Shown piece after piece: positions 1 to 64,000 of a DNA stretch of 64,000 bases (within the stretch, counting starts at the first letter, position 1; every line of letters begins with the position of its first letter). The notes beneath the pieces were generated by a model. It did not search any database, was not told the DNA's origin, and saw only the letters and a program-made list of their open reading frames with translations. A program made the position numbers and the translations under genes. Source of the DNA: Amnibacterium setariae (GTDB lineage Bacteria; Actinomycetota; Actinomycetes; Actinomycetales; Microbacteriaceae). The stretch is from the NCBI RefSeq assembly GCF_003581425.1, contig NZ_QXTG01000001.1:1426001-1490000 (forward strand), read 5' to 3'.

Positions 1-1247
1 AGACGGTGGAGGCGCTGAACCACGCCCAGGCGGCCGGCGTGCCGATCGTGGTCGCGGTGAACAAGGTCGACAAGGAGGGCGCGAATCCGGCGAAGGTCCG
101 GCAGCAGCTCACCGAGTTCGGCCTGGTCGCGGAGGAGTACGGCGGCGACACGATGTTCGTCGACGTCTCGGCCCGCACCGGGCTCGGGATCGAGGACCTG
201 ATGGACGCGGTCCTGCTGACCGCGGACGCCGGGCTCGACCTGCGCTCGAACCCGAACCGCGACGCGCGCGGCGTGGCCATCGAGGCGCGCCTCGACAAGG
301 GCCGCGGCGCCGTCGCGACGGTGCTGATCCAGACGGGCACGCTCCGCGTTGGCGACTCGATCGTGGCGGGCACGGCCTACGGCCGCGTCCGTGCGATGAC
401 CGACGAGAACGGCGTCGCGATCGTGGAGGCGTACCCGTCGCGGGCCGTCCAGGTCCAGGGCCTCTCCTCCGTCCCGCGGGCCGGCGACACCTTCCTCGTC
501 ACCGAGGAGGACCGCACGGCTCGACAGGTCGCGGAGAAGCGCGAGGCCGCCGAGCGGAACGCGTCGCTGGCGAAGGCCCGCAAGCGCATCTCGCTCGAGG
601 ACTTCATGGGTCAGATCGAGGCCGGCAAGGTCGACTCGCTGAACCTGATCATCAAGGGCGACGTGTCCGGTGCCGTCGAGGCGCTGGAGGAGTCGCTCCT
701 GAAGATCGAGGTCGACGACAGCGTCCAGCTGCGGATCATCCACCGCGGCGTCGGCGCCGTCACCGAGTCGGACGTGAACCTGGCGACGGTCGACAACGCG
801 ATCATCATCGGCTTCAACGTGCGCCCCGACCCGAAGGCCCGGGAGCGGGCCGCTCGCGAGGGCATCGACATCCGCTTCTACTCGGTGATCTACTCCGCGC
901 TGGAGGACGTCGAGCAGTCGCTGAAGGGCATGCTCAAGCCGGAGTTCGAGGAGGTCCAGTCGGGCCTCGCCGAGATCCGCGAGGTCTTCCGCTCGTCGAA
1001 GTTCGGCAACATCGCGGGTGTCATCGTCCGCAGCGGCACGATCACCCGCAACGCGAAGGCGCGGGTCATCCGCAACGGCGTGGTCGTCGGGGACAACCTG
1101 GCGATCGAGTCGCTGCGCCGCTTCAAGGACGACGTCACCGAGGTCCGCACGGACTTCGAGGCCGGCATCGGCCTCGGTCGGTTCAACGACATCCAGGTCG
1201 GGGACGAGATCGAGACGACCGAGACCCGCGAGAAGGTCCGCGTCTAG
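1..1247 (+). CDS. infB: Translation initiation factor IF-2, C-terminal part (truncated at window edge)
   Basis: IF-2 is the GTPase that brings initiator fMet-tRNA to the 30S subunit and promotes subunit joining. The reading frame runs in from the left edge, so the N-terminal region, the P-loop and switch motifs are missing. What remains starts just before the G4 motif NKVD (about residue 20) and G5 (SARTG), followed by the beta-barrel domain II, the helical domain III (start near [10 protein letters not shown]) and the C-terminal fMet-tRNA-binding domain with its [10 protein letters not shown] region. The stop is followed at once by an R1 palindromic repeat and then rbfA, the usual infB-rbfA order. 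Identity is certain at family level. Confidence 0.98.
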
Positions 1248-1250
1248 CGC

Positions 1251-1349
1251 GCGGATCCGCATTTCCTTCGCGGATCCGCAGTTCTGAGGCGACACGCCGT
1301 GTCCGGGGTTCCCGGACACAGCGTGTCGCGCAGGAACTGCGGATCCGCG
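1251..1349. repeat. R1 nested palindromic repeat, copy 1 (infB-rbfA junction)
   Basis: An 81-bp unit (1269-1349) has perfect 16-bp outer arms, CGCGGATCCGCAGTTC and its reverse complement, enclosing a second palindrome with GCGACACGC / GCGTGTCGC and a tip of TGTCCGGG-GTT-CCCGGACA. An extra GCGGATCCGC half-arm lies at 1251-1260. It begins 4 nt after the infB stop and ends about 20 nt before rbfA. Related copies lie at 19428-19508, 20567-20646 and 37269-37367. It may act as a terminator or attenuator within the operon. Confidence 0.9.
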
Positions 1350-1369
1350 TTCGTTCCGAAGGAGGAGCC

Positions 1370-1804
1370 GTGGCCGACCACGGACGCGCCGCGAAGCTCG
1401 GCGACAGCATCAAGGAGATCATCGCGAAGCGCCTCGAGAAGGGGCTCCGCGACCCCCGGCTCGGGTTCGTGACGATCACGGACGTCCGCATGACGGGCGA
1501 CCTGCAGCACGCGAGCATCTTCTACACCGTGTACGGCACGGAGCAGGAGCGCGAGGACTCCGCGGCGGCGCTCAAGGCCGCCACCGGCCTGCTGCGCACC
1601 GAGGTGGGCCGGAACATCCGCGCCCGGCTCACGCCGTCGCTCGAGTTCATCCCCGACGCGGTGCCGGAGAACGCGGCCCACGTCGCGGACCTGCTCGCGC
1701 AGGCCCGCGAGCGGGACAGCGCGGCCCGGGCGCTCGCCGAGGGCGCCCAGTACGCCGGCGACGCCGACCCGTACGTGAAGCCGCGCGAGGCCGACGCGGA
1801 GTGA
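1370..1804 (+). CDS. rbfA: 30S ribosome-binding factor A
   Basis: RbfA is a small KH-like protein that binds immature 30S subunits and helps 16S rRNA 5'-end processing. The 144-residue product has the family signatures KEIIAKRLEKGLRDPRLGFVT near the N-terminus and a C-terminal half ending in an acidic tail. The length is slightly above the common 120-135 residues because of that tail. The GTG start at 1370 is supported by the preceding AAGGAGGAGCC ribosome-binding site. It follows infB across an R1 palindrome, and its stop overlaps the next GTG start (GTGA), so the two are translationally coupled. Confidence 0.96.
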   Translation: MADHGRAAKLGDSIKEIIAKRLEKGLRDPRLGFVTITDVRMTGDLQHASIFYTVYGTEQEREDSAAALKAATGLLRTEVGRNIRARLTPSLEFIPDAVPENAAHVADLLAQARERDSAARALAEGAQYAGDADPYVKPREADAE

Positions 1805-2196
1805 GCGGGAACCGCGCCGAACGACGGGCGGCGGCGCGCACGCCGCCGTCCGTGCAGCAGCGCTACGGCTCGGGCAAGCAGCGCCGGGCGCTGGCACCCG
1901 CCGCGCTCGGCGCCATGGTGCTGCTCGGCGGGCTGCTGCTCGTCGGGCAGGAGTGGTACCTCTACATCCGGTTCGCGGTGAGCGTGCTCGCCGTGATCAC
2001 GACCGTGTTCGTCTGGCAGGCGAAGCAGTGGGCGTGGCTGCCGGTGCCGCTCGTCGTCGCCGTGCTCTGGAACCCCGTGCTGCCGTTCGCGTTCAGCGGG
2101 CAGCCGTTCCGGCTCGGGCACGTCGCCGGTGCGGCGGCGCTGCTGATCACGGGCGCCTTCGCCCGGTACGACCCGAGGCGGGCCGCCCGGGCCTGA
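1801..2196 (+). CDS. Small four-helix membrane protein, DUF6804-like
   Basis: This 131-residue protein begins with a basic, Arg-rich cytoplasmic tail of about 30 residues and then has about four hydrophobic segments (near residues 32-50, 55-75, 77-97 and 102-118). Its GTG start overlaps the rbfA stop by four bases, so it is co-translated with rbfA. The WQAKQWAW and FAFSGQPFR stretches recall DUF6804-type small membrane proteins, but I cannot run the comparison. No function is assigned. It ends about 50 bp before the 3' end of the convergent mutY gene. Confidence 0.75.
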   Translation: MSGNRAERRAAARTPPSVQQRYGSGKQRRALAPAALGAMVLLGGLLLVGQEWYLYIRFAVSVLAVITTVFVWQAKQWAWLPVPLVVAVLWNPVLPFAFSGQPFRLGHVAGAAALLITGAFARYDPRRAARA

Positions 2197-2246
2197 CCCC
2201 CGCCCGTCTTCGTCCCGTCGGCACGTCGTGCCGACGGGACGACGGG
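2196..2246. terminator. Possible bidirectional terminator between convergent genes
   Basis: The 50-bp gap holds an inverted repeat: CGTCCCGTCGGCACG is followed after a short spacer by its near complement CGTGCCGACGGGACG (about 2212-2242). It lies between the convergent rbfA-linked membrane gene and mutY. There is no T-run, as is usual for high-GC actinobacterial terminators. Confidence 0.65.
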
Positions 2247-3119
2247 TCAGGAGGGGAGCGACCAGCCGTCGTCGTCGCGCGCGGCGAGGCCGTCGCGCTC
2301 GAGGCCCGCGAGGATCCGGGCGCGCACCCCGGGGTCGGGGACGACGGCGACCAGCTCGGTCTCGCCGACGGGCACGTCGCTCGCCCGCAGCTCCGCCATG
2401 ACGCGGCCGCGCAGCTGCCGATCCGAGCCCTCGAAGCGCGGCTTCCGCCGCGCGGGCGGGGCGTCCGGCGGCGGGTACCCGGCGAGGCGCCAGGCGCAGA
2501 CGGCGCCGAGCGGGCACTCGTCGCACCGAGGGGCGCGCGCCGTGCAGACGACGGCGCCGATCTCCATCATCCCGGCGTTGAACGCGCGCTGCGCCGCCCG
2601 GTCGTCGGGCAGCAGCGCCTCCATCGCGGGCAGGTCGCGCCTCGCGTTCGGCGCCGCCGGCTGCGCCACGCCCTGCACGGCGCGCGCGACGACCCGCCGC
2701 ACGTTCGTGTCGACGACCGGGTGCCGGTGGCCGTGCGCGAACACGGCGATCGCGCGGGCCGTGTAGTCGCCGATGCCGGGGAGCGCGAGCAGCTCGTCCA
2801 CGTCCTCCGGCACCCGGTTCCCGTGCCGCTCGGCGATCGCCGTGGCGCACGCGTGGAGGGCGAGCGCGCGGCGCGGGTAGCCGAGGCGGCCCCAGGCCCT
2901 GAGCACCTCCGCGGGCGGCGCCGCGGCGAGGTCGGCGGGGGTGGGCCAGCGGCGCAGCCAGTCCTCGAGGATCGGCACGACGCGGGCGACCTGCGTCTGC
3001 TGCAGCATGAACTCGGAGACGAGCGTGCCCCAGGCGCTGAAGCCCGGGCGGCGCCAGGGCAGGTCGCGGGCGTGCGCCGCGAACCAGTCGGTCACGAGCG
3101 CGGGGTCGAGCGCCGTCAT
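2247..3119 (-). CDS. mutY: A/G-specific adenine glycosylase
   Basis: MutY removes adenine mispaired with 8-oxoguanine in base-excision repair. The 290-residue product shows the N-terminal helix-hairpin-helix fold with the MutY signature SEFMLQQTQV near residue 35, the HhH loop LPGIGDYTA with its catalytic aspartate further on (VVDTN), and a C-x6-C-x2-C-x5-C [4Fe-4S] site (CTARAPRCDECPLGAVC). The ATG at 3119 is chosen because it overlaps the upstream acetyltransferase stop (ATGA). The C-terminus after about residue 225 is short and resembles a winged helix rather than the usual NUDIX-like 8-oxoG recognition domain, as in many actinobacterial MutY proteins. Confidence 0.93.
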   Translation of the reverse strand: MTALDPALVTDWFAAHARDLPWRRPGFSAWGTLVSEFMLQQTQVARVVPILEDWLRRWPTPADLAAAPPAEVLRAWGRLGYPRRALALHACATAIAERHGNRVPEDVDELLALPGIGDYTARAIAVFAHGHRHPVVDTNVRRVVARAVQGVAQPAAPNARRDLPAMEALLPDDRAAQRAFNAGMMEIGAVVCTARAPRCDECPLGAVCAWRLAGYPPPDAPPARRKPRFEGSDRQLRGRVMAELRASDVPVGETELVAVVPDPGVRARILAGLERDGLAARDDDGWSLPS

Positions 3120-3571
3120 GCGAGCCGCTTCTCCAGGTGGACGCGGTCGTACCCCTGCTGGGTCCACCGCCCGCGCTCGACGAAGCCGCGGCGCGAGTAG
3201 AACTCCCGCGCTTCCGTCATCGCCGCGTTGGTCGCGAGCCGGACGGCGTTCGTGCCGGACTCGATCGCGGTCAGCTCGGCGCGGTCGAGGAGGAGGGAGC
3301 CGAGGCCCGTGCCGTGCTCGGCGGGCAGCACCGCGAGCGTCTCGACGAGCACGTGGCCCGGGTGCGGCCAGAGCACGAGCACGCCGACGACCCGGTCCTC
3401 CCGGGTCGCGACGAGCGCGCCGAGCGCCGAGATCGTCGTCGGCCAGTCGGTGCCGAGCGGTGCGGGCCGGATCCCGGTCCGCGCGACGAAGGCCGCGAAC
3501 GCCGCGTCGACGACGGCGGCGATCTCCGGCACGTCCGCGTCGCGCGCGGCGCGGAGTCGGGTGACGGGCAC
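3116..3571 (-). CDS. GNAT-family N-acetyltransferase
   Basis: A 151-residue Gcn5-related acetyltransferase that would transfer an acetyl group from acetyl-CoA to an unknown small molecule or protein. The acetyl-CoA pocket is seen as LAVLPAEHGTGLGSLLLD near residues 79-96, and motif B contains the typical REFYSRRGFVE. The GTG start at 3571 gives a normal-length domain, and a TACGCT -10 box lies 8 nt upstream with no Shine-Dalgarno sequence, suggesting a leaderless message. Its stop overlaps mutY, so the two are one transcription unit. The substrate cannot be predicted. Confidence 0.9.
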   Translation of the reverse strand: MPVTRLRAARDADVPEIAAVVDAAFAAFVARTGIRPAPLGTDWPTTISALGALVATREDRVVGVLVLWPHPGHVLVETLAVLPAEHGTGLGSLLLDRAELTAIESGTNAVRLATNAAMTEAREFYSRRGFVERGRWTQQGYDRVHLEKRLA

Positions 3572-3579
3572 GGGCTCCG

Positions 3580-3585
3580 AGCGTA
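3580..3585 (-). promoter_or_regulatory. -10 box TACGCT for the acetyltransferase-mutY operon
   Basis: On the minus strand TACGCT lies 8 nt before the GTG start at 3571 with no ribosome-binding site, fitting a leaderless transcript. It sits back to back with the opposing box at 3592-3597. Confidence 0.5.
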
Positions 3586-3591
3586 GGCGGC

Positions 3592-3597
3592 TAGCGT
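3592..3597 (+). promoter_or_regulatory. -10 box TAGCGT for the kinase-like gene at 3605
   Basis: TAGCGT lies 7 nt before the ATG at 3605. The two divergent start codons are only 33 bp apart, so each promoter's -35 region would fall inside the neighbouring gene. Confidence 0.45.
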
Positions 3598-3604
3598 GCC
3601 GGGC

Positions 3605-4195
3605 ATGGCCCGATGGCAGCCCGCACGGGCCGACGTGATCGCCGAGTACGCCCGCGAGGTGCTCGAGGTGCACCCGGCCGGCCGCGTGGTCGTCGGGCTC
3701 GACGGCATCGAGGACCCGGAGGACCGCGGCACCCCCGCGGCTCGCGAGGCGTTCGCCGAGGACCTGGTCGCCGCGGTCGCCGCGCTGGGCGTCCCCGCGC
3801 TCGCGGTGCCGCTGGGCGCCTTCGCCGCCGCGCCGCGGGCGGACTCGCCGGAGCGCTTCTTCGACGAGGCCCGCTTCCGGGCGGAGGTGCTGACGCCGTA
3901 CCGCCGCGGCGCGCTCGCGGGCGCGGAGGCCGACCGGGCGGTGCTCGTCGTCTCCGGCCCCTTCCTCCACTTCGGCGACCTCGCCGGGATCTGGCACACG
4001 AGCGCCTGGCTGCAGGTGCCGCGGGAGGTCGCGCGCGAGCGCGACGCCGAGCGGCTGCCCGGCACCGACCGCGCGGCGTGGACCGCGCTCGTCGACCTGG
4101 CCTTCCGGCGCCTCGACGCCCGGAAGCTCGCCAACGCGACGTTCGACCTGACGGACCCGTCGCACCCGCGGCGGGAGTTCGAGGACGCCTGCTGA
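3605..4195 (+). CDS. Uridine kinase-like protein with degenerate P-loop
   Basis: This 196-residue protein has the layout of the uridine kinase/phosphoribulokinase-like NTPases used in actinobacteria: an N-terminal VVVGLDG strand, a middle ERFFDEARFR segment, a GPFLH strand, and a C-terminal lid with VPREVARERDAER. However, the expected GxxGxGK[ST] nucleotide-binding loop is replaced by GIEDPEDRGTPAAR at about residues 26-39, with no P-loop lysine. It may therefore be catalytically inactive or bind another ligand. The ATG at 3605 is favoured over GTG at 3596 because of the -10 box spacing. It is convergent with panE. Confidence 0.8.
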   Translation: MARWQPARADVIAEYAREVLEVHPAGRVVVGLDGIEDPEDRGTPAAREAFAEDLVAAVAALGVPALAVPLGAFAAAPRADSPERFFDEARFRAEVLTPYRRGALAGAEADRAVLVVSGPFLHFGDLAGIWHTSAWLQVPREVARERDAERLPGTDRAAWTALVDLAFRRLDARKLANATFDLTDPSHPRREFEDAC

Positions 4196-4198
4196 CGC

Positions 4199-5194
4199 TC
4201 AGCCGAGCAGCCGACGGGCCGCCTCGTCCGGCGGCAGGAAGGCCCCGGTCGACTCGACCTCGTGGACGAGCGCGACGATCCGCGCGTTGACCGGCGTCGG
4301 GACGTCGAGCCGGGCTCCCGCCTCGACGACGGCGCCGGACAGGTGGTCGATCTCGCTCGGCCGCCCTCGGCGGATGCTCTGCAGCGTGCTGCCCGGGTTC
4401 GGCACCGCGCCCATGCGGGCGAGTACGCCGCGGCGGACGATCCGGCCCGCGATCGCGAGGGGGAGGCGGTCCACCGCGCGGATCAGGGCGGGCGTCAGCG
4501 CGGGCAGGCCCTCGAGCCGGACGCCGTCGGCCCGGGCCACGCGGACGGTCTCCCGCATCGCCGCCGCGACCGCCGCCGCCAGCCGCGGCGACCCGAGCGC
4601 CTCCTGCAGCCCGACCCCGGTGACGGCGGGCGCCGCGTTCAGCTGGTTCACCACGAGCTTCGACCACTGGAGGCCGGCGAGGTCCGGCGCGCTGCGGACC
4701 GCGGCGACCCCGCCGAGCACCGCGACCGCGGACCGCAGGTCGGCCTCCGACGCCGTCTCCCGGGCGAGCACGGTCGTGCCGCGCGCCGTCACCGTGACGA
4801 CGCCGGGGGAGAGGTAGGAGGCGGCGATCATCGACGCGGCGCCGAGCAGCGGCGAGGTCGGCAGCGCCTCGCGCAGCGCCTGCGGGCCGCGCACCCCGTT
4901 CTGCACCACCACGACCGGCACGCCGGCGAGCGCCGCCGCGTTCTGCGCCGCCGCGGCCGCCGCGTCCTGCGCCTTGACCGCCAGCAGCGCGAGGTCCGGT
5001 GCCTCGCGCAGCGTCTCGTCGGCGCGGAGCCGCGCCGTCCACTCGCCGTACCCGCCGTCGAGGCGCAGGCCGCCGGAGCGGATCGCCGCGAGCTGGTCGC
5101 CGCGCGCCGTCACCACGACCTCGTGCCCGGCGCGGTCGAGCAGCGCCGCGAAGGTCCCGCCGAGCGCCCCCGCCCCGATCACGCCGATCCGCAC
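4199..5194 (-). CDS. panE: 2-dehydropantoate 2-reductase family protein
   Basis: Ketopantoate reductase makes D-pantoate with NADPH on the way to pantothenate and coenzyme A. The 331-residue product opens with a Rossmann motif (IGVIGAGALGG), has the conserved VKAQD lysine region near residue 75, the VVVQNGV segment, and a C-terminal ApbA_C helical domain with KLVVNQLNA and the RGRPSEIDHLSG motif. The GTG at 5194 starts directly at the nucleotide-binding strand and has TACGCT 6 nt upstream. Members of this family sometimes act on other 2-oxo acids, so pantoate is likely but not proven. It is divergent from truB. Confidence 0.88.
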   Translation of the reverse strand: MRIGVIGAGALGGTFAALLDRAGHEVVVTARGDQLAAIRSGGLRLDGGYGEWTARLRADETLREAPDLALLAVKAQDAAAAAAQNAAALAGVPVVVVQNGVRGPQALREALPTSPLLGAASMIAASYLSPGVVTVTARGTTVLARETASEADLRSAVAVLGGVAAVRSAPDLAGLQWSKLVVNQLNAAPAVTGVGLQEALGSPRLAAAVAAAMRETVRVARADGVRLEGLPALTPALIRAVDRLPLAIAGRIVRRGVLARMGAVPNPGSTLQSIRRGRPSEIDHLSGAVVEAGARLDVPTPVNARIVALVHEVESTGAFLPPDEAARRLLG

Positions 5195-5200
5195 CCGGGC

Positions 5201-5206
5201 AGCGTA
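5201..5206 (-). promoter_or_regulatory. -10 box TACGCT for panE (leaderless candidate)
   Basis: TACGCT on the minus strand lies 6 nt before the GTG at 5194, without a Shine-Dalgarno sequence. The 39-bp gap to truB must hold both promoters. Confidence 0.5.
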
Positions 5207-5233
5207 GGCGGCGACGGATGGGACGATGGAGGG

Positions 5234-6100
5234 GTGACCGCCGGTCTGCTCCTCGTCGACAAGCCGATCGGGCCCACCTCCCACGACCTCGTGCAGCGGA
5301 CGCGCCGCCTTGCCGGCACCCGCAGGGTCGGCCACGCGGGCACGCTCGACCCCGCCGCGAGCGGCCTGCTGCTGCTCGGCGTCGACGGGGCGACCCGGCT
5401 GCTGACGCACCTCGTGGGCCTCGACAAGACCTACACGGCGACGATCCGCCTCGGGTCCGCCACGACCACCGACGACGCGGAGGGCGCGCCGATCGGTGCA
5501 CCCGCGGTCGTCACCGACGAGGTCCGCGGGCGCATCCCGGCGGCGGTCGCGGCGCTCACCGGGGAGATCGACCAGGTGCCGTCCTCCGTCAGCGCCGTCC
5601 ACGTCGACGGCCGCCGCGCGCACGAGCTGGTCCGCGCGGGGGAGTCGGTCGACCTCCCGTCGCGCCGGGTGGTGATCCGCCGGTTCGAGGTGCTCGAGCA
5701 GCGGGACGAGGAGCTCGACGTCGTCGTGGACTGCTCCTCCGGCACGTACATCCGGGCGCTCGCCCGGGACCTCGGCGCCGCGCTCGGCGTCGGCGGCCAC
5801 CTCACGGCGCTGCGGCGCACCCGCGTCGGACCGTTCGACGTCGCCGACGCCGCGCCGCTCGAGGCGCCGCTCGCGCTCCGCGCCCCCGCCGAGATCGCGA
5901 CGACCCTGTTCCCGGCCCTGCGGCTCGACGAGGCCGGGACGGTCGCGCTGCGGCAGGGCAAGCGCCTCCCCGTCGACCTCCCCGACGCGCCCGTCGTCGC
6001 CGCGCTCGACCCCGAGGGCGCCCTGATCGGGCTCGTGGAGGTCGTGGGCGGCCGCACCCGCGTGCTCATGAACCTGCCGCCCGAGCCGGTGCGGGCGTGA
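5234..6100 (+). CDS. truB: tRNA pseudouridine(55) synthase
   Basis: TruB makes the universal pseudouridine 55 in the T-loop of tRNAs. The 288-residue product has the N-terminal KPIGPTSHD motif, the catalytic aspartate in GHAGTLDPAASG (about residue 40), the SGTYIRALARDLG motif near 175, and a C-terminal PUA-like region typical of actinobacterial TruB. The GTG at 5234 lies right at the fold start. The 15-mer GACGATGGAGGGGTG around the start also precedes the FUSC gene at 56458; it reads either as a close Shine-Dalgarno sequence or as a -10 box with a leaderless start. Its stop overlaps the next GTG. Confidence 0.96.
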   Translation: MTAGLLLVDKPIGPTSHDLVQRTRRLAGTRRVGHAGTLDPAASGLLLLGVDGATRLLTHLVGLDKTYTATIRLGSATTTDDAEGAPIGAPAVVTDEVRGRIPAAVAALTGEIDQVPSSVSAVHVDGRRAHELVRAGESVDLPSRRVVIRRFEVLEQRDEELDVVVDCSSGTYIRALARDLGAALGVGGHLTALRRTRVGPFDVADAAPLEAPLALRAPAEIATTLFPALRLDEAGTVALRQGKRLPVDLPDAPVVAALDPEGALIGLVEVVGGRTRVLMNLPPEPVRA

Positions 6101-6465
6101 TCGCCGGGTTCACGACGGCCGCGGTGATCGTCGCGGCGGTCGCCGCCGTGCTCGCCGTCGTGCTCGGGCTCGCGGGCCGCAAGCCCTCCGACCTCTCGCT
6201 CGCCGGGCCCGCGCTGCTCGAGCTGCTGCTGCTCGCGCAGGCCGTCATCGGGATCGCCGCGCCGTTCGTCGGCAACCCGCCGTCGGGCAACCCGGTCGAG
6301 TGGTGGGCCTACCTGATCGCGGCGCTGATCATCCCGCCCGCGGCGATCTTCTGGGCGCTCACCGAGCGCACCCGGTGGTCGGTGGTGGTGGTCGGCATCG
6401 CCTGCTTCGCGGTCGGCGTGATGTTCGTCCGGATGCAGATCATCTGGACGCTGCAGGGCTCCTGA
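6097..6465 (+). CDS. Four-helix membrane protein coupled to truB
   Basis: A 122-residue integral membrane protein with four predicted helices (about residues 3-26, 35-58, 69-90 and 98-116) and very short loops. The GTG start overlaps the truB stop (GTGA), so translation is coupled. Small membrane proteins of this kind commonly sit between truB and ribF in Microbacteriaceae. The function is unknown and I see no catalytic motif. Confidence 0.8.
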   Translation: MIAGFTTAAVIVAAVAAVLAVVLGLAGRKPSDLSLAGPALLELLLLAQAVIGIAAPFVGNPPSGNPVEWWAYLIAALIIPPAAIFWALTERTRWSVVVVGIACFAVGVMFVRMQIIWTLQGS

Positions 6466-6511
6466 CCCGCGGCGGCGGCTCCCGACGACGGCGTGGGAGA
6501 ATCGGCGGGCG

Positions 6512-6937
6512 ATGACCGACACGACCGCCGAGCGGCAGAAGACCTCCGGGCCCGGCCGCACCCTGATCGTCTTCTACTTCATCATGACGATCGCGGCGGT
6601 GTTCCGGAGCGTGTACCAGGCGATCACGGCGTTCGGCGAGGCGCCCCTCGCGATCACGCTGTCGTTCGTCGCCGGCGTCATCTACCTCGTCGCGACGATC
6701 AACCTGATCCGCACCGGGCGGACCGCCTACCGGATCGCGTTCGCCGCCATCACGTTCGAGCTCGTCGGTGTCGTCGTCGTCGGCGCGCTGTCGCTGGTGC
6801 TGCCGCGCGTCTTCCCCTTCGACTACACGGTCTGGTGGGGCTTCGGGCTCGGCTACCTGCTGATCCCGCTCGCGCTGCCGATCCTCGGGCTGCTGTTCCT
6901 GCGCAGCCAGCGCGCCGTCTTCGCGCGGACCGCCTGA
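6512..6937 (+). CDS. Four-helix membrane protein upstream of ribF
   Basis: A 141-residue protein with a 15-residue polar N-terminus and four hydrophobic helices (about residues 17-36, 48-70, 76-100 and 109-133). There is no Shine-Dalgarno sequence; GAGAAT lies 9 nt before the ATG and could be a -10 box for a leaderless message. The gene ends two bases before the ribF start, so it probably forms an operon with ribF. A role in flavin uptake would be guesswork; no transporter motif is visible. Confidence 0.82.
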   Translation: MTDTTAERQKTSGPGRTLIVFYFIMTIAAVFRSVYQAITAFGEAPLAITLSFVAGVIYLVATINLIRTGRTAYRIAFAAITFELVGVVVVGALSLVLPRVFPFDYTVWWGFGLGYLLIPLALPILGLLFLRSQRAVFARTA

Positions 6938-6939
6938 CC

Positions 6940-7875
6940 GTGCGCGTCTTCACGGGGATCGGCGAGGTCCCGGAGGGCTTCGGCCCGTCCGCCGTCACCA
7001 TCGGCAAGTTCGACGGGCTGCACACCGGGCACCGCGTCGTGATCGACGACCTGCTGGCGCTCGCCGGCGACGACCTCGAGCCCGTCGTCATCACGTTCGA
7101 CCGCAACCCGCTCGAGCTGCTCCGGCCCGACCGCTACCCGCCGCCGCTCGTCGGGCTCGAGCAGAAGCTCGAGCTGCTGGAGGGCGCCGGCGTCGGCGCG
7201 ACCGTCGTGCTCACCTTCGACGAGACCCTCGCGGCCCTCGAGCCGGAGGCGTTCGTCGAGCAGGTGCTGCTCGGCCCGCTCGCGATGCGGCGCCTGCTCG
7301 TGGGCGACGACTTCCGGTTCGGCCACCGCGGCCGCGGCGACGTCGCCCTGCTCGAGCACCTCGGGCGGCAGCGCGGCTTCACCGTGCAGGTGCAGCAGCA
7401 GGTCACCCGGGAGTCGCGGCGCGTCTCCTCGACGTGGATCCGCGAGCTGCTCGGCGCCGGGGCGATCGAGGAGGCCGCGCAGCTGCTCGGCCGCCCCCCG
7501 GCCGTCCGCGGCGAGGTGGTGCACGGCGCGGGCCGCGGCCGGGAGCTCGGCTTCCCGACGGCGAACCTCGCGCAGCAGTCCGACGGGATGATCCCCGCGG
7601 ACGGCGTCTACGCGGGCCGCCTCGTCGACCGGTCGTTCGACCCGCCCGTCGCGTATCCGGCCGCGATCTCCGTCGGCAGCAACCCGACCTTCGAGGGCGT
7701 GCCGCCGAAGCAGGTCGAGGCCTACGTGCTCGACGAGACCCTCGACCTCTACGGCCACCTCGTCGACGTCGAGTTCACGCACCGCATCCGCGGCCAGGTC
7801 GCCTACACCGGCGTGGAGCCCCTCGTCGCGCAGATCGCGGTCGACGTGGAGCAGGTCCGCTCGCTCTCCTCCTGA
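6940..7875 (+). CDS. ribF: Bifunctional riboflavin kinase / FAD synthetase
   Basis: RibF phosphorylates riboflavin to FMN and adenylates FMN to FAD. The 311-residue product has an N-terminal nucleotidyltransferase domain with the GKFDGLHTGH motif (about residues 23-32) and the later SSTWIRELL motif, then the C-terminal riboflavin kinase domain with the conserved FPTANL and the catalytic glutamate region (VEAYVLDE ... DLYG). The GTG start at 6940 is two bases after the preceding membrane gene. No FMN riboswitch is visible upstream. In many relatives rpsO follows directly; here a repeat and 37 kb of other genes intervene. Confidence 0.97.
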   Translation: MRVFTGIGEVPEGFGPSAVTIGKFDGLHTGHRVVIDDLLALAGDDLEPVVITFDRNPLELLRPDRYPPPLVGLEQKLELLEGAGVGATVVLTFDETLAALEPEAFVEQVLLGPLAMRRLLVGDDFRFGHRGRGDVALLEHLGRQRGFTVQVQQQVTRESRRVSSTWIRELLGAGAIEEAAQLLGRPPAVRGEVVHGAGRGRELGFPTANLAQQSDGMIPADGVYAGRLVDRSFDPPVAYPAAISVGSNPTFEGVPPKQVEAYVLDETLDLYGHLVDVEFTHRIRGQVAYTGVEPLVAQIAVDVEQVRSLSS

Positions 7876-7884
7876 TCCGCGCGA

Positions 7885-8022
7885 GGGTCCTGATCTCGAG
7901 GCTCGCCGGCGCTCGCACCTCGATCAGCGGAGGTGTGCGGAGCGCTCGCCCGACCCGTTGGTCGAGGTGCGAGCGCAGCGATGGGCCCCACGGCCGGTGT
8001 TCCCGGGCGAGGGACTCGAGAC
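7885..8022. repeat. R2 repeats between convergent ribF and deoC
   Basis: Two R2 elements fill this junction. The first (7891-7926) reads TGATCTCGAGGCTCGCCGGC then GCTCGCACCTCGATCA, an imperfect palindrome. The second (7959-7980) is TTGGTCGAGGTGCGAGCGCAGC, with a possible outlying arm GGACTCGAGACCG at 8012-8024. Related copies lie at 11131-11410, 44116-44153 and 48153-48241. The position between two stop codons suggests a bidirectional terminator role. Confidence 0.85.
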
Positions 8023-8033
8023 CGACCCGCGCG

Positions 8034-8759
8034 TCAGTAGGAGGAGGCGTCCGTCTCGCCGCTGGTCGCGCCGGTCTCGACGAGGCGCTGCACGTCGGAG
8101 AGGATCACGTCGGTCGCGCTCGTGCCGAAGCGGTCGACGCCGATCGCGCGCATCTCGAGGAGCGTGTCGAGGCCGCGCACGCCGCCGGACGCCTTGATCC
8201 GCACCGCGGGGGAGACCGCGCCGCGCATGAGCCGGAGGTGGTGCACCGTCGCGCCGCCGCCCGCGAACCCCGTGGACGTCTTGACGAAAGAGGCGCCCGC
8301 GCGCTCGGCGGCCTTCGACGCGGCCACGACCTCGTCGTCGGTGAGGAACGCGGTCTCCAGGATCACCTTGACCACGCGGCCCTCCGCCACCGCGACGACG
8401 GCCGCGATGTCGTCCTCCACGGCCGCGACGTCGCCGCTGCGCAGCCGCCCGACGTGCTGCACCATGTCCAGCTCCGCGGCGCCGTCGTCGAGGGCGCGGC
8501 GCGCCTCGGCGACCTTCGCGGCGGTCGAGGTGGAGCCGTGCGGGAAGCCGATGACCGTACCGGTCGCGACGGGCGTGCCCGCGAGGCGGGCGACCGACCG
8601 GGGGATGTCCGAGGGGCGCACGCAGACGCTGAAGATGCCCCAGCGGGCCGCGAGGTCGAGGTCGGCGTCGACCTCCGCGTCGGTCAGCTCGGGCTTCAGG
8701 ATCGCGTGGTCGATCAGGGCGGCGATGGACGCGACGGTCGGGGTCTCGGAGGCAGGCAC
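8034..8759 (-). CDS. deoC: Deoxyribose-phosphate aldolase
   Basis: DeoC cleaves 2-deoxyribose 5-phosphate to acetaldehyde and glyceraldehyde 3-phosphate in nucleoside salvage. The 241-residue TIM-barrel protein carries the Schiff-base lysine in FVKTSTGF and the second active-site lysine in RIKASGGVR. GTG at 8759 is chosen because TACGCT lies 8 nt upstream and the fold starts soon after. It is not next to other deo genes, although the acetaldehyde product links it functionally to the aldehyde dehydrogenase at the right end of the window. It is divergent from the GDSL hydrolase. Confidence 0.95.
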   Translation of the reverse strand: MPASETPTVASIAALIDHAILKPELTDAEVDADLDLAARWGIFSVCVRPSDIPRSVARLAGTPVATGTVIGFPHGSTSTAAKVAEARRALDDGAAELDMVQHVGRLRSGDVAAVEDDIAAVVAVAEGRVVKVILETAFLTDDEVVAASKAAERAGASFVKTSTGFAGGGATVHHLRLMRGAVSPAVRIKASGGVRGLDTLLEMRAIGVDRFGTSATDVILSDVQRLVETGATSGETDASSY

Positions 8760-8767
8760 GGCGCTCC

Positions 8768-8773
8768 AGCGTA
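8768..8773 (-). promoter_or_regulatory. -10 box TACGCT for deoC
   Basis: TACGCT on the minus strand lies 8 nt before the GTG at 8759. It overlaps the space used by the divergent promoter of the GDSL hydrolase (8785-8813). Confidence 0.45.
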
Positions 8774-8784
8774 CGCGGCGGTGC

Positions 8785-8813
8785 TTGGCCCGCTCAGGAG
8801 GGCCCCCTAGCCT
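8785..8813 (+). promoter_or_regulatory. Promoter of the GDSL hydrolase: TTGGCC-17-TAGCCT
   Basis: A -35-like TTGGCC (8785-8790) and a -10-like TAGCCT (8808-8813) are exactly 17 bp apart. The GTG start follows 6 nt after the -10 box with no ribosome-binding site. This is the clearest leaderless promoter in the window. Confidence 0.65.
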
Positions 8814-8819
8814 GGCGGC

Positions 8820-9371
8820 GTGAGCGACACCGAAACGCCCCGGCCCGACTCCGCGCCGGACGGGCCGCTGCTCCTGCTCGGCGACAGCCTCACCGAGGGC
8901 GGCCCCTGGCAGGAGGCGTTCCCCGACCGCGAGGTGGTGAACGCCGGCAGGTCGGGCGACACCACCGCCGACATCGCCGCCCGCCTCGAGGAGGTCGTGG
9001 CCGCGAGGCCCGCCGCGGTCGTGCTGATGGCGGGGACGAACGAGTCCCGCCGCGCCACCGTCGAGCAGGTCGTGCGCGGCCTCGAGGACATCCTGTTCCA
9101 GCTCCGGCACGAGCTGCCGGACGCCCGCCTCGTCGTCGCGTCGGTGCTGCCGCGCGAGCGCGAGCGCGCCGACTGGATCCGCGAGGTCAACATCCACGTG
9201 CGCCAGTTCGCGCCGACCGTGAAGGCCGAGTTCCTCGACCTCTGGCCGGTGTTCGCGGAGGAGGACGGGGAGCTGCGCGCCGAGTACACGCCGGACCGCC
9301 TCCACCTCACCGAGGCCGGGTACGCCGCCTGGGCGGGCGAGCTGCGCACGCTGCTCGAGCCGCAGGCCTAG
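8820..9371 (+). CDS. SGNH/GDSL-type hydrolase
   Basis: A 183-residue lipase/esterase-like hydrolase of the SGNH superfamily. All four blocks are present: GDSLT with the catalytic serine (about residue 22), the block II glycine in NAGRSGD, AGTNES (block III, about residue 68) and the catalytic Asp-His pair in TPDRLHLTEAG near the C-terminus. There is no signal peptide, so the enzyme should be cytoplasmic; the substrate may be an acyl, acetyl or thioester group. The GTG start is dictated by the promoter 6 nt upstream. Confidence 0.92.
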   Translation: MSDTETPRPDSAPDGPLLLLGDSLTEGGPWQEAFPDREVVNAGRSGDTTADIAARLEEVVAARPAAVVLMAGTNESRRATVEQVVRGLEDILFQLRHELPDARLVVASVLPRERERADWIREVNIHVRQFAPTVKAEFLDLWPVFAEEDGELRAEYTPDRLHLTEAGYAAWAGELRTLLEPQA

Positions 9372-9405
9372 CCCGCCGCACGGGCGCGCCGCGAGCGCGG
9401 CCCGC

Positions 9406-9411
9406 TAGCAT
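9406..9411 (+). promoter_or_regulatory. -10 box TAGCAT and leader of the Stealth gene
   Basis: TAGCAT would give a leader of about 90 nt containing small GC-rich hairpins (for example CCGCACCGTGCGG near 9451) before the CAGGGAGGACCC ribosome-binding site. No known riboswitch is recognised. Confidence 0.35.
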
Positions 9412-9510
9412 CACCTGCAGGAGCGTCCCTTCCGGGGCGCCGCGACGACGCCGCACCGTGCGGCTGGAGGACCGTCAGCGAAGCTCCACGACCCGCAGGG
9501 AGGACCCGGC

Positions 9511-11097
9511 ATGCCCGCGCGCTCGAAGCTCCGACCCCTGCAGAGTCCCGCCTCGCGGATCCGCTCCCGCCCCGACGTCGTCGAGGTCGGCGGCGTGCTC
9601 GCCCTCGCCGGGCGGCCCGAGACGCCGTCCGAGGCGCGGATCGCGGACCTGCTGTTCCTCGCCGACGCGCTCGACGCGGCGGACGTCGAGTTCCTGCTCG
9701 TCCGCGACGACGCCCACCGGCCGATCCTCGTCGTCGACGAGTCCGAGCGCCTCGCCGTCACCCGCGCGCTCGTCACGGCGTGCGCGGACGAGCCGTTCCT
9801 CGCGGTCGCGCTGAAACGCAACCTCCGGGCGCGCGACGAGACGGTGCTGATCGCCGACGGCGACGTCGCGCCGTCGCGCACCGACCGCCTCCTGTCCGTC
9901 TTCCGGCCGCGCGTCGACGCGGCCGGCGTGCTGCACGCGGACCCGGACGCGGGCGTGCGGTTCGAGTTCTGGGTGCGGCAGGGCGCGGAGGTGCGCGTGC
10001 CGGCGCCGAACGCGCTGACCCGCCGCCGGTTCGTGAACGCCGACGTGCACCCCGACACCACCGAGCGGTACGGCCGCACCTGGAACACGATCCGCGACAT
10101 GTTCACGGACCTCGTCTCCGACGTGACGTTCCCGATCGACATGGTCTTCTCCTGGGTCGACGGCACCGACAAGGAGTGGCAGCGGGCCCGCGCGCGCCGC
10201 ATGGCGTCCTACGTCGTCGGCGAGGGCGACGACGCGGAGGCGCGGTACCGGCAGATCGACGAGCTGCGCTACGCGCTCCGGTCGGTCCACACCTTCCTGC
10301 CGTGGGTGCGGAACATCTACATCGCCACCGACTCGAAGGCGCCCGCCTGGCTCGCGGACCACCCGCGGGTGCGGATCGTGCGCAGCGAGGAGTTCTTCCG
10401 CGACCCGGCGGTGCTGCCGACGCACAACTCGCAGGCGGTCGAGGCGCAGCTGCACCGCATCGACGGGCTCTCCGACCACTTCATCTACTCGAACGACGAC
10501 ATGTTCATCGGCCGGCCCCTGCGCCCCGAGGTGTTCTTCTCGCCGGGCGGGATCAGCCGGTTCATCGAGGCGGACACCCGCATCGGGCTCGGCGACAACG
10601 ACCCGGCGCGCAGCGGCTACGAGAACTCCGCCCGCGTGAACCGGAGGCTGCTGCGGGAGCGGTTCGGGCGCGTCATCACCCGCCACCTCGAGCACGCGGC
10701 GACGCCGATCCGCAAGGACGTCGTCGCGGAGATGGAGGAGGTGTTCGCCGACGAGTTCCGCGCGACGGCGGCGAGCCCGTTCCGTGCGAAGGACAACATC
10801 TCCGTCACGAACAGCTTCTACCACTACTACGCGCTGCTCACCGGCCGGTCGATCCAGAACCGGGAGTCGTCGATGCTCTACGTCGACACGACGACGCACA
10901 AGGGCCTGGGGCTGCTGAAGAAGCTCGGCAAGCGGCGCGACGTCGACTTCTTCTGCCTGAACGACGGCAGCTTCCCGGAGGTCGCGCCCGACGTGCGGGC
11001 GAAGAAGGTCACCGAGTTCCTGCAGACCTACTTCCCGTCGCCCGCGCCGTGGGAGCGCGCCGACGGCGACGCCGCGGCACCCGCCCAGGCCGGCTGA
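9511..11097 (+). CDS. Stealth family sugar-phosphate transferase
   Basis: Stealth proteins transfer hexose-1-phosphate units to make phosphodiester-linked surface polysaccharides. The 528-residue product shows all four conserved regions: CR1 IDMVFSWVDGTD (about 209-220), CR2 RQIDELRYALRSVHTFLPW (about 247-265), CR3 with SNDDMFIGRP and the later HAATPIRKDV region, and CR4 with CLNDGS near 482-487. An extra N-terminal domain of about 200 residues of unknown role precedes CR1. The ATG follows a good ribosome-binding site. No capsule or glycosyltransferase genes are adjacent, so its acceptor is unknown. Confidence 0.93.
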   Translation: MPARSKLRPLQSPASRIRSRPDVVEVGGVLALAGRPETPSEARIADLLFLADALDAADVEFLLVRDDAHRPILVVDESERLAVTRALVTACADEPFLAVALKRNLRARDETVLIADGDVAPSRTDRLLSVFRPRVDAAGVLHADPDAGVRFEFWVRQGAEVRVPAPNALTRRRFVNADVHPDTTERYGRTWNTIRDMFTDLVSDVTFPIDMVFSWVDGTDKEWQRARARRMASYVVGEGDDAEARYRQIDELRYALRSVHTFLPWVRNIYIATDSKAPAWLADHPRVRIVRSEEFFRDPAVLPTHNSQAVEAQLHRIDGLSDHFIYSNDDMFIGRPLRPEVFFSPGGISRFIEADTRIGLGDNDPARSGYENSARVNRRLLRERFGRVITRHLEHAATPIRKDVVAEMEEVFADEFRATAASPFRAKDNISVTNSFYHYYALLTGRSIQNRESSMLYVDTTTHKGLGLLKKLGKRRDVDFFCLNDGSFPEVAPDVRAKKVTEFLQTYFPSPAPWERADGDAAAPAQAG

Positions 11098-11435
11098 GCC
11101 GCCGGAGTAGGTCGACCGGCTGATCCTTCCCGTCGATCGAGGTGCGAGCGCCAGCGAGCCTCGAGATCAGGACCCGCGCTCGTTCTTGCGCGCTGCAGCC
11201 GCAGTTGCGTGCGAGCGCTTCATCGCAATTGGGACCAGGGCGCGCATCAGCGGCGTGGTCTCGAGGCTCGCTCCGCTCGCACCTCGACCAGCGGGTGAGC
11301 GCGGTCGCACGTCCCGCCCCCGTCGATCGAGGTGCGAGCGCCAGCGAGCCTCGAGATCAGGACCCGTGGGATGGTCTCGAGGCTCGCTCCGCTCGCACCT
11401 CGACCAGCGGAAGGGCGCGGAGCGCAGCGACGTCG
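11098..11435. repeat. R2 repeat array in a 338-bp gene-free junction
   Basis: Four R2 elements alternate in two types. Type A (TCGATCGAGGTGCGAGCG then CCAGCGAGCCTCGAGATCAG) occurs at about 11131-11176 and 11321-11366, exactly 190 bp apart. Type B (TGGTCTCGAGGCTCGCTCC then GCTCGCACCTCGACCAGCGG) occurs at 11256-11294 and 11372-11410. The rest of the gap (11177-11255) has no recognisable gene. It lies between the convergent Stealth and phosphodiesterase genes. Confidence 0.9.
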
Positions 11436-12431
11436 CTAGTCGCGGATGATCGAGATCGGCGAGGTGAGCAGCTCCAGCTCCTCGTCGACGCGGTCGAAGC
11501 GCCGCGACGGGAGGTGCGGGTTCACCGCGTCGGGGATCGTCACGCCGTGGGCCGCGAGGATCGCGGCGCTGTCCGACGCGGAGGTCGCCGACATCGTCGT
11601 GCCCGCGGCGACCGGGACCACCGAGTGGAGCACCGTGTCGTCGTAGACGTGGACGAGGTTGTACGACTGGTTGCCGTCCTGCGGGCGCGTGCCGCGCGCC
11701 TCGCCGGTGAGGTCCTGCGTGTAGCAGGTGGCGGAGGCGACGGAGACCGGGATGCCGGCGAAGGTGCCGCTGGTCGAGAAGTGCACGTGGCCCGCGAGGA
11801 TCGCGCGGACGTCGCTGCCCTCCACGACCTCCTTGAGGCCGGCCTGGTCGCGCAGCTCGACCATCACGGCGAGGTCCTGGATGCAGGGCAGCGGCGGGTG
11901 GTGCAGGGCGAGGATCGTGCCGTGGGGCGCCGGGGAGGCGAGCTCCTCCGCGAGCCAGTCGAGCTGGGCGCCGCTCAGCTCGCCGTGGTGGTGGCCGGGC
12001 ACGGAGGTGTCCATCGTGATGACGCGGAGGCCGTGGACGTCGTAGACGCGGTCGACCGGGCGGCGGTTGTGCGCCTGCCCGAACAGCTCGCGGCGGAACG
12101 TCGCGCGGTCGTCGTGGTTGCCCATGCACCAGATCACCTGGGCGCCGAGCCGCCGGGCGGCGGGCTCGACGATCGAGCGGAGGAGGCGGTAGGCCTCCGC
12201 GTCGCCGTGGTCGGCGAGGTCGCCGGTGAAGACGATCGCCTCGGGCCGGGTGCCGGAGGCCTCGAGATCGGCGAAGATGCGCTGCAGGCTGCGCTCCGGC
12301 GCGATCGCGTCGTAGAGCCGGCCGCCCGGGACCAGCAGGTGCGTGTCGCTCAGGTGGAGCAGGAAGTGGTCGGGGCGGGCGTGCTCCGCCGTCCGGCTGG
12401 TACTCGAACCCTCGGCGCCTCGGCTGGACAC
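11436..12431 (-). CDS. cpdA: Class III cyclic-nucleotide phosphodiesterase-like metallophosphoesterase
   Basis: The 331-residue product is a calcineurin-type metallophosphoesterase most like the actinobacterial Rv0805/CpdA enzymes that hydrolyse 3',5'-cAMP. All metal-binding blocks are present in order: [24 protein letters not shown] and GHVHFS. A C-terminal extension of about 60 residues follows the catalytic fold. The GTG at 12431 gives about 20 residues before the first motif; the ribosome-binding site is weak (GAGAGAGGC). cAMP as substrate is inferred from family resemblance only; 2',3'-cyclic nucleotides or phosphodiesters are possible. Confidence 0.87.
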
Positions 12432-12651
12432 TGTCGGCACTGCCTCTCTCGCGTGCTTCCTCGCGTGGCGCCACAAGGTACCCGGCGGTTCCGACGCTCC
12501 GCGTCCCCCCGAGTGGATGGCACCTGAACAGGCATGGTCGTCGCGGTGAACCGGGGGCCGGGGCGCCGCGCCGCGCGACGCCGGATTCGTCCTCCGGCCG
12601 TGCACGCATGCGCGGTCGATCCGGGATCGGCTGGGGGCCGGGACGGGCGGG

Positions 12652-13521
12652 TCAGGGCCGAGCGCCGACGCGGGACACGGCCCGGGCGGCGAGCGCCGCC
12701 CCCGCCGCACCGGCCCCGCCGTCGTCCTCGCCCGCGAGCAGCGCGGCGAGCAGCCCCGCCGCGTAGGCGTCGCCGGCGCCGGTGACGTCGACGACGTCCG
12801 CCGGCAGGGCGGGCACGTGCCGGACGTCGCCGCCGCGGGCCAGGAGCGACCCCTCCCTGCCGAGCGTCACGGCGACGAGGCCGTGGTGCGCGGCGAGGGC
12901 GCGGGCCGCGTCGGCCGGGTCCTCGAGGCCCGTGAGCAGCCGCGCCTCCTCCGCGCCCGCGAGCAGCACGTCCGCGCCGCGGGTCAGGGCGAGGAAGCGC
13001 TCGGGTCCGAGGTCCGCCACGACCGCCGCGGAGCCGGGCGCCACGGCGGTGATCAGACCGGCGTCGCGGGCCCGCTCCAGGAGCGCGTGCCAGCGTGCGT
13101 CGCGGTCCTCGCCGCCGAACACGTGACCCGTGACGAGCAGGAGGCGGTGCGCGGCGAGCAGGGCGTCGTCGACGTCCTCCGGCGCGGTCAGCGCGTTCGC
13201 GCCGCGGTCGGTCAGCATCGCCCGAGCCTCGCCCTGGGAGATCACGACGATCGTGCCCGTCGAGCGGTCGCCGGCCGTCAGGCGCGGCACGACGCCCCGT
13301 GCGGCGAGGGCCGCCCCGTGCCGGTCGACGTCCGCGGCGCCGACGGTCGCGACGAGCGTCGTCGGCACGCCGAGCCCGGCGAGCCAGCAGGCCGTGTTCG
13401 CCGCGGAGCCGCCCGCGATCCGCTCGATGGCGCTCGGGGTGTCCGTGTCCGCCGCGATCGGGCCGAGCGGCCGGACGATCACGTCGTCGATGACGTCCCC
13501 GAGCGCGAGGACCCCGCTCAC
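12652..13521 (-). CDS. psuK: PfkB-family sugar kinase, probable pseudouridine kinase
   Basis: A 289-residue ribokinase-like (PfkB) kinase. The N-terminal signature [15 protein letters not shown] lies at about residues 36-50 and the C-terminal active-site signature [12 protein letters not shown], with the catalytic aspartate, near 245-256. Its GTG start overlaps the stop of psuG by four bases (GTGA), so the two are co-translated. PsuK phosphorylates pseudouridine to the 5'-phosphate that PsuG then cleaves; the context makes this role likely, though the PfkB fold alone does not fix the substrate. Confidence 0.88.
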
Positions 13522-14441
13522 CCCTTCGCGTAGGCCGTGGCGATCGCGCCGGCGACCCGCACGTTGTTCCGCGCCAGCTTCAGGTTCACCTCGAGCGAGA
13601 CGCCCTGCGACGCCTGCACGATGAAGGAGAGGAGGAAGGGGGTGACCGCCTTGCCGCGGACCTTCGCGGCGTCGGCCGCGGCGAACGCCTCCGCGAGCAC
13701 CCGGTCGTGCTCGGCCGGGTCCCACTGCTCGTCCTGCGGCACCGGGTTCGCGACCACCAGCCCGGGGCGGGGCCGCCGGTCGTCGGGCGCTGCGTCCTGC
13801 GCGTGCAGGATCGCGGCGACCTCCTCCGCCGTCTCCACCCGCCAGTCGAGCGTGAAGGGGGAGGAGGCGAGCCAGAAGCTGGGGAACTCGGTGGTGCCGA
13901 AGCCGACGACCGGCACGGACAGGGTCTCGAGCCGCTCGAGGGTCGCCGCGATGTCGAGCACGCTCTTCACGCCCGCGGTGACGACCGCGACCGGGTGCTC
14001 GGCGAGCGCGGTCAGGTCCGCGGACTCGTCGAAGGTCGTCGTGGCGCCGCGGTGCACGCCGCCGAGGCCGCCGGTCGCGAAGACGCGGACGCCGGCGAGC
14101 GCGGCGAGGTGGGTCGTCGCGGCGACGGTCGTCGCGGCGCTCGCGCCGCGCGCGGCGAGGATCGGCAGGTCGCGGATGCTCGCCTTCGCCATGTCCTCGT
14201 TCGCGATGCGCTGCACGCCCTCGTCGTCGAGGCCGACGCACGGCACGCCGTCGAGCACCGCGATGGTGGCGGGGACGACGCCCGCGTCGCGCAGCAGCGC
14301 CTCGAAGTCGCGCGCCGCCTCGAGGTTGCGGGGACGCGGCAGGCCGTGGCTGATGATCGTCGACTCGAGCGCGACGACCGGACGACCGGTCTCGAGCGCC
14401 TCGGCGACCTCGTCGGACAGGAGGAACGGCGGGTTCGGCAC
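13518..14441 (-). CDS. psuG: Pseudouridine-5'-phosphate glycosidase
   Basis: PsuG splits the C-glycosidic bond of pseudouridine 5'-phosphate to uracil and ribose 5-phosphate. The 307-residue product matches the family throughout: VALESTIISHGLPRP near residue 23, GVPCVG, the catalytic lysine region DMAKAS, GGLGGVHRGA, VVTAGVKSVLD and the C-terminal VNLKLARNNVRVAG. The GTG start at 14441 follows TAGGCT by 6 nt, so the message is probably leaderless. It forms a two-gene operon with psuK; no dedicated pseudouridine transporter is adjacent. Confidence 0.96.
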   Translation of the reverse strand: MPNPPFLLSDEVAEALETGRPVVALESTIISHGLPRPRNLEAARDFEALLRDAGVVPATIAVLDGVPCVGLDDEGVQRIANEDMAKASIRDLPILAARGASAATTVAATTHLAALAGVRVFATGGLGGVHRGATTTFDESADLTALAEHPVAVVTAGVKSVLDIAATLERLETLSVPVVGFGTTEFPSFWLASSPFTLDWRVETAEEVAAILHAQDAAPDDRRPRPGLVVANPVPQDEQWDPAEHDRVLAEAFAAADAAKVRGKAVTPFLLSFIVQASQGVSLEVNLKLARNNVRVAGAIATAYAKG

Positions 14442-14447
14442 CGGACG

Positions 14448-14453
14448 AGCCTA
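14448..14453 (-). promoter_or_regulatory. -10 box TAGGCT for psuG-psuK
   Basis: TAGGCT on the minus strand lies 6 nt before the psuG GTG start with no ribosome-binding site. It is divergent from the box at 14507-14512. Confidence 0.5.
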
Positions 14454-14506
14454 GGAGGCGCGCCCGGCCCGGACCGACCGTGCGGCGACGCCTCATCCGG
14501 CCCGGC

Positions 14507-14512
14507 TACGGT
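14507..14512 (+). promoter_or_regulatory. -10 box TACGGT for the FAD oxidoreductase
   Basis: TACGGT lies 6 nt before the ATG at 14519, again without a ribosome-binding site. No clear -35 box is seen. Confidence 0.45.
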
Positions 14513-14518
14513 TCGGGG

Positions 14519-15979
14519 ATGCCCTCGGACGCGGTCGACGACGTGGTGGTGGGTGCGGGCGTCGTCGGGCTCACCACCGCGCTCCTGCTCGCCCGGGGCG
14601 GGCACCGCGTGGTCGTCGTGACCGCGGAGCCCGTGGGGGGCGGCTCGTCCGGCCGCTCCGCGGGCGTGGTCAGCCAGCTGCACGGCACGGCCTACCGCCG
14701 GCTGTCGACCGAGACGGCCCGGAAGAACGCGGCCGCGTACCGGGCGATGAACGCGGACGGCTTCGCCCTCCTCGCGGAGCTGCTCGAGACGACCGGCACG
14801 CCGCACGAGCGGCGCGACGCCTACCTGGTCGCCTCGCGGCCCGAGGGCTCGGCGCGGATCGACGAGGAGCACCTGGCGGCGCACCGCGCGGGCCTCCGGC
14901 TCGACAAGCTGCAGCACGCGGACGCGCTGCCGTTCGAGCACCACGGCGCCCTCCGCCTCCCGGACCAGCTGCTCGTCGACCCGACCCGCCTGCTCAGCGC
15001 GCTCGCGATCGCGGCGACGGCGGCGGGCGTGCGGATCGTCGAGCGGGAGCGGGTCGTCGACGTGCGGGTCCGCCCCGGCGGCACGAGCGTCGTCGAGACC
15101 GGCGCGGGGGAGTACGCCGGGAAGCACGTGGTGCTCGCGACCGGCACCCCGATCCTCGACCGCGGTCTCTACGCGCTGAAGACCGCCGCGTTCCGGATGC
15201 TCGCCGTCCGCGGCACGGCGGCCGACGCGGGCCTGCCGATCGTCACCGCGATCGGGCCGACGGGCAGCACGACGATCGCGACGGCGGCGGACGGCCGGGT
15301 CGACGGCATCGGGGAGGCGCACCCCGTCGGGACCGGCGGCTCCGAGCTGCGCCGCGCGGACCGCCTCGAGGCCGCCGTGCGGGGCGTCGTGCCCGGCTTC
15401 ACGCGCTCCGACGCCTGGAGCGGGCAGGACTACCGCCCCTTCAACCCGATCGCGTTCGTCGGGCTGCTGCCGCGCGGCGGCGGCGCGGTCTCGTTCGCCT
15501 CCGGCTTCGACGGCTGGGGCCTGACGCAGGGCGCGGCGGCGGGGATCCGCCTCGCCGCGGACCTGCTCGGGCAGGAGCGGCCCGCCTGGGCGACCACGAT
15601 CGGCCGCCGCGTGACCCGCCCGAAGAGCCAGCGCATCGGCCTCGTCGCCGACGTGCGCGCCGCCTCCGCCCGGGTGTCGAGCATGCGGCGCCTCGCCTCC
15701 GCGGACGTCGGCCTGCTCCGCGAGGGGCGGGGCGTCGTCACCCGCACCGACGCGGGGCCGGTCGCGACGAGCCGCACCGGCGACGTCGTGCGGAGCGTCT
15801 CCGCCGTCTGCACCCGCGCCGGCGGCGTCGTCGTCTGGAACGACCTCGAGACGAGCTGGGACTGCCCGGTCTGCGGCAGCCGCTTCGACGTGGACGGCAG
15901 CGTGCTGGAGGGCGGCGCCCGCGGCCCCCTCCGCCCGGTGCCGACCCCCGGCGCGTCGGGCGGCGCGTCGCAGCGCTGA
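14519..15979 (+). CDS. FAD-dependent oxidoreductase (DAO type) with degenerate C-terminal Rieske-like domain
   Basis: The 486-residue protein starts with a dinucleotide-binding motif (VVVGAGVVGLTT, residues 9-20) and has the DAO-family GRSAGVVSQLH region and a second FAD-contact segment near the end of the catalytic domain (FASGFDGWGLTQG). Relatives end in a Rieske [2Fe-2S] domain with CTH and CPxHG-type ligands. Here the equivalents are C431-T-R433 and C449-P-V-C452, so both histidine ligands are replaced (by Arg and Cys). The fold signature (WNDLETSWDCP, SRFDVDGSVLEG) is kept. The cluster may be absent or of another kind. The amine or acid substrate is unknown. Confidence 0.86.
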   Translation: MPSDAVDDVVVGAGVVGLTTALLLARGGHRVVVVTAEPVGGGSSGRSAGVVSQLHGTAYRRLSTETARKNAAAYRAMNADGFALLAELLETTGTPHERRDAYLVASRPEGSARIDEEHLAAHRAGLRLDKLQHADALPFEHHGALRLPDQLLVDPTRLLSALAIAATAAGVRIVERERVVDVRVRPGGTSVVETGAGEYAGKHVVLATGTPILDRGLYALKTAAFRMLAVRGTAADAGLPIVTAIGPTGSTTIATAADGRVDGIGEAHPVGTGGSELRRADRLEAAVRGVVPGFTRSDAWSGQDYRPFNPIAFVGLLPRGGGAVSFASGFDGWGLTQGAAAGIRLAADLLGQERPAWATTIGRRVTRPKSQRIGLVADVRAASARVSSMRRLASADVGLLREGRGVVTRTDAGPVATSRTGDVVRSVSAVCTRAGGVVVWNDLETSWDCPVCGSRFDVDGSVLEGGARGPLRPVPTPGASGGASQR

Positions 15980-15993
15980 GGCGCGGTCCGCGG

Positions 15994-15999
15994 TACACT
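15994..15999 (+). promoter_or_regulatory. Possible -10 box TACACT for the SNF2 helicase
   Basis: TACACT lies about 145 nt before the helicase start, in a region with no other gene. The leader ends in CTGGAGACC ahead of a TTG start. No convincing -35 box is visible. Confidence 0.35.
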
Positions 16000-16143
16000 G
16001 TCCGCGCTGCAGGCTCCGGCACCTGCCTTCCCCGACGTCGTCCGTCTGGTCCGCACGCCCCGGCAGCACCGTTCCACTTCGTTCCGCGCTCGCGGCGCAC
16101 CGCGGTTCCCATCCGCGCGGACGGACATCCTCTGGAGACCCAC

Positions 16144-18246
16144 TTGGTTCGATCCACGGCGACCCCCACGCGGTCGCGCTCGCCCCGGAAGGGCGCCTTC
16201 GACAACACCGGACTGATCCCCGTGCTCGCACGGGCGGTCCGCGAGGTCGAGACGGCCGCCTCCCGGGGCCCCGTCGGCCCCTCCGGCCGCACGAAGTTCC
16301 AGGTCATCGCCCTGCTGGTGCGCGAGGAGCGCGCCCGCGCGAAGACCGACCCGGAGCTGACCGAGGAGGCGCGGGCCGAGACCCTGAAGCGCCTCGACGG
16401 CGTCGCGACGATCCTGGCGAAGACCGCCGCGCGCGACACCTCGCTCATCACGCTGCTCGAGCCCGACCACGCCCCGTCCGACGCCGCGAGGGCGCTGCGC
16501 CGGCGGATGCTGCAGGAGGCCGGCTACGAGGTCCCCGCCGAGGAGGCGCCCGCCGCGCCCTCCGTCGCCGACCCGTTCGCGGAGCGGCAGGTCACGCCGG
16601 TCTCCGTGCGGTCCCGCCTGCTCGCGAACCCCTTCCTGCCGCCGGACTTCGAGCTCGGCCGCACCCCGCACCTCACCCGCCGGCTCGCGAACTGGGAGCT
16701 GCTCGGCCCGCTGTTCAAGGCCTTCGAGGTCGGCGGCAACGGCGTCACGAGCATGGAGCTGCCCGAGCCGCCGGCGAAGCCGCGCTGGGCCCCGCCCGGC
16801 ACCGAGCTGATGCGGCACCAGGCGGAGTTCATCGAGGGCGTCGCCCGCGGCCACCGCACCTTCCTGCTCGCGGACGAGCCGGGCCTCGGCAAGACCGCGC
16901 AGAGCCTCATCGCCGCCTCCGTCGCCGACGCGTTCCCGCTGCTCGCGGTCGTGCCGAACGTCGTGAAGATGAACTGGGCGCGGGAGGTCCAGCGGTGGAT
17001 CCCGAACCGCACCGCGACCGTCATCCACGGCGACGGCGCCGACCTGGACGCGTTCGCGGACGTCGTGATCGTCAACTACGAGGTGCTCGACCGGCACTCG
17101 GGCTGGCTGAAGACGCTCGGGTTCAAGGGCATGGTCGTCGACGAGGCGCACTTCATCAAGAACCACTCGGCGCAGCGCTCGAAGCTCGTGCTCTCCCTCG
17201 CCGCCGCGCTCCGCGAGCGCCGCAGCGACCCCCTCCTGCTCGCCCTGACCGGCACGCCCGTCATCAACAGCACCGAGGACTTCAAGGCCATCTGGCAGTT
17301 CCTCGGCTGGATCGACGACACCAAGCCGCGCGCCGAGCTGATGGCGCGGCTCGAGGAGACCGGGCTGTCGCCCGCCGACCCCGGCTTCCTCCCGGAGGCC
17401 CGCCAGGCCGTGATCGACATGGGCATCGTGCGGCGCCGCAAGGTCGACGTGGCGGCGGACCTGCCCGCGAAGCGGGTCGTGGACCTGCCCGTCGAGCTCG
17501 ACGACGAGGCCGGGCGCTCGATCCGGCAGGCGGAGCGGGAGCTGCAGCAGCGGCTCGTGCAGCGCTACCGCTCCATCGCTGCCGGCCGCAAGCCGGAGAC
17601 CGACGAGGAGCGGATGCGCATCGTCCGGCTCGTCGCCGAGCAGGAGCTCGAGGAGTCCCGCGGCGCGACGACCGGCGAGAACATCTTCACGATGATCCGC
17701 AAGATCGGGTCGGCGAAGGCGGCGCTCGCGGCGGACTACGCCACGCAGCTCGCGCGCTCCGTCGGCAAGGTCGTCCTGTTCGCGAAGCACATCGACGTGA
17801 TGGACCAGGCGGAGGCGACCTTCGCCCGCCGCGACATCAGGTCGGTGTCGATCCGCGGCGACCAGACCGCCGCCGCCCGCGAGCGCGCGGTCGACTCGTT
17901 CCTGCACGACAAGAAGACGAAGGCGATCGTCTGCTCGCTGTCCGCGGCGGGCGTCGGCATCAACCTGCAGGTCGCCTCCAACGTCGTGCTCGCCGAGCTG
18001 TCGTGGACCGCGGCGGAGCAGCAGCAGGCCATCGACCGCACGCACCGCATCGGGCAGTCCGAGCCGGTCACCGCGTGGCGGATCATCGCCGCGCACACGA
18101 TCGACGCGCGCATCGCCGAGCTGGTCGACTCGAAGGCGTCCCTCGCGGCGCGCGCCCTCGACGGCGACGACGGCGAGGTGACGCAGGAGAGCTCGGTGCA
18201 GCTCGACGCGCTCGTCTCCCTCCTCCGCGACGCCCTGAAGCTCTAG
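16144..18246 (+). CDS. SNF2-family DEAD/DEAH helicase (SMARCAL1-like)
   Basis: A 700-residue superfamily 2 ATPase. After an N-terminal region of about 230 residues rich in charged helices come motif I (DEPGLGKTAQS), motif II DEAH (VVDEAHFIKN), motif III (ALTGTP) and, in the C-terminal RecA lobe, SLSAAGVGINL and the motif VI DRTHRIGQ. The layout resembles small annealing-helicase-like SNF2 proteins. The TTG at 16144 is chosen for the CTGGAGACC ribosome-binding site 6-7 nt upstream. It is a separate transcription unit ended by the hairpin at 18247. It probably remodels DNA or DNA-protein complexes in repair; the exact substrate is unknown. Confidence 0.9.
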   Translation: MVRSTATPTRSRSPRKGAFDNTGLIPVLARAVREVETAASRGPVGPSGRTKFQVIALLVREERARAKTDPELTEEARAETLKRLDGVATILAKTAARDTSLITLLEPDHAPSDAARALRRRMLQEAGYEVPAEEAPAAPSVADPFAERQVTPVSVRSRLLANPFLPPDFELGRTPHLTRRLANWELLGPLFKAFEVGGNGVTSMELPEPPAKPRWAPPGTELMRHQAEFIEGVARGHRTFLLADEPGLGKTAQSLIAASVADAFPLLAVVPNVVKMNWAREVQRWIPNRTATVIHGDGADLDAFADVVIVNYEVLDRHSGWLKTLGFKGMVVDEAHFIKNHSAQRSKLVLSLAAALRERRSDPLLLALTGTPVINSTEDFKAIWQFLGWIDDTKPRAELMARLEETGLSPADPGFLPEARQAVIDMGIVRRRKVDVAADLPAKRVVDLPVELDDEAGRSIRQAERELQQRLVQRYRSIAAGRKPETDEERMRIVRLVAEQELEESRGATTGENIFTMIRKIGSAKAALAADYATQLARSVGKVVLFAKHIDVMDQAEATFARRDIRSVSIRGDQTAAARERAVDSFLHDKKTKAIVCSLSAAGVGINLQVASNVVLAELSWTAAEQQQAIDRTHRIGQSEPVTAWRIIAAHTIDARIAELVDSKASLAARALDGDDGEVTQESSVQLDALVSLLRDALKL

Positions 18247-18291
18247 AGCACGTCAGCAGGACCGGGCGTCGCTCGGTCCTGCCGACGTGCT
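18247..18291 (+). terminator. Strong hairpin terminator after the SNF2 helicase
   Basis: AGCACGTC-A-GCAGGACCG pairs with CGGTCCTGC-C-GACGTGCT around a 9-nt loop, an 18-position stem with one mismatch. It begins right after the stop codon. No T-run follows. Confidence 0.8.
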
Positions 18292-18310
18292 CCTGGACGT
18301 GCGCCCGCCG

Positions 18311-18316
18311 TAGGGT
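18311..18316 (+). promoter_or_regulatory. -10 box TAGGGT for the DUF6412-yidC unit
   Basis: TAGGGT lies 6 nt before the GTG at 18323, a leaderless arrangement. It lies just downstream of the preceding terminator. Confidence 0.5.
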
Positions 18317-18322
18317 GGGGGC

Positions 18323-18577
18323 GTGATCGCCGGGCTGCTCAGCGCGTTCGTCGTGCTCGTGCAGCCGGACGCGGTCGGCGCGGAGGCGCTGCTCGCCGCC
18401 GGCCTGCTGACGGCCGTGCTCGCCGTCGCGGTGGTCCTGCGGACCCTGCGCGCGCCGCGCGCGGTCCTCGCCGCCGCCGCGGCGGACGGCTTCGCCGACG
18501 TGCGCGTGCTGCTGCGCAGCAGCGATCCCGACGCGGAGGGGCACCCGCGCGCGAGGGCACCGGGCGCGACGCGCTGA
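18323..18577 (+). CDS. DUF6412 domain protein
   Basis: An 84-residue protein with one or two hydrophobic helices (about residues 3-45), then a short soluble tail ending in RSSDPDAEGHPRARAPGA, the characteristic DUF6412 tail. It precedes the YidC paralog by about 110 bp; this pairing recurs in Microbacteriaceae, which suggests a shared role at the membrane, but no function is known. The GTG start is set by the adjacent -10 box. Confidence 0.8.
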   Translation: MIAGLLSAFVVLVQPDAVGAEALLAAGLLTAVLAVAVVLRTLRAPRAVLAAAAADGFADVRVLLRSSDPDAEGHPRARAPGATR

Positions 18578-18686
18578 GTCGATCCGCCGATCCGGCGGGT
18601 CCCGCGCCTCCCGCCCCGGTGCGACCGGGGCGTCCCCGGCGTCCCGTCCGGGACGACCGCCGACGTCGTCATGAAGGTGTCCCGCC

Positions 18687-19418
18687 ATGTCCCTGCCCGA
18701 CCTCCTCGCCCCGATCCGCGCCGCGGTCGAGGCCGTCCTCGCGCTGCTCCACGGCGCCCTCGCCGCCGCGGGCCTCGACCCCGCCGGCGGCGTCGGCTGG
18801 CTCGCCGCGGTCGCGCTGCTCGTCCTCGTCGTCCGCGTCCTGCTGCTCCCGCTCGCCGTCCGCCAGTACCGCTCCGGGCTGCGGATGCGCGCGATCGCCC
18901 CCGACCTCGCGCGGCTCCGCGACCGCTATCGGGGCCGCACCGACGCCGTGTCCCGCCGCGCCTTCGCGGAGGAGACGGCGGCGCTGCAGCGCGCGAACGG
19001 CGTCCGCCCCGCCGCCGCGCTCGTGCCGCTGCTCGTGCAGGTGCCGCTGTTCCTCGCCCTGGTCCAGGCGCTCGAGCACGCCGCCCACGCGACCGGCACC
19101 GCGGCGCTCGCGTCGTTCGCCGCCGCCGTCGCGTTCGGCGCGCCCCTCGCCGCGACCGCGCTCGCCGGCGGTCCCGCGGCCGGGCTGCTCGGCGGCGGTC
19201 TGCTGCTCGTCACCGCCGGCGCGCAGGTGCTCACGCAGCACCTCGCCGCGGCGGGCGCGGCGCCGGCGCCGGGCGGCCGGCTGCTGCTGCTCCTCCCGCT
19301 CGTCACCGCGGCGACCGGGCTCGCCCTCCCGATCGGCGTCACGGCCTACTGGGCCTGCAGCGCCCTGGTCACGCTCGGCCAGCAGGTCCTCCTGCCCCGG
19401 CTGGTCCGCACCGCCTGA
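18687..19418 (+). CDS. yidC: YidC/Oxa1-family membrane protein insertase (paralog)
   Basis: The 243-residue product has the YidC/Oxa1 core: a first membrane helix (about residues 36-58) followed by a basic stretch RQYRSGLRMRA, a coiled cytoplasmic hairpin (RLRDRYRG ... FAEETAALQRANGVRP), a VPLLVQVPLFLAL helix and three more helices ending in TAYWACSALVTL. It lacks the long C-terminal tail of the main actinobacterial YidC, which normally lies next to rnpA, so this is probably a second, accessory insertase. The ATG follows a GAAGGTG ribosome-binding site. An R1 palindrome follows the stop by 9 nt. Confidence 0.88.
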   Translation: MSLPDLLAPIRAAVEAVLALLHGALAAAGLDPAGGVGWLAAVALLVLVVRVLLLPLAVRQYRSGLRMRAIAPDLARLRDRYRGRTDAVSRRAFAEETAALQRANGVRPAAALVPLLVQVPLFLALVQALEHAAHATGTAALASFAAAVAFGAPLAATALAGGPAAGLLGGGLLLVTAGAQVLTQHLAAAGAAPAPGGRLLLLLPLVTAATGLALPIGVTAYWACSALVTLGQQVLLPRLVRTA

Positions 19419-19427
19419 CCCGCGCTT

Positions 19428-19508
19428 CGCGGATCCGCAGTTCTCGGCCGACACGCCGCGCGCGACCGTGCTGGTCGCGGCGTGTCGCCCCGGAACTGCG
19501 GATCCGCG
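19428..19508. repeat. R1 nested palindromic repeat, copy 2
   Basis: 81 bp with the same outer arms as copy 1, CGCGGATCCGCAGTTC and its complement, and inner arms CGACACGCCG / CGGCGTGTCG with a different tip (GCGACC-GTGCT-GGTCGC). It lies between the convergent yidC and 2H-nucleotidyltransferase genes. Confidence 0.92.
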
Positions 19509-19524
19509 ACGGTCGGGCGCGAGG

Positions 19525-20526
19525 TCAGCCGGCGGCGAGGCGGCGGAGGAGGGCGACGTCCGCCTCCTGCCGCTCGGGCAGCGGGTAGCCCTCGTGCATC
19601 ACGAGTTCCGCGTCCGCCGTCGCGCAGCGCACCACGCGACCGCCGATGCGGCCCGTCGCGCCGAGGGCGCCCACGGGGAGCACGACGCTCGAGGCGGACA
19701 CCGGCACCGGCCGGTCGCCGTCGAAGCGGACCGCGTGCACGTCGACCTCGCGGCCGGCGTCGTCGACCGCGGCGAAGGCGGAGGGGAGCAGGCGGTCGCC
19801 CTCGCCCTGCCACCGGTTCTCGCTCCAGACGAAGCCCGGCCGGTACCCGGCGCGGTCCAGCGCGGCGAGGACGGCGGCGAGGTCGTCCGCCTCGACGAGC
19901 AGGTCCAGGTCGTGGTGCGGCCGCGTCCGCTCGCCCGCGAGCGCGTCGACGCCCCAGCCGCCGATCACCCACCTGGGGGCGTCCGCGAGCACGTCGAGCA
20001 CGCGGTGGACCTCGCCGGCGTCGACCTCGGTCGCGCCCGCCGCGCCTCCGAGGGGCCAGCGCGCGAGGATCAGCGCCCGGCCCGGCATGCCCGGCGGGTC
20101 GAGCTCGACGAGCAGCGCCTCCGGGAACGCCAGGACGTCACCCGGTGCCGGCCGCGCGCCGGCCGTGACCGTGCGGTGCGGGCGGTACCCGGCCCGGCCG
20201 TGCGTGGGCAGCAGGAGCGCGTAGCCCTCGACGTGCCGCTCGAACGCGGTGAGCAGCGCGGTGTGGGCGACGTGGAGCGCTGGTGCGTCGACGAGGTCCA
20301 CCCGGACCGAGGCGGCGGGCTCGAACCACGCCTCCTCGGCGACGACGCCGGAGAGCGGCGGGGTCGCGGCGGCGAAGGCGCGGAGCACCGCGGCCGCGGT
20401 GTCGGTCGCGCCGTCGGTCAGCACGGCGTTGCCGACGAGCGTCACGTGGGCCGGCCACGCGGCCCGGTCGACGACGTCGCCGACCTCGAGCGGCTCGAGC
20501 GGCAGCACCACGCAGCAGGTCCGCAT
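19525..20526 (-). CDS. 2H-phosphoesterase / nucleotidyltransferase fusion protein
   Basis: The 333-residue product joins two domains. Residues 1-160 form a 2'-5' RNA ligase-like 2H phosphoesterase with both HxT motifs, H27-V-T29 and H117-R-T119. Residues 185-333 form a nucleotidyltransferase like the LinB/ANT(2'')-type aminoglycoside or lincosamide adenylyltransferases: GGWGVDALAGERTRPHHDLDLLV with D206 and D208, and a third carboxylate in VDVH (D262). The ATG start follows a strong GGAGGGAGG site. 2H enzymes act on 2',3'-cyclic or 2'-phospho ends, so an RNA-end or cyclic-nucleotide chemistry followed by adenylylation is conceivable. The real substrate is unknown; drug modification is not implied. 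Confidence 0.85.
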   Translation of the reverse strand: MRTCCVVLPLEPLEVGDVVDRAAWPAHVTLVGNAVLTDGATDTAAAVLRAFAAATPPLSGVVAEEAWFEPAASVRVDLVDAPALHVAHTALLTAFERHVEGYALLLPTHGRAGYRPHRTVTAGARPAPGDVLAFPEALLVELDPPGMPGRALILARWPLGGAAGATEVDAGEVHRVLDVLADAPRWVIGGWGVDALAGERTRPHHDLDLLVEADDLAAVLAALDRAGYRPGFVWSENRWQGEGDRLLPSAFAAVDDAGREVDVHAVRFDGDRPVPVSASSVVLPVGALGATGRIGGRVVRCATADAELVMHEGYPLPERQEADVALLRRLAAG

Positions 20527-20566
20527 CTCGCCTCCCTCCGCCCGTCCGTCCCCTTTCGTCGAGTCT

Positions 20567-20665
20567 CGCGGATCCGCAGATCCGGGTCGACACGCCGGTG
20601 CGCGACGTGCGCCGGCGGCGTGTCGCCGGGGATCTGCGGATCCGCGGAAGAACTCCGGATCCGCG
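20567..20665. repeat. R1 nested palindromic repeat, copy 3, plus a half-arm
   Basis: The 80-bp unit (20567-20646) has outer arms CGCGGATCCGCAGATCC and its perfect complement, and inner TCGACACGCCGG / CGGCGTGTCGCC-type arms. A further half-arm AACTCCGGATCCGCG follows at about 20651-20665. It is 12 nt beyond the 3' end of the dehydrogenase gene on the minus strand and upstream of the 2H fusion gene. Confidence 0.9.
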
Positions 20666-20676
20666 AGCAGCGCGGG

Positions 20677-21810
20677 TCAGGGGTGGAGGAGCACCTTCGT
20701 CCAGCCGTCCTCGCGGTCGTCGAAGCGGCGGTAGGCCTCGGGCGCCTCATCGAGGGAGAGCTCGTGGCTCACGATGATCCCCGGGTTGAGCTTGTCGCGG
20801 TGGATCAGGTTCCGCAGCTGCCGGTTGTACTGCTTCACGTTCGCCTGCCCGGTCGCGATCGCCTGGCCCTTGAAGAAGAACGTGCCGAAGTCCATCGGGA
20901 ACTCGCCCTGCTTCGCGAGGTCGGAGGAGGCGTTCGGGTCCTCCGGCACGAAGACGCCGACGACGCCGATGCGGCCCGTCGGGCGCACCGCCTGGATCAG
21001 CGAGTTGATCGTCATGCCGGGCTGCTCGTGCCCCTCGTGGTCGTGGGCCTGGTAGCCGACCGCCTCGACGCCCTTGTCCGCGCCCTGCCCCTGCGTCAGG
21101 TCGAGCACCTGCTGCACCGCGTCGCCCTCCGAGTCGTCGATCGGCGTCGCGCCGACCCGCTCGACGAGCTTCAGTCGGTCCGGCTGGCGGTCGATCACGT
21201 ACACCTCGGCGGCGCCTCGCAGGTTCGCCGACATGGCGGCCATCAGGCCGACGGGACCGGCGCCGTAGATCACGACGGAGTCGCCGATGCCGACGTCCGC
21301 CAGCTGGGTGCCGTGGTACCCGGTCGGGAGGATGTCGGACAGCATCGTGTAGTCCTTCTCCTTCTCGTGCGCGTCCTCGGGGAGCACGAGCGCGTTGAAG
21401 TCCGCGAAGGGGACGCGGAGCAGCTCGGCCTGGCCGCCGGAGTACGGCCCCATGTCCGCATAGCCGTAGGCGCCGCCGGCGCTGCCCGGGTTCACGGTGA
21501 GGCAGAAGCCCGTCCGGCCCGCCTCGCAGTTCTTGCAGAACCCGCACGCGATGTTGAACGGCAGCACGACGACGTCGCCGACCTGCACGCGGACGACGCC
21601 CTCGCCGACCGCGACGACCTCGCCCATGTTCTCGTGGCCGAGCACCTTGCCGGTCTCGACGTCGGTGCGGCCCTCGTACATGTGGAGGTCGCTGCCGCAG
21701 ATGTTCGTGGTGGTGATGCGGACGAGGGCGTCGGTGGGGCGCTCGATCCTCGCGTCCGGGACCTCGTCGATGGTCACGTTCTTCGGGCCGTGGTAGACGA
21801 GCGCGCGCAT
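20677..21810 (-). CDS. Zinc-dependent alcohol dehydrogenase, formaldehyde-dehydrogenase-like
   Basis: A 377-residue medium-chain dehydrogenase. The catalytic zinc site (NICGSDLHMYEG, GHENMGEVV), the structural zinc cysteines (CGFCKNCEAGRTGFC), and the NAD-binding motif (GAGPVGLMAA, about residue 185) are all present. The insert around residues 230-270 and the QGEFPMDFG region are like glutathione-independent formaldehyde dehydrogenases, which oxidise or dismutate formaldehyde with tightly bound NAD. ATG 21810 has a GGGAAGGAAGCACC ribosome-binding site. Function at subfamily level is likely but not certain. An R1 repeat follows the gene. Confidence 0.9.
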   Translation of the reverse strand: MRALVYHGPKNVTIDEVPDARIERPTDALVRITTTNICGSDLHMYEGRTDVETGKVLGHENMGEVVAVGEGVVRVQVGDVVVLPFNIACGFCKNCEAGRTGFCLTVNPGSAGGAYGYADMGPYSGGQAELLRVPFADFNALVLPEDAHEKEKDYTMLSDILPTGYHGTQLADVGIGDSVVIYGAGPVGLMAAMSANLRGAAEVYVIDRQPDRLKLVERVGATPIDDSEGDAVQQVLDLTQGQGADKGVEAVGYQAHDHEGHEQPGMTINSLIQAVRPTGRIGVVGVFVPEDPNASSDLAKQGEFPMDFGTFFFKGQAIATGQANVKQYNRQLRNLIHRDKLNPGIIVSHELSLDEAPEAYRRFDDREDGWTKVLLHP

Positions 21811-22020
21811 GGTGCTTCCTTCCCGGCGCCGGGTCTCGGCACCGGGTCCCGACACTGCGCCTGCACCCTCCGCGCACCCGGCGCACGGGCTGTGCAGCAC
21901 GGGTGCGGTGCCTGGGCGTGACCGGTGCGTCCGCCAGGGCGGGCCCAGGACGCACCCGGCGTGCTTCCGGTCCCGTGCGCGGCGCCCTACGGTGCTGACG
22001 GGTCGGCGATCGGAGGCGCG

Positions 22021-22221
22021 GTGCGCGAGCAGGGGACGCTGTTGGACGCGGTCGGGCGGGCGAAGCACACGCTCGTCGAGGCGAAGGACGGCGTCGACGT
22101 CGGCGCGACGGTGCACGGGGAGTGCCCGCTCGCCGAGTGCCGCGCGATGAACGTCGTCACGGTGTCGGCCGAGACCGCGACCGTCACGTGCGCGGAGTGC
22201 GGGACCGCCTTCGACGTCTGA
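22021..22221 (+). CDS. Small four-cysteine (zinc-ribbon-like) protein
   Basis: A 66-residue protein with C35-x4-C40 and C57-x2-C60, enough for a single zinc site on two knuckles (CPLAEC and CAEC). The first 30 residues are a polar helix-like stretch. GTG 22021 is preceded by CGGAGGCGC; in-frame codons upstream lack such a site. It is divergent from the formaldehyde-dehydrogenase-like gene and convergent with the oligopeptidase. I do not recognise the family; metal binding is inferred from the spacing only. Confidence 0.55.
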   Translation: MREQGTLLDAVGRAKHTLVEAKDGVDVGATVHGECPLAECRAMNVVTVSAETATVTCAECGTAFDV

Positions 22222-22235
22222 CCCCGGCGAGGGCG

Positions 22236-22368
22236 ATCGCGCAGGACGCGTCCATCGCGCAGGACGCGTCGATCGAGCAGGACGCGTAGATCGAGCAGGA
22301 CGGCGTCGGTCCAGCAGGACGTGACGGGCCGTCCCGTCCTGCTCGATCGACCGGGTCCTGCTCGATCG
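22236..22368. repeat. R3: 18-bp tandem repeat with inverted copies
   Basis: Three exact 18-nt steps start at 22236, 22254 and 22272, and a longer fourth unit at 22290, each built on ATCG[C/A]GCAGGACGCGT. A fifth partial AGCAGGACG is at 22313. Two inverted copies, CGTCCTGCTCGAT (22335-22347) and GTCCTGCTCGATCG (22355-22368), follow. The array can fold into alternative hairpins and fills the gap between two convergent genes. Confidence 0.88.
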
Positions 22369-22384
22369 CTCCCCGGGTCGCGCT

Positions 22385-24511
22385 CTAGGCGCGCGCGGGG
22401 GCGTCGGCGAGGCCGAGCACGTCGAGGATCCACGCGAGCTCGAAGGCCCGCTCCTCCCATGCGGCGTACCGGCCCGAGACACCGCCGTGCCCGGCGCTCA
22501 TCTCCGTCTTCAGCAGCACGTCCGCGCCGACCTCGCGGAGGCGCGCCACCCACTTCGCCGGCTCGACGTAGAGCACGCGGGTGTCGTTCAGCGACGTCGT
22601 CGCGAGGATCCGCGGGTACGGGTGGTCGCCGACGTTCTCGACCGGCGAGTACGACTTCATGTAGGCGTACACCGCGGGGTCGTGCAGCGGGTCGCCCCAC
22701 TCGTCCCACTCGATCACGGTGAGCGGCAGCGACGGGTCGAGGATCGAGGTGAGCGGATCCACGAACGGCACGCCCGCGTGGATGCCCGCGAACAGCTCCG
22801 GGGCCAGGTTCGCGACCGCGCCCATCAGCAGCCCGCCGGCGCTCGCGCCCTCGGCGACGAGGCGGGACGGCTCGGTCCAGCCGGTCTCGACGAGGTGCCG
22901 CGCGGCGGCGACGAAGTCCGTGAACGTGTTCCGCTTCGACAGGGTCTTGCCCTGCTCGTACCAGTGCCGGCCCATCTCCCCGCCGCCGCGCACGTGCGCG
23001 ATGGCGAACAGGGCGCCGCGGTCGAGCATCGAGAGGCGCGCGATCGAGAACGACGGGTCGATGCTCGCCTCGTAGGAGCCGTAGCCGTAGAGGAGCATCG
23101 GCGCGGGGGAGCGGCGCTCCAGCACGTCGGCGCGGCCGACGATCGAGATCGGCACCCGGGTGCCGTCCTCGGCGACCGCCCACTCGCGGCGCTCGCGGTA
23201 GTCGGCGGGGTCGTAGCCGCCCAGCACCGGCTGCTGCTTCAGCACGGTCCGCTCGCCCGTCGCCCCGCCCGTCGAGGACACCGTGAGGTCGAAGACCGTG
23301 GAGGGGGTGAGCAGCGAGCCGTACCCGATGCGCAGCGTGGGCTGCGCCCACTCCGGGTTCGAGCCGATCCCGGCCGTGAACAGGGGTTCCTCGAACCGGA
23401 TCTCGTCGATCGCGGTGCCCTCGAGCAGGCCGACGCGGGCGAGGCCGCCCTCCCGGTAGGAGACGGCGACGAAGCGCTCGAACGCGTCGACGTCCTCGAG
23501 CCGCACGCCCGGGCGCGAGGCGAGCAGCACCTCGCGCTCGCCCTGCGGCGCCAGGGGGTCGACGGCGACCAGCTCGAAGTCCTCCGCGCCGTCGTTGTGC
23601 AGGATCAGCAGCCGGTCGCGGCCGTCGAGCACGGCGTGCTCCACGGAGTACTCGACGCCCTCGCGGCGCGGCCAGACGAGCCGGAAGCCCGCCTCCGGCT
23701 CCCGGGTGTCGAGCAGCAGCGACTCGCTCGTGATCTTCGAGCCGACCCCGATCTCGACGTAGCGCCGGCTGCGCGTCATGCCGACCCCGACCCAGTACCG
23801 CTCGTCGGGCTCGGTGAAGACCTGCTCGTCCTCGCCGTCGCCGCCGAGCGCGTGCCGCCAGACGGTGTCCGGCCGCCACGCCTCGTCGCAGGTCGTGTAG
23901 TAGATCCCGGTGCCGTCGGCGTCGAAGAGCGCGCCGGGCATCGTGCCCTCGATGACGTCCGGCAGCACCGCGCCGGACCCGAGGTCCTTGACGTGCAGCA
24001 CGTAGCGCTCGTCGCCGACCGTGTCGACGGCCCAGAGCAGCAGCCGGCCGTCGGGGGAGACGTCGAAGCTGCCGAGCGAGTAGAAGTCGTGGCCGCGCGC
24101 CTCGACGTCGTCGTCGAGCAGCACCTGCTCGCCCGGGACCTCGTCGCCGAGGGTCGGCGGCGTCCAGTCGTCGGGTCCGGCGATCGGGGCGCGGCAGTGC
24201 CGGGCGTACTGCTTGCCCTCCTCCGTGCGGCTGAAGTACCACCAGTCGCCCTCACGGGACGGCACGGAGAGGTCGGTCTCCTTCGTGCGCGACTTGATCT
24301 CGCCGTAGATCGCGGACCGCAGCGGCGCGAGGGGGGCGAGCCGGGCATCGGTGTACGCGTTCTCCGCCTCGAGGTGCGCGATCACGGCGGGGTCGTCCCG
24401 GTCGCGCAGCCACTCGTACCGGTCCACGACCTCGTCGCCGTGGTGCACCCGGGTGAGCGGGCGCCGCTCGGCGACCGGCAGGGGCGGGACGGGCAGGGGT
24501 TCGACGGTCAC
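22385..24511 (-). CDS. ptrB: Oligopeptidase B / S9 prolyl oligopeptidase family protease
   Basis: A 708-residue serine peptidase of family S9A that cleaves short peptides, in oligopeptidase B after basic residues. An N-terminal beta-propeller of about 400 residues is followed by the alpha/beta hydrolase domain with the oxyanion/nucleophile motif GASAGGLL, then the catalytic Asp region and the catalytic His in SAGHGGVSGR. LLYGYGSYEASIDPSFS and AHVRGGGEMGRHWYEQGK are classic oligopeptidase B signatures. It has no signal peptide, so it is cytoplasmic. Its GTG start overlaps the stop of the maltokinase gene upstream, an odd operon partner. Confidence 0.94.
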   Translation of the reverse strand: MTVEPLPVPPLPVAERRPLTRVHHGDEVVDRYEWLRDRDDPAVIAHLEAENAYTDARLAPLAPLRSAIYGEIKSRTKETDLSVPSREGDWWYFSRTEEGKQYARHCRAPIAGPDDWTPPTLGDEVPGEQVLLDDDVEARGHDFYSLGSFDVSPDGRLLLWAVDTVGDERYVLHVKDLGSGAVLPDVIEGTMPGALFDADGTGIYYTTCDEAWRPDTVWRHALGGDGEDEQVFTEPDERYWVGVGMTRSRRYVEIGVGSKITSESLLLDTREPEAGFRLVWPRREGVEYSVEHAVLDGRDRLLILHNDGAEDFELVAVDPLAPQGEREVLLASRPGVRLEDVDAFERFVAVSYREGGLARVGLLEGTAIDEIRFEEPLFTAGIGSNPEWAQPTLRIGYGSLLTPSTVFDLTVSSTGGATGERTVLKQQPVLGGYDPADYRERREWAVAEDGTRVPISIVGRADVLERRSPAPMLLYGYGSYEASIDPSFSIARLSMLDRGALFAIAHVRGGGEMGRHWYEQGKTLSKRNTFTDFVAAARHLVETGWTEPSRLVAEGASAGGLLMGAVANLAPELFAGIHAGVPFVDPLTSILDPSLPLTVIEWDEWGDPLHDPAVYAYMKSYSPVENVGDHPYPRILATTSLNDTRVLYVEPAKWVARLREVGADVLLKTEMSAGHGGVSGRYAAWEERAFELAWILDVLGLADAPARA

Positions 24512-25830
24512 GCGACGGCCTCCAGCAGCCGGAGCACGGCCAGTTCGGGGATGGGGAGCCAGGCGGGCCGGTTGCGCGCCTCGTAGACGCACTCGTAGAG
24601 CGCCTTGTCCAGCTCGAGGGCGGCGAGCAGGGCCGCGTGCGGCGCGAGGGAGGCGCCGAGCTCGGCCTCGTACCCCGCGAGGAACGCGGCGCGCGCCTGG
24701 TCCGCCCAGGACCGCGCGGCGTCGGCGTCGCCGCCCTCCTGCGCGAGCGTGCCCGCGACGTAGTCGAAGGAGCGCAGCATGCCGGCGACGTCCCGCAGCG
24801 CCAGGTCGGGCGCGGTCCGCTCGGCCATCGGCCGCAGCGGCTCGCCCTCGAAGTCGAGCAGCACCCAGCCGCGGTCCGGCACGAGCAGCACCTGACCGAG
24901 GTGGTAGTCGCCGTGGATGCGCTGCAGCGGCGGCCACGGCCCGGCGAGCCCCGCCTCGAGCGTCGCGAGCACCGCGCCGCCGGCGGCGTCGATCGACGGG
25001 ACGAGCGCGGCGGCCTGCTCGGCGCGGGAGCGCATGCTGCCGAGCGCCGCGGCGCGGGCGACCTCGTCCGCCTCCGCGGTCGGGAGGGCGGTCGCGAGCA
25101 CCCGGTGCACCTCGGCCGTGGCGGCGCCGAGGTCCCGGGCGCGGTCGGAGAAGTCCTCGCCCGTGCGGGCCGCGTCGAGCGCGACCCGCCAGGCGTCGCG
25201 GGTGTCGGGCAGGAACTCCTGCGCGACGGCCAGGTGGCCGCGGGCGGTGCCACCCGGCGCCGCCGGGTCGGGCCATGACCCGACCAGGGCGGCGTACGTC
25301 GCCGGCACGCGGTCCGAGCCCGCCGCGGCGATCGCGGACTGCAGCACGACGTCCGGGTTCTCGCCGTCGTGCAGCGCGCGGAAGACCTTCACCATCAGCC
25401 CGACGGGGGAGCCGTCGGCGCGCTCGGCGTCGACGATGATCGAGGTGTTCGACTGCTCGCCGGACAGCACGCGGGCGGCGCGCAGCGCCGGCGGCGGTCC
25501 GCTCCAGCCGATCGGCACGCCCTCCGCGCCGACGCCCGCGTCGCCCTCGGCGACCGCGCCGGCGAAGAGCACGGCGAGCAGCACCCGCACGAACTCGTCG
25601 GTCCGCGGGCCGTCGCGCAGCGACCCGTCCGCGTCCAGGGCGACGGGGACCTGGTACACCGCGGCGGCGCCGGGCGTCCTGTCCCGCACGAACAGCGTCC
25701 GCACCGCGCCGTCGGCGGTCAACGGCAGCGTGCTCTCCACCTCGAGGGCGTCGCCGACGGTGTTCGCGAACCATCGCTGCCCGGCGATCCAGGAGGGGAG
25801 CGGGCCGGGGATCAGCGCGGGGTCGGCCAT
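24508..25830 (-). CDS. mak: Maltokinase-like phosphotransferase
   Basis: The 440-residue protein has the N-terminal cap domain of actinobacterial maltokinases (PSWIAGQRWFAN near residue 12) and the aminoglycoside-phosphotransferase-like kinase fold with the Brenner motif HGDYHLGQVLL and the metal-binding DFEGEP. Maltokinase makes maltose 1-phosphate for the GlgE alpha-glucan pathway. No treS or glgE gene is in the window, so its pathway partner must lie elsewhere. The ATG at 25830 follows TAGATT by 8 nt. It is co-translated with the oligopeptidase B gene (GTGA overlap). Confidence 0.9.
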   Translation of the reverse strand: MADPALIPGPLPSWIAGQRWFANTVGDALEVESTLPLTADGAVRTLFVRDRTPGAAAVYQVPVALDADGSLRDGPRTDEFVRVLLAVLFAGAVAEGDAGVGAEGVPIGWSGPPPALRAARVLSGEQSNTSIIVDAERADGSPVGLMVKVFRALHDGENPDVVLQSAIAAAGSDRVPATYAALVGSWPDPAAPGGTARGHLAVAQEFLPDTRDAWRVALDAARTGEDFSDRARDLGAATAEVHRVLATALPTAEADEVARAAALGSMRSRAEQAAALVPSIDAAGGAVLATLEAGLAGPWPPLQRIHGDYHLGQVLLVPDRGWVLLDFEGEPLRPMAERTAPDLALRDVAGMLRSFDYVAGTLAQEGGDADAARSWADQARAAFLAGYEAELGASLAPHAALLAALELDKALYECVYEARNRPAWLPIPELAVLRLLEAVA

Positions 25831-25838
25831 GACCCGAG

Positions 25839-25844
25839 AATCTA
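25839..25844 (-). promoter_or_regulatory. -10 box TAGATT for the maltokinase operon
   Basis: TAGATT on the minus strand lies 8 nt before the ATG at 25830, with no ribosome-binding site. The same hexamer serves the gene at 31411. Confidence 0.5.
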
Positions 25845-25880
25845 GCGAGGGCGCTCCGTGCGTCCGCTCGGTGCGTCCGC

Positions 25881-26327
25881 TCAGGCCTCGTCCGGCCGGT
25901 CCTCGGCCGCGCGGGAGGCGCGCCCGCGCCCGGCGGGCTCGTCGTCCTCGTCGTCGACGTCGGCCAGGGACTCGTCCCGCGCCTCCGCCGCCTGCCGCAG
26001 CGCGCGCTCGATGCCCTCGGAGGAGCGCTCGCGCCAGTCCTCCGCGGTGTCCGCGGCGCGGGCGCGGACCTCCTCCGCGGTCGTCGTCCACCGGTCGCGG
26101 ACCTCGAGCGCGGTCTCCGTCCACTGGTCGCGCAGGTCCTGCGCCGTCTCGACCGCCCGCTCGCGCAGGTGCGCGGCCGACGCCGTCGTGCGGTCCTTCA
26201 GGAGGCGCGCGGAGTCGGCGGCGCGGCGCCGGTCCTCCTCGTCGAGCCGGTTCACGACCGCGGCGAACGCGGCGCCGCCCACGAGCACGCCGAGCGAGAC
26301 CGCCCAGCCGATCGCGCGGCCGTTCAC
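25881..26327 (-). CDS. Membrane-anchored hendecad-repeat protein
   Basis: A 148-residue protein with one N-terminal membrane helix (residues 5-26), then a long amphipathic region built of 11-residue repeats. The xLRxR-like units begin at residues 42, 53, 64, 75, 86 and 97 with no break in register (for example HLRERAVETAQ, DLRDQWTETAL, EVRDRWTTTAE). Such hendecads form right-handed coiled coils or lipid-surface helices, as in apolipoprotein- and LEA-like proteins. The tail is very acidic. Its GTG overlaps the stop of the 43-residue gene upstream. The function is unknown; membrane-surface stabilisation is a guess. Confidence 0.78.
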   Translation of the reverse strand: MNGRAIGWAVSLGVLVGGAAFAAVVNRLDEEDRRRAADSARLLKDRTTASAAHLRERAVETAQDLRDQWTETALEVRDRWTTTAEEVRARAADTAEDWRERSSEGIERALRQAAEARDESLADVDDEDDEPAGRGRASRAAEDRPDEA

Positions 26328-26455
26328 GACTCGTCCCCGTCGGCGAGCTCCTCGCCGCCCTCGTCCACGACCGGTCGCAGGTCGGCGTCGCCGGGAACGG
26401 TGAAGTCGTGCTCCACCTCGTCCTCGGAGGGGGTCCCGGGCTCGCGCGGCGTCAT
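26324..26455 (-). CDS. 43-residue acidic small protein
   Basis: A short gene from ATG 26455 encoding 43 residues, rich in Asp and Glu, with no membrane segment. It is supported by a GTGGAGGC ribosome-binding site, by the four-base overlap of its stop with the GTG of the hendecad-repeat gene, and by its position just after ligD on the same strand (about 27 bp). It may serve mainly to couple translation of its partner, or encode a real small protein. No family is recognised. Confidence 0.55.
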   Translation of the reverse strand: MTPREPGTPSEDEVEHDFTVPGDADLRPVVDEGGEELADGDES

Positions 26456-26481
26456 GCCTCCACGGTAGCCCGCCGCCGGGC

Positions 26482-28965
26482 TCAGGGCTCCCGGACGACC
26501 TCCTCCGGTCGCTTGTCCGGGCGCCAGCCGCGCCAGCTCGCCTGGCGCAGCCGGCCGTCGTCCGTCCACTCGGCGAAGCGCACCTCGCCGACGAGGGAGG
26601 GGGTGACCCAGTGCGCGTCGCTCGCGTCCGCGCGCGGCACGTCGTCGAACGGCGCCGTCTTCCGGCCGTGCGAGGCCAGCCGCGCCTCGATCGCGTCGAG
26701 GTCCGCGTCGCTGAAGCCGGTGCCGACCCGGCCGACGTATCGCAGCCGGCCGTCGACGTGCACGCCGACGAGCAGGCTCCCGACGCCGCCGGCGCGGCGC
26801 CCCTGGCCGGGCCGCCAGCCGCCGACGACGACCTCCTGCTGCCGCTCGTGCTTGCGCTTGACCCAGTCCTTCGAGCGGGCCCCCGGGCGGTAGGGGGCCG
26901 CGGCGCGCTTCACGACCACGCCCTCGAGCCCGAGCCGCCGGCTCGTCGCCATCGCGTCGTCGACCGCCTCGCGCAGCGCGTCGCCCGACGCGGTCGCGAC
27001 GACCGGCGGCACGTCGATCGGGCCGCCGCCCTCGACGAGCCGCTCGAGCAGGTCCCGGCGCTCGCGGTACGGCGCCGAGGTCGTCGCGTGCCCGTCGACC
27101 TCGAGCACGTCGAACAGCAGGTACCGCACCGCCTGCGCCCGCATCGCGGGCTCGACGTCCTGCTTCCGCGTGAGCCCCATCCGCTGCTGCAGCCGGGAGA
27201 AGGAGGGGCGCCCCGTCGCGTCGAGGGCGACGACCTCGCCGTCGAGCACGGCGCCGTCCGCGTGCACGTGCTCGGCGAGCGCCTGCAGCTCGGGGTAGGT
27301 GGGGGTCAGGTCGAGGTCGTTCCGGCTCGTGAGCAGCACGCGGCCGCCGTCGACACGGGCGACGGCGCGGACGCCGTCCCACTTCATCTCCACCGACCAC
27401 GCCTCGCCGGGGTCGAGGGGCGCTCCGGCGACCGCGAGCATCGGGGAGGGGGTGCGCGGCAGCGGGCCCTCCGGCGCCGCGGCGCGGGGCGCCGGGGCTC
27501 CCGCGGGCTCGGCGGTGCCCGGGGCCGCTGCCTCCTCCGCAGGGGCGGCCTGATCCGCGGGCGCGTCCTCGACCGCCATGCGGTGGATCAGCCACTGCTC
27601 GCCCTGGCTGCCCTTCGGCTTCTCCCGCTCGGCGCGGATCAGCGCGACCTTGACGGGCTCGCCGCCGAGGCCGCCGTCCTTCCGGCCGTGCAGGGTCACG
27701 ATCACCTCGTCGTCGCGGAACTTCTCGGTCTCGTACGTGCCGGCGTCCCAGAGGTCGACGTGCCCGCCGCCGTACTCGCCCTTCGGGATGTCGCCCGTGA
27801 AGGCCGCGTACTCGAGCGGGTGGTCCTCCGTGTGCACCGCGAGGTGGTTGCGCCGCCCGTCGGCCGGCACCCCTTTCGGCAGCGCCCAGGAGACGAGCAC
27901 GCCGTCCCGCTCGAGCCGGAAGTCCCAGTGCAGCCGGGTGGCGTGGTGCTCCTGGATGACGAAGGTGTCGTCCGCGCCCCGCGCGGGCGCCGCCTCCGGC
28001 ACCGGCTCGGGGGTGCGGCCCGCGTCGCGCATCGACCGGTACCGGGTGAGCGCGTCGGAGCGCGCCGCGGCGGGCGCGACGTGCGCGAGCAGGTCGCCGT
28101 CCCGCTGCAGGCGCTCCACCACCTCGTCGGGCCGCAGCTGCCGCAGCCCGGGGTCGTCGAGCTCCTCCCAGGTCCGCGGCGCGCTCGCGGCGACGTGCAG
28201 CGTGCCGCGCAGGGAGTACGGCACGAGCGTCGTCTTCGCGGCGCGGTTCTGGCTCCAGTCGACCAGCACCTTCCCGCGCCGGTTCTCCTTCTTCATGTCG
28301 CTGACGACGAGGTCGGGGTGGTCGGCCTCGAGGGAGCGGGCGAGCTCGTGCGCCATCTCCGTGACCTGGTCGGAGGTCCAGCGGCCGGCGAGGTGCGCGA
28401 ACAGGTGGATGCCCTTCGACCCGCTCGTGACGGGGACGAGGTCCAGGTCCATGCCGGCCACGACGGGTCGGAGGAGGCGGGCCACCTCCGCGCACTCGGG
28501 CAGCGCGGCGCCCTCGCCCGGGTCGAGGTCGAGCACCAGGCGGTCGGGCCGCCCCGCGCCGCCTTCGGCCGTGAAGCGCCACTGGGGCACGTGCACCTCG
28601 AGCACGCCCTGCTGCGCGAGCCACGTGAGCGTCGCGAGGTCGTCGATCACGGGGTAGGTCGTCGTGCCGGACCGGTGCTCGATCGAGCCGCGCCGCACCC
28701 AGTCGGGCGCGTGCGGCTCGAGGTTCTTCACGAAGAAGGGGTGCCCCGGCTCCTCGGCGGTGCCGACCCCGTCCGGCCAGCGCTTGCGGGTGGCGGGGCG
28801 CCCGGCGGCGAGCGGGACGAGGGCGGAGGCCACGGCCGCGTAGTAGGCGAGCACGTCGCCCTTCGTGAACCCGTCCGCCGGGTACAGCACCTTGTCGAGG
28901 TTCGTGAGGCCGATGCGGCGCCCGTCCACCTCGACCGACTGCTTCCCGGGGTTCCGGCCGACCAT
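26482..28965 (-). CDS. ligD: Multifunctional ATP-dependent DNA ligase LigD (NHEJ)
   Basis: LigD processes and seals double-strand breaks with Ku. The 827-residue protein has the mycobacterial order polymerase-phosphoesterase-ligase. The AEP-like polymerase (about 1-300) carries the metal-binding LVLDLDPGEG (D146, D148). The 3'-phosphoesterase (about 333-465) shows IQEHHATRLHWDFRLE. A 40-residue Ala/Pro/Glu linker leads to the ligase (about 508-827) with the nucleotidyl lysine K528 in EMKWDGVRA and the OB-fold end. ATG 28965 has a CACGCT box 6 nt upstream. It is divergent from ku, which shares its 126-bp regulatory gap. Confidence 0.97.
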   Translation of the reverse strand: MVGRNPGKQSVEVDGRRIGLTNLDKVLYPADGFTKGDVLAYYAAVASALVPLAAGRPATRKRWPDGVGTAEEPGHPFFVKNLEPHAPDWVRRGSIEHRSGTTTYPVIDDLATLTWLAQQGVLEVHVPQWRFTAEGGAGRPDRLVLDLDPGEGAALPECAEVARLLRPVVAGMDLDLVPVTSGSKGIHLFAHLAGRWTSDQVTEMAHELARSLEADHPDLVVSDMKKENRRGKVLVDWSQNRAAKTTLVPYSLRGTLHVAASAPRTWEELDDPGLRQLRPDEVVERLQRDGDLLAHVAPAAARSDALTRYRSMRDAGRTPEPVPEAAPARGADDTFVIQEHHATRLHWDFRLERDGVLVSWALPKGVPADGRRNHLAVHTEDHPLEYAAFTGDIPKGEYGGGHVDLWDAGTYETEKFRDDEVIVTLHGRKDGGLGGEPVKVALIRAEREKPKGSQGEQWLIHRMAVEDAPADQAAPAEEAAAPGTAEPAGAPAPRAAAPEGPLPRTPSPMLAVAGAPLDPGEAWSVEMKWDGVRAVARVDGGRVLLTSRNDLDLTPTYPELQALAEHVHADGAVLDGEVVALDATGRPSFSRLQQRMGLTRKQDVEPAMRAQAVRYLLFDVLEVDGHATTSAPYRERRDLLERLVEGGGPIDVPPVVATASGDALREAVDDAMATSRRLGLEGVVVKRAAAPYRPGARSKDWVKRKHERQQEVVVGGWRPGQGRRAGGVGSLLVGVHVDGRLRYVGRVGTGFSDADLDAIEARLASHGRKTAPFDDVPRADASDAHWVTPSLVGEVRFAEWTDDGRLRQASWRGWRPDKRPEEVVREP

Positions 28966-29091
28966 GCGCTCAGCGTGTCCTGGAAGTCTGCTGGAGCGCT
29001 GAGTCCCGCCATCCGGGGGTGGCCCGCGCCCGGCCCGGCGGTCATACTCGGGAGTCCATCAGGCATTCGGTGCATCTCAGGAGGGCGGGTC
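28966..29091. promoter_or_regulatory. Shared ligD-ku divergent regulatory region
   Basis: The 126-bp gap has an inverted repeat CTCAGCG (28969-28975) ... CGCTGAG (28997-29003) next to the ligD start, a possible operator, and CATACT (29043-29048) as a candidate -10 box for ku followed by the ribosome-binding site AGGAGGGCGGGTC. No known regulator site is recognised. Confidence 0.35.
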
Positions 29092-29934
29092 ATGCGCAGC
29101 ATCTGGCGTGGCGCGATCACGTTCGGTCTCGTCAACGTGCCCGTGAAGCTCTACTCGGCCACGGAGGACCACGACCTCCCGATGCACCAGGTGCACAACG
29201 CCGACGGCGGCAGGATCCGCTACCAGCGCCGCTGCGAGGTGTGCGGCCGGGTGGTCGAGTTCCAGGACATCGACAAGGCCTACGACGCCGGCGACCGCAC
29301 CGTCGTGCTCACGGCCGAGGACCTGAAGTCGCTGCCGAGCGAGAAGAGCCGCGAGATCGACGTCGTCGAGTTCGTGCCGGCCGCCCAGGTCGACGCGATC
29401 CGGCTCGACCGCAGCTACTACCTCGAGCCCGACGCGAAGAGCCCGCGCTCCTACATGCTGATGCGCAAGGTGCTCGAGGACACGGAGCGCGTCGCGATCG
29501 TGCAGTTCACCCTGCGGCAGAAGACCCGGCTCGGCGTGCTGCGCGTGCACGGGAAGGTGCTGCTGCTCCAGTCGCTGCTCTGGGACGACGAGGTGCGCGA
29601 GGCGTCCTTCCCGTCCCTCGACGCCGACGTGCGCATCCAGAAGCGCGAGGTCGACATGGCGACGAGCCTCGTGAAGAGCTTCGAGAGCGACTTCTCGCCC
29701 GCGGACTTCACCGACGAGTACCAGGAGCAGCTGAAGAAGCTCGTCGACGCGAAGCTCGAGCAGGGCGAGTCGGTCGACACGGCGGCCACCTTCGGCGAGC
29801 AGGAGGAGGACGAGGGCGACGGCGAGGTCATCGACCTGATGGAGGCGCTGAAGCGCAGCGTCGAGGCGAACCGCGCGAAGGCGAAGTCGTCGTCCGCGTC
29901 CTCCGGCGACGGCGGGGGCCGCAAGCGCGCCTGA
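29092..29934 (+). CDS. ku: Ku DNA end-binding protein
   Basis: Bacterial Ku is a ring-forming homodimer that binds broken DNA ends and recruits LigD. The 280-residue product begins with the family signature MRSIWRGAITFGLVNVPVKLYSA and includes the CEVCGRVVEF cysteine pair, the core beta-barrel and the FTDEYQEQLKKLV helix near residue 205. The C-terminal tail is lysine- and serine-rich (RAKAKSS ... GGGRKRA), typical of the actinobacterial minimal tail that adds DNA binding. ATG 29092 follows a strong AGGAGGGC site. It is divergently paired with ligD. Confidence 0.97.
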   Translation: MRSIWRGAITFGLVNVPVKLYSATEDHDLPMHQVHNADGGRIRYQRRCEVCGRVVEFQDIDKAYDAGDRTVVLTAEDLKSLPSEKSREIDVVEFVPAAQVDAIRLDRSYYLEPDAKSPRSYMLMRKVLEDTERVAIVQFTLRQKTRLGVLRVHGKVLLLQSLLWDDEVREASFPSLDADVRIQKREVDMATSLVKSFESDFSPADFTDEYQEQLKKLVDAKLEQGESVDTAATFGEQEEDEGDGEVIDLMEALKRSVEANRAKAKSSSASSGDGGGRKRA

Positions 29935-30022
29935 ACGCGTCGGCTCCCGCGTCGGGCGGATCGACGGGGAGCCCCGAGCGCACGCCCAGCCGCACCGGGC
30001 GCCCGTCGGCGAGGATGCTCCG

Positions 30023-30526
30023 ATGGGGGAGCAGGGCGGCTACCAGATCCGGTTCGACTGGGGTGTGCCGGGCGCGCACGCGGTCGGCGCCGACGCGGAC
30101 GTGCTCGTCTGGGTCGACGCGATCGATCCGGCGGTGCCGCCCCTCGAGCGCCTGCCGCCGATCGGCGCGGTCGTGACGACCGGGCTCGCCGGCGTGGCGG
30201 AGACCGCGGCCTGGGTGCTCGCCCTCCAGGAGGCGCGGCAGGCGGTGACGAGCGTCGCCGTCGTCGCCGCCGGTGCCGCACGGGCCGGCGGGATGCGCTT
30301 CGCCGCCGAGGACCTGCTCGTCGCCGGCGCGCTGATGGACGAGCTCGACGCGCGCGGCATCGGCGAGCGCAGCCCGGAGGCGTCGGTCGCCGACGCGGCC
30401 TACCGGGCCCTCCGACGCGGGCTCCGGGGCGTCCTCGACGCGGTCGTCGGCGGCGGCGCGCTCGCGGGCGGGCTCCGGGTGCACCGGCCGCACCGCGACC
30501 TGCTCGAGGCCGCCGGCGCCGCCTGA
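30023..30526 (+). CDS. 2-phosphosulfolactate phosphatase (ComB)-like protein
   Basis: A 167-residue protein whose N-terminus (YQIRFDWGVPGAHAVG, then VLVWVDAI) resembles the ComB phosphosulfolactate phosphatase family, with a middle VAVVAAG strand and helical AAEDLLVAGAL segment as in ComB. It is shorter than typical archaeal ComB (about 220-240 residues), and coenzyme M biosynthesis is not expected here, so the substrate is probably different. The ATG is taken from GATGGGGGAG at 30023; the upstream region has only a weak GAGGAT box. Confidence 0.65.
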   Translation: MGEQGGYQIRFDWGVPGAHAVGADADVLVWVDAIDPAVPPLERLPPIGAVVTTGLAGVAETAAWVLALQEARQAVTSVAVVAAGAARAGGMRFAAEDLLVAGALMDELDARGIGERSPEASVADAAYRALRRGLRGVLDAVVGGGALAGGLRVHRPHRDLLEAAGAA

Positions 30527-30579
30527 CCGACGCCGATCCGCACCGTCCGCCTCGGGGGCGCGAGGAGGAGGATCACCGC

Positions 30580-30828
30580 ATGGCGCGCGACTCGGTCCTC
30601 TCCATCGCTTCGTCCGGCTCCGTGCTGTCGATCGGCAGCGTCGGGTCGGTCCTCTCCGTCGGCAGCGTCGGCTCCGCCCTGTCCGTCGGCGGCGTCGGCT
30701 CGTTCGCCTCGGTGCTGTCGATCGGCAGCGCCGGCTCCGTGCTGGGGGTGCTGTCGTTCGCGGTCGTGGGCGGCGTGCTCGCGGCGCGTGCGACGCGGGC
30801 CGTGCTCCGGGCGGGACCCCGCCGCTGA
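30580..30828 (+). CDS. Nonapeptide-repeat small hydrophobic protein
   Basis: An 82-residue protein made mostly of a nine-residue repeat [S-V-L-S-(I/V)-G-S-x-G], present about five times between residues 5 and 55, then a hydrophobic segment and a basic tail (ATRAVLRAGPRR). The composition is almost only Ser, Val, Leu, Gly, Ile and Ala. A strong GGAGGAGGATCACC ribosome-binding site precedes the ATG, which argues for real translation. A stacked beta or membrane-inserted structure is possible. I know of no assigned function. Confidence 0.7.
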   Translation: MARDSVLSIASSGSVLSIGSVGSVLSVGSVGSALSVGGVGSFASVLSIGSAGSVLGVLSFAVVGGVLAARATRAVLRAGPRR

Positions 30829-30833
30829 CGGGA

Positions 30834-30880
30834 CAGCGCCGACGGATCAGCGCCGACGGGTCAGCCGCTGACGGTCAGCC
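30834..30880. repeat. 14-bp tandem repeat at a convergent junction
   Basis: CAGCGCCGACGG occurs at 30834 and 30848 (period 14) followed by variants CAGCCGCTGACGG (30862) and CAGCCGCG (30876), giving local GCTGAC-G-GTCAGC palindromes. It runs into the stop codon of the DUF6328 gene and fills the gap between convergent genes. Confidence 0.65.
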
Positions 30881-31411
30881 GCGCTGGGACCCGCGCCCGG
30901 GACCGTCCGGGTCGTGCGGCTCGCCGGCGCGACGGCGCAGGCCGATCGGCAGCACCGCCCAGGCGAGCGCGATCACGACGACGCCGATCACCGCGACGGC
31001 GATCGCCCCGGCGGCACCCGTGGCGACGCTGAAGACGAGCGCGAGCGCGGCGGCGATCGCGAGGCCGGTGAACGCCATGCCGAGGCGCGCCATCCGGTCG
31101 CCCCACGCGACCAGCGTCCGCATCGCGCGCCGCCGGAACAGGGCCCGGTGCAGCGCCACCGGCATCAGCGCGCAGACCGTCGAGAGCACCGCGAGGGAGA
31201 CCGCGACGAGGTAGAGCACCCGCTGCCAGTCCTCCAGGTCGCGGAAGGTCTGCTGGAACGCCACGGTGAGCAGGAAGCCCGTGAGCAGCTGGGTGCCGGT
31301 CTGCACGACCCGCAGCTCCTGGAGGAGGGCGTTCCAGTTGCGGTCGAGCCGCTCGGTCGCCGTCTCGTCGCGACCGTCCGTCGGGTCCGCGTCCTCGTGG
31401 TCCTCCGCCAT
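30875..31411 (-). CDS. DUF6328 family membrane protein
   Basis: A 178-residue protein with a polar acidic N-terminus (about 25 residues), the conserved NALLQELRVVQTGTQLLTGF segment of DUF6328, and four membrane helices (about residues 43-60, 65-90, 113-132 and 137-160), followed by a basic tail. ATG 31411 follows TAGATT by 7 nt with no ribosome-binding site. No function is known. It is divergent from the FAD-linked oxidase gene. Confidence 0.85.
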   Translation of the reverse strand: MAEDHEDADPTDGRDETATERLDRNWNALLQELRVVQTGTQLLTGFLLTVAFQQTFRDLEDWQRVLYLVAVSLAVLSTVCALMPVALHRALFRRRAMRTLVAWGDRMARLGMAFTGLAIAAALALVFSVATGAAGAIAVAVIGVVVIALAWAVLPIGLRRRAGEPHDPDGPGRGSQRG

Positions 31412-31418
31412 GGTCGCG

Positions 31419-31424
31419 AATCTA
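31419..31424 (-). promoter_or_regulatory. -10 box TAGATT for the DUF6328 gene
   Basis: TAGATT on the minus strand lies 7 nt before the ATG at 31411. It forms a divergent leaderless pair with the box at 31456. Confidence 0.5.
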
Positions 31425-31455
31425 GGGCCGGAACCGGGGCGTCCGCCGCGCTCCC

Positions 31456-31461
31456 TAGGCT
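31456..31461 (+). promoter_or_regulatory. -10 box TAGGCT for the FAD-linked oxidase
   Basis: TAGGCT lies 7 nt before the ATG at 31469, with no Shine-Dalgarno sequence. Confidence 0.5.
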
Positions 31462-31468
31462 TGCCGGC

Positions 31469-32863
31469 ATGGCGTTCCTCGAGGAGCTCGCCGCGGCGCT
31501 GGGGCCGGCGGTCAGCACGGACCGGTCCGAGCTCGACCGCGTCCGCACCGATCGCAGCGGCTGGACGACGCCGGAGGTGCCGCTCGCGGTCGTCCGCGCC
31601 CGGTCGACCGAGGACGTGCAGGCGCTGCTGCGGCTCGCCTCCGCCGCGGGCGTCCCCGTCGTCCCGCGCGGCGCCGGCACGGGGCTCGCGGGCGGCGCGG
31701 TCGGCACCACCGGCTCCGTCGTGCTCGACCTCGCGGGCATGGACCGGGTGCTCGAGGTCGACGAGGACGACGAGACCGCGCGCGTGCAGCCCGGCGTCGT
31801 CACCGACGACCTCGCCGCCGTGCTCGCCCCCCGCGGCCTCTGGTGGCCGCCCGACCCGGCGAGCCGCGCGATCTCCACCGTCGGCGGCAACATCGCGACG
31901 AACGCGGGCGGCCTGCTCTGCGCGAAGTACGGCGTGACCCGGGAGAGCGTGCTCGGCCTGCAGGTCGTGCTCGCGGACGGCACGCTGGTGCGGCTCGGCC
32001 GCGGCACCGTGAAGGGCGTCACCGGCTTCGACCTCACCGCGCTGCTGATCGGCTCCGAGGGCACCCTCGGCGTCGTGGTCGAGGCGACCCTCAAGCTGCG
32101 CCGCACCGAGTCGCGGCCCGTCGTCACCATCGGTGCGACCTTCCCCGACGTGCGGTCCGCAGCGGCCGCTGCCGCGGCGATCACCGCCTCCGGCCTCCGC
32201 TGCGCCGCGCTCGAGCTCATGGACGCGGCGTCGTGCGCGGCGGTCGACGCGCTCGTCGCCGCGGGCGAGGGCCCGGCCGGCGACGTGCCGGCGCTCGGCG
32301 GCCACGGCGCGTTCCTGCTCGTGCAGACCGACGGCGGCGCCGCGCCGCAGGAGGCGGAGCAGGCCCTCGCGCTGATCGCCGCGGCGGGCGGCGAGGGCCG
32401 GGTCGCCCTCGACGCGGCCGCGGGCGCCGACCTCGTCGCCCTCCGCCGCGCCGCGCACCCCGCCTTCGCGCGGCTCGGCGAGGTGCTGATCGAGGACGTC
32501 TGCGTGCCGCGCTCGCGGCTGCCCGAGATGTTCGACGCCGTCGAGGCGATCGGGCGCCGCCACGGCCTGCCGATCCCGACCATCGCCCACGCGGGCGACG
32601 GCAACCTCCACCCGAACATCGTGATCCCCGCCTCGGTGCCGCACGCCCCCGGCGAGATCCCGGACGTCGTCTGGGCGGCGGGGGAGGAGCTGTTCCGCAC
32701 GGCGATCGCGCTCGGCGGCACGCTCACCGGGGAGCACGGCGTCGGCGTGCTGAAGCGCCGGTGGATCGCCGACGAGCTCGGCGAGGACGTGATGGCCCTG
32801 TCGAGGCGGGTGAAGGCCGCGTTCGACCCCCTCGGCATCCTGAACCCCGGCAAGGTCTGGTGA
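31469..32863 (+). CDS. FAD-linked oxidase, glycolate/D-lactate dehydrogenase (GlcD) type
   Basis: A 464-residue flavoprotein of the VAO family. The PCMH-type FAD-binding domain holds VVPRGAGTGLAGGAVG (about residues 69-84) and STVGGNIATNAGGL; the C-terminal FAD-oxidase domain has AHAGDGNLHPNIV and ends with the GTLTGEHGVGVLKR and LNPGKVW motifs. Such enzymes oxidise glycolate, D-lactate or related 2-hydroxy acids. The GlcE and GlcF partners are not adjacent, so a single-subunit enzyme with another acceptor is likely. The start is set by the -10 box at 31456. Confidence 0.92.
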   Translation: MAFLEELAAALGPAVSTDRSELDRVRTDRSGWTTPEVPLAVVRARSTEDVQALLRLASAAGVPVVPRGAGTGLAGGAVGTTGSVVLDLAGMDRVLEVDEDDETARVQPGVVTDDLAAVLAPRGLWWPPDPASRAISTVGGNIATNAGGLLCAKYGVTRESVLGLQVVLADGTLVRLGRGTVKGVTGFDLTALLIGSEGTLGVVVEATLKLRRTESRPVVTIGATFPDVRSAAAAAAAITASGLRCAALELMDAASCAAVDALVAAGEGPAGDVPALGGHGAFLLVQTDGGAAPQEAEQALALIAAAGGEGRVALDAAAGADLVALRRAAHPAFARLGEVLIEDVCVPRSRLPEMFDAVEAIGRRHGLPIPTIAHAGDGNLHPNIVIPASVPHAPGEIPDVVWAAGEELFRTAIALGGTLTGEHGVGVLKRRWIADELGEDVMALSRRVKAAFDPLGILNPGKVW

Positions 32864-32903
32864 CCCCGGTCCGCTCCGAGGCGGGCGCTGGGAGCATGGT
32901 CCC

Positions 32904-34061
32904 GTGACCGACATCCGGCAGGCCCCGGTCGGCCTCGCGCCGATCGGGCCGGACCAGCACACGCCCGGGCACGCCGCGCGGGCCGTCGCCGCGGCGCTCG
33001 GCATCGCCCTCGGCGTCGTCGCGGTGGTCGTCGTGCTGCTCTACCTGATCTCCGCCCTCGGCGCCGCGGGCGTCGCGATCGCGGCCGTCGCCGCCCTCGT
33101 GCCCTTCGTCGTCGTGCTGCTCGTCATCCGCTGGATCGACCGGTGGGAGCCGGAGCCGCGGCCCGCCCTCGTGTTCGCCGTGCTCTGGGGCGCGGGCGTC
33201 GCGGTGGCCCTCGCCCTGATCTTCGACCTCGGCGTGCAGCTCGTGGTCGGCGCGTCCGGCGGCCGGCCCGACGACTTCGCGCAGGCCGTGATCCAGGCGC
33301 CGCTCGTCGAGGAGGGCGCGAAGGGCCTCGGCGTCCTGCTGCTGTTCTGGGTGAACCGCCGGCACTTCGACGGCCCGGTCGACGGCATCGTCTACGCGAC
33401 GAGCATCGCCGCCGGGTTCGCCTTCACGGAGAACATCCTCTACTTCGGCCGGGTGCTCGCGGAGCAGGGGCTCGGTGCCGCGTTCGTCTTCACCTTCGTC
33501 GTCCGCGGCGTCTTCTCGCCCTTCGCGCACCTGCTCTTCACGGCCTGCACCGGCTTCGCGATCGGGAAGGCGGCGGAGCGCGGGGGCGGCGCCGCGGCGG
33601 GCTTCGGCGCCTACCTGCTCGGCCTGATCCCGGCCGCGATCCTGCACGCGCTGTGGAACGGCGGGCTGTCGCTCGCCCGCGACACGATCGGCTACTACCT
33701 CGGCGTGGAGGTGCCGATCTTCCTCGGCGCGGTCGCGGTGGTGCTCGTCGTCCGGGCGCGCGAGCGCGCGATCACCCGCGCGCGCCTCGGCGAGTACGCG
33801 CAGGCGGGCTGGTTCACGCCGCAGGAGGTCGCGCTGATCTCGACGCCCGGCGGGCGGCGCCAGGCGATGCGGTGGGCCGACGCGCAGCGCGACCCGCGGG
33901 CCAAGCGGGCCGCGATGGACCGGCTGATCCGCGACGCCACCCGGCTCGGGCACGCCCGCCAGCGCCTCGTGAAGGGGCGCGCCACGATCGGCCGCACCCC
34001 CGACGAGCAGGAGCTGCTCGGCCGCATCACCGCCGACCGCCAGGTGCTCACCGCCCCCTGA
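32904..34061 (+). CDS. PrsW-family intramembrane metalloprotease
   Basis: A 385-residue membrane protease. About seven or eight helices carry the PrsW motifs: APLVEEGAKG (EExxK), AFTENILYFG (FxxxEN), and the metal-binding histidines in FSPFAHLLF and ILHALWNG. A soluble C-terminal domain of about 110 residues follows, rich in Arg and Ala. In Bacillus, PrsW cleaves the anti-sigma factor RsiW. No anti-sigma factor gene is adjacent here, so the target is unknown. The GTG start at 32904 follows a weak GGGAGC site; the gene is 40 bp after the oxidase and may be co-transcribed. Confidence 0.9.
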   Translation: MTDIRQAPVGLAPIGPDQHTPGHAARAVAAALGIALGVVAVVVVLLYLISALGAAGVAIAAVAALVPFVVVLLVIRWIDRWEPEPRPALVFAVLWGAGVAVALALIFDLGVQLVVGASGGRPDDFAQAVIQAPLVEEGAKGLGVLLLFWVNRRHFDGPVDGIVYATSIAAGFAFTENILYFGRVLAEQGLGAAFVFTFVVRGVFSPFAHLLFTACTGFAIGKAAERGGGAAAGFGAYLLGLIPAAILHALWNGGLSLARDTIGYYLGVEVPIFLGAVAVVLVVRARERAITRARLGEYAQAGWFTPQEVALISTPGGRRQAMRWADAQRDPRAKRAAMDRLIRDATRLGHARQRLVKGRATIGRTPDEQELLGRITADRQVLTAP

Positions 34062-34196
34062 TCCCTCCCGCCCCGTTTCGTGGGCACCACCCGCCTGCGG
34101 AGCGAAGTGGGAGCGCGGGGTTCCCGCTGACCGGAAGGTCGCGTGCGGACCCGCGCACCCCGCCGTGTCGCGATCGGGCCCGCCCGCGGCCCTCCC

Positions 34197-34202
34197 TACG
34201 GT
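34197..34202 (+). promoter_or_regulatory. -10 box TACGGT for the DUF1800-DUF1501 operon
   Basis: TACGGT lies about 25 nt before the ATG, and a CAGGGGAGGACGC ribosome-binding site lies between, so this message is leadered, unlike many neighbours. Confidence 0.4.
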
Positions 34203-34226
34203 TGGCGCCACCGCAGGGGAGGACGC

Positions 34227-35858
34227 ATGAGCGACATCGACGAGCGCGACGCGCCGGACACGCAGGGACCCGTCAGGACGTCGTCCCGCCGCGGCCTGTT
34301 CGGGCTCGGCGCCGTCCTCGCGGTCGGCGCCGTCGCGGGCGACGCGCTGGTGGGGGAGGCCGACGCGGCCGAGGCCGCCACGGCCGCGACCGCGGCCCGG
34401 AAGGGGCGGCAGTACCCGACGGCGTCCGCCGCGGCGAAGGCCGTCAAGCGCTCGCGGTCGAGCCTCTTCCCGCACGACCCGAAGGCCCACCTCCTCCGCC
34501 GTGCGACCTTCGGTCCGCGCCCGAAGGACGTCGCGGACCTGAAGCGGCTCGGCATCGACCGCTGGCTGGAGCGGCAGCTGCACCCGAGGTCGATCAAGGA
34601 CCCGCGCGGCGCGAAGGCCGCGGCGCTCTTCCCGCTCGACGGCGCGAAGCCCGGCACGATCGTGAAGAAGACGAAGCGGTACAGCTGGGACGCCATGATG
34701 GCGACCGCGCAGGCGACCCTCGCGCGGCAGGTCTTCTCCGACCGCCAGCTGTACGAGATCGTCGTCGACGTCTTCTCCGACCACCTCCACGTCGCGATCC
34801 CCGGCGGCCAGTGGCACACCACGCCGAGCTGGATCAAGGACGTGATCCGAGGGCACGCGTTCGGCACCTACGAGGGCATGCTCCTCGCCGCGATGAAGCA
34901 CCCGGCGATGCTGAACTACCTCTCGAACGACGAGTCGCGCCGGGCGGACGTGAACGAGAACCTCGGCCGCGAGCTGCTCGAGCTGCACACCGTGGGCCGG
35001 GGCGCCGGGTACACGGAGGCGATGGTCCGTTCGAGCGCGAAGATCCTCTCCGGCCGCACCTGGGACTACGACACCGGGAAGTACTACTTCAACGAGCCGT
35101 GGCACTGGACCGGCCGGGTGAAGGTGCTCGGGTTCAGCCACGCCAACGGGTCCATGTACCGGGGCGAGCAGGTCGGCGACGCCTACCTGAAGTACCTCGC
35201 GCACCACCCCGCCACCGCGCGGAACATCGCCCGCCGGCTCGCGACCCGGTTCGTGTCGGACACCCCCTCCGCGGACCTCGTGAACCGGCTCGCGCACGTC
35301 TACCTGCGCCACGGCACGAGCATCACGGCCGTCGTCGACGCGATCTTCAAGTCGAGCGACTTCTGGTCCTCCGTCGGCGGCAAGATGCGCCGGCCGCTGG
35401 AGGACGCGGTCGGCGCGCTCCGCGTGCTCGACGTGAAGCGGGCGTCGGGCATGAAGACGCCGCTCGGCTGGCTCTACTGGAACCTGAACGCGCAGGGCCA
35501 CGCGCCCTACGCGTGGGGCCCGCCGAACGGCTACCCCGACGTCGCCGCCGCGTGGCTCGGCGCCGGGGCGATGCTCCAGCGCTGGAACCTGCACCGCGCG
35601 TTCGTGAACGGGTGGTGGCCGAAGCTCGGCTGGACGAAGCCGTCGAAGCTCGTGAAGCGCACCGCCGGCATGACGACCCTCCAATGGACGCGGGCGGCCG
35701 GCAAGCGGCTGCTCGGCACGACGCCGTCGAAGAAGCACCTGCTCGCCGTCGTCCACGGCGCCGGCCTCACCGCGGGCTCGCCCGCCCCGACCGACGACTG
35801 GCGCTGCGGCAAGCTCGCGACGCTCCTGCTCGACTCCCCGTACTTCCAGCTGCGCTGA
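34227..35858 (+). CDS. DUF1800 protein with Tat-type signal
   Basis: A 543-residue secreted protein. The N-terminus has a twin-arginine motif SSRRGLFGLG (about residues 20-29) and a hydrophobic stretch ending near AADA, so it is probably exported folded by Tat. The DUF1800 body includes HLLRRATFGP (about 90), the FSDHLHV region and NENLGRELLELHTVG. The ATG at 34227 is chosen for its ribosome-binding site. It is followed 18 bp later by a DUF1501 gene; DUF1800/DUF1501 pairs are common in diverse bacteria but their biochemical role is not established. Both products appear to go to the cell surface. Confidence 0.92.
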   Translation: MSDIDERDAPDTQGPVRTSSRRGLFGLGAVLAVGAVAGDALVGEADAAEAATAATAARKGRQYPTASAAAKAVKRSRSSLFPHDPKAHLLRRATFGPRPKDVADLKRLGIDRWLERQLHPRSIKDPRGAKAAALFPLDGAKPGTIVKKTKRYSWDAMMATAQATLARQVFSDRQLYEIVVDVFSDHLHVAIPGGQWHTTPSWIKDVIRGHAFGTYEGMLLAAMKHPAMLNYLSNDESRRADVNENLGRELLELHTVGRGAGYTEAMVRSSAKILSGRTWDYDTGKYYFNEPWHWTGRVKVLGFSHANGSMYRGEQVGDAYLKYLAHHPATARNIARRLATRFVSDTPSADLVNRLAHVYLRHGTSITAVVDAIFKSSDFWSSVGGKMRRPLEDAVGALRVLDVKRASGMKTPLGWLYWNLNAQGHAPYAWGPPNGYPDVAAAWLGAGAMLQRWNLHRAFVNGWWPKLGWTKPSKLVKRTAGMTTLQWTRAAGKRLLGTTPSKKHLLAVVHGAGLTAGSPAPTDDWRCGKLATLLLDSPYFQLR

Positions 35859-35876
35859 CGCGACAGGAGACCCGTG

Positions 35877-37262
35877 ATGACGACCCCCGCGACCCCCGCG
35901 CCCTCCGAGGACGTGCTCCGCACGCTCCACCCCGACTGCCCCGACTGGCAGCGCCTCGGCCCGACCCCGCAGGACGCGGCGCTGCGCGCCATGGCCGAGG
36001 CGCAGCGCCTCGCGGAGGAGGAGCGCGACGCGGCCTGGTCGGGCGGCTTCAACCGCCGCACCTTCCTCGCGGCCGGGCTCGGCGTCGGCGTCGCGACCCT
36101 CGGCGCGCAGCTCGTGACGAGCCGCGTCTCCTACGCCGCCGCGGACGAGGTGCAGCGCGGCACCCTCGTGGTCGTCTTCCTCCGCGGCGGCATGGACGGG
36201 CTCTCGATGCTCGTGCCCGCCGCGGACCCGCAGCTGCTGAAGGAGCGGCCGAACATCGGCGTGCGCGCCGGCTCGCTCCTCGAGTTCGACACCGCGCGCG
36301 GCTTCGGCCTGCACCCCGCGATGGCGCCGCTGAAGCCGCTGATCGACCAGGGCCGGGTCGCCGCGGTGCCCGCGGTGTCGACTCCCGACCTGTCGCGCAG
36401 CCACTTCCAGGCGCAGGACTGCCTCGAGCGCGGCTCGAGCGGGTCCCTGACCACCGGCTGGCTCGACCGGGTGCTCGTCGCCGCCGGCCCCGGCACGACC
36501 TTCCGCGGCGTCGCGGTCGGCGGCACGACCCCGCGCTCGCTCGTCGGCGCCGCGAACCCGATCGCGATGCACGACCTCGGGTCCGTGAAGCTCGACGTCG
36601 ACAAGACGGAGACGAAGCGGACCACCGCGGCGCTGCAGGCGCTCTACACGGGCCTCGACCACCCCATCGCGAAGCAGACGAGGCTCGCGATCGGCGCGCT
36701 CGGGACCGTGTCCCGGATCCGCGACGCGAAGCCCGCGGCGGACGCCGTCAAGTACCCCGACGGGAACTTCGCGGACGCGCTGAAGAACCTCGCGATGCTG
36801 ATCAAGGGCGGCGCCGGCGTGCGCGTCGCGTGCATCGACGTCGGCGGCTGGGACACCCACACCGGCATGGGGAACGTCGACCGCGGCGACATGCAGCGGC
36901 ACCTCGGCGACCTCGCGAGCGCGATCGCGGCGTTCGCGAGCGACCTCGGCTCCGACCTGCTCGACGACACGACGGTCGTCACGATGAGCGAGTTCGGGCG
37001 CCGCGTCGAGGAGAACGCGAGCGGCGGCACCGACCACGGCCACGGCGGGGCGGTCCTCGTCGTCGGCGGCGGCGTCAGGCCCGGCGTCCACGGCGTCTGG
37101 AAGGGGCTGGCGCAGCGCACGACGCTCGGCGACGTGCCCGGCTGGAACGACTACCGCGACGTGCTCACCGAGGTCGTGAGCAAGCGGCTCGACCTGTCGG
37201 CCGGGAAGCTGAAGACCGTGTTCCCGGGCTGGCGGGCGAAGCCGGTCGGCATCGTCGCCTGA
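35877..37262 (+). CDS. DUF1501 protein with Tat-type signal
   Basis: A 461-residue secreted protein of the DUF1501 family, which has an alkaline-phosphatase/sulfatase-like fold. After a polar region of about 55 residues comes the twin-arginine signal FNRRTFLAAGLG. Family motifs are VVVFLRGGMDGLSMLVP, RSHFQAQD, DVGGWDTHTG and MSEFGRRVEEN ... GTDHGHGGA, which contain likely metal-binding Asp and His residues. ATG 35877 (or GTG 35874) follows AGGAGACC. It forms an operon with the DUF1800 gene. The function is unknown; a surface hydrolase or assembly role is only an inference. Confidence 0.93.
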   Translation: MTTPATPAPSEDVLRTLHPDCPDWQRLGPTPQDAALRAMAEAQRLAEEERDAAWSGGFNRRTFLAAGLGVGVATLGAQLVTSRVSYAAADEVQRGTLVVVFLRGGMDGLSMLVPAADPQLLKERPNIGVRAGSLLEFDTARGFGLHPAMAPLKPLIDQGRVAAVPAVSTPDLSRSHFQAQDCLERGSSGSLTTGWLDRVLVAAGPGTTFRGVAVGGTTPRSLVGAANPIAMHDLGSVKLDVDKTETKRTTAALQALYTGLDHPIAKQTRLAIGALGTVSRIRDAKPAADAVKYPDGNFADALKNLAMLIKGGAGVRVACIDVGGWDTHTGMGNVDRGDMQRHLGDLASAIAAFASDLGSDLLDDTTVVTMSEFGRRVEENASGGTDHGHGGAVLVVGGGVRPGVHGVWKGLAQRTTLGDVPGWNDYRDVLTEVVSKRLDLSAGKLKTVFPGWRAKPVGIVA

Positions 37263-37268
37263 GGCCTT

Positions 37269-37367
37269 CGCGGATCCGGAGATCCTCCGCGGATCCGGAG
37301 TTCTCGCGCGACACGCCGCTCGCGGGCTGCTGCGGACGGCGTGTCGCCCCGGATCTCCGGATCCGCG
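37269..37367. repeat. R1 nested palindromic repeat, copy 4 (variant arms)
   Basis: A 99-bp unit with outer arms CGCGGATCCGGAGATCC and its perfect complement, a second inner half-arm CGCGGATCCGGAGTTC, and the CGACACGCCG / ACGGCGTGTCG inner pair. Compared with copies 1-3 the arm reads GGAG instead of GCAG, and the opposite arm CTCC instead of CTGC. It lies between the convergent DUF1501 and M50 genes. Confidence 0.9.
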
Positions 37368-37383
37368 AAGGGGACCGGAGGGC

Positions 37384-38094
37384 TCAGCGGGCGAGGGGCG
37401 CGACCAGGAGGGCGCCCGCGCCGGCGACGCCGGCCAGCGCGGCCAGCACGAGGACGAGCAGCCAGAAGCCGGCCGGGACCCGCGTCACGCGGGCGAGCTG
37501 GTCGGCGTCCGACCCGCGCTCCCGGCGGCTCGCGGCGGGCAGCTCCACGACCGCGCGGAGGCCGCCGAGCACGAGGAACGCGGCGAGCACGAGTGCGGCG
37601 CGCATCCGCCAGGCCGGGTCCGCGAACCACGTGACGGCGCCGACGAGGCCGCCGGCGACGAGGACGGACCAGAGCCCGAACCAGTTCCGGATCTGCACGA
37701 GGACGAGCACGAGCAGCACCAGCGCGCCCCAGAGCGCGAGCGGCGCGCGCCCCGCGGCGACCGCCCACGCGACCAGCACGCCCGCGACGGACGGCGCGGG
37801 GTAGCCCGCGAGCAGCGTCAGCGCCATGCCCGGCCCGCGCGGGCGCCCGACGCTGACCGTCAGGCCGCTCGAGTCGGAGTGGAGGCGGATCCCGGCGAGC
37901 CGTCGCCGGGTCAGCGTCGCCGCGAACCCGTGGCCCGCCTCGTGGACGATCGTGATGCCGTGCCGCACGTGCGGCCACGTCGGCAGCAGCAGGAGCGCGC
38001 CGACCACGGCGACCGCGCCCACGAGGTCGAGCGCACCCGGCACCGGCGTCGCGGCCACGACCCGCGCCAAGAGCGCCGCGAGCGCGCCGGTCAC
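37384..38094 (-). CDS. M50-family membrane metallopeptidase
   Basis: A 236-residue integral membrane protein with the zinc-binding motif HEAGH (about residue 50) in a helix, several further helices, and the short conserved GRPRGPGMALTLLAGYPAPS segment typical of actinobacterial M50 peptidases of the small type. Site-2-type proteases cut within membranes; no substrate is evident. The GTG start overlaps the stop of the MFS gene upstream (GTGA), so the two are co-translated. It is convergent with the DUF1501 gene across an R1 repeat. Confidence 0.88.
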   Translation of the reverse strand: MTGALAALLARVVAATPVPGALDLVGAVAVVGALLLLPTWPHVRHGITIVHEAGHGFAATLTRRRLAGIRLHSDSSGLTVSVGRPRGPGMALTLLAGYPAPSVAGVLVAWAVAAGRAPLALWGALVLLVLVLVQIRNWFGLWSVLVAGGLVGAVTWFADPAWRMRAALVLAAFLVLGGLRAVVELPAASRRERGSDADQLARVTRVPAGFWLLVLVLAALAGVAGAGALLVAPLAR

Positions 38095-39416
38095 GGGGTC
38101 GGGCGGAGCGCGTCGTAGTCGCGGAAGCCGCGGCGGACGAGCAGCGTGACCAGTCCGACGATCAGCACGCCGCCGAGCAGCGGCGGCAGGAACAGCAGGC
38201 CGGTCGTCGCGAGCAGTCCCGCCCAGAGGTCGCCGACCCGCGGGCCGCCGGTCACCACGACGATGAACACGCCCTGCAGCCGGCCCCGCATGGAGTCGGG
38301 CGCGGCGGTCTGCAGCATCGTGCCGCGGAAGATCGCGCTCACGTTGTCGGCGCCGCCGGCCCCGGCGAGCAGCACCGCGGCGATCGCGATCCACACCGGT
38401 CCGGCGGGAGAGGGGAGCACGCGCGTCCACTCGCCGATCGCGGCGACCGCGAGCACCGCGCCGAAGAGCGCGATGCAGGCGCCGTAGACCTGGATGGCCC
38501 GCTCGATGGCGACGCCCTGCCGGCGCACCCCGCCGAGCCGGCCGGAGAACAGGCTGCTGAGCAGGGCGCCGATCGCGAACGCGGCCGACAGCAGGCCGAC
38601 GGTGATCGCGCCCCCGCCGAGCGTCACGGCGCCGACGGCGGGGTAGAGCACGCGCGGCTGCCCGAAGGTCATCGCGACGATGTCGACGAAGAAGCTCGTG
38701 CGGATGTTCGGCGCGCGCTTCAGGAAGTCGACGCCCCCGGCGAGGGAGGCGAGGCCCGGCCGGTCCGCCGCGCCCTCCGGCGGCAGGCGAGGCAGCGTCA
38801 GCAGGGCGACGAGCGTGGCGACGAACAGCACCGCGTCGATCGTGTAGCACCAGGCGAAGCCGGTCGTCGCGACGAGCACGCCCGCGAGCCCCGGGCCGAG
38901 CGTGACCGAGACGCCGACCGCGATGCCGTTCAGCGCACCGGCGGCGGGCAGCAGCTCGCGGGGGAGGAGCCGCGGGGTCGCCGCCGACTCGCTCGCCTGC
39001 AGCACCGTCGTCGCCGTCGCGGTGAGCACCGTCAGCAGGTAGAGCGACCAGACGCTCTCGGCGCCGGTCCAGGCGAGCGCCGCGAGCACGACCGTCGACA
39101 GCCACGACACGACGCCGGAGACGAGCGCGACGGTCCGCCGGTCGAAGGCGTCGGCCAGCATGCCGCCGTAGAGCCCGGCGAGCACCGTCGGCACGAGCGC
39201 GAGCACGCCCGTCAGGGAGACCGCGAACGTCGCGGCCGCGGCGCCCTCGCTCGGGCGGACGAGCGCGAAGACGTTCAGGCCGACGGCGACGAGCGTGAGC
39301 TGGCTGCCGATGCCCGCGACGGCGCGGGAGCCCCACAGCCGGGCGAACGGTGCCGACGCGGTGAGGGGGCTCAGGTCGATCAGCGCGCCTCGACGCGGCG
39401 GGGCGGTGTCGTCCAT
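38091..39416 (-). CDS. MFS transporter
   Basis: A 441-residue major facilitator protein with about twelve membrane helices. The cytoplasmic loop between helices 2 and 3 carries ADAFDRRTVAL, the usual MFS motif A region (as in the enterobactin-exporter-like group). ATG 39416 is preferred over ATG 39425 because ATGGAGGCG gives a better spaced ribosome-binding site. It is co-translated with the M50 protease. The substrate is unknown; drug or siderophore export are possibilities. Confidence 0.88.
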   Translation of the reverse strand: MDDTAPPRRGALIDLSPLTASAPFARLWGSRAVAGIGSQLTLVAVGLNVFALVRPSEGAAAATFAVSLTGVLALVPTVLAGLYGGMLADAFDRRTVALVSGVVSWLSTVVLAALAWTGAESVWSLYLLTVLTATATTVLQASESAATPRLLPRELLPAAGALNGIAVGVSVTLGPGLAGVLVATTGFAWCYTIDAVLFVATLVALLTLPRLPPEGAADRPGLASLAGGVDFLKRAPNIRTSFFVDIVAMTFGQPRVLYPAVGAVTLGGGAITVGLLSAAFAIGALLSSLFSGRLGGVRRQGVAIERAIQVYGACIALFGAVLAVAAIGEWTRVLPSPAGPVWIAIAAVLLAGAGGADNVSAIFRGTMLQTAAPDSMRGRLQGVFIVVVTGGPRVGDLWAGLLATTGLLFLPPLLGGVLIVGLVTLLVRRGFRDYDALRPTP

Positions 39417-39482
39417 CGCCTCCATCCTCCCGGAGGGCGCGGTCAGCGCGCGCCGACCGGCCGTGCGCTTGACTGTCGGCCC

Positions 39483-39860
39483 ATGAGCGAACTCACCGAT
39501 CTCACCGTCAAGCCGGAGCTCGACCCGCCCACCGGGCCGGCGCCGGACCAGCTGGTCGTCGAGGACGTCGTCGTGGGCGACGGCGCGGAGGCGAAGCCGG
39601 GCGGCACCGTGACCGTCCACTACCTCGGCGTCGACTACGAGACCGGCGAGGAGTTCGACTCCTCGTGGAGCCGCGGCCAGTCGATCTCGTTCCCGCTCGG
39701 CAACCTCATCAAGGGCTGGCAGGAGGGCATCCCCGGCATGCGCGTCGGCGGCCGCCGCATCCTGACCTGCCCGCCGGCGCTCGCCTACGGCCCCGCGGGC
39801 GGCGGCCACCGCCTCTCCGGCCGCACGCTGATCTTCGTCATCGACCTGCTGAAGGCGTGA
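39483..39860 (+). CDS. FKBP-type peptidyl-prolyl isomerase
   Basis: A 125-residue FKBP domain with the usual motifs: VTVHYLGVDYETGEEFDSSW, FPLGNLIKGWQEGIPGMRVGG and the C-terminal YGPAGGGHRLSG plus LIFVIDLL. The length and layout match the small cytoplasmic FKBPs of actinobacteria. It catalyses cis-trans isomerisation at proline bonds and helps folding. The ATG follows GACTGT by about 8 nt, which could be a -10 box. A strong terminator hairpin follows. Confidence 0.95.
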   Translation: MSELTDLTVKPELDPPTGPAPDQLVVEDVVVGDGAEAKPGGTVTVHYLGVDYETGEEFDSSWSRGQSISFPLGNLIKGWQEGIPGMRVGGRRILTCPPALAYGPAGGGHRLSGRTLIFVIDLLKA

Positions 39861-39866
39861 CGCCCC

Positions 39867-39903
39867 GTCGCGGGACGGCGGCCCGGTGCCGCCGTCCCGC
39901 GAC
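39867..39903 (+). terminator. Terminator hairpin after the FKBP gene
   Basis: GTCGCGGGACGGCGG pairs perfectly with CCGCCGTCCCGCGAC across the 7-nt loop CCCGGTG. It lies 6 nt after the stop and just before the apt promoter. Confidence 0.85.
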
Positions 39904-39907
39904 CCGC

Positions 39908-39913
39908 TAGGTT
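39908..39913 (+). promoter_or_regulatory. -10 box TAGGTT for apt
   Basis: TAGGTT lies 8 nt before the GTG at 39922, right after the FKBP terminator. The predicted message is leaderless. Confidence 0.5.
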
Positions 39914-39921
39914 CGAGCGCC

Positions 39922-40446
39922 GTGGCCTCCGCAGCGGAACTCGTCGACCGCCTGACCCTCGTGGTGCCGGACTTCCCGGAGCCCGGGATCCTCTTCCGCG
40001 ACCTCACGCCGACGCTCGCCGACGCGGCCGCGCTCCGCGCGATCACCGACGAGCTCGTGGGCCGCTTCGCCGGCGCCTTCGACCTCGTCGCCGGCATCGA
40101 GGCGCGGGGCTTCCTCCTCGCGGCGGCCGCCGCGTACGCCGCGGGCACCGGCGTCGTCGCGGTGCGCAAGGCGGGCAAGCTGCCGCCCGCGACGCTCGTC
40201 GAGCACTACGAGCTCGAGTACGGCGCCGCGGCGCTCGAGATCCGCGCCGACCAGCTCGCCCCGGGCACCCGGGTGCTCGTGCTCGACGACGTGCTCGCCA
40301 CCGGCGGCACCGTCGACGCCACGTGCACCCTGCTCGAACGCGCGGGCGCGCACGTCGCCGGCGTCGGCGTGGTCCTCGAGCTCACCGGTCTCGGCGGCCG
40401 GGAGCGGCTCGCCGGTCGCGACGTCGCCGCGATCCGCGCGGTCTGA
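39922..40446 (+). CDS. apt: Adenine phosphoribosyltransferase
   Basis: APRT converts adenine and PRPP to AMP in purine salvage. The 174-residue product begins with the typical VPDFPEPGILFRDLTP segment, has GIEARGFLLAAAAA, and the PRPP-binding loop VLVLDDVLATGGT at about residues 116-128. The length is usual for bacterial Apt. GTG 39922 follows the TAGGTT box. It is not next to secDF or relA here, where apt is sometimes found. Confidence 0.96.
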   Translation: MASAAELVDRLTLVVPDFPEPGILFRDLTPTLADAAALRAITDELVGRFAGAFDLVAGIEARGFLLAAAAAYAAGTGVVAVRKAGKLPPATLVEHYELEYGAAALEIRADQLAPGTRVLVLDDVLATGGTVDATCTLLERAGAHVAGVGVVLELTGLGGRERLAGRDVAAIRAV

Positions 40447-40566
40447 GCCGGACCCTCACCTCCCCTCCGGCGGATCCCTCCCTCCCCAGGTCCTCCCCGC
40501 CCCGATCCCCGGATCCGTCCGGTCCTCGGGCGCCGCGGTGCGCCGGCCGCCGCCAGGCTGCGGCGC

Positions 40567-41832
40567 ATGTCGAAGCAGAGCGCCCGCCGCCGGTCCCGTC
40601 CCCGACCCTCCCGCCGACCGCCCGTCGTGGTGCGGGCGACGGGACCGGCCGACCTCCTCAGGCTCGTGCCCCTGCTGGCGGGCGGCGTCCCGGAGGACAG
40701 CCTCGTGCTGCTGCTGTTCCGGCGCGCCCAGGGCACCAGGTCGCGGACGCACGGCGCGCTGCGCATCGACCTGCTGCACTCGGCGGACCCGGACGAGCTG
40801 GAGCGCTGGGCCGCAGCCCTGCTCGGCACCGTACTCCGCGTCGACGGCGTGACGGGCGTCGCCGTCGCGGCCTGGACCCCCGAGACCTTCGCGCCGAGCG
40901 GCCGTCCGCCGGCCGCGGCGCAGGTCCGCGCGGTCGCGGAGCAGGCCGAGCGGAGAGGCCTCGAGGTCCTCGAGCGGTTCTGCGTCGCGGCCGACGGCTG
41001 GGGCTCGCTCGACGACCCGGACCTGCCGCGCGGCGGCCTGCCCCTCGCCCTCATCGAGCCGGAGGAGCCGGTGCGCCGCCTCCGCCGGGTGGAGGACCCG
41101 CCGCCCGCCCCCGCCGATCAGCAGGACGCGTTCCTCGACCGCTACGACGAGTGGTGGACGCGTGGGGAGGGGCCGGGCGGCGTGCTGCACGGCGTTCGGC
41201 TGGCCGAGCCCGGCAGCGCCTTCGGGCCGGCCGCCGAGCCGGAGGCGGCGATGGAGCGCTACCGCTGGGGCCACGACGTCGAGGAGGTGGTCGCCCTGGT
41301 GGAGGCGGCCCTCGAGCCCCACGACGACGCCGCGGGACCCTGCCCGTGCCGCGCCCTCCTGTTCGCGCTGGGGGAGCGGCAGGGGCTCGAGAACCTCGTG
41401 CTGCTCCAGCTCGCCTGGGGCCGGGACTTCGGCATGGAGCTGTGGAGCGCGACCCGCGACCCGGCCGCGCGCGGAGCGACCTTCGAGCGCCTCCGGCAGG
41501 CGATCTCGGGCGGCCGGTTCCGGCGGCCCGACCTCGACCGGATCGACGCCGCGATCGGGCTGCTCCTCGCGATCGCCCGGTGGGTGCCGCGCGCGGACCG
41601 GGCGCCCCTCGACGGGATGCTCGCGTGGCTGCACTGGGCGTCCGGCGGCAGCAGCGCCGCGGGCGCGTACGCGCAGCGCTGCCTCCGCAGCAGCCCCGGC
41701 CGCGACGTCGCGACGCTCGTGCTCGCGCAGGTCGAGCGGGGCGCGCTGCCCGCCTGGGCCTTCCGCGCCCGGCCGGAGCGGGGCGGGGGCCTCGACGCGC
41801 TGCTCGCGGAGGCGGCGTCCCCCGCCCGATGA
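40567..41832 (+). CDS. DUF4192 domain protein
   Basis: A 421-residue actinobacterial protein with a basic N-terminus (about 20 residues, Arg-rich) and then the DUF4192 start VRATGPADLLRLVPLLAGG and PEDSLVLLLF, continuing through GVAVAAWTPE and a C-terminal helical half with ARWVPRADRAPLDGMLAWLHW. The function is unknown; in many actinobacteria DUF4192 lies near sigma-factor or ATPase genes. CAGGCT lies 7 nt before the ATG and may be the -10 box. It ends 52 bp before the helD start. Confidence 0.88.
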   Translation: MSKQSARRRSRPRPSRRPPVVVRATGPADLLRLVPLLAGGVPEDSLVLLLFRRAQGTRSRTHGALRIDLLHSADPDELERWAAALLGTVLRVDGVTGVAVAAWTPETFAPSGRPPAAAQVRAVAEQAERRGLEVLERFCVAADGWGSLDDPDLPRGGLPLALIEPEEPVRRLRRVEDPPPAPADQQDAFLDRYDEWWTRGEGPGGVLHGVRLAEPGSAFGPAAEPEAAMERYRWGHDVEEVVALVEAALEPHDDAAGPCPCRALLFALGERQGLENLVLLQLAWGRDFGMELWSATRDPAARGATFERLRQAISGGRFRRPDLDRIDAAIGLLLAIARWVPRADRAPLDGMLAWLHWASGGSSAAGAYAQRCLRSSPGRDVATLVLAQVERGALPAWAFRARPERGGGLDALLAEAASPAR

Positions 41833-41884
41833 GCGACCGCACCCGGGCCTAGGATGGATGGCCGCGAAACGGGAGGTGCAGCGC

Positions 41885-44086
41885 ATGACCGATGTCGCGG
41901 ATGCGGAGCTCGCCAGGGAGCAGCGGTACGTGTCCGGCCTGTACGTGCGGCTCGACGCCCTCCGGGCGCAGCTGCTCGCCGAGCTGGAGCGGGTGCGACG
42001 GGGCGGCGCGAGCGGCACCCACCAGGCGCGGACCGAGCGCGACGCGATGGCGCGGCTGCTCGAGGACCGGACGAAGCGCCTGCGCGACGTCGACGAGCGG
42101 CTCGTGTTCGGCCGGCTGCAGGCCGACGACGGCGCGCTGCGCTACATCGGCCGGATCGGCCTCCGCGACGACGACCAGCAGCCGCTGCTGCTCGACTGGC
42201 GGGCGCCGCAGTCGAGCGCCTTCTACCAGGCGACCGCGGCGACACCCCTCGGGGTGCGCGTGCGGCGCCACCTCACGACCCGCGGGCGCGACGTCACCGG
42301 GCTCGAGGACGAGGTGTTCGATCCCGGCGACATCCCCGAGGACGTCACGCTGACGGGCGAGACGGCGCTGCTCGCCGCGCTCACCGCGCAGCGCACCGGC
42401 CGGATGCACGACATCGTGTCGACGATCCAGGCCGAGCAGGACCGCATCATCCGGTCGGAGGCGCGCGGCGTGCTCGTCGTGCAGGGCGGTCCGGGCACGG
42501 GCAAGACGGCGGTCGCGCTGCACCGCGCCGCCTACCTCCTGTACGCGGACAAGGAGCGGCTCGCGCGCAACGGCGTGCTCGTCGTCGGCCCGTCGCGCAG
42601 CTTCCTCGAGTACATCGAGCAGGTGCTGCCGTCCCTCGGCGAGACGGGCGTCGTGCTGCGCACGCTCGGCCAGCTCTACCCCGGGGTCGACGCGGCGAGG
42701 GTGGACCCGCCCGCCGTCGCGGCCGTGAAGGGCCGGACGTCGATGGCCGGCGTGCTGCGCCGCGCCGTGCACCTGCGGCAGGTCGCGCCGACCGAGCCGG
42801 TCGACATCGAGGTGAACGGCGTCGCCCTCACCGTGCACCCGTCCGTCATCCAACGGGCGATCCGCCGTGCGCAGCAGACCCGGAAGCCGCACAACGTGGC
42901 GCGGGTCGCCTTCGTGAAGGACGCGCTCGCGGACCTGACCGGGCTGCTCGCGGAGCGCGTCGCGGCCCGCGGCACGACGGTCGACGACGAGGACCGGCGG
43001 ATGCTCCGCGAGGACCTCCGGACCGCGCAGGACGTCAAGGTGCTGCTCAACACCGCCTGGCTGCCGCTGACGCCCGAGAAGCTGCTCGGCGACCTGTACA
43101 CGCGGCCCGACTACCTCGCGGCCGCCGCCCCGGAGCTGTCGCGGCGCGACCGCGACCTGCTGGCCCGGCCCCGGCGCGCCCCCTTCACCGTCGGCGACGT
43201 GCCGCTGCTCGACGAGGCCGCCGAGCTGCTCGGCGAGACGGACCTCGTCGGCGACGCCCGGGCGCAGGCGCAGGAGGCGCAGCGGAAGCGCGACATCGAG
43301 AACGCCGAGGCCGCGATCGCGAACATGGGCGTCGAAGGGCTCGTGTCGGCGGAGGCGCTGGCCGAGGGCTTCGCCGAGGACTCCGGCCGGCTCACGACCG
43401 CGGAGCGCGCGGCCGTCGACCGCACCTGGACCTACGGCCACATCGTCGTCGACGAGGCGCAGGAGCTCACGCCGATGCAGTGGCGGCTCCTGCGGCGACG
43501 CGGGCCGCTCCGGTCGTTCACCGTGGTCGGCGACCTCGCGCAGTCCGCGATGCAGCCGCCCGCGGCGGACTGGCGGGAGGCGATCGGGGCGCTGACGGAG
43601 GACTTCCGGCTCGAGCGGCTCACCGTCAACTACCGCACGCCGCAGGCGATCGCGGAGCTCGCGGAGTCGCGCGCCCTCCGCGACGGCCTGCCGATCACCC
43701 GCTCGCGGTCGGTGCGCGAGGGCGAGGCGCCCGCCGTGGCGCACGCGCCGGTCGACGGCCTCGTCGCCGCGGCGGTCGACGCCGTCGTCGGCGACCGCGG
43801 CCGGGGCGACGGCGGCTCGCTCGCGGTGGTCGCGCCCGCGGGTCTCGTGCCGTCGCTGCACGACGGGCTGCGCGCGGCGCTCGAGGAGCCGGTCGGGTAC
43901 GGCGCCCAGGGGCTCGGCGCGCCCGTGTCGGTCCTCGACCCGTGGACGGCCAAGGGGCTCGAGTTCGACAGCGTCGTGGTCGTCGACCCCGACCGGGTCT
44001 CGCGGGAGGCGGGCGCGGGCTCGCTCTACGTCGCGCTCACCCGCCCGACCCGCCGCCTCGTCGTGGTGGAGCCGGCCGCCGGCTGA
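41885..44086 (+). CDS. helD: HelD-like superfamily 1 helicase (RNA polymerase recycling factor)
   Basis: A 733-residue UvrD/HelD-family protein. After an N-terminal coiled-coil region (about 1-80) that in HelD enters the RNA polymerase secondary channel comes motif I ([21 protein letters not shown]), the [12 protein letters not shown] segment, a HelD-specific insertion, then motif II DEAQ ([15 protein letters not shown]), [10 protein letters not shown] and the C-terminal [16 protein letters not shown]. This matches the actinobacterial class II HelD proteins that release stalled RNA polymerase using ATP. The ATG follows GGGAGGTGCAGCGC. Distinguishing HelD from a DNA helicase needs the insertion domains to be compared. 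Confidence 0.88.
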
Positions 44087-44115
44087 CCGCCCGCGCCGCT
44101 CGCTCCGCCATCTCG

Positions 44116-44153
44116 TTGGTCGAGGTGCGAGCGCAGCGAGCCTCGAGACCACC
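44116..44153. repeat. R2 repeat between convergent helD and marP
   Basis: One type B element: TTGGTCGAGGTGCGAGCGC then AGCGAGCCTCGAGACCACC, an imperfect palindrome. It lies between the two stop codons and matches the copies at 11256, 11372 and 48153. Confidence 0.85.
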
Positions 44154-44159
44154 CCGCGC

Positions 44160-45344
44160 CTACCCCCGGCTGCAGCGCCCGGTCGACACCGCGGACGACA
44201 GGTCGCCGGCGCGCTGCACGACGCTCCCGAACTCGTCCGGCGTCATCGCGTAGCCGAGGTCCGACTGGCTCGTGCTCTTCGCGAAGACGAGGCCGATCAC
44301 CCGCCCGCTCGGCGTGAGCAGCGGGCCGCCCGAGTTGCCCTGCTCCACGTCCGCGGCGATCGCGGCGATGTCCCGCTCCGTGCGGCCGCCGCCCGTGACG
44401 TCCGGCACGGACACGCGGCCGGACTGCACGACGCGGGCGCCGCCCTCCGTGAAGGGCCCGCCGAAGGGGTAGCCGGCGACGACGCCGCGGTCGCCCACGC
44501 CGGGCGGGTCCGCGATCGCGAGGGGCGCGGCGTCGAGCCCGGGCACCGCCAGCACGGCGAGGTCGCGGCGCGGGTCGTAGAAGGTGACGCGGCTGCGCAG
44601 CGCCTGCCCGTTCGGCGCGAGCACGACCGGGTCGGTGACGCCGGTCACGACGTGGGCGTTCGTCAGCACGCGGTCGTCGGCGACGACGAAGCCCGACCCG
44701 GACTGCTCCTGGTTGCAGGCGGGCGCCCGGCCCGTGATCTTCACGACCGACTCCGCCGCGGTCCTGAGGCCGGCCGTCTGGTCGACGCCGGGCACGGCGG
44801 TGCTCCCGCCCCCGGTGCCGGTGCCGAGGGCGATGCCGAGCTGCGGGATGCCGCTCGAGAGCACGGTGGAGCGCAGCTGCGCGAGCGCCCGGTCGACGGG
44901 GGCCGGGGTGGCGGTGTCGATGGCACGGAGGACCGCGGAGGACGCGACCGGCTGGGCGACGTACGGCACCCCGAGCGAGACGGCGAGCGACGCGATCACG
45001 GAGATCGCGAGGGCGCTGACGACGAGCTGCGCGGCGGCGCCGAGCAGCCGGTCGATCGGGCCGAGCGGGCTGCGCCGCAGGACGCCGCCGATCGCGGCGC
45101 CGATCCCGGACCCGGCCGCGTGGCCGAGCAGGACGAGCACGATCGCGGCGACGATCGTCGCGACGACGCGACCGGTCTCGTCGGGCACGAGCGAGCCGAT
45201 CAGCGGGGAGAGCAGCGCGGCCGCGATGCCGCCCGCGATGATGCCGACGATCGCGCCGAGGCTGCGCACGAAGCCGAGCCGCCAGCCCTGGACCAGGTAG
45301 CCGAGCAGCACCAGCACGAGCACGATGTCGAGCACGACGGACAC
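44160..45344 (-). CDS. MarP-family membrane serine protease (CvpA-trypsin fusion)
   Basis: MarP is a periplasmic serine protease anchored by a CvpA-like membrane domain and needed for acid or oxidative stress resistance in Mycobacterium. The 394-residue product has four N-terminal helices (CvpA domain, about residues 1-165) and a chymotrypsin-like domain with the triad in [15 protein letters not shown] and QGNSGGPLL. Two cysteines (ACNQ and GRCSRG) could form the regulatory disulfide known in MarP. The GTG start at 45344 has a strong GGGGAAGGAGG site. It is divergent from rpsO. Confidence 0.94.
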
Positions 45345-45469
45345 GACGGCCTCCTTCCCCCGGTGGCGACGAGGCTACGGGGCGGTGCCGCGGCCCCCGG
45401 CGCGCTCGCCGGAGCGCTTCAGGATCCGTTCAGGGGCGGCCGACCGTCGGCCGGGGCGCGGCCGCCTGG

Positions 45470-45475
45470 TAGGCT
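45470..45475 (+). promoter_or_regulatory. -10 box TAGGCT for rpsO
   Basis: TAGGCT lies about 90 nt before rpsO; the region upstream contains a GCGGCCGACCG ... CGGCCGGGGCGCGG inverted segment. S15 represses its own mRNA in many bacteria, but no specific leader fold can be identified by eye. Confidence 0.4.
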
Positions 45476-45563
45476 CTCGTGCCGCCGTGAACCGGCCGCG
45501 GTCCCAGATCGTCGCGCGCATCCCGCGCACGACACCGCGCAGCGAGCAGAGAAGGAGTCACCC

Positions 45564-45833
45564 ATGGCGTTGGACGCCGAGGTCAAGAAGGCGATCATCG
45601 CGGAGTACGCGACGCACGAGGGCGACACCGGTTCGCCCGAGGTGCAGATCGCGATGCTCTCGACCCGCATCAAGGACCTCACCGAGCACCTGAAGACCCA
45701 CAAGCACGACCACCACTCGCGTCGTGGCCTGCTGCTGCTGGTCGGCCAGCGCCGCCGGCTGCTGGGCTACCTGCAGGACGTCGACATCCAGCGGTACCGC
45801 TCGCTCATCGAGCGACTCGGTCTGCGCCGATAG
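45564..45833 (+). CDS. rpsO: 30S ribosomal protein S15
   Basis: S15 is a primary 16S rRNA-binding protein of the central domain. The 89-residue product is full length and matches the family: [14 protein letters not shown], the [19 protein letters not shown] core and [14 protein letters not shown] 45564 follows GAAGGAGTCACCC. It is terminated by the hairpin at 45858 and is not followed by pnp, which normally comes next; no pnp occurs in the remaining 18 kb. Confidence 0.99.
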
Positions 45834-45857
45834 TCGTCGCCGCCGGTCCTGAACGAC

Positions 45858-45894
45858 GGAAGGGCCGCTCTCCTGGACGGAGAGCGGCCCTTCC
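45858..45894 (+). terminator. rpsO intrinsic terminator
   Basis: GGAAGGGCCGCTCTCC pairs perfectly over 16 bp with GGAGAGCGGCCCTTCC around a TGGAC loop. It starts 25 nt after the rpsO stop and ends 31 nt before the stop of the convergent hexapeptide-repeat gene, so it can serve both. Confidence 0.9.
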
Positions 45895-45925
45895 TCGTGT
45901 CAGCGGAGCGGACGGGGCGGGGTGC

Positions 45926-46342
45926 TCAGGCGGCGGCGCCGAACAGGGCCTGCTGCGGGAGCACCGCGTCCTCGTCGATGCGCTGGTCGGGGGCGATGCG
46001 GGCACCCGCGCCGATGGAGGCGCGAGCGCCGACCTTCGTGTGGCTGCCGATCCGGGCGCCCTCGCCGACGACGGCCGCGGCACCGATGTGCACGGCGGCG
46101 CCGATCTCGGCGTGCGGGCCGACGACGGCCTCACGGTCCACCCAGCTGCCGGACGCGATCCGGACCGAACGGCCCACCCGCGCACCGGATTCGATGTAGA
46201 CCGTGGGCGCGATGAAGGCGGTGGGGTCGACGGAGGCGTCCGTCGCGACGAGCCCGCGCCCGTTGGGGTGGCGGCGGTACCGGGTGACGGTGCCGAACTC
46301 GTCCTCGATCTCTTCTGCGATCCTCGGGGTCCTGCGCTGCAT
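45926..46342 (-). CDS. Left-handed beta-helix (hexapeptide-repeat) protein
   Basis: A 138-residue protein with about nine hexapeptide repeats of the acyltransferase type (residues 34-115; for example VYIESGARVGRSVRIAS, AVHIGAAAVVGEGARIG, HTKVGARASIGAGARIA), forming a left-handed parallel beta-helix. There are no clear catalytic histidines in a loop, so it may be a gamma-carbonic-anhydrase- or transferase-like fold with a structural or binding role. ATG 46342 has TACGTT about 9 nt upstream. The function is unknown; it is convergent with rpsO. Confidence 0.82.
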   Translation of the reverse strand: MQRRTPRIAEEIEDEFGTVTRYRRHPNGRGLVATDASVDPTAFIAPTVYIESGARVGRSVRIASGSWVDREAVVGPHAEIGAAVHIGAAAVVGEGARIGSHTKVGARASIGAGARIAPDQRIDEDAVLPQQALFGAAA

Positions 46343-46441
46343 GATCTACACAACGTAGAGGACGCCCCCGTTCATTCCCCGACCGCGCCCCCGTTCTGGA
46401 TGTGAATCCGATAAGAGCGGGCTCCACGGCAGAATGGCGCC

Positions 46442-46861
46442 GTGCTCTTCCGACGACGCGGGGGTGATCCCGAGTTCCCCAAGGACGACCGCGGGCGGGG
46501 ATCGCTGGACGACTACAAGTTCGACCTGCTCCCCGCGAACCGCAACACGGTCATCCGCCTGGCGGGCAGCGATCCCCACCAGGACGTGCTCGCGACCCTC
46601 CTCGAGGCCGACGTGGTGGAGACCGCGATCGCCCGCCGCACGGACGAGGAGGAGCGCACCGACGCGCCCATGCCGGTGCGGCTCTTCGCGGACGGGCGCA
46701 TCCACGGACCGGTCGGCCGGGTTCCCCGCGGTCTCGAGAGCGTGGTGAGCGAGACGCTCAGCCGGCTCGACATGGCGGGGAAGAAGCCGCGCATCCCGGT
46801 CGAGATCGTGCGGACCCGGCAGGGCCTCCGCGTGGACCTCCGGATGGGCGAGACCCGCTGA
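46442..46861 (+). CDS. Hypothetical basic cytoplasmic protein
   Basis: A 139-residue protein of mixed alpha/beta character with no membrane helix. The segment VLATLLEADVVETAIARRT followed by MPVRLFADGRIHGPVGRVPRG and the C-terminal PVEIVRTRQGLRVDLRMG looks like a small HIRAN- or OB-like barrel, but I cannot place it in a family. GTG 46442 follows CAGAAT by 6 nt, a leaderless arrangement. It is divergent from the hexapeptide-repeat gene and 52 bp before the aldo/keto reductase. Confidence 0.75.
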   Translation: MLFRRRGGDPEFPKDDRGRGSLDDYKFDLLPANRNTVIRLAGSDPHQDVLATLLEADVVETAIARRTDEEERTDAPMPVRLFADGRIHGPVGRVPRGLESVVSETLSRLDMAGKKPRIPVEIVRTRQGLRVDLRMGETR

Positions 46862-46913
46862 GCGCGCCGCCCGCCCCGGCGGGCGCCCAGCGCGGGAGGC
46901 GGAGGATCGGGGC

Positions 46914-47885
46914 ATGGAGACCATCCGACTCGGCGACGCCGGCCTGACCGTCAGCCGCGTGATCCTCGGCTGCATGAGCTACGGCGACCCCGGCCGCGGC
47001 AACCACTCGTGGAGCCTGCCGATCGACGACGCGCGGCCCTTCTTCCGCCGCGCGGTCGAGGCGGGGATCACGACCTTCGACACCGCGAACGTGTACTCCG
47101 ACGGCACGAGCGAGGAGATCACCGGCACCCTGCTGCGCGAGTTCGCGAAGCGGGAGGAGGTCGTGATCGCCACGAAGGTGCACGGCCGGATGGGCCCCGG
47201 CCCGAACGGCGGCGGCCTGTCGCGCGGCGCGATCATGACGCAGATCGACGCGTCCCTGCAGCGCCTCGGCACCGACTACGTCGACCTCTACCAGATCCAC
47301 CGCTTCGACCCGGCGGTGCCGCTCGCCGAGACGATGGCCGCCCTGCACGACGTGGTGAAGGCCGGGAAGGCGCGCTACATCGGCGCCTCCTCGATGTGGA
47401 CGTGGCAGTTCGCCGAGATGCAGCACACGGCCGACGTCGAGGGCCTCACGCGGTTCGTGTCGATGCAGGACCAGTACTCGCTGCTGCAGCGCGAGGAGGA
47501 GCGGGAGATGCTCCCGTACTGCCTCGACTCCGGCGTCGGCGTCATCCCGTGGTCGCCGCTCGCGCGCGGGAGGCTGACCCGCGACTGGGACGACGCGACG
47601 GCCCGCAGCGAGGCGGACGAGTTCGGCCGCCGGCTCTACGGCCAGGAGGGCGACAGGCGGATCGTCGAGTCCGTCGCCCGCGTCGCCGCCGACCGCGGGG
47701 TCTCCCGCGCGCAGGTCGCGCTCGCCTGGGTGCTCGCCCAGCCGGCGGTCACCGCGCCGATCGTGGGCGCGACGAAGCCGCAGCACCTCGAGGACGCGAT
47801 CGCCGCCGCGGAGCTGGAGCTCTCCGACGACGAGCTCGACGCGCTCGAGGCCGACTACGTCCCGCACGCCCCGAGCGGGTTCTGA
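46914..47885 (+). CDS. Aldo/keto reductase
   Basis: A 323-residue NADPH-dependent oxidoreductase with the AKR TIM barrel. The catalytic tetrad is visible: Asp in FDTANVYSDG, the Tyr of that same motif, Lys in IATKVHG and His in YQIHRFD. The C-terminal cofactor site has APIVGATKPQHLEDA. The sequence resembles the IolS/YhdN-like AKR group that reduces aldehydes and ketones of unknown physiological identity. ATG 46914 follows GGAGGATCGGGGC, a fair ribosome-binding site. Confidence 0.93.
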   Translation: METIRLGDAGLTVSRVILGCMSYGDPGRGNHSWSLPIDDARPFFRRAVEAGITTFDTANVYSDGTSEEITGTLLREFAKREEVVIATKVHGRMGPGPNGGGLSRGAIMTQIDASLQRLGTDYVDLYQIHRFDPAVPLAETMAALHDVVKAGKARYIGASSMWTWQFAEMQHTADVEGLTRFVSMQDQYSLLQREEEREMLPYCLDSGVGVIPWSPLARGRLTRDWDDATARSEADEFGRRLYGQEGDRRIVESVARVAADRGVSRAQVALAWVLAQPAVTAPIVGATKPQHLEDAIAAAELELSDDELDALEADYVPHAPSGF

Positions 47886-47912
47886 GCACGCGGTCCTGAG
47901 CACGGGGGAGCG

Positions 47913-48146
47913 GTGATCACCCCGGCGTCGCGGCTGCTGTTCTGGATCCGGGCCGCGTTCGTCGGGGACGCCGCGATCGCGGCGTTCGGCGGGCTGCTGC
48001 TCGCCGTCGGCAGCGAGGGCGCCGCCTTCGCGTGCTTCGCGTTCGCGCTGGTGCGCGCGGCGCTCGGCGTCGCCGCCCTGCTCATCGCGATGCGCGCGCT
48101 GGAGCGCCGCGACCCGAACGACGACCGCCCCTCCTCCGTCCGCTGA
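47913..48146 (+). CDS. Small two-helix membrane protein
   Basis: A 77-residue protein with two hydrophobic helices (about residues 8-32 and 38-60) and a charged C-terminus (RALERRDPNDDRP). The GTG start follows GGGGGAGCG, a good ribosome-binding site, 27 bp after the aldo/keto reductase, so it may be co-transcribed. No family is recognised. It ends just before an R2 repeat pair. Confidence 0.6.
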   Translation: MITPASRLLFWIRAAFVGDAAIAAFGGLLLAVGSEGAAFACFAFALVRAALGVAALLIAMRALERRDPNDDRPSSVR

Positions 48147-48152
48147 GGCGAG

Positions 48153-48241
48153 TGGTCTCGAGGCTCGCTGCGCTCGCACCTCGACCAGCGGGCTCCATCC
48201 CGTCGATCGAGGTGCGAGCGCCGGCGAGCCTCGAGATCAGG
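48153..48241. repeat. R2 repeat pair at a convergent junction
   Basis: Type B (TGGTCTCGAGGCTCGCTGC then GCTCGCACCTCGACCAGCGG, 48153-48191) and type A (TCGATCGAGGTGCGAGCG then CCGGCGAGCCTCGAGATCAGG, 48203-48241) lie side by side between the small membrane gene and the siderophore-interacting protein gene. Confidence 0.88.
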
Positions 48242-48253
48242 CCGCGTCGGGGG

Positions 48254-49027
48254 TCAGTCGGGGTCGGAGGGGTCGAGCGGGGCGTGGTGGTCGAGGCCGG
48301 CCTCGCCGCGCTTCCAGTAGCCGTGCAGCGACAGGTTCTCCTTCGCGAGCCCGAGGCCCTTCAGATGGCGGCGCACCGGGACGAGCGCGGTCGCCTCGCC
48401 GGCCGCCCACACGAAGGTGTCCCGGTCGACGTCCTGCGCCTGCACGGTCTCGAGCAGGTCGTGCTGCGCGTCGAGCGCCTGCACGAGCGCCGCGCCGCGC
48501 TCGACCTCGTCGAGGTAGTCCGCGGTCGCGCCGCCGAAGAGCACGGCCCGGGTCACGGGCTCGCCGTCGAAGGCGCGGATCCAGCGGCGCAGCGCCGGCA
48601 GCCCGGCCGGGTCCGCGATCAGGAGCGCGTTCCGGAACCCGGTGGGCGCCAGCCGGGAGCCGCGGGGGCCGCCGAACTCCAGCTCGTCGCCGTCGACCGC
48701 GGACGACGCCCAGGCGGTCGCCGGGCCGTCGGTGCCGTGCACGACGAAGTCGACGTCGAGCTCCGGGCCGCTGGAGGCGCCGACCGGGCGGAACTCGCTC
48801 GGCGTGTAGTCCCGGCCGACCACCCCGCCCGGTCCCTCGAAGAACAGCTTGACGTGGTCCTCCGGGCCGAGGCTCGCGAAGCCCTCGAGGTCGTCGCCGC
48901 CGAGCGTGATCCGCACCATCGACGCGGGCAGCTCCTGCCGGGCCACGACGGCGACCCGCCTGCGGCGCAGCTCGTGCCGGACCGCGTCGCGGGCTCGCGG
49001 GGAGGAGGAGAGCGGGAAGGTGCGCAT
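48254..49027 (-). CDS. Siderophore-interacting protein (ViuB/SIP-type reductase)
   Basis: A 257-residue flavin reductase that would release iron from ferric siderophores. The FAD-binding beta-barrel shows GRDYTPSEFRPV (about residues 71-82), followed by the SIP domain with LIADPAGLPALRRW and the C-terminal WAAGEATALVPVRRHL and SLHGYWKRGEAG. ATG 49027 follows CAGAAT by 6 nt, without a ribosome-binding site. No siderophore transport or synthesis genes are adjacent. A DtxR/IdeR operator is not obvious in the 53-bp upstream gap. Confidence 0.93.
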   Translation of the reverse strand: MRTFPLSSSPRARDAVRHELRRRRVAVVARQELPASMVRITLGGDDLEGFASLGPEDHVKLFFEGPGGVVGRDYTPSEFRPVGASSGPELDVDFVVHGTDGPATAWASSAVDGDELEFGGPRGSRLAPTGFRNALLIADPAGLPALRRWIRAFDGEPVTRAVLFGGATADYLDEVERGAALVQALDAQHDLLETVQAQDVDRDTFVWAAGEATALVPVRRHLKGLGLAKENLSLHGYWKRGEAGLDHHAPLDPSDPD

Positions 49028-49080
49028 CGCCCGATTCTGCCCGCCGGAATGCGCACCCGGCGTCGCCGGTTGGCCCGTGC

Positions 49081-50145
49081 ATGCCGGATCTCGCGCTGTC
49101 GGTGCTCGACCTCGTCCCCGTCCGGACGGGGCAGACCTCGGCGAACGCCGTCGCCGCCTCGATCGCGCTCGCGGAGCGCGCCGACGCGCTCGGCCTCCGC
49201 CGGTTCTGGCTCGCGGAGCACCACAACATGCCCTCGGTCGCGTCGACGAACCCGCCGGTGCTGCTCGGCGTGCTCGCCGGCCGCACGCACCGCATCCGGC
49301 TCGGCTCCGGCGGCGTCATGCTGCCGAACCACGCGCCGTTCGTGATCGCCGAGCAGTTCGCCGCGCTCGAGGCGGCGGCACCCGGCCGCATCGACCTCGG
49401 CATCGGCCGCGCCCCCGGCTCGGACCCGGTGATCACCGCGCTGCTGCGGTCGGAGGGCCACACGAGCGACGTCGACGCGTTCCCGAACCACCTCCGCGAC
49501 ATCGAGGCGCTGATCGGCCCGGACGGCGCGGGCCTGCGGCTCGCGACCGGCGAGGAGTACACCGTCCGCGCCACGCCCGCGGCCGCCGGGGCGCCCGAGA
49601 TGTGGCTGCTCGGCTCCTCCGACTACTCGGCGGAGCTGGCCGGCCGGCTCGGCCTGCCGTACGTCTTCGCGCACCACTTCTCCGGGCAGGGCACGGAGCG
49701 CGCGCTCGACCTGTACCGCGCGCGGTTCATGCCGTCGGAGCACCTGTCCGCGCCGCGCACGTTCCTCACCGCGAACGCGGTCGTCGCGGACTCGGCCGAG
49801 GAGGCGATGCGCCTCGCGCTGCCGCAGCTGCAGCACATGGCCCGCCTCCGCACGGGCACGCCCCTCACCGCCCTCGACACCGTCGAGGCCGCCGCGGAGG
49901 CGCGCATGACGCCGCCGCAGCAGCAGATCGTCGACGAGATGGCGGGCCGCTGGTTCATCGGCGAGGCCGGGGAGGTCGCCGAGCGCCTGACGGCGTTCGC
50001 CGCGCGCTTCGGCGTCGACGAGGTGATGGTGAGCCCGGGCGCCGCGGCGTCGGCGGGCGACCCGATCGACCGGGTGCCCGCGCGGGAGCGGACGCTCGAG
50101 CTGCTGGCCGCGCGGATCCCGCAGGGGGAGCTCGCCGCGGCCTGA
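49081..50145 (+). CDS. LLM-class flavin-dependent oxidoreductase
   Basis: A 354-residue luciferase-like monooxygenase. The TIM-barrel motifs RFWLAEHHNMPSVAS (about residues 41-55), GSGGVMLPNHAP and GRIDLGIGRAPGSD are those of the YhbW/MsnO8-like group (F420- or FMN-dependent). The C-terminal segment EAARMTPPQQQIVDE and VMVSPGAA are also typical. The cofactor and substrate cannot be told. The ATG lies just downstream of GGTTGGCCCGTGC with no strong ribosome-binding site. Confidence 0.91.
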   Translation: MPDLALSVLDLVPVRTGQTSANAVAASIALAERADALGLRRFWLAEHHNMPSVASTNPPVLLGVLAGRTHRIRLGSGGVMLPNHAPFVIAEQFAALEAAAPGRIDLGIGRAPGSDPVITALLRSEGHTSDVDAFPNHLRDIEALIGPDGAGLRLATGEEYTVRATPAAAGAPEMWLLGSSDYSAELAGRLGLPYVFAHHFSGQGTERALDLYRARFMPSEHLSAPRTFLTANAVVADSAEEAMRLALPQLQHMARLRTGTPLTALDTVEAAAEARMTPPQQQIVDEMAGRWFIGEAGEVAERLTAFAARFGVDEVMVSPGAAASAGDPIDRVPARERTLELLAARIPQGELAAA

Positions 50146-50208
50146 CCGCCCAGGGCGAACAGGCCGGGGCATCGGCGCCGCGGGCCGCGCCGGGGTGCCG
50201 CGGCGCCC

Positions 50209-50214
50209 TAAAAT
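50209..50214 (+). promoter_or_regulatory. -10 box TAAAAT for the SWIM-SNF2 helicase
   Basis: TAAAAT is the most AT-rich hexamer in the region. It overlaps the in-frame ATG at 50213, which argues that translation starts later, at GTG 50249 after the GGGGAGGGGGATC ribosome-binding site. Confidence 0.55.
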
Positions 50215-50248
50215 GGAGGGTTCGCCGAAGCGGGGAGGGGGATCGGTC

Positions 50249-53200
50249 GTGTACTCCGACCTCGACGTCGCCCGCATCACCGGCCCTGCCGGCTTCGCCC
50301 GGGCGGACCGGTACCAGAAGGAGGGCCGGGTCTCCGACGTGCGCTGGAGCACGGACCGGACCACCCTCACCGGGCGGGTGCGCGGCTCCGAGCACGCCCG
50401 GTACTCGGCGCGCGTGCGGCTCCGCCCGACCCCGGACGGCCCGGTGCCGATCTCGGGCCGGTGCGACTGCCCCGTCGGCGCGGACTGCAAGCACGTCGGC
50501 GCCGTGCTGCTCGAGGGGCGCCGCGGCGCACCGGCCGCGCCCGCGCCGACGGTCGCGGACGCACTCTGGCGGCGGACCCTCGACCCGATCCTCGACGGGC
50601 TCGACCCCGACGAGTCGAGCGCGGTGCTCGGCCTCGTGTTCGAGCTGCAGCAGTCCGACCTGCCGTGGACCGGCTCCCGGCGCACCGCGCCGCGGGAACG
50701 GCCCGCGATCGTCGGGGTGCGGCCCGTCCTGCTCGGGTCGAACGGCCGTTGGCGTCGGACCGGCGTCTCGTGGCGCACGATCACGAACGAGTGGTCCGTG
50801 CACGAGTACGACGACGCGCAGACCCGCGTGCTCCGCGAGCTGCACCGCCTGCTGACCGCCGGGCCGCCCTCGTTCGCCACCGAATCCTGGCTGCCCCTCG
50901 GCGGCGCGCGGACCACCGCGCTCTGGCCGCTGCTGAAGGAGGCGGAGGAGCACGGGATCGGCCTCGTCACCGGCGGGCGCGAGCAGGTGCCGCTGCAGGT
51001 CGCCGCCGCTCCGCTCACGCCGGCGGTCGACCTCGTCCGCACGGACGGCGGGCTGCGGCTCGCGCCGCTGCTCGCGCAGGGCGACGCGGCGACGGGCCCG
51101 GCCCTTCTGCCGCCGTTCTCGCTCATCGGCGACCCGGCGATCGGCGTCGCGACGTGGGAGCCGGGCGAGAGCCTGGCCGACGCGCGGATCGCGCTCGCGC
51201 CGTTCGCGGAGCCGCTGCAGCCCGCCGCCCACGCCTTCCTCCGCCTCCCCGACCCCATCGAGGTGCCGGCGGACGAGGAGCCGGACTTCCTCGCGCACCA
51301 CTACCGGAAGCTCGCGAGCGTGCTGCCGATCGTCAGCCGCGACGGCAGCTTCTCCCCGCCCGCGCGGCCGATCGCCGCGCTCGAGCTCGTGGTCGAGCAC
51401 GGGCCGGGCGGTGCCACCGGCCGCTGGTCGTGGCGGTACACCCTGCCCGGCGACGCGACGCCGCTGTCGCTCGGCAGCGACGAGGACTCGATCCGCGACC
51501 CGCTGCAGGAGCGCCGCATCGTCATCGCGCTGCGCGGCGCCGGCCTCGACGCGGCGCGCACCCCGGAGCTGATCGGGGCGCACGGCGAGCTGCGCGAGAC
51601 CTTCGCGGTGCACGGCATGGCCGCCGTCGCGTTCGGCCGCGACCTGCTGCCCGCGGTGCGGGCCGTGCCGGGCGTCACCGTGGTCGAGCGCGGCGAGCCG
51701 GTCGAGTACCGCGAGGCCGAGGAGGCGCCGGTCGTCGCGATCGGCACGCGCGCGATCGAGGGGAACCGCGACTGGTTCGACCTCGACATCGAGGTCCGGG
51801 TCGGCGGCGAGGTCGCGCCCCTCGGCGAGGTGTTCCTCGCCCTCGCGCGCGGGGACGACGCGATGGTGCTGCCGGGCGGCGTCTGGTTCCCGCTCGACGA
51901 CCCCGTGTTCGAGCGCCTCCGGGCGCTGATCGCCGAGGCCCGCGAGCTCACCGACGACCCGCGCGCCCCGCTGCGGATCTCGCGCTTCCAGGGCTCGCTC
52001 TGGGAGGACCTCGTCGCGCTCGGCGTCGTCGCCCGGCAGGCGGAGGCGTGGCGCCGCGCGGTCGAGCTGACCGAGGGCTTCGCCGCGGACGGGCACCTCG
52101 AGCAGCACCCCCTGCCCGCCGGGTTCACCGCGGAGCTCCGGCCGTACCAGCGGGAGGGCTACGACTGGCTCTCCTTCCTCTACGACAACCGGCTCGGCGG
52201 CGTGCTCGCCGACGACATGGGCCTCGGCAAGACAGTCCAGTCGCTCGCGATGATCGGCCGTGCCGTGCAGCAGGCGGAGGCCCGGGGCGAGGCGCGGCCC
52301 CGCTTCCTCGTCGTCGCCCCGACCTCGGTCGTGCCGAACTGGATCGCGGAGACGAACCGGTTCCTGCCGGACCTCGAGGTCGTCGGGATCACGGAGACCG
52401 TGCGCAAGAGCCGGACCCCGCTGACGGAGACCATCGGGGACGCCGACATCGTCGTCACCTCCTACGCGCTGCTCCGGCTCGACACCGCGTCGTACGCGGG
52501 CGTCACGTGGGCCGGCATGCTGCTCGACGAGGCCCAGTTCGCGAAGAACCGGCACTCCACGACCTACCAGCGGATCCGCGCGATCGACGTGCCGTTCCGG
52601 CTCGCGATCACGGGCACCCCGCTCGAGAACGACCTCATGGAGCTCTGGTCGATCCTCTCGATCGCCGCGCCCGGGCTCTTCCCGTCGCCGTCGGGCTTCC
52701 AGGACCACTACGCGAAGCCGATCGAGAAGGAGGGCGACCGGGAGCGCCTCGCCCAGCTGCAGCGCCGCATCCGGCCGCTGCTGCTGCGGCGCACGAAGGA
52801 GCTGGTCGCCTCCGACCTGCCGCCGAAGACCGAGCAGGTCATCGAGGTGGAGCTCGGGAAGAAGCAGCGCGCCGTCTACGACCGGCACCTCAACCGCGAG
52901 CGGCAGCGGGTGCTCGGCCTCATCGGGGAGTTCGACCGCAACCGGTTCACGATCTTCCGGGCCCTCACGACGCTGCGGCAGGTCGCGCTCGACGCGGCGC
53001 TCGTCGACGCGGCGAACGAGGGCGTGCCGTCGGCGAAGCTCGACCTGTTCGACGAGCTGCTCGAGAACGCGCTGGAGGAGCACCACCGCGTGCTCGTCTT
53101 CAGCCAGTTCACCCGCCTCCTCGGCCGTGTGAAGGACCGGCTGGACGCCGCGGGCATCGGCTACGCGTACCTCGACGGGGCGACGCGCCGCCGCGGCGAG

Positions 53201-53536
53201 GCGATCGACCGCTTCCGCTCCGGCGAGGCGGACGTGTTCCTGATCTCGCTGAAGGCGGGCGGGTTCGGGCTGAACCTCGCCGAGGCCGACTACTGCATCC
53301 TGCTCGACCCGTGGTGGAACCCGGCGGCGGAGGCGCAGGCGGTCGACCGCGCCCACCGCATCGGGCAGCAGCGCCAGGTGATGGTCTACCGGCTCGTCGC
53401 GCGGGACACCATCGAGGAGAAGGTCATGGCCCTCAAGCAGTCGAAGCGGGAGCTGTTCGACGCCGTCATGGACGGGACCGGCGACGCGACCGCGTCGTCC
53501 CTCACCGCCGCGGACGTGCGCGAGCTGCTCGCCTGA
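50249..53536 (+). CDS. SNF2-family helicase with N-terminal SWIM zinc finger
   Basis: A 1095-residue helicase of the bacterial SWI2/SNF2 group. The SWIM finger C72-D-C74 ... C80-K-H82 lies near the N-terminus, followed by a large bacterial SNF2-associated region (to about residue 620) and the helicase core: DDMGLGKTVQSL (motif I), DEAQFAKNRHS (II), ITGTPLENDLMELW (III), and SLKAGGFGLNL plus DRAHRIGQQ (V, VI). Such proteins may remodel DNA-bound proteins or assist transcription and repair. GTG 50249 is chosen for its ribosome-binding site. It is convergent with the MFS gene, with only 7 bp between stop codons. Confidence 0.94.
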   Translation: MYSDLDVARITGPAGFARADRYQKEGRVSDVRWSTDRTTLTGRVRGSEHARYSARVRLRPTPDGPVPISGRCDCPVGADCKHVGAVLLEGRRGAPAAPAPTVADALWRRTLDPILDGLDPDESSAVLGLVFELQQSDLPWTGSRRTAPRERPAIVGVRPVLLGSNGRWRRTGVSWRTITNEWSVHEYDDAQTRVLRELHRLLTAGPPSFATESWLPLGGARTTALWPLLKEAEEHGIGLVTGGREQVPLQVAAAPLTPAVDLVRTDGGLRLAPLLAQGDAATGPALLPPFSLIGDPAIGVATWEPGESLADARIALAPFAEPLQPAAHAFLRLPDPIEVPADEEPDFLAHHYRKLASVLPIVSRDGSFSPPARPIAALELVVEHGPGGATGRWSWRYTLPGDATPLSLGSDEDSIRDPLQERRIVIALRGAGLDAARTPELIGAHGELRETFAVHGMAAVAFGRDLLPAVRAVPGVTVVERGEPVEYREAEEAPVVAIGTRAIEGNRDWFDLDIEVRVGGEVAPLGEVFLALARGDDAMVLPGGVWFPLDDPVFERLRALIAEARELTDDPRAPLRISRFQGSLWEDLVALGVVARQAEAWRRAVELTEGFAADGHLEQHPLPAGFTAELRPYQREGYDWLSFLYDNRLGGVLADDMGLGKTVQSLAMIGRAVQQAEARGEARPRFLVVAPTSVVPNWIAETNRFLPDLEVVGITETVRKSRTPLTETIGDADIVVTSYALLRLDTASYAGVTWAGMLLDEAQFAKNRHSTTYQRIRAIDVPFRLAITGTPLENDLMELWSILSIAAPGLFPSPSGFQDHYAKPIEKEGDRERLAQLQRRIRPLLLRRTKELVASDLPPKTEQVIEVELGKKQRAVYDRHLNRERQRVLGLIGEFDRNRFTIFRALTTLRQVALDAALVDAANEGVPSAKLDLFDELLENALEEHHRVLVFSQFTRLLGRVKDRLDAAGIGYAYLDGATRRRGEAIDRFRSGEADVFLISLKAGGFGLNLAEADYCILLDPWWNPAAEAQAVDRAHRIGQQRQVMVYRLVARDTIEEKVMALKQSKRELFDAVMDGTGDATASSLTAADVRELLA

Positions 53537-53543
53537 CCTCCGG

Positions 53544-54821
53544 TCAGCCGGCGTCGACCTCCGCCTCGACGCGCTCCGCGGTCGCCGCGGGGCCCGCGCC
53601 CTCGGCCGCCGCCCGCATCGCGCTCCTGCCCGACGGCACGAGCACGGCGACGGCGGTCACCAGGATCGCGAGCACGCCCGTCCCGACGAGCAGCGCCCGC
53701 ACGCCCGCCGCGTCCGCGATCGGGCCGAACGCGACCATGCCGAGCGGGAACGACAGCGCCATCACGATCGTGACGTAGCTGAACACGCGGCCCTGCTTCT
53801 CCGGCGGCACCGCCTCCTGCACGAGCGTCATGAACGGCGCGGAGAAGAGCGGGATCATCGCGCCGAACAGGAACATCAGCGCGTAGAAGACCCACAGCTC
53901 GGGCGCGAGGCCGAGGCCGAGCGAGAAGACGCCGAACCCGAACGACGACAGCACGATCATCCGGGTGCGGCTGCGCTTCGCGAGCAGGGTCGAGACGGCG
54001 ATGCCGCCGAGCAGCATCCCGATGCTGAAGGCGAGCTCGAGCACCGTCAGCAGCCAGACCTCGCCGCCCCACTCCTGCGCGATCAGCAGCGGCGTGACGA
54101 AGCTGGGGGAGCCGGTCAGCACGATGATCACCGCGAACAGGATCATCAGCCACCGGATGAAGGCGTGGTGCCAGATGAAGCGCGCGCCCTCGACCAGGTC
54201 CTCCCGGAACCCGGTCGTCTTCCCGGCGACCGCGTCGAGCGTCGGGACGGTGACGAGCAGCAGCACCCCGACGCCGAGCAGCGCGGTCACGACGTCGAGG
54301 AAGAACGTCGGCACGATGCCGAAGGCGCCGAAGAGCGCGCCCGCGACGGCGGGCGCGAGCAGCGCGAGGCCGGACTGGATCGTCTGGAACACGCCGTTGA
54401 TCCGCAGCAGCCGGTCCGCGGGCACGAGCTGGGGGATGACCGCCTGCACCGTCGGCTGCTGGAACCCGGCGCCCACCGACCGCACGGCGCACGCGACGAG
54501 GATCACCCACAGGTCGGTGACGCCGTTCAGCATCAGCACCGCGAGCCCGAGCGTCGCGAGCGCGGTGCTCGTGTCGCTCACGATGATCAGCGCCTTGCGG
54601 TTGACGCGGTCCGCGAAGGTGCCGCCGAAGATCGACACGACGCCCTGCGGCAGGAAGGCGGCGACCGCGTAGAGCGCCACGGCGATCGCCGACCGCGTCT
54701 GCAGCGTCACGTACCACATGACCGCGTACTGCACGACCATCGAGCCGAACAGCGAGATCGTCTGCCCGCCCAGGAACAGCGCCGTGTTCCGGCGCCAGCC
54801 CGCGGGCTCCACGGTGCTCAT
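53544..54821 (-). CDS. MFS efflux transporter
   Basis: A 425-residue major facilitator protein with about twelve helices. The loop after helix 2 carries GGTFADRVNRKALI (motif A), and the sequence is like the macrolide/multidrug Bmr-like MFS group (FLGGQTISLFGSMVVQYAVMWYV). ATG 54821 has GAGGAGGACCCGC upstream. It is divergent from a TetR gene 33 bp away, the classic arrangement of a drug-type exporter and its repressor. The substrate is unknown. Confidence 0.9.
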   Translation of the reverse strand: MSTVEPAGWRRNTALFLGGQTISLFGSMVVQYAVMWYVTLQTRSAIAVALYAVAAFLPQGVVSIFGGTFADRVNRKALIIVSDTSTALATLGLAVLMLNGVTDLWVILVACAVRSVGAGFQQPTVQAVIPQLVPADRLLRINGVFQTIQSGLALLAPAVAGALFGAFGIVPTFFLDVVTALLGVGVLLLVTVPTLDAVAGKTTGFREDLVEGARFIWHHAFIRWLMILFAVIIVLTGSPSFVTPLLIAQEWGGEVWLLTVLELAFSIGMLLGGIAVSTLLAKRSRTRMIVLSSFGFGVFSLGLGLAPELWVFYALMFLFGAMIPLFSAPFMTLVQEAVPPEKQGRVFSYVTIVMALSFPLGMVAFGPIADAAGVRALLVGTGVLAILVTAVAVLVPSGRSAMRAAAEGAGPAATAERVEAEVDAG

Positions 54822-54841
54822 GCGGGTCCTCCTCGTGTGTC

Positions 54842-54847
54842 TACGAT
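54842..54847 (+). promoter_or_regulatory. -10 box TACGAT for the TetR gene
   Basis: TACGAT lies 7 nt before the ATG at 54855. Both start codons and promoters share 33 bp with the divergent MFS gene, so TetR bound here would block both. Confidence 0.45.
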
Positions 54848-54854
54848 GCCGATG

Positions 54855-55538
54855 ATGGACTCCGATGTGAACGCTGTCCACCGCGACGAGGAGAGCGTGC
54901 CGGACGCCACCGACAGCGGGTCCGCACCGCGCCGCGCGTACCGGCACGGCGACCTCCGCAACGCGCTCGTCGAGGCCGGCCTGCGCCTCGCGGCGGGCGG
55001 CGGCCCGAACGCGGTGGTGCTGCGGGAGGCCACCCGGCAGGCGGGGGTCTCGCCGAACGCGGCCTACCGCCACTTCGCCGACCGGGAGGACCTGCTCGCC
55101 GCGGTCTCCCTGCGCTGCCTCGCCTTCGTCGCGTCCGAGATCGCGCGTGGGCTCGAGGGCGCCGACGGCCCGGACCGCAGCGGCGAGGCGGGCGCCCGGC
55201 TCGACGCCGTCGGCCGCGCCTACGTCCGGTTCGCCCTCCGCGAGCCCGGGCTGTTCCGCACCGCCTTCTCGGTCCACACCGATCCCGAGGCGGGGCGCGG
55301 CGCGGAGGGCGGCGGCCTCGGGCCGTTCGGGCTGCTGCTGCAGGTCCTCGACGACGCGGTGGCGTCCGGCGCGATGCCGCCCGAGCGGCGCCCCCACGCG
55401 GAGATCGCGGCGTGGTCGGCGGTGCACGGCCTGGCCGTGCTGCTGCTCGACGGGCCCCTGCGCTCCGTGCCCGAGGCGGCGCGGGACGCGCTGCTCGAGC
55501 GCACCCTCGCCACCGTCCGGGAGGGCCTGTTCGGCTGA
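54855..55538 (+). CDS. TetR-family transcriptional regulator
   Basis: A 227-residue TetR-type repressor. The helix-turn-helix is seen as TRQAGVSPNAAYRHFADREDLLAAV (the segment around residues 62-85) preceded by YRHGDLRNALVEAGLRLAA. The C-terminal ligand-binding domain includes a TetR_C-like FRTAFSVHTDPEAG region. ATG 54855 is chosen from several close starts because of the -10 box 7 nt upstream; GTG 54897 is an alternative. It very probably controls the divergent MFS exporter and itself. Confidence 0.9.
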   Translation: MDSDVNAVHRDEESVPDATDSGSAPRRAYRHGDLRNALVEAGLRLAAGGGPNAVVLREATRQAGVSPNAAYRHFADREDLLAAVSLRCLAFVASEIARGLEGADGPDRSGEAGARLDAVGRAYVRFALREPGLFRTAFSVHTDPEAGRGAEGGGLGPFGLLLQVLDDAVASGAMPPERRPHAEIAAWSAVHGLAVLLLDGPLRSVPEAARDALLERTLATVREGLFG

Positions 55539-55542
55539 CCCG

Positions 55543-56415
55543 TCAGCGCGAGCGGTCCGCCAGCACCTCCGCGAGCGTCGCCGTGCACAGCGCCGCGAAG
55601 GCCGGGTTCGTCCGCACGTAGTAGGGGATCGCGAGCACCGCCTGCTCGAGCGCGATGCCGCGCGCCCGCGCCCAGGTGCCGTCCTCGGGCGCGAGCCGCT
55701 CGCGGAACGCGGCCCGGTCGTCGCCGCGGAGGCACGACCAGGCCGGCACGAGGTCGTTCGCGGGGTCGCCGGCGCCCGCCCCGCCCCAGTCGAGGACGCC
55801 CGCGAGGCGCCCCGCCGACAGCACGAGGTTCGGCGGGAGGAGGTCCGCGTGGATCGCGACCGGGCGGCCGTCCCACGTGGGCGCGGCGAGCGCCGCCGCC
55901 CACGCCTCCCGCACGGCGCCGCGGTCGAACCCCGCCAGCCGGTCGATCGCGTCGCGCACCGAGGCGTCCGCGGCCGCGGCCGGCCGGCGGCCGGCACGGG
56001 GGAGCGGCCGCGGGTCGACGCCGCGCAGCGCTTCGACGACCGCGGCGAGGTCCTCGGCCGGCACCGCCCCCGCCGCCGCGGGCGCGCCGGGGACCCAGCG
56101 GACGATCGACCACGCGGCCTCGAACAGGCCGGCGACGGGCTCGCCGCGCACGACGGGCCCGGGCACCGGGACGGGCAGGGCGGGCGCGACGAGCGGCACC
56201 ACGAGGGCCTCCCGCGCCACGTCCGCGCCGCCCGCGGGCAGCCGCGGGAGGCGCACGGCGAGGTCGTCGCCGAGCCGGAAGACGCGGTTCACGGTGCCGA
56301 CGGCCCGGAGCGCGCGGACCGGCAGCGCGGCGAGGTCGGGCGCCTGCGCCGCGAGGAGCGCGGCGACGGTGCGCTCGTCCGCCGCGAGCTCGCCGTCGTG
56401 CAGATCCCCGTGCAT
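55543..56415 (-). CDS. Aminoglycoside phosphotransferase-fold kinase
   Basis: A 290-residue APH-family kinase. The Brenner motif is IHADLLPPNLVLS (about residue 190, HxDxxxxN) and the metal site DWGGAGAGDPANDL follows. The N-lobe NRVFRLGDDLAVRLPR has the ATP-binding lysine/arginine strand typical of the CapreoPh/FrK-like actinobacterial subgroup. These proteins mostly have unknown physiological substrates. TACGGT lies 6 nt before the ATG. It is convergent with TetR and divergent from the FUSC gene. Confidence 0.88.
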   Translation of the reverse strand: MHGDLHDGELAADERTVAALLAAQAPDLAALPVRALRAVGTVNRVFRLGDDLAVRLPRLPAGGADVAREALVVPLVAPALPVPVPGPVVRGEPVAGLFEAAWSIVRWVPGAPAAAGAVPAEDLAAVVEALRGVDPRPLPRAGRRPAAAADASVRDAIDRLAGFDRGAVREAWAAALAAPTWDGRPVAIHADLLPPNLVLSAGRLAGVLDWGGAGAGDPANDLVPAWSCLRGDDRAAFRERLAPEDGTWARARGIALEQAVLAIPYYVRTNPAFAALCTATLAEVLADRSR

Positions 56416-56421
56416 GCCGGG

Positions 56422-56427
56422 ACCGTA
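56422..56427 (-). promoter_or_regulatory. -10 box TACGGT for the phosphotransferase gene
   Basis: TACGGT on the minus strand lies 6 nt before the ATG at 56415, with no ribosome-binding site. Confidence 0.45.
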
Positions 56428-56457
56428 CCCGCAGCCCCCGCCGGGGACGATGGAGGG

Positions 56458-57534
56458 GTGGGGACGGACGGGGCGGAGGGCGCGGGCCGAGCGCGACGGC
56501 TGGTCGGCGCGGTCGTGCGGCCGTCGCCGAGCCCGCCGCGCCTCGGGATCGCGGTGCAGGCGGCCGTCGCGATGCTGCTCGCGGTCGGCGCGCCCGCCGT
56601 CGCGGGCCGCACCGACGTCGGGCTGCTCGCCTCCACCGGGGCCCTGTCCGCCCTCTACCTCTCCGCGCGCAGCCGTCGCGAGCGCGTGCGCCGCCTCCCG
56701 CTCGTGCAGCTCGGCCTCCTCGTCGCGACGGCGGCGGGCGCGGCGACGCGGGGCGACCCGGTCGCCGCCCCGATCGTGCTCGCGCTCGTCGCGGTCGCCG
56801 CCGTGGTGCTCGCGGTCGGCACGGCCGTCGGGCCGCCCGGCGCCCTCTTCCCGGTGCTCGTGACGGGCGTCGCGACGCGGCTGTGCGGTGCTCCCGAGCA
56901 CGGCGGTGCCGGCCTCGACCCGCTCCTCGTGCTCGGCTGCGCGGCGGGCGGCGCGGTCCTCGCCCTCCTCGTCGTCGTGGCGCCGCTCGCCGTCCCCGCC
57001 GTCCGGCGGCGCGACCGGGGACGTCCGGTCGCGCCGCTCCGCTTCGCGCTCGACCGCGGCGGCCGGGTCGTGGTGCTGCGGGTCGTCGCGGCCACCGCCG
57101 TGGCGGCCGTGCTGGCCGCCGTGCTCGGTCTCGACCGCGGCTACTGGGTCGTCGTCGCCGTGGTGGCCGTGCTCCAGTCGGGTCCGGGGCGACGGGTCTC
57201 CGGCATCCGCGCCGTCCACCGCACCCTCGGGACCGTGGTCGGCGCCGGGGTGTTCGTGCTCCTCGCGGCGCTCGTCGGCGCGCCCGCACCCGGCCTCGTG
57301 CTGGCCGTCGTGCTCGCGCTGCTCCAGCTCGGCACGGAGCTCGTCGTCGTCGCGCACTACGGCGCAGCGCTCGTGCTCATCACCCCGCTCGCGCTGCTCA
57401 TCGCCGAGGCGGGCTCGCCCGGGGACCCGTGGACGATCGCCGGCACCCGGGTGCTCGACACCGCGATCGGCTGCGCGATCGCGCTCGTCGTGCTCGCGGC
57501 CGATCGGCTGCTCGAGGGCCGACCGGTCGACTGA
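56458..57534 (+). CDS. FUSC-family membrane protein
   Basis: A 358-residue integral membrane protein of the fusaric-acid-resistance-like (FUSC/ArAE) family. It has two blocks of hydrophobic helices, with the second containing LGLDRGYWVVVAVVAVLQSGPG and IRAVHRTLGTVVGAG, the hallmark of the FUSC half-domain. Typical FUSC proteins are longer, so this is a compact actinobacterial form. The start is GTG 56458 within GACGATGGAGGGGTG, a 15-mer identical to that at truB. The transported compound, if any, is unknown. Confidence 0.85.
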   Translation: MGTDGAEGAGRARRLVGAVVRPSPSPPRLGIAVQAAVAMLLAVGAPAVAGRTDVGLLASTGALSALYLSARSRRERVRRLPLVQLGLLVATAAGAATRGDPVAAPIVLALVAVAAVVLAVGTAVGPPGALFPVLVTGVATRLCGAPEHGGAGLDPLLVLGCAAGGAVLALLVVVAPLAVPAVRRRDRGRPVAPLRFALDRGGRVVVLRVVAATAVAAVLAAVLGLDRGYWVVVAVVAVLQSGPGRRVSGIRAVHRTLGTVVGAGVFVLLAALVGAPAPGLVLAVVLALLQLGTELVVVAHYGAALVLITPLALLIAEAGSPGDPWTIAGTRVLDTAIGCAIALVVLAADRLLEGRPVD

Positions 57535-57558
57535 CCGGCCGGGCCCGCGAGCGGCGGG

Positions 57559-58407
57559 TCAGCCCGCGACGACGGTGCTCCGCTGCGCGCCGAGCCCGTC
57601 CACGCCGACCTCCACCACGTCGCCGTCGGCGAGGTAGGGGAAGCGGCCCGACATCGCGACGCCCTCCGGCGTACCGGTCAGCACGACGTCGCCGGGCTCC
57701 AGCCGCACGTAGCGGGAGAGGTCCGCGACGAGCGCAGCGACGGAGAAGACCATGTCGGCCGTCGACGAGTCCTGCCGCGGGTCGCCCGAGATGCGGCTCC
57801 AGATGCGCAGCGTCGTCGGGTCGACCTCGTCCGCCGGCACGAGCCACGGGCCGAGCGGGCAGAACGTCGGCGCGGTCTTGCCCTTCGACCACTGGCCGCC
57901 GGACTCCGCGCGCTGCCAGGTGCGCTCGGACACGTCGTTCCCGACCAGGTACCCGGCGACGTGGCGGAGGGCGTCCTCCTCCTCCACCTGCCAGGCGGCG
58001 GTGCCGATCACGACGCCGAGCTCGACCTCCCAGTCGAGCGACTCGGCGCCCGCGGGCCGCACGATGTCGTCGTAGGGCCCGACGACGGTGTTCGGGTGCT
58101 TGAAGAACAGGATCGGGTGCGTGGGCGGGGCGCTGCCGGACTCGGCCGCGTGGGCGGCGTAGTTCTGGCCGATGCAGAGGATCGCGCCCGGCCGGGCGAC
58201 CGGCGCGCCGACGCGGAGGTCGTCGGCGTCGGGCAGCTCCGAGAGCCGCCCCTCCGCGAGCGCGCGGCGGGCGCGGTCGAGGCCGCCGTCGGCGAGGAAG
58301 GCGGCGTCGACGTCGCCCGTGAGGGGTGCGAGGTCGTAGGTTCGGCCGTCGGCGAGGAGTGCAGGGCGTTCGGCGCCCGCTGCACCGAGACGGAGGAAGG
58401 CGGTCAC
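57559..58407 (-). CDS. Fumarylacetoacetate hydrolase family protein
   Basis: A 282-residue FAH-superfamily hydrolase/isomerase. The catalytic core has the GQNYAAHAAESG start of the domain (about residue 78), the metal-binding Glu pair in LDWEVELGVVIG, and the later GNDVSERTWQ and VVLTGTPEGVAMS motifs. Members cleave or decarboxylate 2-oxo acids in aromatic or sugar degradation. The GTG at 58407 follows TAGCGT by 7 nt. Its pathway partners are not nearby. It is divergent from the ferritin-like pair. Confidence 0.92.
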   Translation of the reverse strand: MTAFLRLGAAGAERPALLADGRTYDLAPLTGDVDAAFLADGGLDRARRALAEGRLSELPDADDLRVGAPVARPGAILCIGQNYAAHAAESGSAPPTHPILFFKHPNTVVGPYDDIVRPAGAESLDWEVELGVVIGTAAWQVEEEDALRHVAGYLVGNDVSERTWQRAESGGQWSKGKTAPTFCPLGPWLVPADEVDPTTLRIWSRISGDPRQDSSTADMVFSVAALVADLSRYVRLEPGDVVLTGTPEGVAMSGRFPYLADGDVVEVGVDGLGAQRSTVVAG

Positions 58408-58414
58408 ATGGGGA

Positions 58415-58420
58415 ACGCTA
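58415..58420 (-). promoter_or_regulatory. -10 box TAGCGT for the FAH-family gene
   Basis: TAGCGT on the minus strand lies 7 nt before the GTG at 58407. No ribosome-binding site is present. Confidence 0.45.
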
Positions 58421-58530
58421 GCCCGGGCGCCCGTCCGTCGGCCGAGCGGCTCCGAACACCCCCTCGGAGGGAAGCCCCTTCAACCACATCTGGGGTGCGA
58501 TCCGCAAGCCCTGGAACGCACAGGAACGGA

Positions 58531-58536
58531 TAGTCT
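58531..58536 (+). promoter_or_regulatory. -10 box TAGTCT for the ferritin-like operon
   Basis: TAGTCT lies 7 nt before the ATG at 58544, without a Shine-Dalgarno sequence. The upstream region is slightly less GC-rich than its surroundings. Confidence 0.5.
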
Positions 58537-58543
58537 TCGGCCG

Positions 58544-59386
58544 ATGAGCACCGCCCGATTCGACGTCGCCGCCTACGTGCGGCAGCCGTCCGGACCCATG
58601 CGCGAGACCCTCACGGGTCTCGGCGCCGCGCTGCCCGCCGACCTCGCCGACGCGCTGCGCTACGTCCAGCGCCGCGCGCAGGGCACCGGCTCCTGGCTCG
58701 CCCGCGTGCTCGTCACCGCGACCCACAAGGACGCCAGGATCACCGCGTTCCTCTCCACCTGGGCCTACGAGGCGCACTGGTTCGGCGACGCGCTCGCCGC
58801 GCTCGCCGGCGCGGGCCCCGTCCCCGCCATCCGCCGCGGGATCGCCGCCACCGTGCGCGACCGCTTCGGGCCGCTCTGGGAGGCCGTCGTGGCGAACCTC
58901 CACGGCCGCGCCCTCACGGGCGTGCAGATGACGGAGCGCCTCGTCGACGCCTGGATCGTCGACGCCATGCTCGAGCGCGCGCAGCACCTCGCGCCCGCCG
59001 CCGTCGCCGCCGACCTCGCCCGGATCCGGGAGGGCATCGCCCGGCAGGCGCACTTCTTCGCGGAGACCGCGTCCGAGGCGCTGATGGGCTCGCGCGCCGC
59101 CCGCGTGCTCGCCCGCCGCCGCCTCGCCCGCCGCGCGTGGCCGATCGGCGCCGAGCGCGAGCCCGTCGCCGCGACCGCCGACGCCATCCGGACGCTGTTC
59201 GGCCCGGACGCCTCCTGGGCGGACGGCATCGACGCGCGGATCGACGCGCTGCCCGGCCTCGCCGGCCTGCACATCGCGCGCCGCACGAGCCGCAAACCGG
59301 GCCGCCGCCCGGTCCGAACCCCTCTCCGCAGCGTGCGAACCCGGCACGCGGCACCGGTCCCCGACGGGAAGGACGAGGCGCGCTAG
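58544..59386 (+). CDS. Ferritin-like paralog lacking the diiron ligands
   Basis: A 280-residue helical protein that aligns with the next gene: LPADLADALRYVQ, then LVTATHKDARITAFLSTW, and a shared C-terminal LPGLAGLHIA stretch. Of the six metal ligands seen in its neighbour (E45, E77, H80, E141, E171, H174) the equivalents here are A45, A77, F80, a tryptophan near 137, R167 and H170, so the diiron site is lost. A basic tail of about 35 residues (RKPGRRPVRTPLRSVRTRH) is added. It is probably a non-catalytic partner or a binding protein. It is 9 bp before the second gene. Confidence 0.78.
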   Translation: MSTARFDVAAYVRQPSGPMRETLTGLGAALPADLADALRYVQRRAQGTGSWLARVLVTATHKDARITAFLSTWAYEAHWFGDALAALAGAGPVPAIRRGIAATVRDRFGPLWEAVVANLHGRALTGVQMTERLVDAWIVDAMLERAQHLAPAAVAADLARIREGIARQAHFFAETASEALMGSRAARVLARRRLARRAWPIGAEREPVAATADAIRTLFGPDASWADGIDARIDALPGLAGLHIARRTSRKPGRRPVRTPLRSVRTRHAAPVPDGKDEAR

Positions 59387-59395
59387 CGCCGCACC

Positions 59396-60205
59396 ATGGC
59401 ATTCGACATCGACACCTTCGCCGAGTCCAGCACCGCCGTCGCCTGGAGCGACATCGACCTGGACGCGTTCCGCGAGAACCCGCTCCCCGAGGACTCCCTC
59501 CGGGCGCTGCGGTACATGTGCGACGTCGAGTACCACACCGTCTGCTACCTCCGGGACATGCTCGTCACCCCGTCGCACGGCGACGGCGAGGTCTCCACGT
59601 TCATGACGATGTGGAACCGCGAGGAGTACTGGCACGGCGAGGCGCTCGCCGCCGTGCTCAAGGTGCACGGCATCGAGGTCGAGTACGACCAGCTGAAGGC
59701 CAGCCGCATCAAGCTCGGCTGGCGCGACCGGATCGACCCGATCAAGCAGGCCGTCTACGGGAACATCGTCGGCAAGGACTTCGTCGCCACCCACATGTCG
59801 TGGGGGAGCGTGAACGAGCGCGGCGCCGCCTCCGCCTACCGCCGCCTCGCGGCGCTCGAGCCGCACCCGGCGCTCGCGCCGCTGCTGAAGCGCATCGCCG
59901 CGCAGGAGAGCCGGCACATCGCCTTCTACACGACGCAGGCGACGAAGCGGCTCGAGGAGTCGAAGCTCGCCCGCGCCTTCACCCGCTTCGCGCTGTCGAA
60001 GGTGTGGGGCCCGGTCGGGTCCACGATCGAGCCGGAGGAGGAGGTCCGCTTCGTGATGGGCTACCTCTTCGACGGCCCCGACGGCCTCCGCGAGGTCCGG
60101 AAGATGGACGAGGCGATCGCGAAGCTCCCCGGCATGCAGGGCCTCGCCATCAACGAGGCGGCCTTCCGCGCCCGCGGCCTCTACGCGGACCTCCCCGCCG
60201 CCTGA
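59396..60205 (+). CDS. Ferritin-like (diiron) protein, desaturase/oxygenase-like
   Basis: A 269-residue four-helix protein with a complete carboxylate-bridged diiron signature: E45 (VEYHT), E77-Y-W-H80 (EEYWH), E141 (VNERG) and E171-S-R-H174 (ESRH). This pattern is found in acyl-ACP desaturase-like and ferritin-like oxygenase proteins. A C-terminal domain with LPGMQGLAINEAAFRARGL follows. Hydroxylation, desaturation or peroxidase chemistry with O2 is possible; the substrate is unknown. ATG 59396 is 9 bp after the degenerate paralog, so the two are one operon. Confidence 0.85.
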   Translation: MAFDIDTFAESSTAVAWSDIDLDAFRENPLPEDSLRALRYMCDVEYHTVCYLRDMLVTPSHGDGEVSTFMTMWNREEYWHGEALAAVLKVHGIEVEYDQLKASRIKLGWRDRIDPIKQAVYGNIVGKDFVATHMSWGSVNERGAASAYRRLAALEPHPALAPLLKRIAAQESRHIAFYTTQATKRLEESKLARAFTRFALSKVWGPVGSTIEPEEEVRFVMGYLFDGPDGLREVRKMDEAIAKLPGMQGLAINEAAFRARGLYADLPAA

Positions 60206-60212
60206 CCCGTCC

Positions 60213-60278
60213 CTAGCGGGGCCCTCCGCTGCAGATCTACGCGAGCGCTCCGCTCCATCTGCGACGGAGCGCCCCGCC
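60213..60278. repeat. R4 palindromic repeat, left copy
   Basis: CCTAGCGGGGCCCTCCGCTG begins a 66-bp element that matches, in reverse complement, the element at 61381-61449 over nearly its whole length. It has its own CGCTGCAGATC ... ATCTGCGACGG arms. The remaining 94 bp up to 60372 hold a short GCTGCTGCAG tract but no gene. Confidence 0.8.
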
Positions 60279-60372
60279 AAAGCGGGCCGCCCGCCGCTGC
60301 TGCAGTGGCGGATCGGGTCCTCCCCAGGCGGAGTCGGTGCAAGGGGCGGTAGGCCGGGCCATCATCCCGGGC

Positions 60373-61380
60373 GTGCAGACGTCAGACGCCCCCGTCGTCG
60401 ACCCGTGGCGGCTCGAGATCCTCGTGGTCTCGGGCGGGACGCGCAGCTCCTCGGAGCGCAGCAGCATCAGCCGGGACGTCGCAGCCGGGCTGCTGCTCCG
60501 CCTGTGTCCGCGGGGCTACGTCGAGCGGTCCGCGTTCGAGGCGCTCACGCCCGAGCAGCAGCACCTCGTCCGGCTCCGAGCCGTGACGGCGACGTCCCCG
60601 CGCCCGGTCGTGGTGTCGCACTGGTCCGCCGCGGTCGTTCACGGACTCCCGGTCCTCCGCTCGCGGGCGGCCGCGGTCCACGTCACCGTGCCTGAGGACG
60701 ACGACCGGCACCGCACGGGCGTCGTCACCCATCACTTCCTCGTCGAGGACGAGGAGGTCGTGCTGATCGGGGACCTGCTCGTGACCGGCGTCGGACGCAC
60801 GGTGGTCGACGTGGCCGGAGCGTCCTCGTTCGAGGAGGGCGTGATGGCGGCGGACGCCGCGCTGCTCGCCGGTCTTCCGCGGGAGACGCTCGAAGCGGCA
60901 GCGGACCTCGCCGGCGAGCGCCGCGCGTCCCGTCGCATCGAGGACGTCGTCGCCTTCGCGCATCCGGGCGGGGAGTCCGCCGCCGAGTCCCGCTTCCGGG
61001 CGTCAGCCATGCGGCTGGGCCTCGAGGTCCCCGTGCTGCAGCGCCCGGTGCGCGTCCGGGACGGCGAGGTGTTCCTCGACGGCTGGTTCCGGTCGGCCGA
61101 TGCCGGCGTCGAGGTCGACGGCGAGCAGAAGTACCTCGACGCCGCGATGGCGCCGCAGGGGCCGGCGCGAGCCGTCATCCGGGAGAAGCGGCGCGAGGAC
61201 GACGTCCGCCTCGAAGTCCGCGCACTGGTACGCATCGGATGGGTCCAGTCGGGCTCACCGGCAGCGCTCCGCGTCGTGCTCGCTCGGGTCGGCGTCCGGC
61301 CCACGAACCCGCGCACCGCGTTCGCGGCCTACTGCGAGCAGGCACGGCTCGCTCGGCCTCGACGCCGTTCCAGAACCTGA
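60373..61380 (+). CDS. AbiEi-like / DUF559 (endonuclease-fold) protein
   Basis: A 335-residue protein of a large actinobacterial family. The N-terminal third resembles an AbiEi-type antitoxin winged helix with a VVSHWSAAVVHGLPVL segment. The C-terminal third matches DUF559, which has a Vsr-like PD-(D/E)xK fold: AESRFRASAMRLGL, FLDGWF and VEVDGEQKYLDA. The likely catalytic Asp, Glu/Asp and Lys are present. GTG 60373 is chosen over GTG 60337, which lies in the repeat tail. There is no AbiEii-like toxin nearby. It lies alone between two inverted R4 copies and has less GC-biased codon use than its neighbours. The role is unknown. Confidence 0.75.
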   Translation: MQTSDAPVVDPWRLEILVVSGGTRSSSERSSISRDVAAGLLLRLCPRGYVERSAFEALTPEQQHLVRLRAVTATSPRPVVVSHWSAAVVHGLPVLRSRAAAVHVTVPEDDDRHRTGVVTHHFLVEDEEVVLIGDLLVTGVGRTVVDVAGASSFEEGVMAADAALLAGLPRETLEAAADLAGERRASRRIEDVVAFAHPGGESAAESRFRASAMRLGLEVPVLQRPVRVRDGEVFLDGWFRSADAGVEVDGEQKYLDAAMAPQGPARAVIREKRREDDVRLEVRALVRIGWVQSGSPAALRVVLARVGVRPTNPRTAFAAYCEQARLARPRRRSRT

Positions 61381-61449
61381 CGGGGCGCTCCGCTGCAGAG
61401 CGGCGCGAGCGCTCGGGCGGATCTGCAGCGGAAGGCCCCGCTAGCGGGG
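61381..61449. repeat. R4 palindromic repeat, right copy (inverted)
   Basis: CGGGGCGCTCCGCTGCAGAG begins right after the stop codon of the AbiEi/DUF559-like gene; the element ends GGCCCCGCTAGCGGGG and covers the stop of the convergent DUF779 gene (61441-61443). Its reverse complement matches 60213-60278, so the gene is bracketed by inverted repeats. Confidence 0.85.
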
Positions 61450-61854
61450 GAGGGGCTGGGCGCGGAGGGGGAAGCGCGGGGTGATGCCGAGCTCCGCGAC
61501 CTCCTCGTCCGTGAGCATGCGGCTGCGGATGAGGAAGCGCTTGCCCTCCGGCGCCTCCACCGAGAAGCCGCTGCCGCGCCCGTCGACGAGGTCGATCGTG
61601 ATGTGCGTGAACTTCCAGAGCTCGTACTGCGACGCGGACATGTACACGGGCACCGGGTCGAAGCCGTCGACGGCGAGGTCGCCGAGGTGCACGTCGGAGG
61701 CGCCCGTGCGGAACATGCCGACGGGGTAGCACATGGGGCTCGACCCGTCGCAGCAGCCGCCGGACTGGTGGAACATCAGCGGCCCGTGCTTGCCCGCGAG
61801 CGTGCGCAGCAGGTCCGCCGCCGCAGGCGTGACGTCGATCTTCGACGCCGTCAT
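61441..61854 (-). CDS. DUF779 protein, aldehyde-dehydrogenase-associated
   Basis: A 137-residue DUF779 protein with the conserved FHQSGGCCDGSSPMCYP cysteine cluster (about residues 28-44), VHLGDLAVDGFDPV and the WKFTHITIDLVDGRGSGFSVE segment. It lies 97 bp after the aldehyde dehydrogenase on the same strand, the usual place for DUF779 genes, which suggests a role with the enzyme or in copper/metal handling. Three cysteines suggest metal binding. The exact function is not established. A hairpin at 61896-61932 separates it from the dehydrogenase. Confidence 0.92.
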   Translation of the reverse strand: MTASKIDVTPAAADLLRTLAGKHGPLMFHQSGGCCDGSSPMCYPVGMFRTGASDVHLGDLAVDGFDPVPVYMSASQYELWKFTHITIDLVDGRGSGFSVEAPEGKRFLIRSRMLTDEEVAELGITPRFPLRAQPLPR

Positions 61855-61895
61855 GGGGAACTCCTCGGTTTCGGGACGGGGTGGGGGACGGGAAG

Positions 61896-61932
61896 GGCCC
61901 GTCGCGCGAGACGACGCATCGCGCGACGGGCC
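61896..61932 (-). terminator. Hairpin between aldehyde dehydrogenase and DUF779
   Basis: GGCCCGTCGCGCGA pairs perfectly over 14 bp with its complement across a 9-nt loop. Placed between two genes of one operon, it probably attenuates transcription or protects the upstream mRNA rather than ending it fully. Confidence 0.75.
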
Positions 61933-61951
61933 GGCCGGTGGAGGGGAGGGA

Positions 61952-63535
<1,584 letters not shown>

Positions 63536-63678
63536 GGTCGTTCGTCCTTCCAGACCTCGTCGTCCGGGCCGCGCCGCCGACCCGGTTCGCGGGCCGGTCG
63601 GGCGGTCGGGCGCGGTCCCCGCGCCCGGTGCCGACGGTAGGCGCGCGCACGTTGCACCCCGTTGCAGCCCGGCGGCGG

Positions 63679-64000
63679 TCAGCCGAGGGCGTCGAGGCGC
63701 GCGACGACGCCGGCCCGCTTCGGCGAGCGGGCCGGGAGGAGGCGCAGCGCGGTGAACAGGGGCTCCGGGTCGCCCGGCGCGACGCGCTCCGCGTAGTCGA
63801 GCAGCAGGGCGGGGGAGGCGCTCTCCAGCAGCGCCTCGCGGAGCCGGCCCGACGCCTCCGCGCGGATCGCCTCGATCCCCGGCGCGACCGAGCCCGGCAG
63901 GACCTCGCCCCGCCACGCGTCGAGCGCCGCCCGGTGCGCGCCGCGGTCGAGCAGCGCGAGCAGCTGCCGCACGTCGAGGTCGATCGGCACGGGCAGCCGG
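63679..64000 (-). CDS. C-terminal end of a probable GAF/helix-turn-helix regulator (truncated)
   Basis: Only the last 106 codons or so are in the window. They encode an alpha-helical tail ([22 protein letters not shown], then [20 protein letters not shown]) that resembles the ends of the GAF-domain transcriptional regulators found before aldehyde dehydrogenase genes in actinobacteria. The gene reads the same way as the dehydrogenase and lies 143 bp upstream of it. The DNA-binding and sensor domains are off the right edge, so the assignment is tentative. Confidence 0.6.

Follow-up and report, generated by a model that had tools for sequence, protein, structure and literature searches.

Solo hairpin repeats of Amnibacterium match the ends of a small nuclease-centred DNA unit

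Hairpin elements of the window

The window, the whole stretch of 64,000 nucleotides of Amnibacterium setariae that was analysed, carries four hairpin elements built on one plan: a 16-bp outer arm, a 5-nt linker, CGACACGCCG, a tip of 18 to 19 nt, CGGCGTGTCG, another 5-nt linker and the mirrored arm. CGCGGATCCG and CGACACGCCG are common to all four. Element 1, of arm type C (1269-1349; core 1290-1299 and 1319-1328, tip 1300-1318), is located between infB and rbfA; its right inner arm reads CAGCGTGTCG instead of CGGCGTGTCG, and an extra 19-bp copy of the outer arm (A1, plus strand, 1250-1268) stands at the end nearer the infB stop codon. Element 2, also of type C (19428-19508; core 19449-19458 and 19478-19487, tip 19459-19477), lies between convergent genes. 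Element 3 is again of type C (20567-20646; core 20588-20597 and 20616-20625, tip 20598-20615), with an extra 19-bp arm on the minus strand (20647-20665), on the side where the minus-strand gene at 20677-21810 has its stop codon. Element 4 is of arm type G (37288-37367; core 37309-37318 and 37337-37346, tip 37319-37336), and its extra 19-bp arm (plus strand, 37269-37287) is a better pairing partner for the right arm than is the left arm of the element itself, the right arm agreeing with GGAGATCC of the extra arm and not with GGAGTTC. Three of the four elements thus have an extra arm, on one side. A solo palindrome of a second family, with doubled arms GAGCAGGAC, is found at 22275-22367.

An earlier note on this DNA had described four elements of 80 to 99 bp. 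All four are real, each being 80 to 81 bp long; the supposed 99-bp copy is an element together with its extra arm. The note had also placed every copy at most about 30 bp from a stop codon, and this holds. RNA-fold z-scores of the elements ranged from -8.2 to -12.1, and the core pattern occurred at 42 places in the window genome, against none for a reversed control. A known RNA family was rejected, as no Rfam family matched within the window at the gathering score.

Copies in the genome and its relatives

The covariance-model search of the genome and its relatives that the earlier note had proposed did reveal many further copies. The model was built from ten copies and up to 150 candidates per genome were scored, so that the counts are lower bounds: at least 54 copies in the window genome (G000), and at least 63 and 23 in the Amnibacterium genus-mates G001 and G006, respectively. 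Copies were present in all six genus-mates examined and, among 60 relatives, a match was obtained in 12 of 52 genera. Of 396 genomes of the order that were sampled, representing 110 genera, 28 from 15 genera contained the exact core, CGACACGCCG-N17..20-CGGCGTGTCG, compared to a single genome (G088) for the reversed core. In IMG/VR, the core was met in one contig, where the arms were not obviously paired. Outer arms vary from genus to genus and are, by eye, self-complementary in most loci.

Widening the core spacing to N4-34 added nothing over N17-20 in any of the 12 genomes for which both counts were available; the tip is therefore fixed in length, while its sequence is not. Tips are nearly always 18 to 19 nt long; all 54 copies of G000 and 61 of the 63 of G001 had tips of 17 to 20 nt, a length that the covariance model itself favours. 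The possibility that the tip is a copied barcode was ruled out, tip-tip identity being near that of shuffled sequences. In G387 and G252, two pairs of copies have an identical tip and remain similar for a few tens of bases past the arms, which shows recent copying in other genera.

Arm co-variation, tip pairing and conservation

It had been claimed that the opposite arm changes to match in every copy. Element 4, with its mismatched arms, is an exception, and over the 54 copies of the window genome the co-variation is confined to part of the arm. Positions 1 to 12 pair in 48 to 54 of the copies and co-vary at positions 2, 9, 11 and 12; at positions 13 to 21, pairing is no better than shuffled (P = 0.22 to 0.82), and at core positions 22 and 25 to 28 it is slightly above (P = 0.000 to 0.05). 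When 134 copies of three genomes were pooled, positions 13 to 17 did pair above shuffled (P = 0.000 to 0.024), a signal that we ascribe to differences in arm type among the copies. Perfectly complementary 16-bp outer arms were found in only 8 of the 54 copies. In G388, the arms hardly vary, and a weak co-variation signal was seen at one position (P = 0.032).

To a large extent, the co-variation of the arms reflects switching between a small number of arm types, and one orthologous site has changed type, from CGCGGATCCG to CACGGATCAGG. As these arm types are also found at the ends of nuclease units (see below), the further claim that matching arms speak for selection on a fold and not for simple spread does not follow in its second part. 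Its first part has some support, from the pairing of tips and the conservation of arms and core. The two halves of a tip pair better than halves re-paired between tips in G388 (0.74 vs 0.64) and in the three g39 genomes, g39 being another genus (0.53 vs 0.40), more weakly so in G000 (0.41 vs 0.35) and G001 (0.38 vs 0.33), and with no excess in G006 (z 0.5). Among the 21 orthologous pairs detected, a count that leaves out decayed copies missed by the covariance model, the outer ten positions and the core were mostly 0.9 to 1.0 identical (lowest column 0.76). Identity was 0.48 to 0.95 at positions 11 to 16 and 0.33 to 0.71 in the linkers, and tips were slightly above shuffled. Solo elements hence retain arms and core across genus-level divergence, while linkers and most tips drift.

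Position relative to genes

According to a simple gene caller, the 54 copies of G000 comprise 23 with convergent neighbours, 22 that closely follow a stop codon between codirectional genes, and 9 with divergent neighbours, so that a gene 3' end adjoins 45 of them. Element-free junctions of the same loci numbered 23 convergent, 116 codirectional and 37 divergent. The earlier note had held that copies inside genes would speak against it: one copy, at C1:988963, overlaps the end of a gene, which encodes a nuclease, and the others adjoin genes. For the 33 copies of G388, 12 junctions were convergent, 9 codirectional, 1 divergent and 11 of no assigned class. In three genomes, 31 of the 34 codirectional copies with an extra arm on one side only carry it 5' of the hairpin in the direction of transcription, and in all 15 divergent cases it faces away from the nearer gene; in G000, it is on the right in eight of the nine divergent copies.

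A plain terminator is unlikely, because a T-run is missing and because of the junctions at which some copies stand. In three Amnibacterium genomes, none of the 272 3' sides of hairpins had TTTT within 15 nt; in G388, 1 of 66 sides did. One copy occupies the infB/rbfA junction (Pfam), and others occupy the metG/tatD junction and the junction of a NUDIX gene with xerD (gene names by reading the proteins). Integron attC sites were set aside, the copies being scattered singly.

A nuclease gene bracketed by the palindromes

A general gene cargo between close pairs of elements was discarded, since mostly ordinary genes were found there, for example an enolase, by reading. This survey led on to exceptions: several close pairs flank members of one family, in which an AbiEi-like protein carries a DUF559/MTES_1575 endonuclease domain. 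Pfam support for the assignment is modest; among five nucleases, DUF559 and MTES_1575 were each matched in four (E <= 0.01) and AbiEi_4 in one. The nuclease alignment has invariant E, D, E-x-D-G and H columns, and a PDB profile match was obtained with 3hrl, 'Endonuclease-Like Protein' (E = 5e-5). We take the nuclease to be of the PD-(D/E)XK type. The unit of G000 spans C1:988963-990097, and one unit of G001 spans C3:562922-564088, with another arm type (CACGGATCAGG) at both of its ends. In both, the downstream palindrome contains the last codons of the nuclease gene. All three doubled-arm units that were read have the extra arms on the outside.

A profile search of 68 genomes (34 carriers and 34 non-carriers of the palindrome) detected homologues of the nuclease in 63, carriers and non-carriers alike; G399 and G397 have the core and no homologue at E <= 1e-10. 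Among the 11 closest homologues (E < 1e-100), the palindrome was present on both sides in 10, and upstream only in G156; a stop codon lay within the match in 4 of the 11. Five of these 11 had seeded the profile and a sixth, in G006, was already known. The five newly met places (G002 C142 and C348, G003 C14, G004 C4 and C33) were all bracketed. By orthology, the ten bracketed places reduce to four independent sites in Amnibacterium and a fifth in family f8. The nuclease had no match in plasmid and phage records, nor in NCBIfam. In open-licence PubMed Central, no title or abstract opening among the matches listed linked DUF559 or the CGACACGCCG core to palindromic repeats.

Solo elements and units at orthologous sites

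Solo elements and units alternate at orthologous sites. At the locus of the solo C1:324755 of G000, which can be aligned on both sides, G001, G002 and G004 have a unit; the solo C1:570143 of G006 likewise has a unit as its counterpart in G001 and G004. The orthologue of the G000 unit is again a unit in G002, but a nuclease remnant with one palindrome in G001. Finally, the site of a unit in G006 and G003 holds a different nuclease cassette in G004. At the empty and solo sites compared, where divergence is too high for a duplication to be read, we saw no target duplication, excision or insertion.

Arm types are common to units and solos, and those of the solos partly follow those of the units found (the counts include unit ends). 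In G000, 41 of 54 copies are of type C, like its unit; for the other copies, 11 of type G and 2 of type A, no matching unit was found. In G001, the 63 copies comprise 26 of type A2, with the CACGGATCAGG ends of its C3 unit, 1 of type A, 26 of type C and 10 of type G; its units are of types A2 and G, and type C is represented by a nuclease remnant only. In G006, all 19 copies fetched are of type G, as is its unit.

Comparison with known systems

The elements resemble the REP/REPIN-RAYT systems in their inverted conserved ends, variable spacer of fixed length, extragenic location, many copies and repeat-flanked cognate gene (features taken from parts of PMC3116915 and PMC3733652). For the REPIN spacer, the critical features are given as its length and its capacity to form a hairpin (PMC3116915, in the text available). 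The gene bracketed here differs, since it encodes an AbiEi/DUF559-type nuclease. No match to PF01797, the Y1 transposase family, was obtained in any of the 23 carriers tested (7 Amnibacterium and 16 others), compared to 5 of 14 control genomes, which rules out membership of REP/RAYT.

Dispersed palindromes lacking a dedicated transposase are also known in the CGTC-tagged REPs, whose stems of 8 to 9 bp, loops of 4 to 5 nt and CGTC tag are described from Proteobacteria and four other phyla, Actinobacteria not being among those named in the available portion of PMC3733652. By contrast, the present elements are 80 to 81 bp long with a tip of 18 to 19 nt. Neither a GTAG nor a CGTC tag was recognised by eye in the 54 copies, in which the half-element contains a loopless dyad, GCGGATCCGC. 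A likeness to AbiE type IV toxin-antitoxin systems lies in the AbiEi-like N-terminal part (one of five by Pfam); unlike AbiE, the nuclease has a C-terminal endonuclease-type domain and palindromes on both sides of its gene. IS elements, IS110 types included, target REPs (PMC1525189, in part), and two G388 palindromes likewise hold an IS110-type sequence at the same place (Pfam on one). In this case, however, that sequence is a passenger, and the bracketed nuclease is not an IS110 recombinase.

Proposed origin of the elements and rival explanations

The repeated hairpin matches the ends of a small nuclease-centred DNA unit, which may be a mobile DNA of an undescribed kind. The solos quite probably derive from the ends of nuclease cassettes. 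The fuller reading that we favour, with less assurance, is that each element is a solo copy of an end repeat from a palindrome-nuclease-palindrome cassette, REPIN-like and associated with an unrelated enzyme. Such a cassette would consist of an AbiEi/DUF559-type nuclease gene of about 0.9 kb between two palindromes; the doubled-arm units have the order A1-A2-core-A2', nuclease gene, A2-core-A2'-A1'. The nuclease, with its AbiEi-like N-terminal part, would read core and arms. Since known AbiEi members bind inverted repeats (PMC7319586, from part of that paper), recognition of the palindrome by the nuclease is plausible by analogy. Solos could then arise by recombination of two ends with loss of the gene, by movement of ends in trans, or by both. 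As to whether the nuclease drives the spread of the solos, we are close to undecided and lean slightly against it. Counting against the cassette reading are the presence of homologues in carriers and non-carriers alike, the two core-bearing genomes with no homologue, the copies of G000 and G001 whose arm type lacks a complete matching unit, the stop codons within 4 of the 11 close matches, the L384 arms of G388 (see below) and the retention of arms and core by solos over genus-level divergence. Copies may persist after stop codons where insertion is tolerated, or where the transcribed hairpin became useful.

The palindromes could instead be host 3'-end hairpins, REP-like stabilisers of mRNA or weak terminators, at which cassettes merely insert or recombine as IS elements do at REPs. 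The frequent proximity of a gene 3' end, the conservation of arms and core in the 21 orthologous pairs, the extra arm 5' of the hairpin in codirectional cases and the IS110-type sequences inside two G388 palindromes all agree with this, as does the presence, by eye, of other hairpins at the same junctions in relatives. We nevertheless think it rather unlikely, considering the missing T-run, the copy between infB and rbfA, the sporadic distribution of the core (28 of 396 genomes) and the other sequences that distant nucleases often have in common on both flanks (see below). The matching of the arms has a possible source of its own, in which no selection on the fold is needed. Hairpin-templated (quasipalindrome) mutation is a mechanism for paired changes, and it could yield those at positions 2, 9 and 11 as well as the partly palindromic tips. 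Yet positions 13 to 21 of the same hairpin are unmatched in G000, and the conserved arm sequence and fixed tip length would be left unexplained, which makes this account very improbable.

The nuclease may also be viewed as a homing enzyme that cuts solo palindromes, repair then copying the cassette in, so that solos would be targets and not remnants. Alternation of solo and unit at orthologous sites, the different cassette of G004 at the same site and the conserved nuclease-like residues would be expected from such homing. However, at one site the unit is present in three of four species, where loss fits equally well, and units are far outnumbered by solos; we regard homing as unlikely. Still less probable is a role of the palindromes as operators, in which the nuclease would bind its own flanks through its AbiEi-like part for expression control and the solos would be further sites. 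AbiEi-family antitoxins do bind inverted repeats in their own promoters (PMC7319586, in the available part), the core spacing is strict, and, in the 46 loci with shared flank sequence, a median of about 130 bp separates the end of the upstream copy from the matched region of the gene. But bracketing on both sides, a 3' copy reaching into the coding end and solos beside unrelated genes do not suit an operator, and the alternation of solos and units would remain unaccounted for.

Distant homologues and a second palindrome family

Returning to the nuclease-cassette reading, we compared about 300 bp before and after the gene for 59 distant homologues (22 supplied loci and 37 picked from a listing). 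A flank-to-flank score above 14, the 99th percentile of cross-locus pairs, was reached by 37 of the 59, compared to 3 of 93 ordinary genes of related loci; above 19, the 99th percentile of the controls themselves, the counts were 23 of 59 and 0 of 93. The 22 other homologues share nothing above the cut. Since an inverted repeat exceeding the control 95% level was present at the shared segment in only 22 of the 37, in at least one flank (12 in both), the palindromic nature of the shared flanks is supported for part of them only. In L383, the shared flank is a long direct repeat.

These data allow a wider reading, which we offer as tentative and somewhat doubtful: a widespread and undescribed class of mobile cassettes in Actinomycetales, in which AbiEi/DUF559-type nucleases would each read their own bracketing palindromes, with solos spreading as miniature partners. 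If true, it would operate much as REP/RAYT does, though its nuclease has a different fold and the tip of its hairpin a set length. Its odds are slightly lowered by the fact that 22 of the 37 shared flanks, and no more, are palindromic by test. If these are mobile cassettes, they would provide a first clue to the role of a common nuclease family (63 of 68 genomes), would account for a group of orphan palindromic repeats of actinobacteria, and would constitute a nuclease-based counterpart to REP/RAYT that is directly testable in harmless strains from soil.

Solos and nuclease flanks could be compared for some of these other palindromes. In G388, the one nuclease of six whose flanks were read (L384) has arms unlike those of the 33 solos of that genome. 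The second-family palindrome of the window (22275-22367) matches the flanks of another bracketed nuclease gene of G000, at C1:667540 (L357). In G241, the arms of nuclease L386 are identical to those of that genome's solo elements.

Nuclease cassettes and further palindromes

At one and the same orthologous site, different species carry two distinct nuclease cassettes, one in locus L353 (contig C118 of the Amnibacterium genome G004) and the other in loci L215 and L325; the palindromes differ as well between the two. The unit of G006, another Amnibacterium species, looks decayed, since its nuclease gene (L215:1684-2649) contains an in-frame stop.

A palindrome of a second family, with doubled GAGCAGGAC arms, is located at 22275-22367 of the window, and the same palindrome is found on both flanks of the nuclease at genome position C1:667540. 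Another palindrome, with GCGCTCGCACCTCGA arms, is present in two copies in the window (7909-7976 and 48170-48221).

Beside the J-domain gene, where the window's genome has an element (C2:259792), relatives (L222 and L223) show, on inspection by eye, an unrelated array of palindromes whose arms read AGCAGGA and whose period is about 19 nt.

In G388, a genome with 33 solo copies, two palindromes were broken at the identical base, directly after CGGCGTGTCG (L313 from 1546; L315 from 1542). The interrupting sequences are near-identical to each other, and that of L313 codes for an IS116/IS110/IS902-type transposase (Transposase_20).
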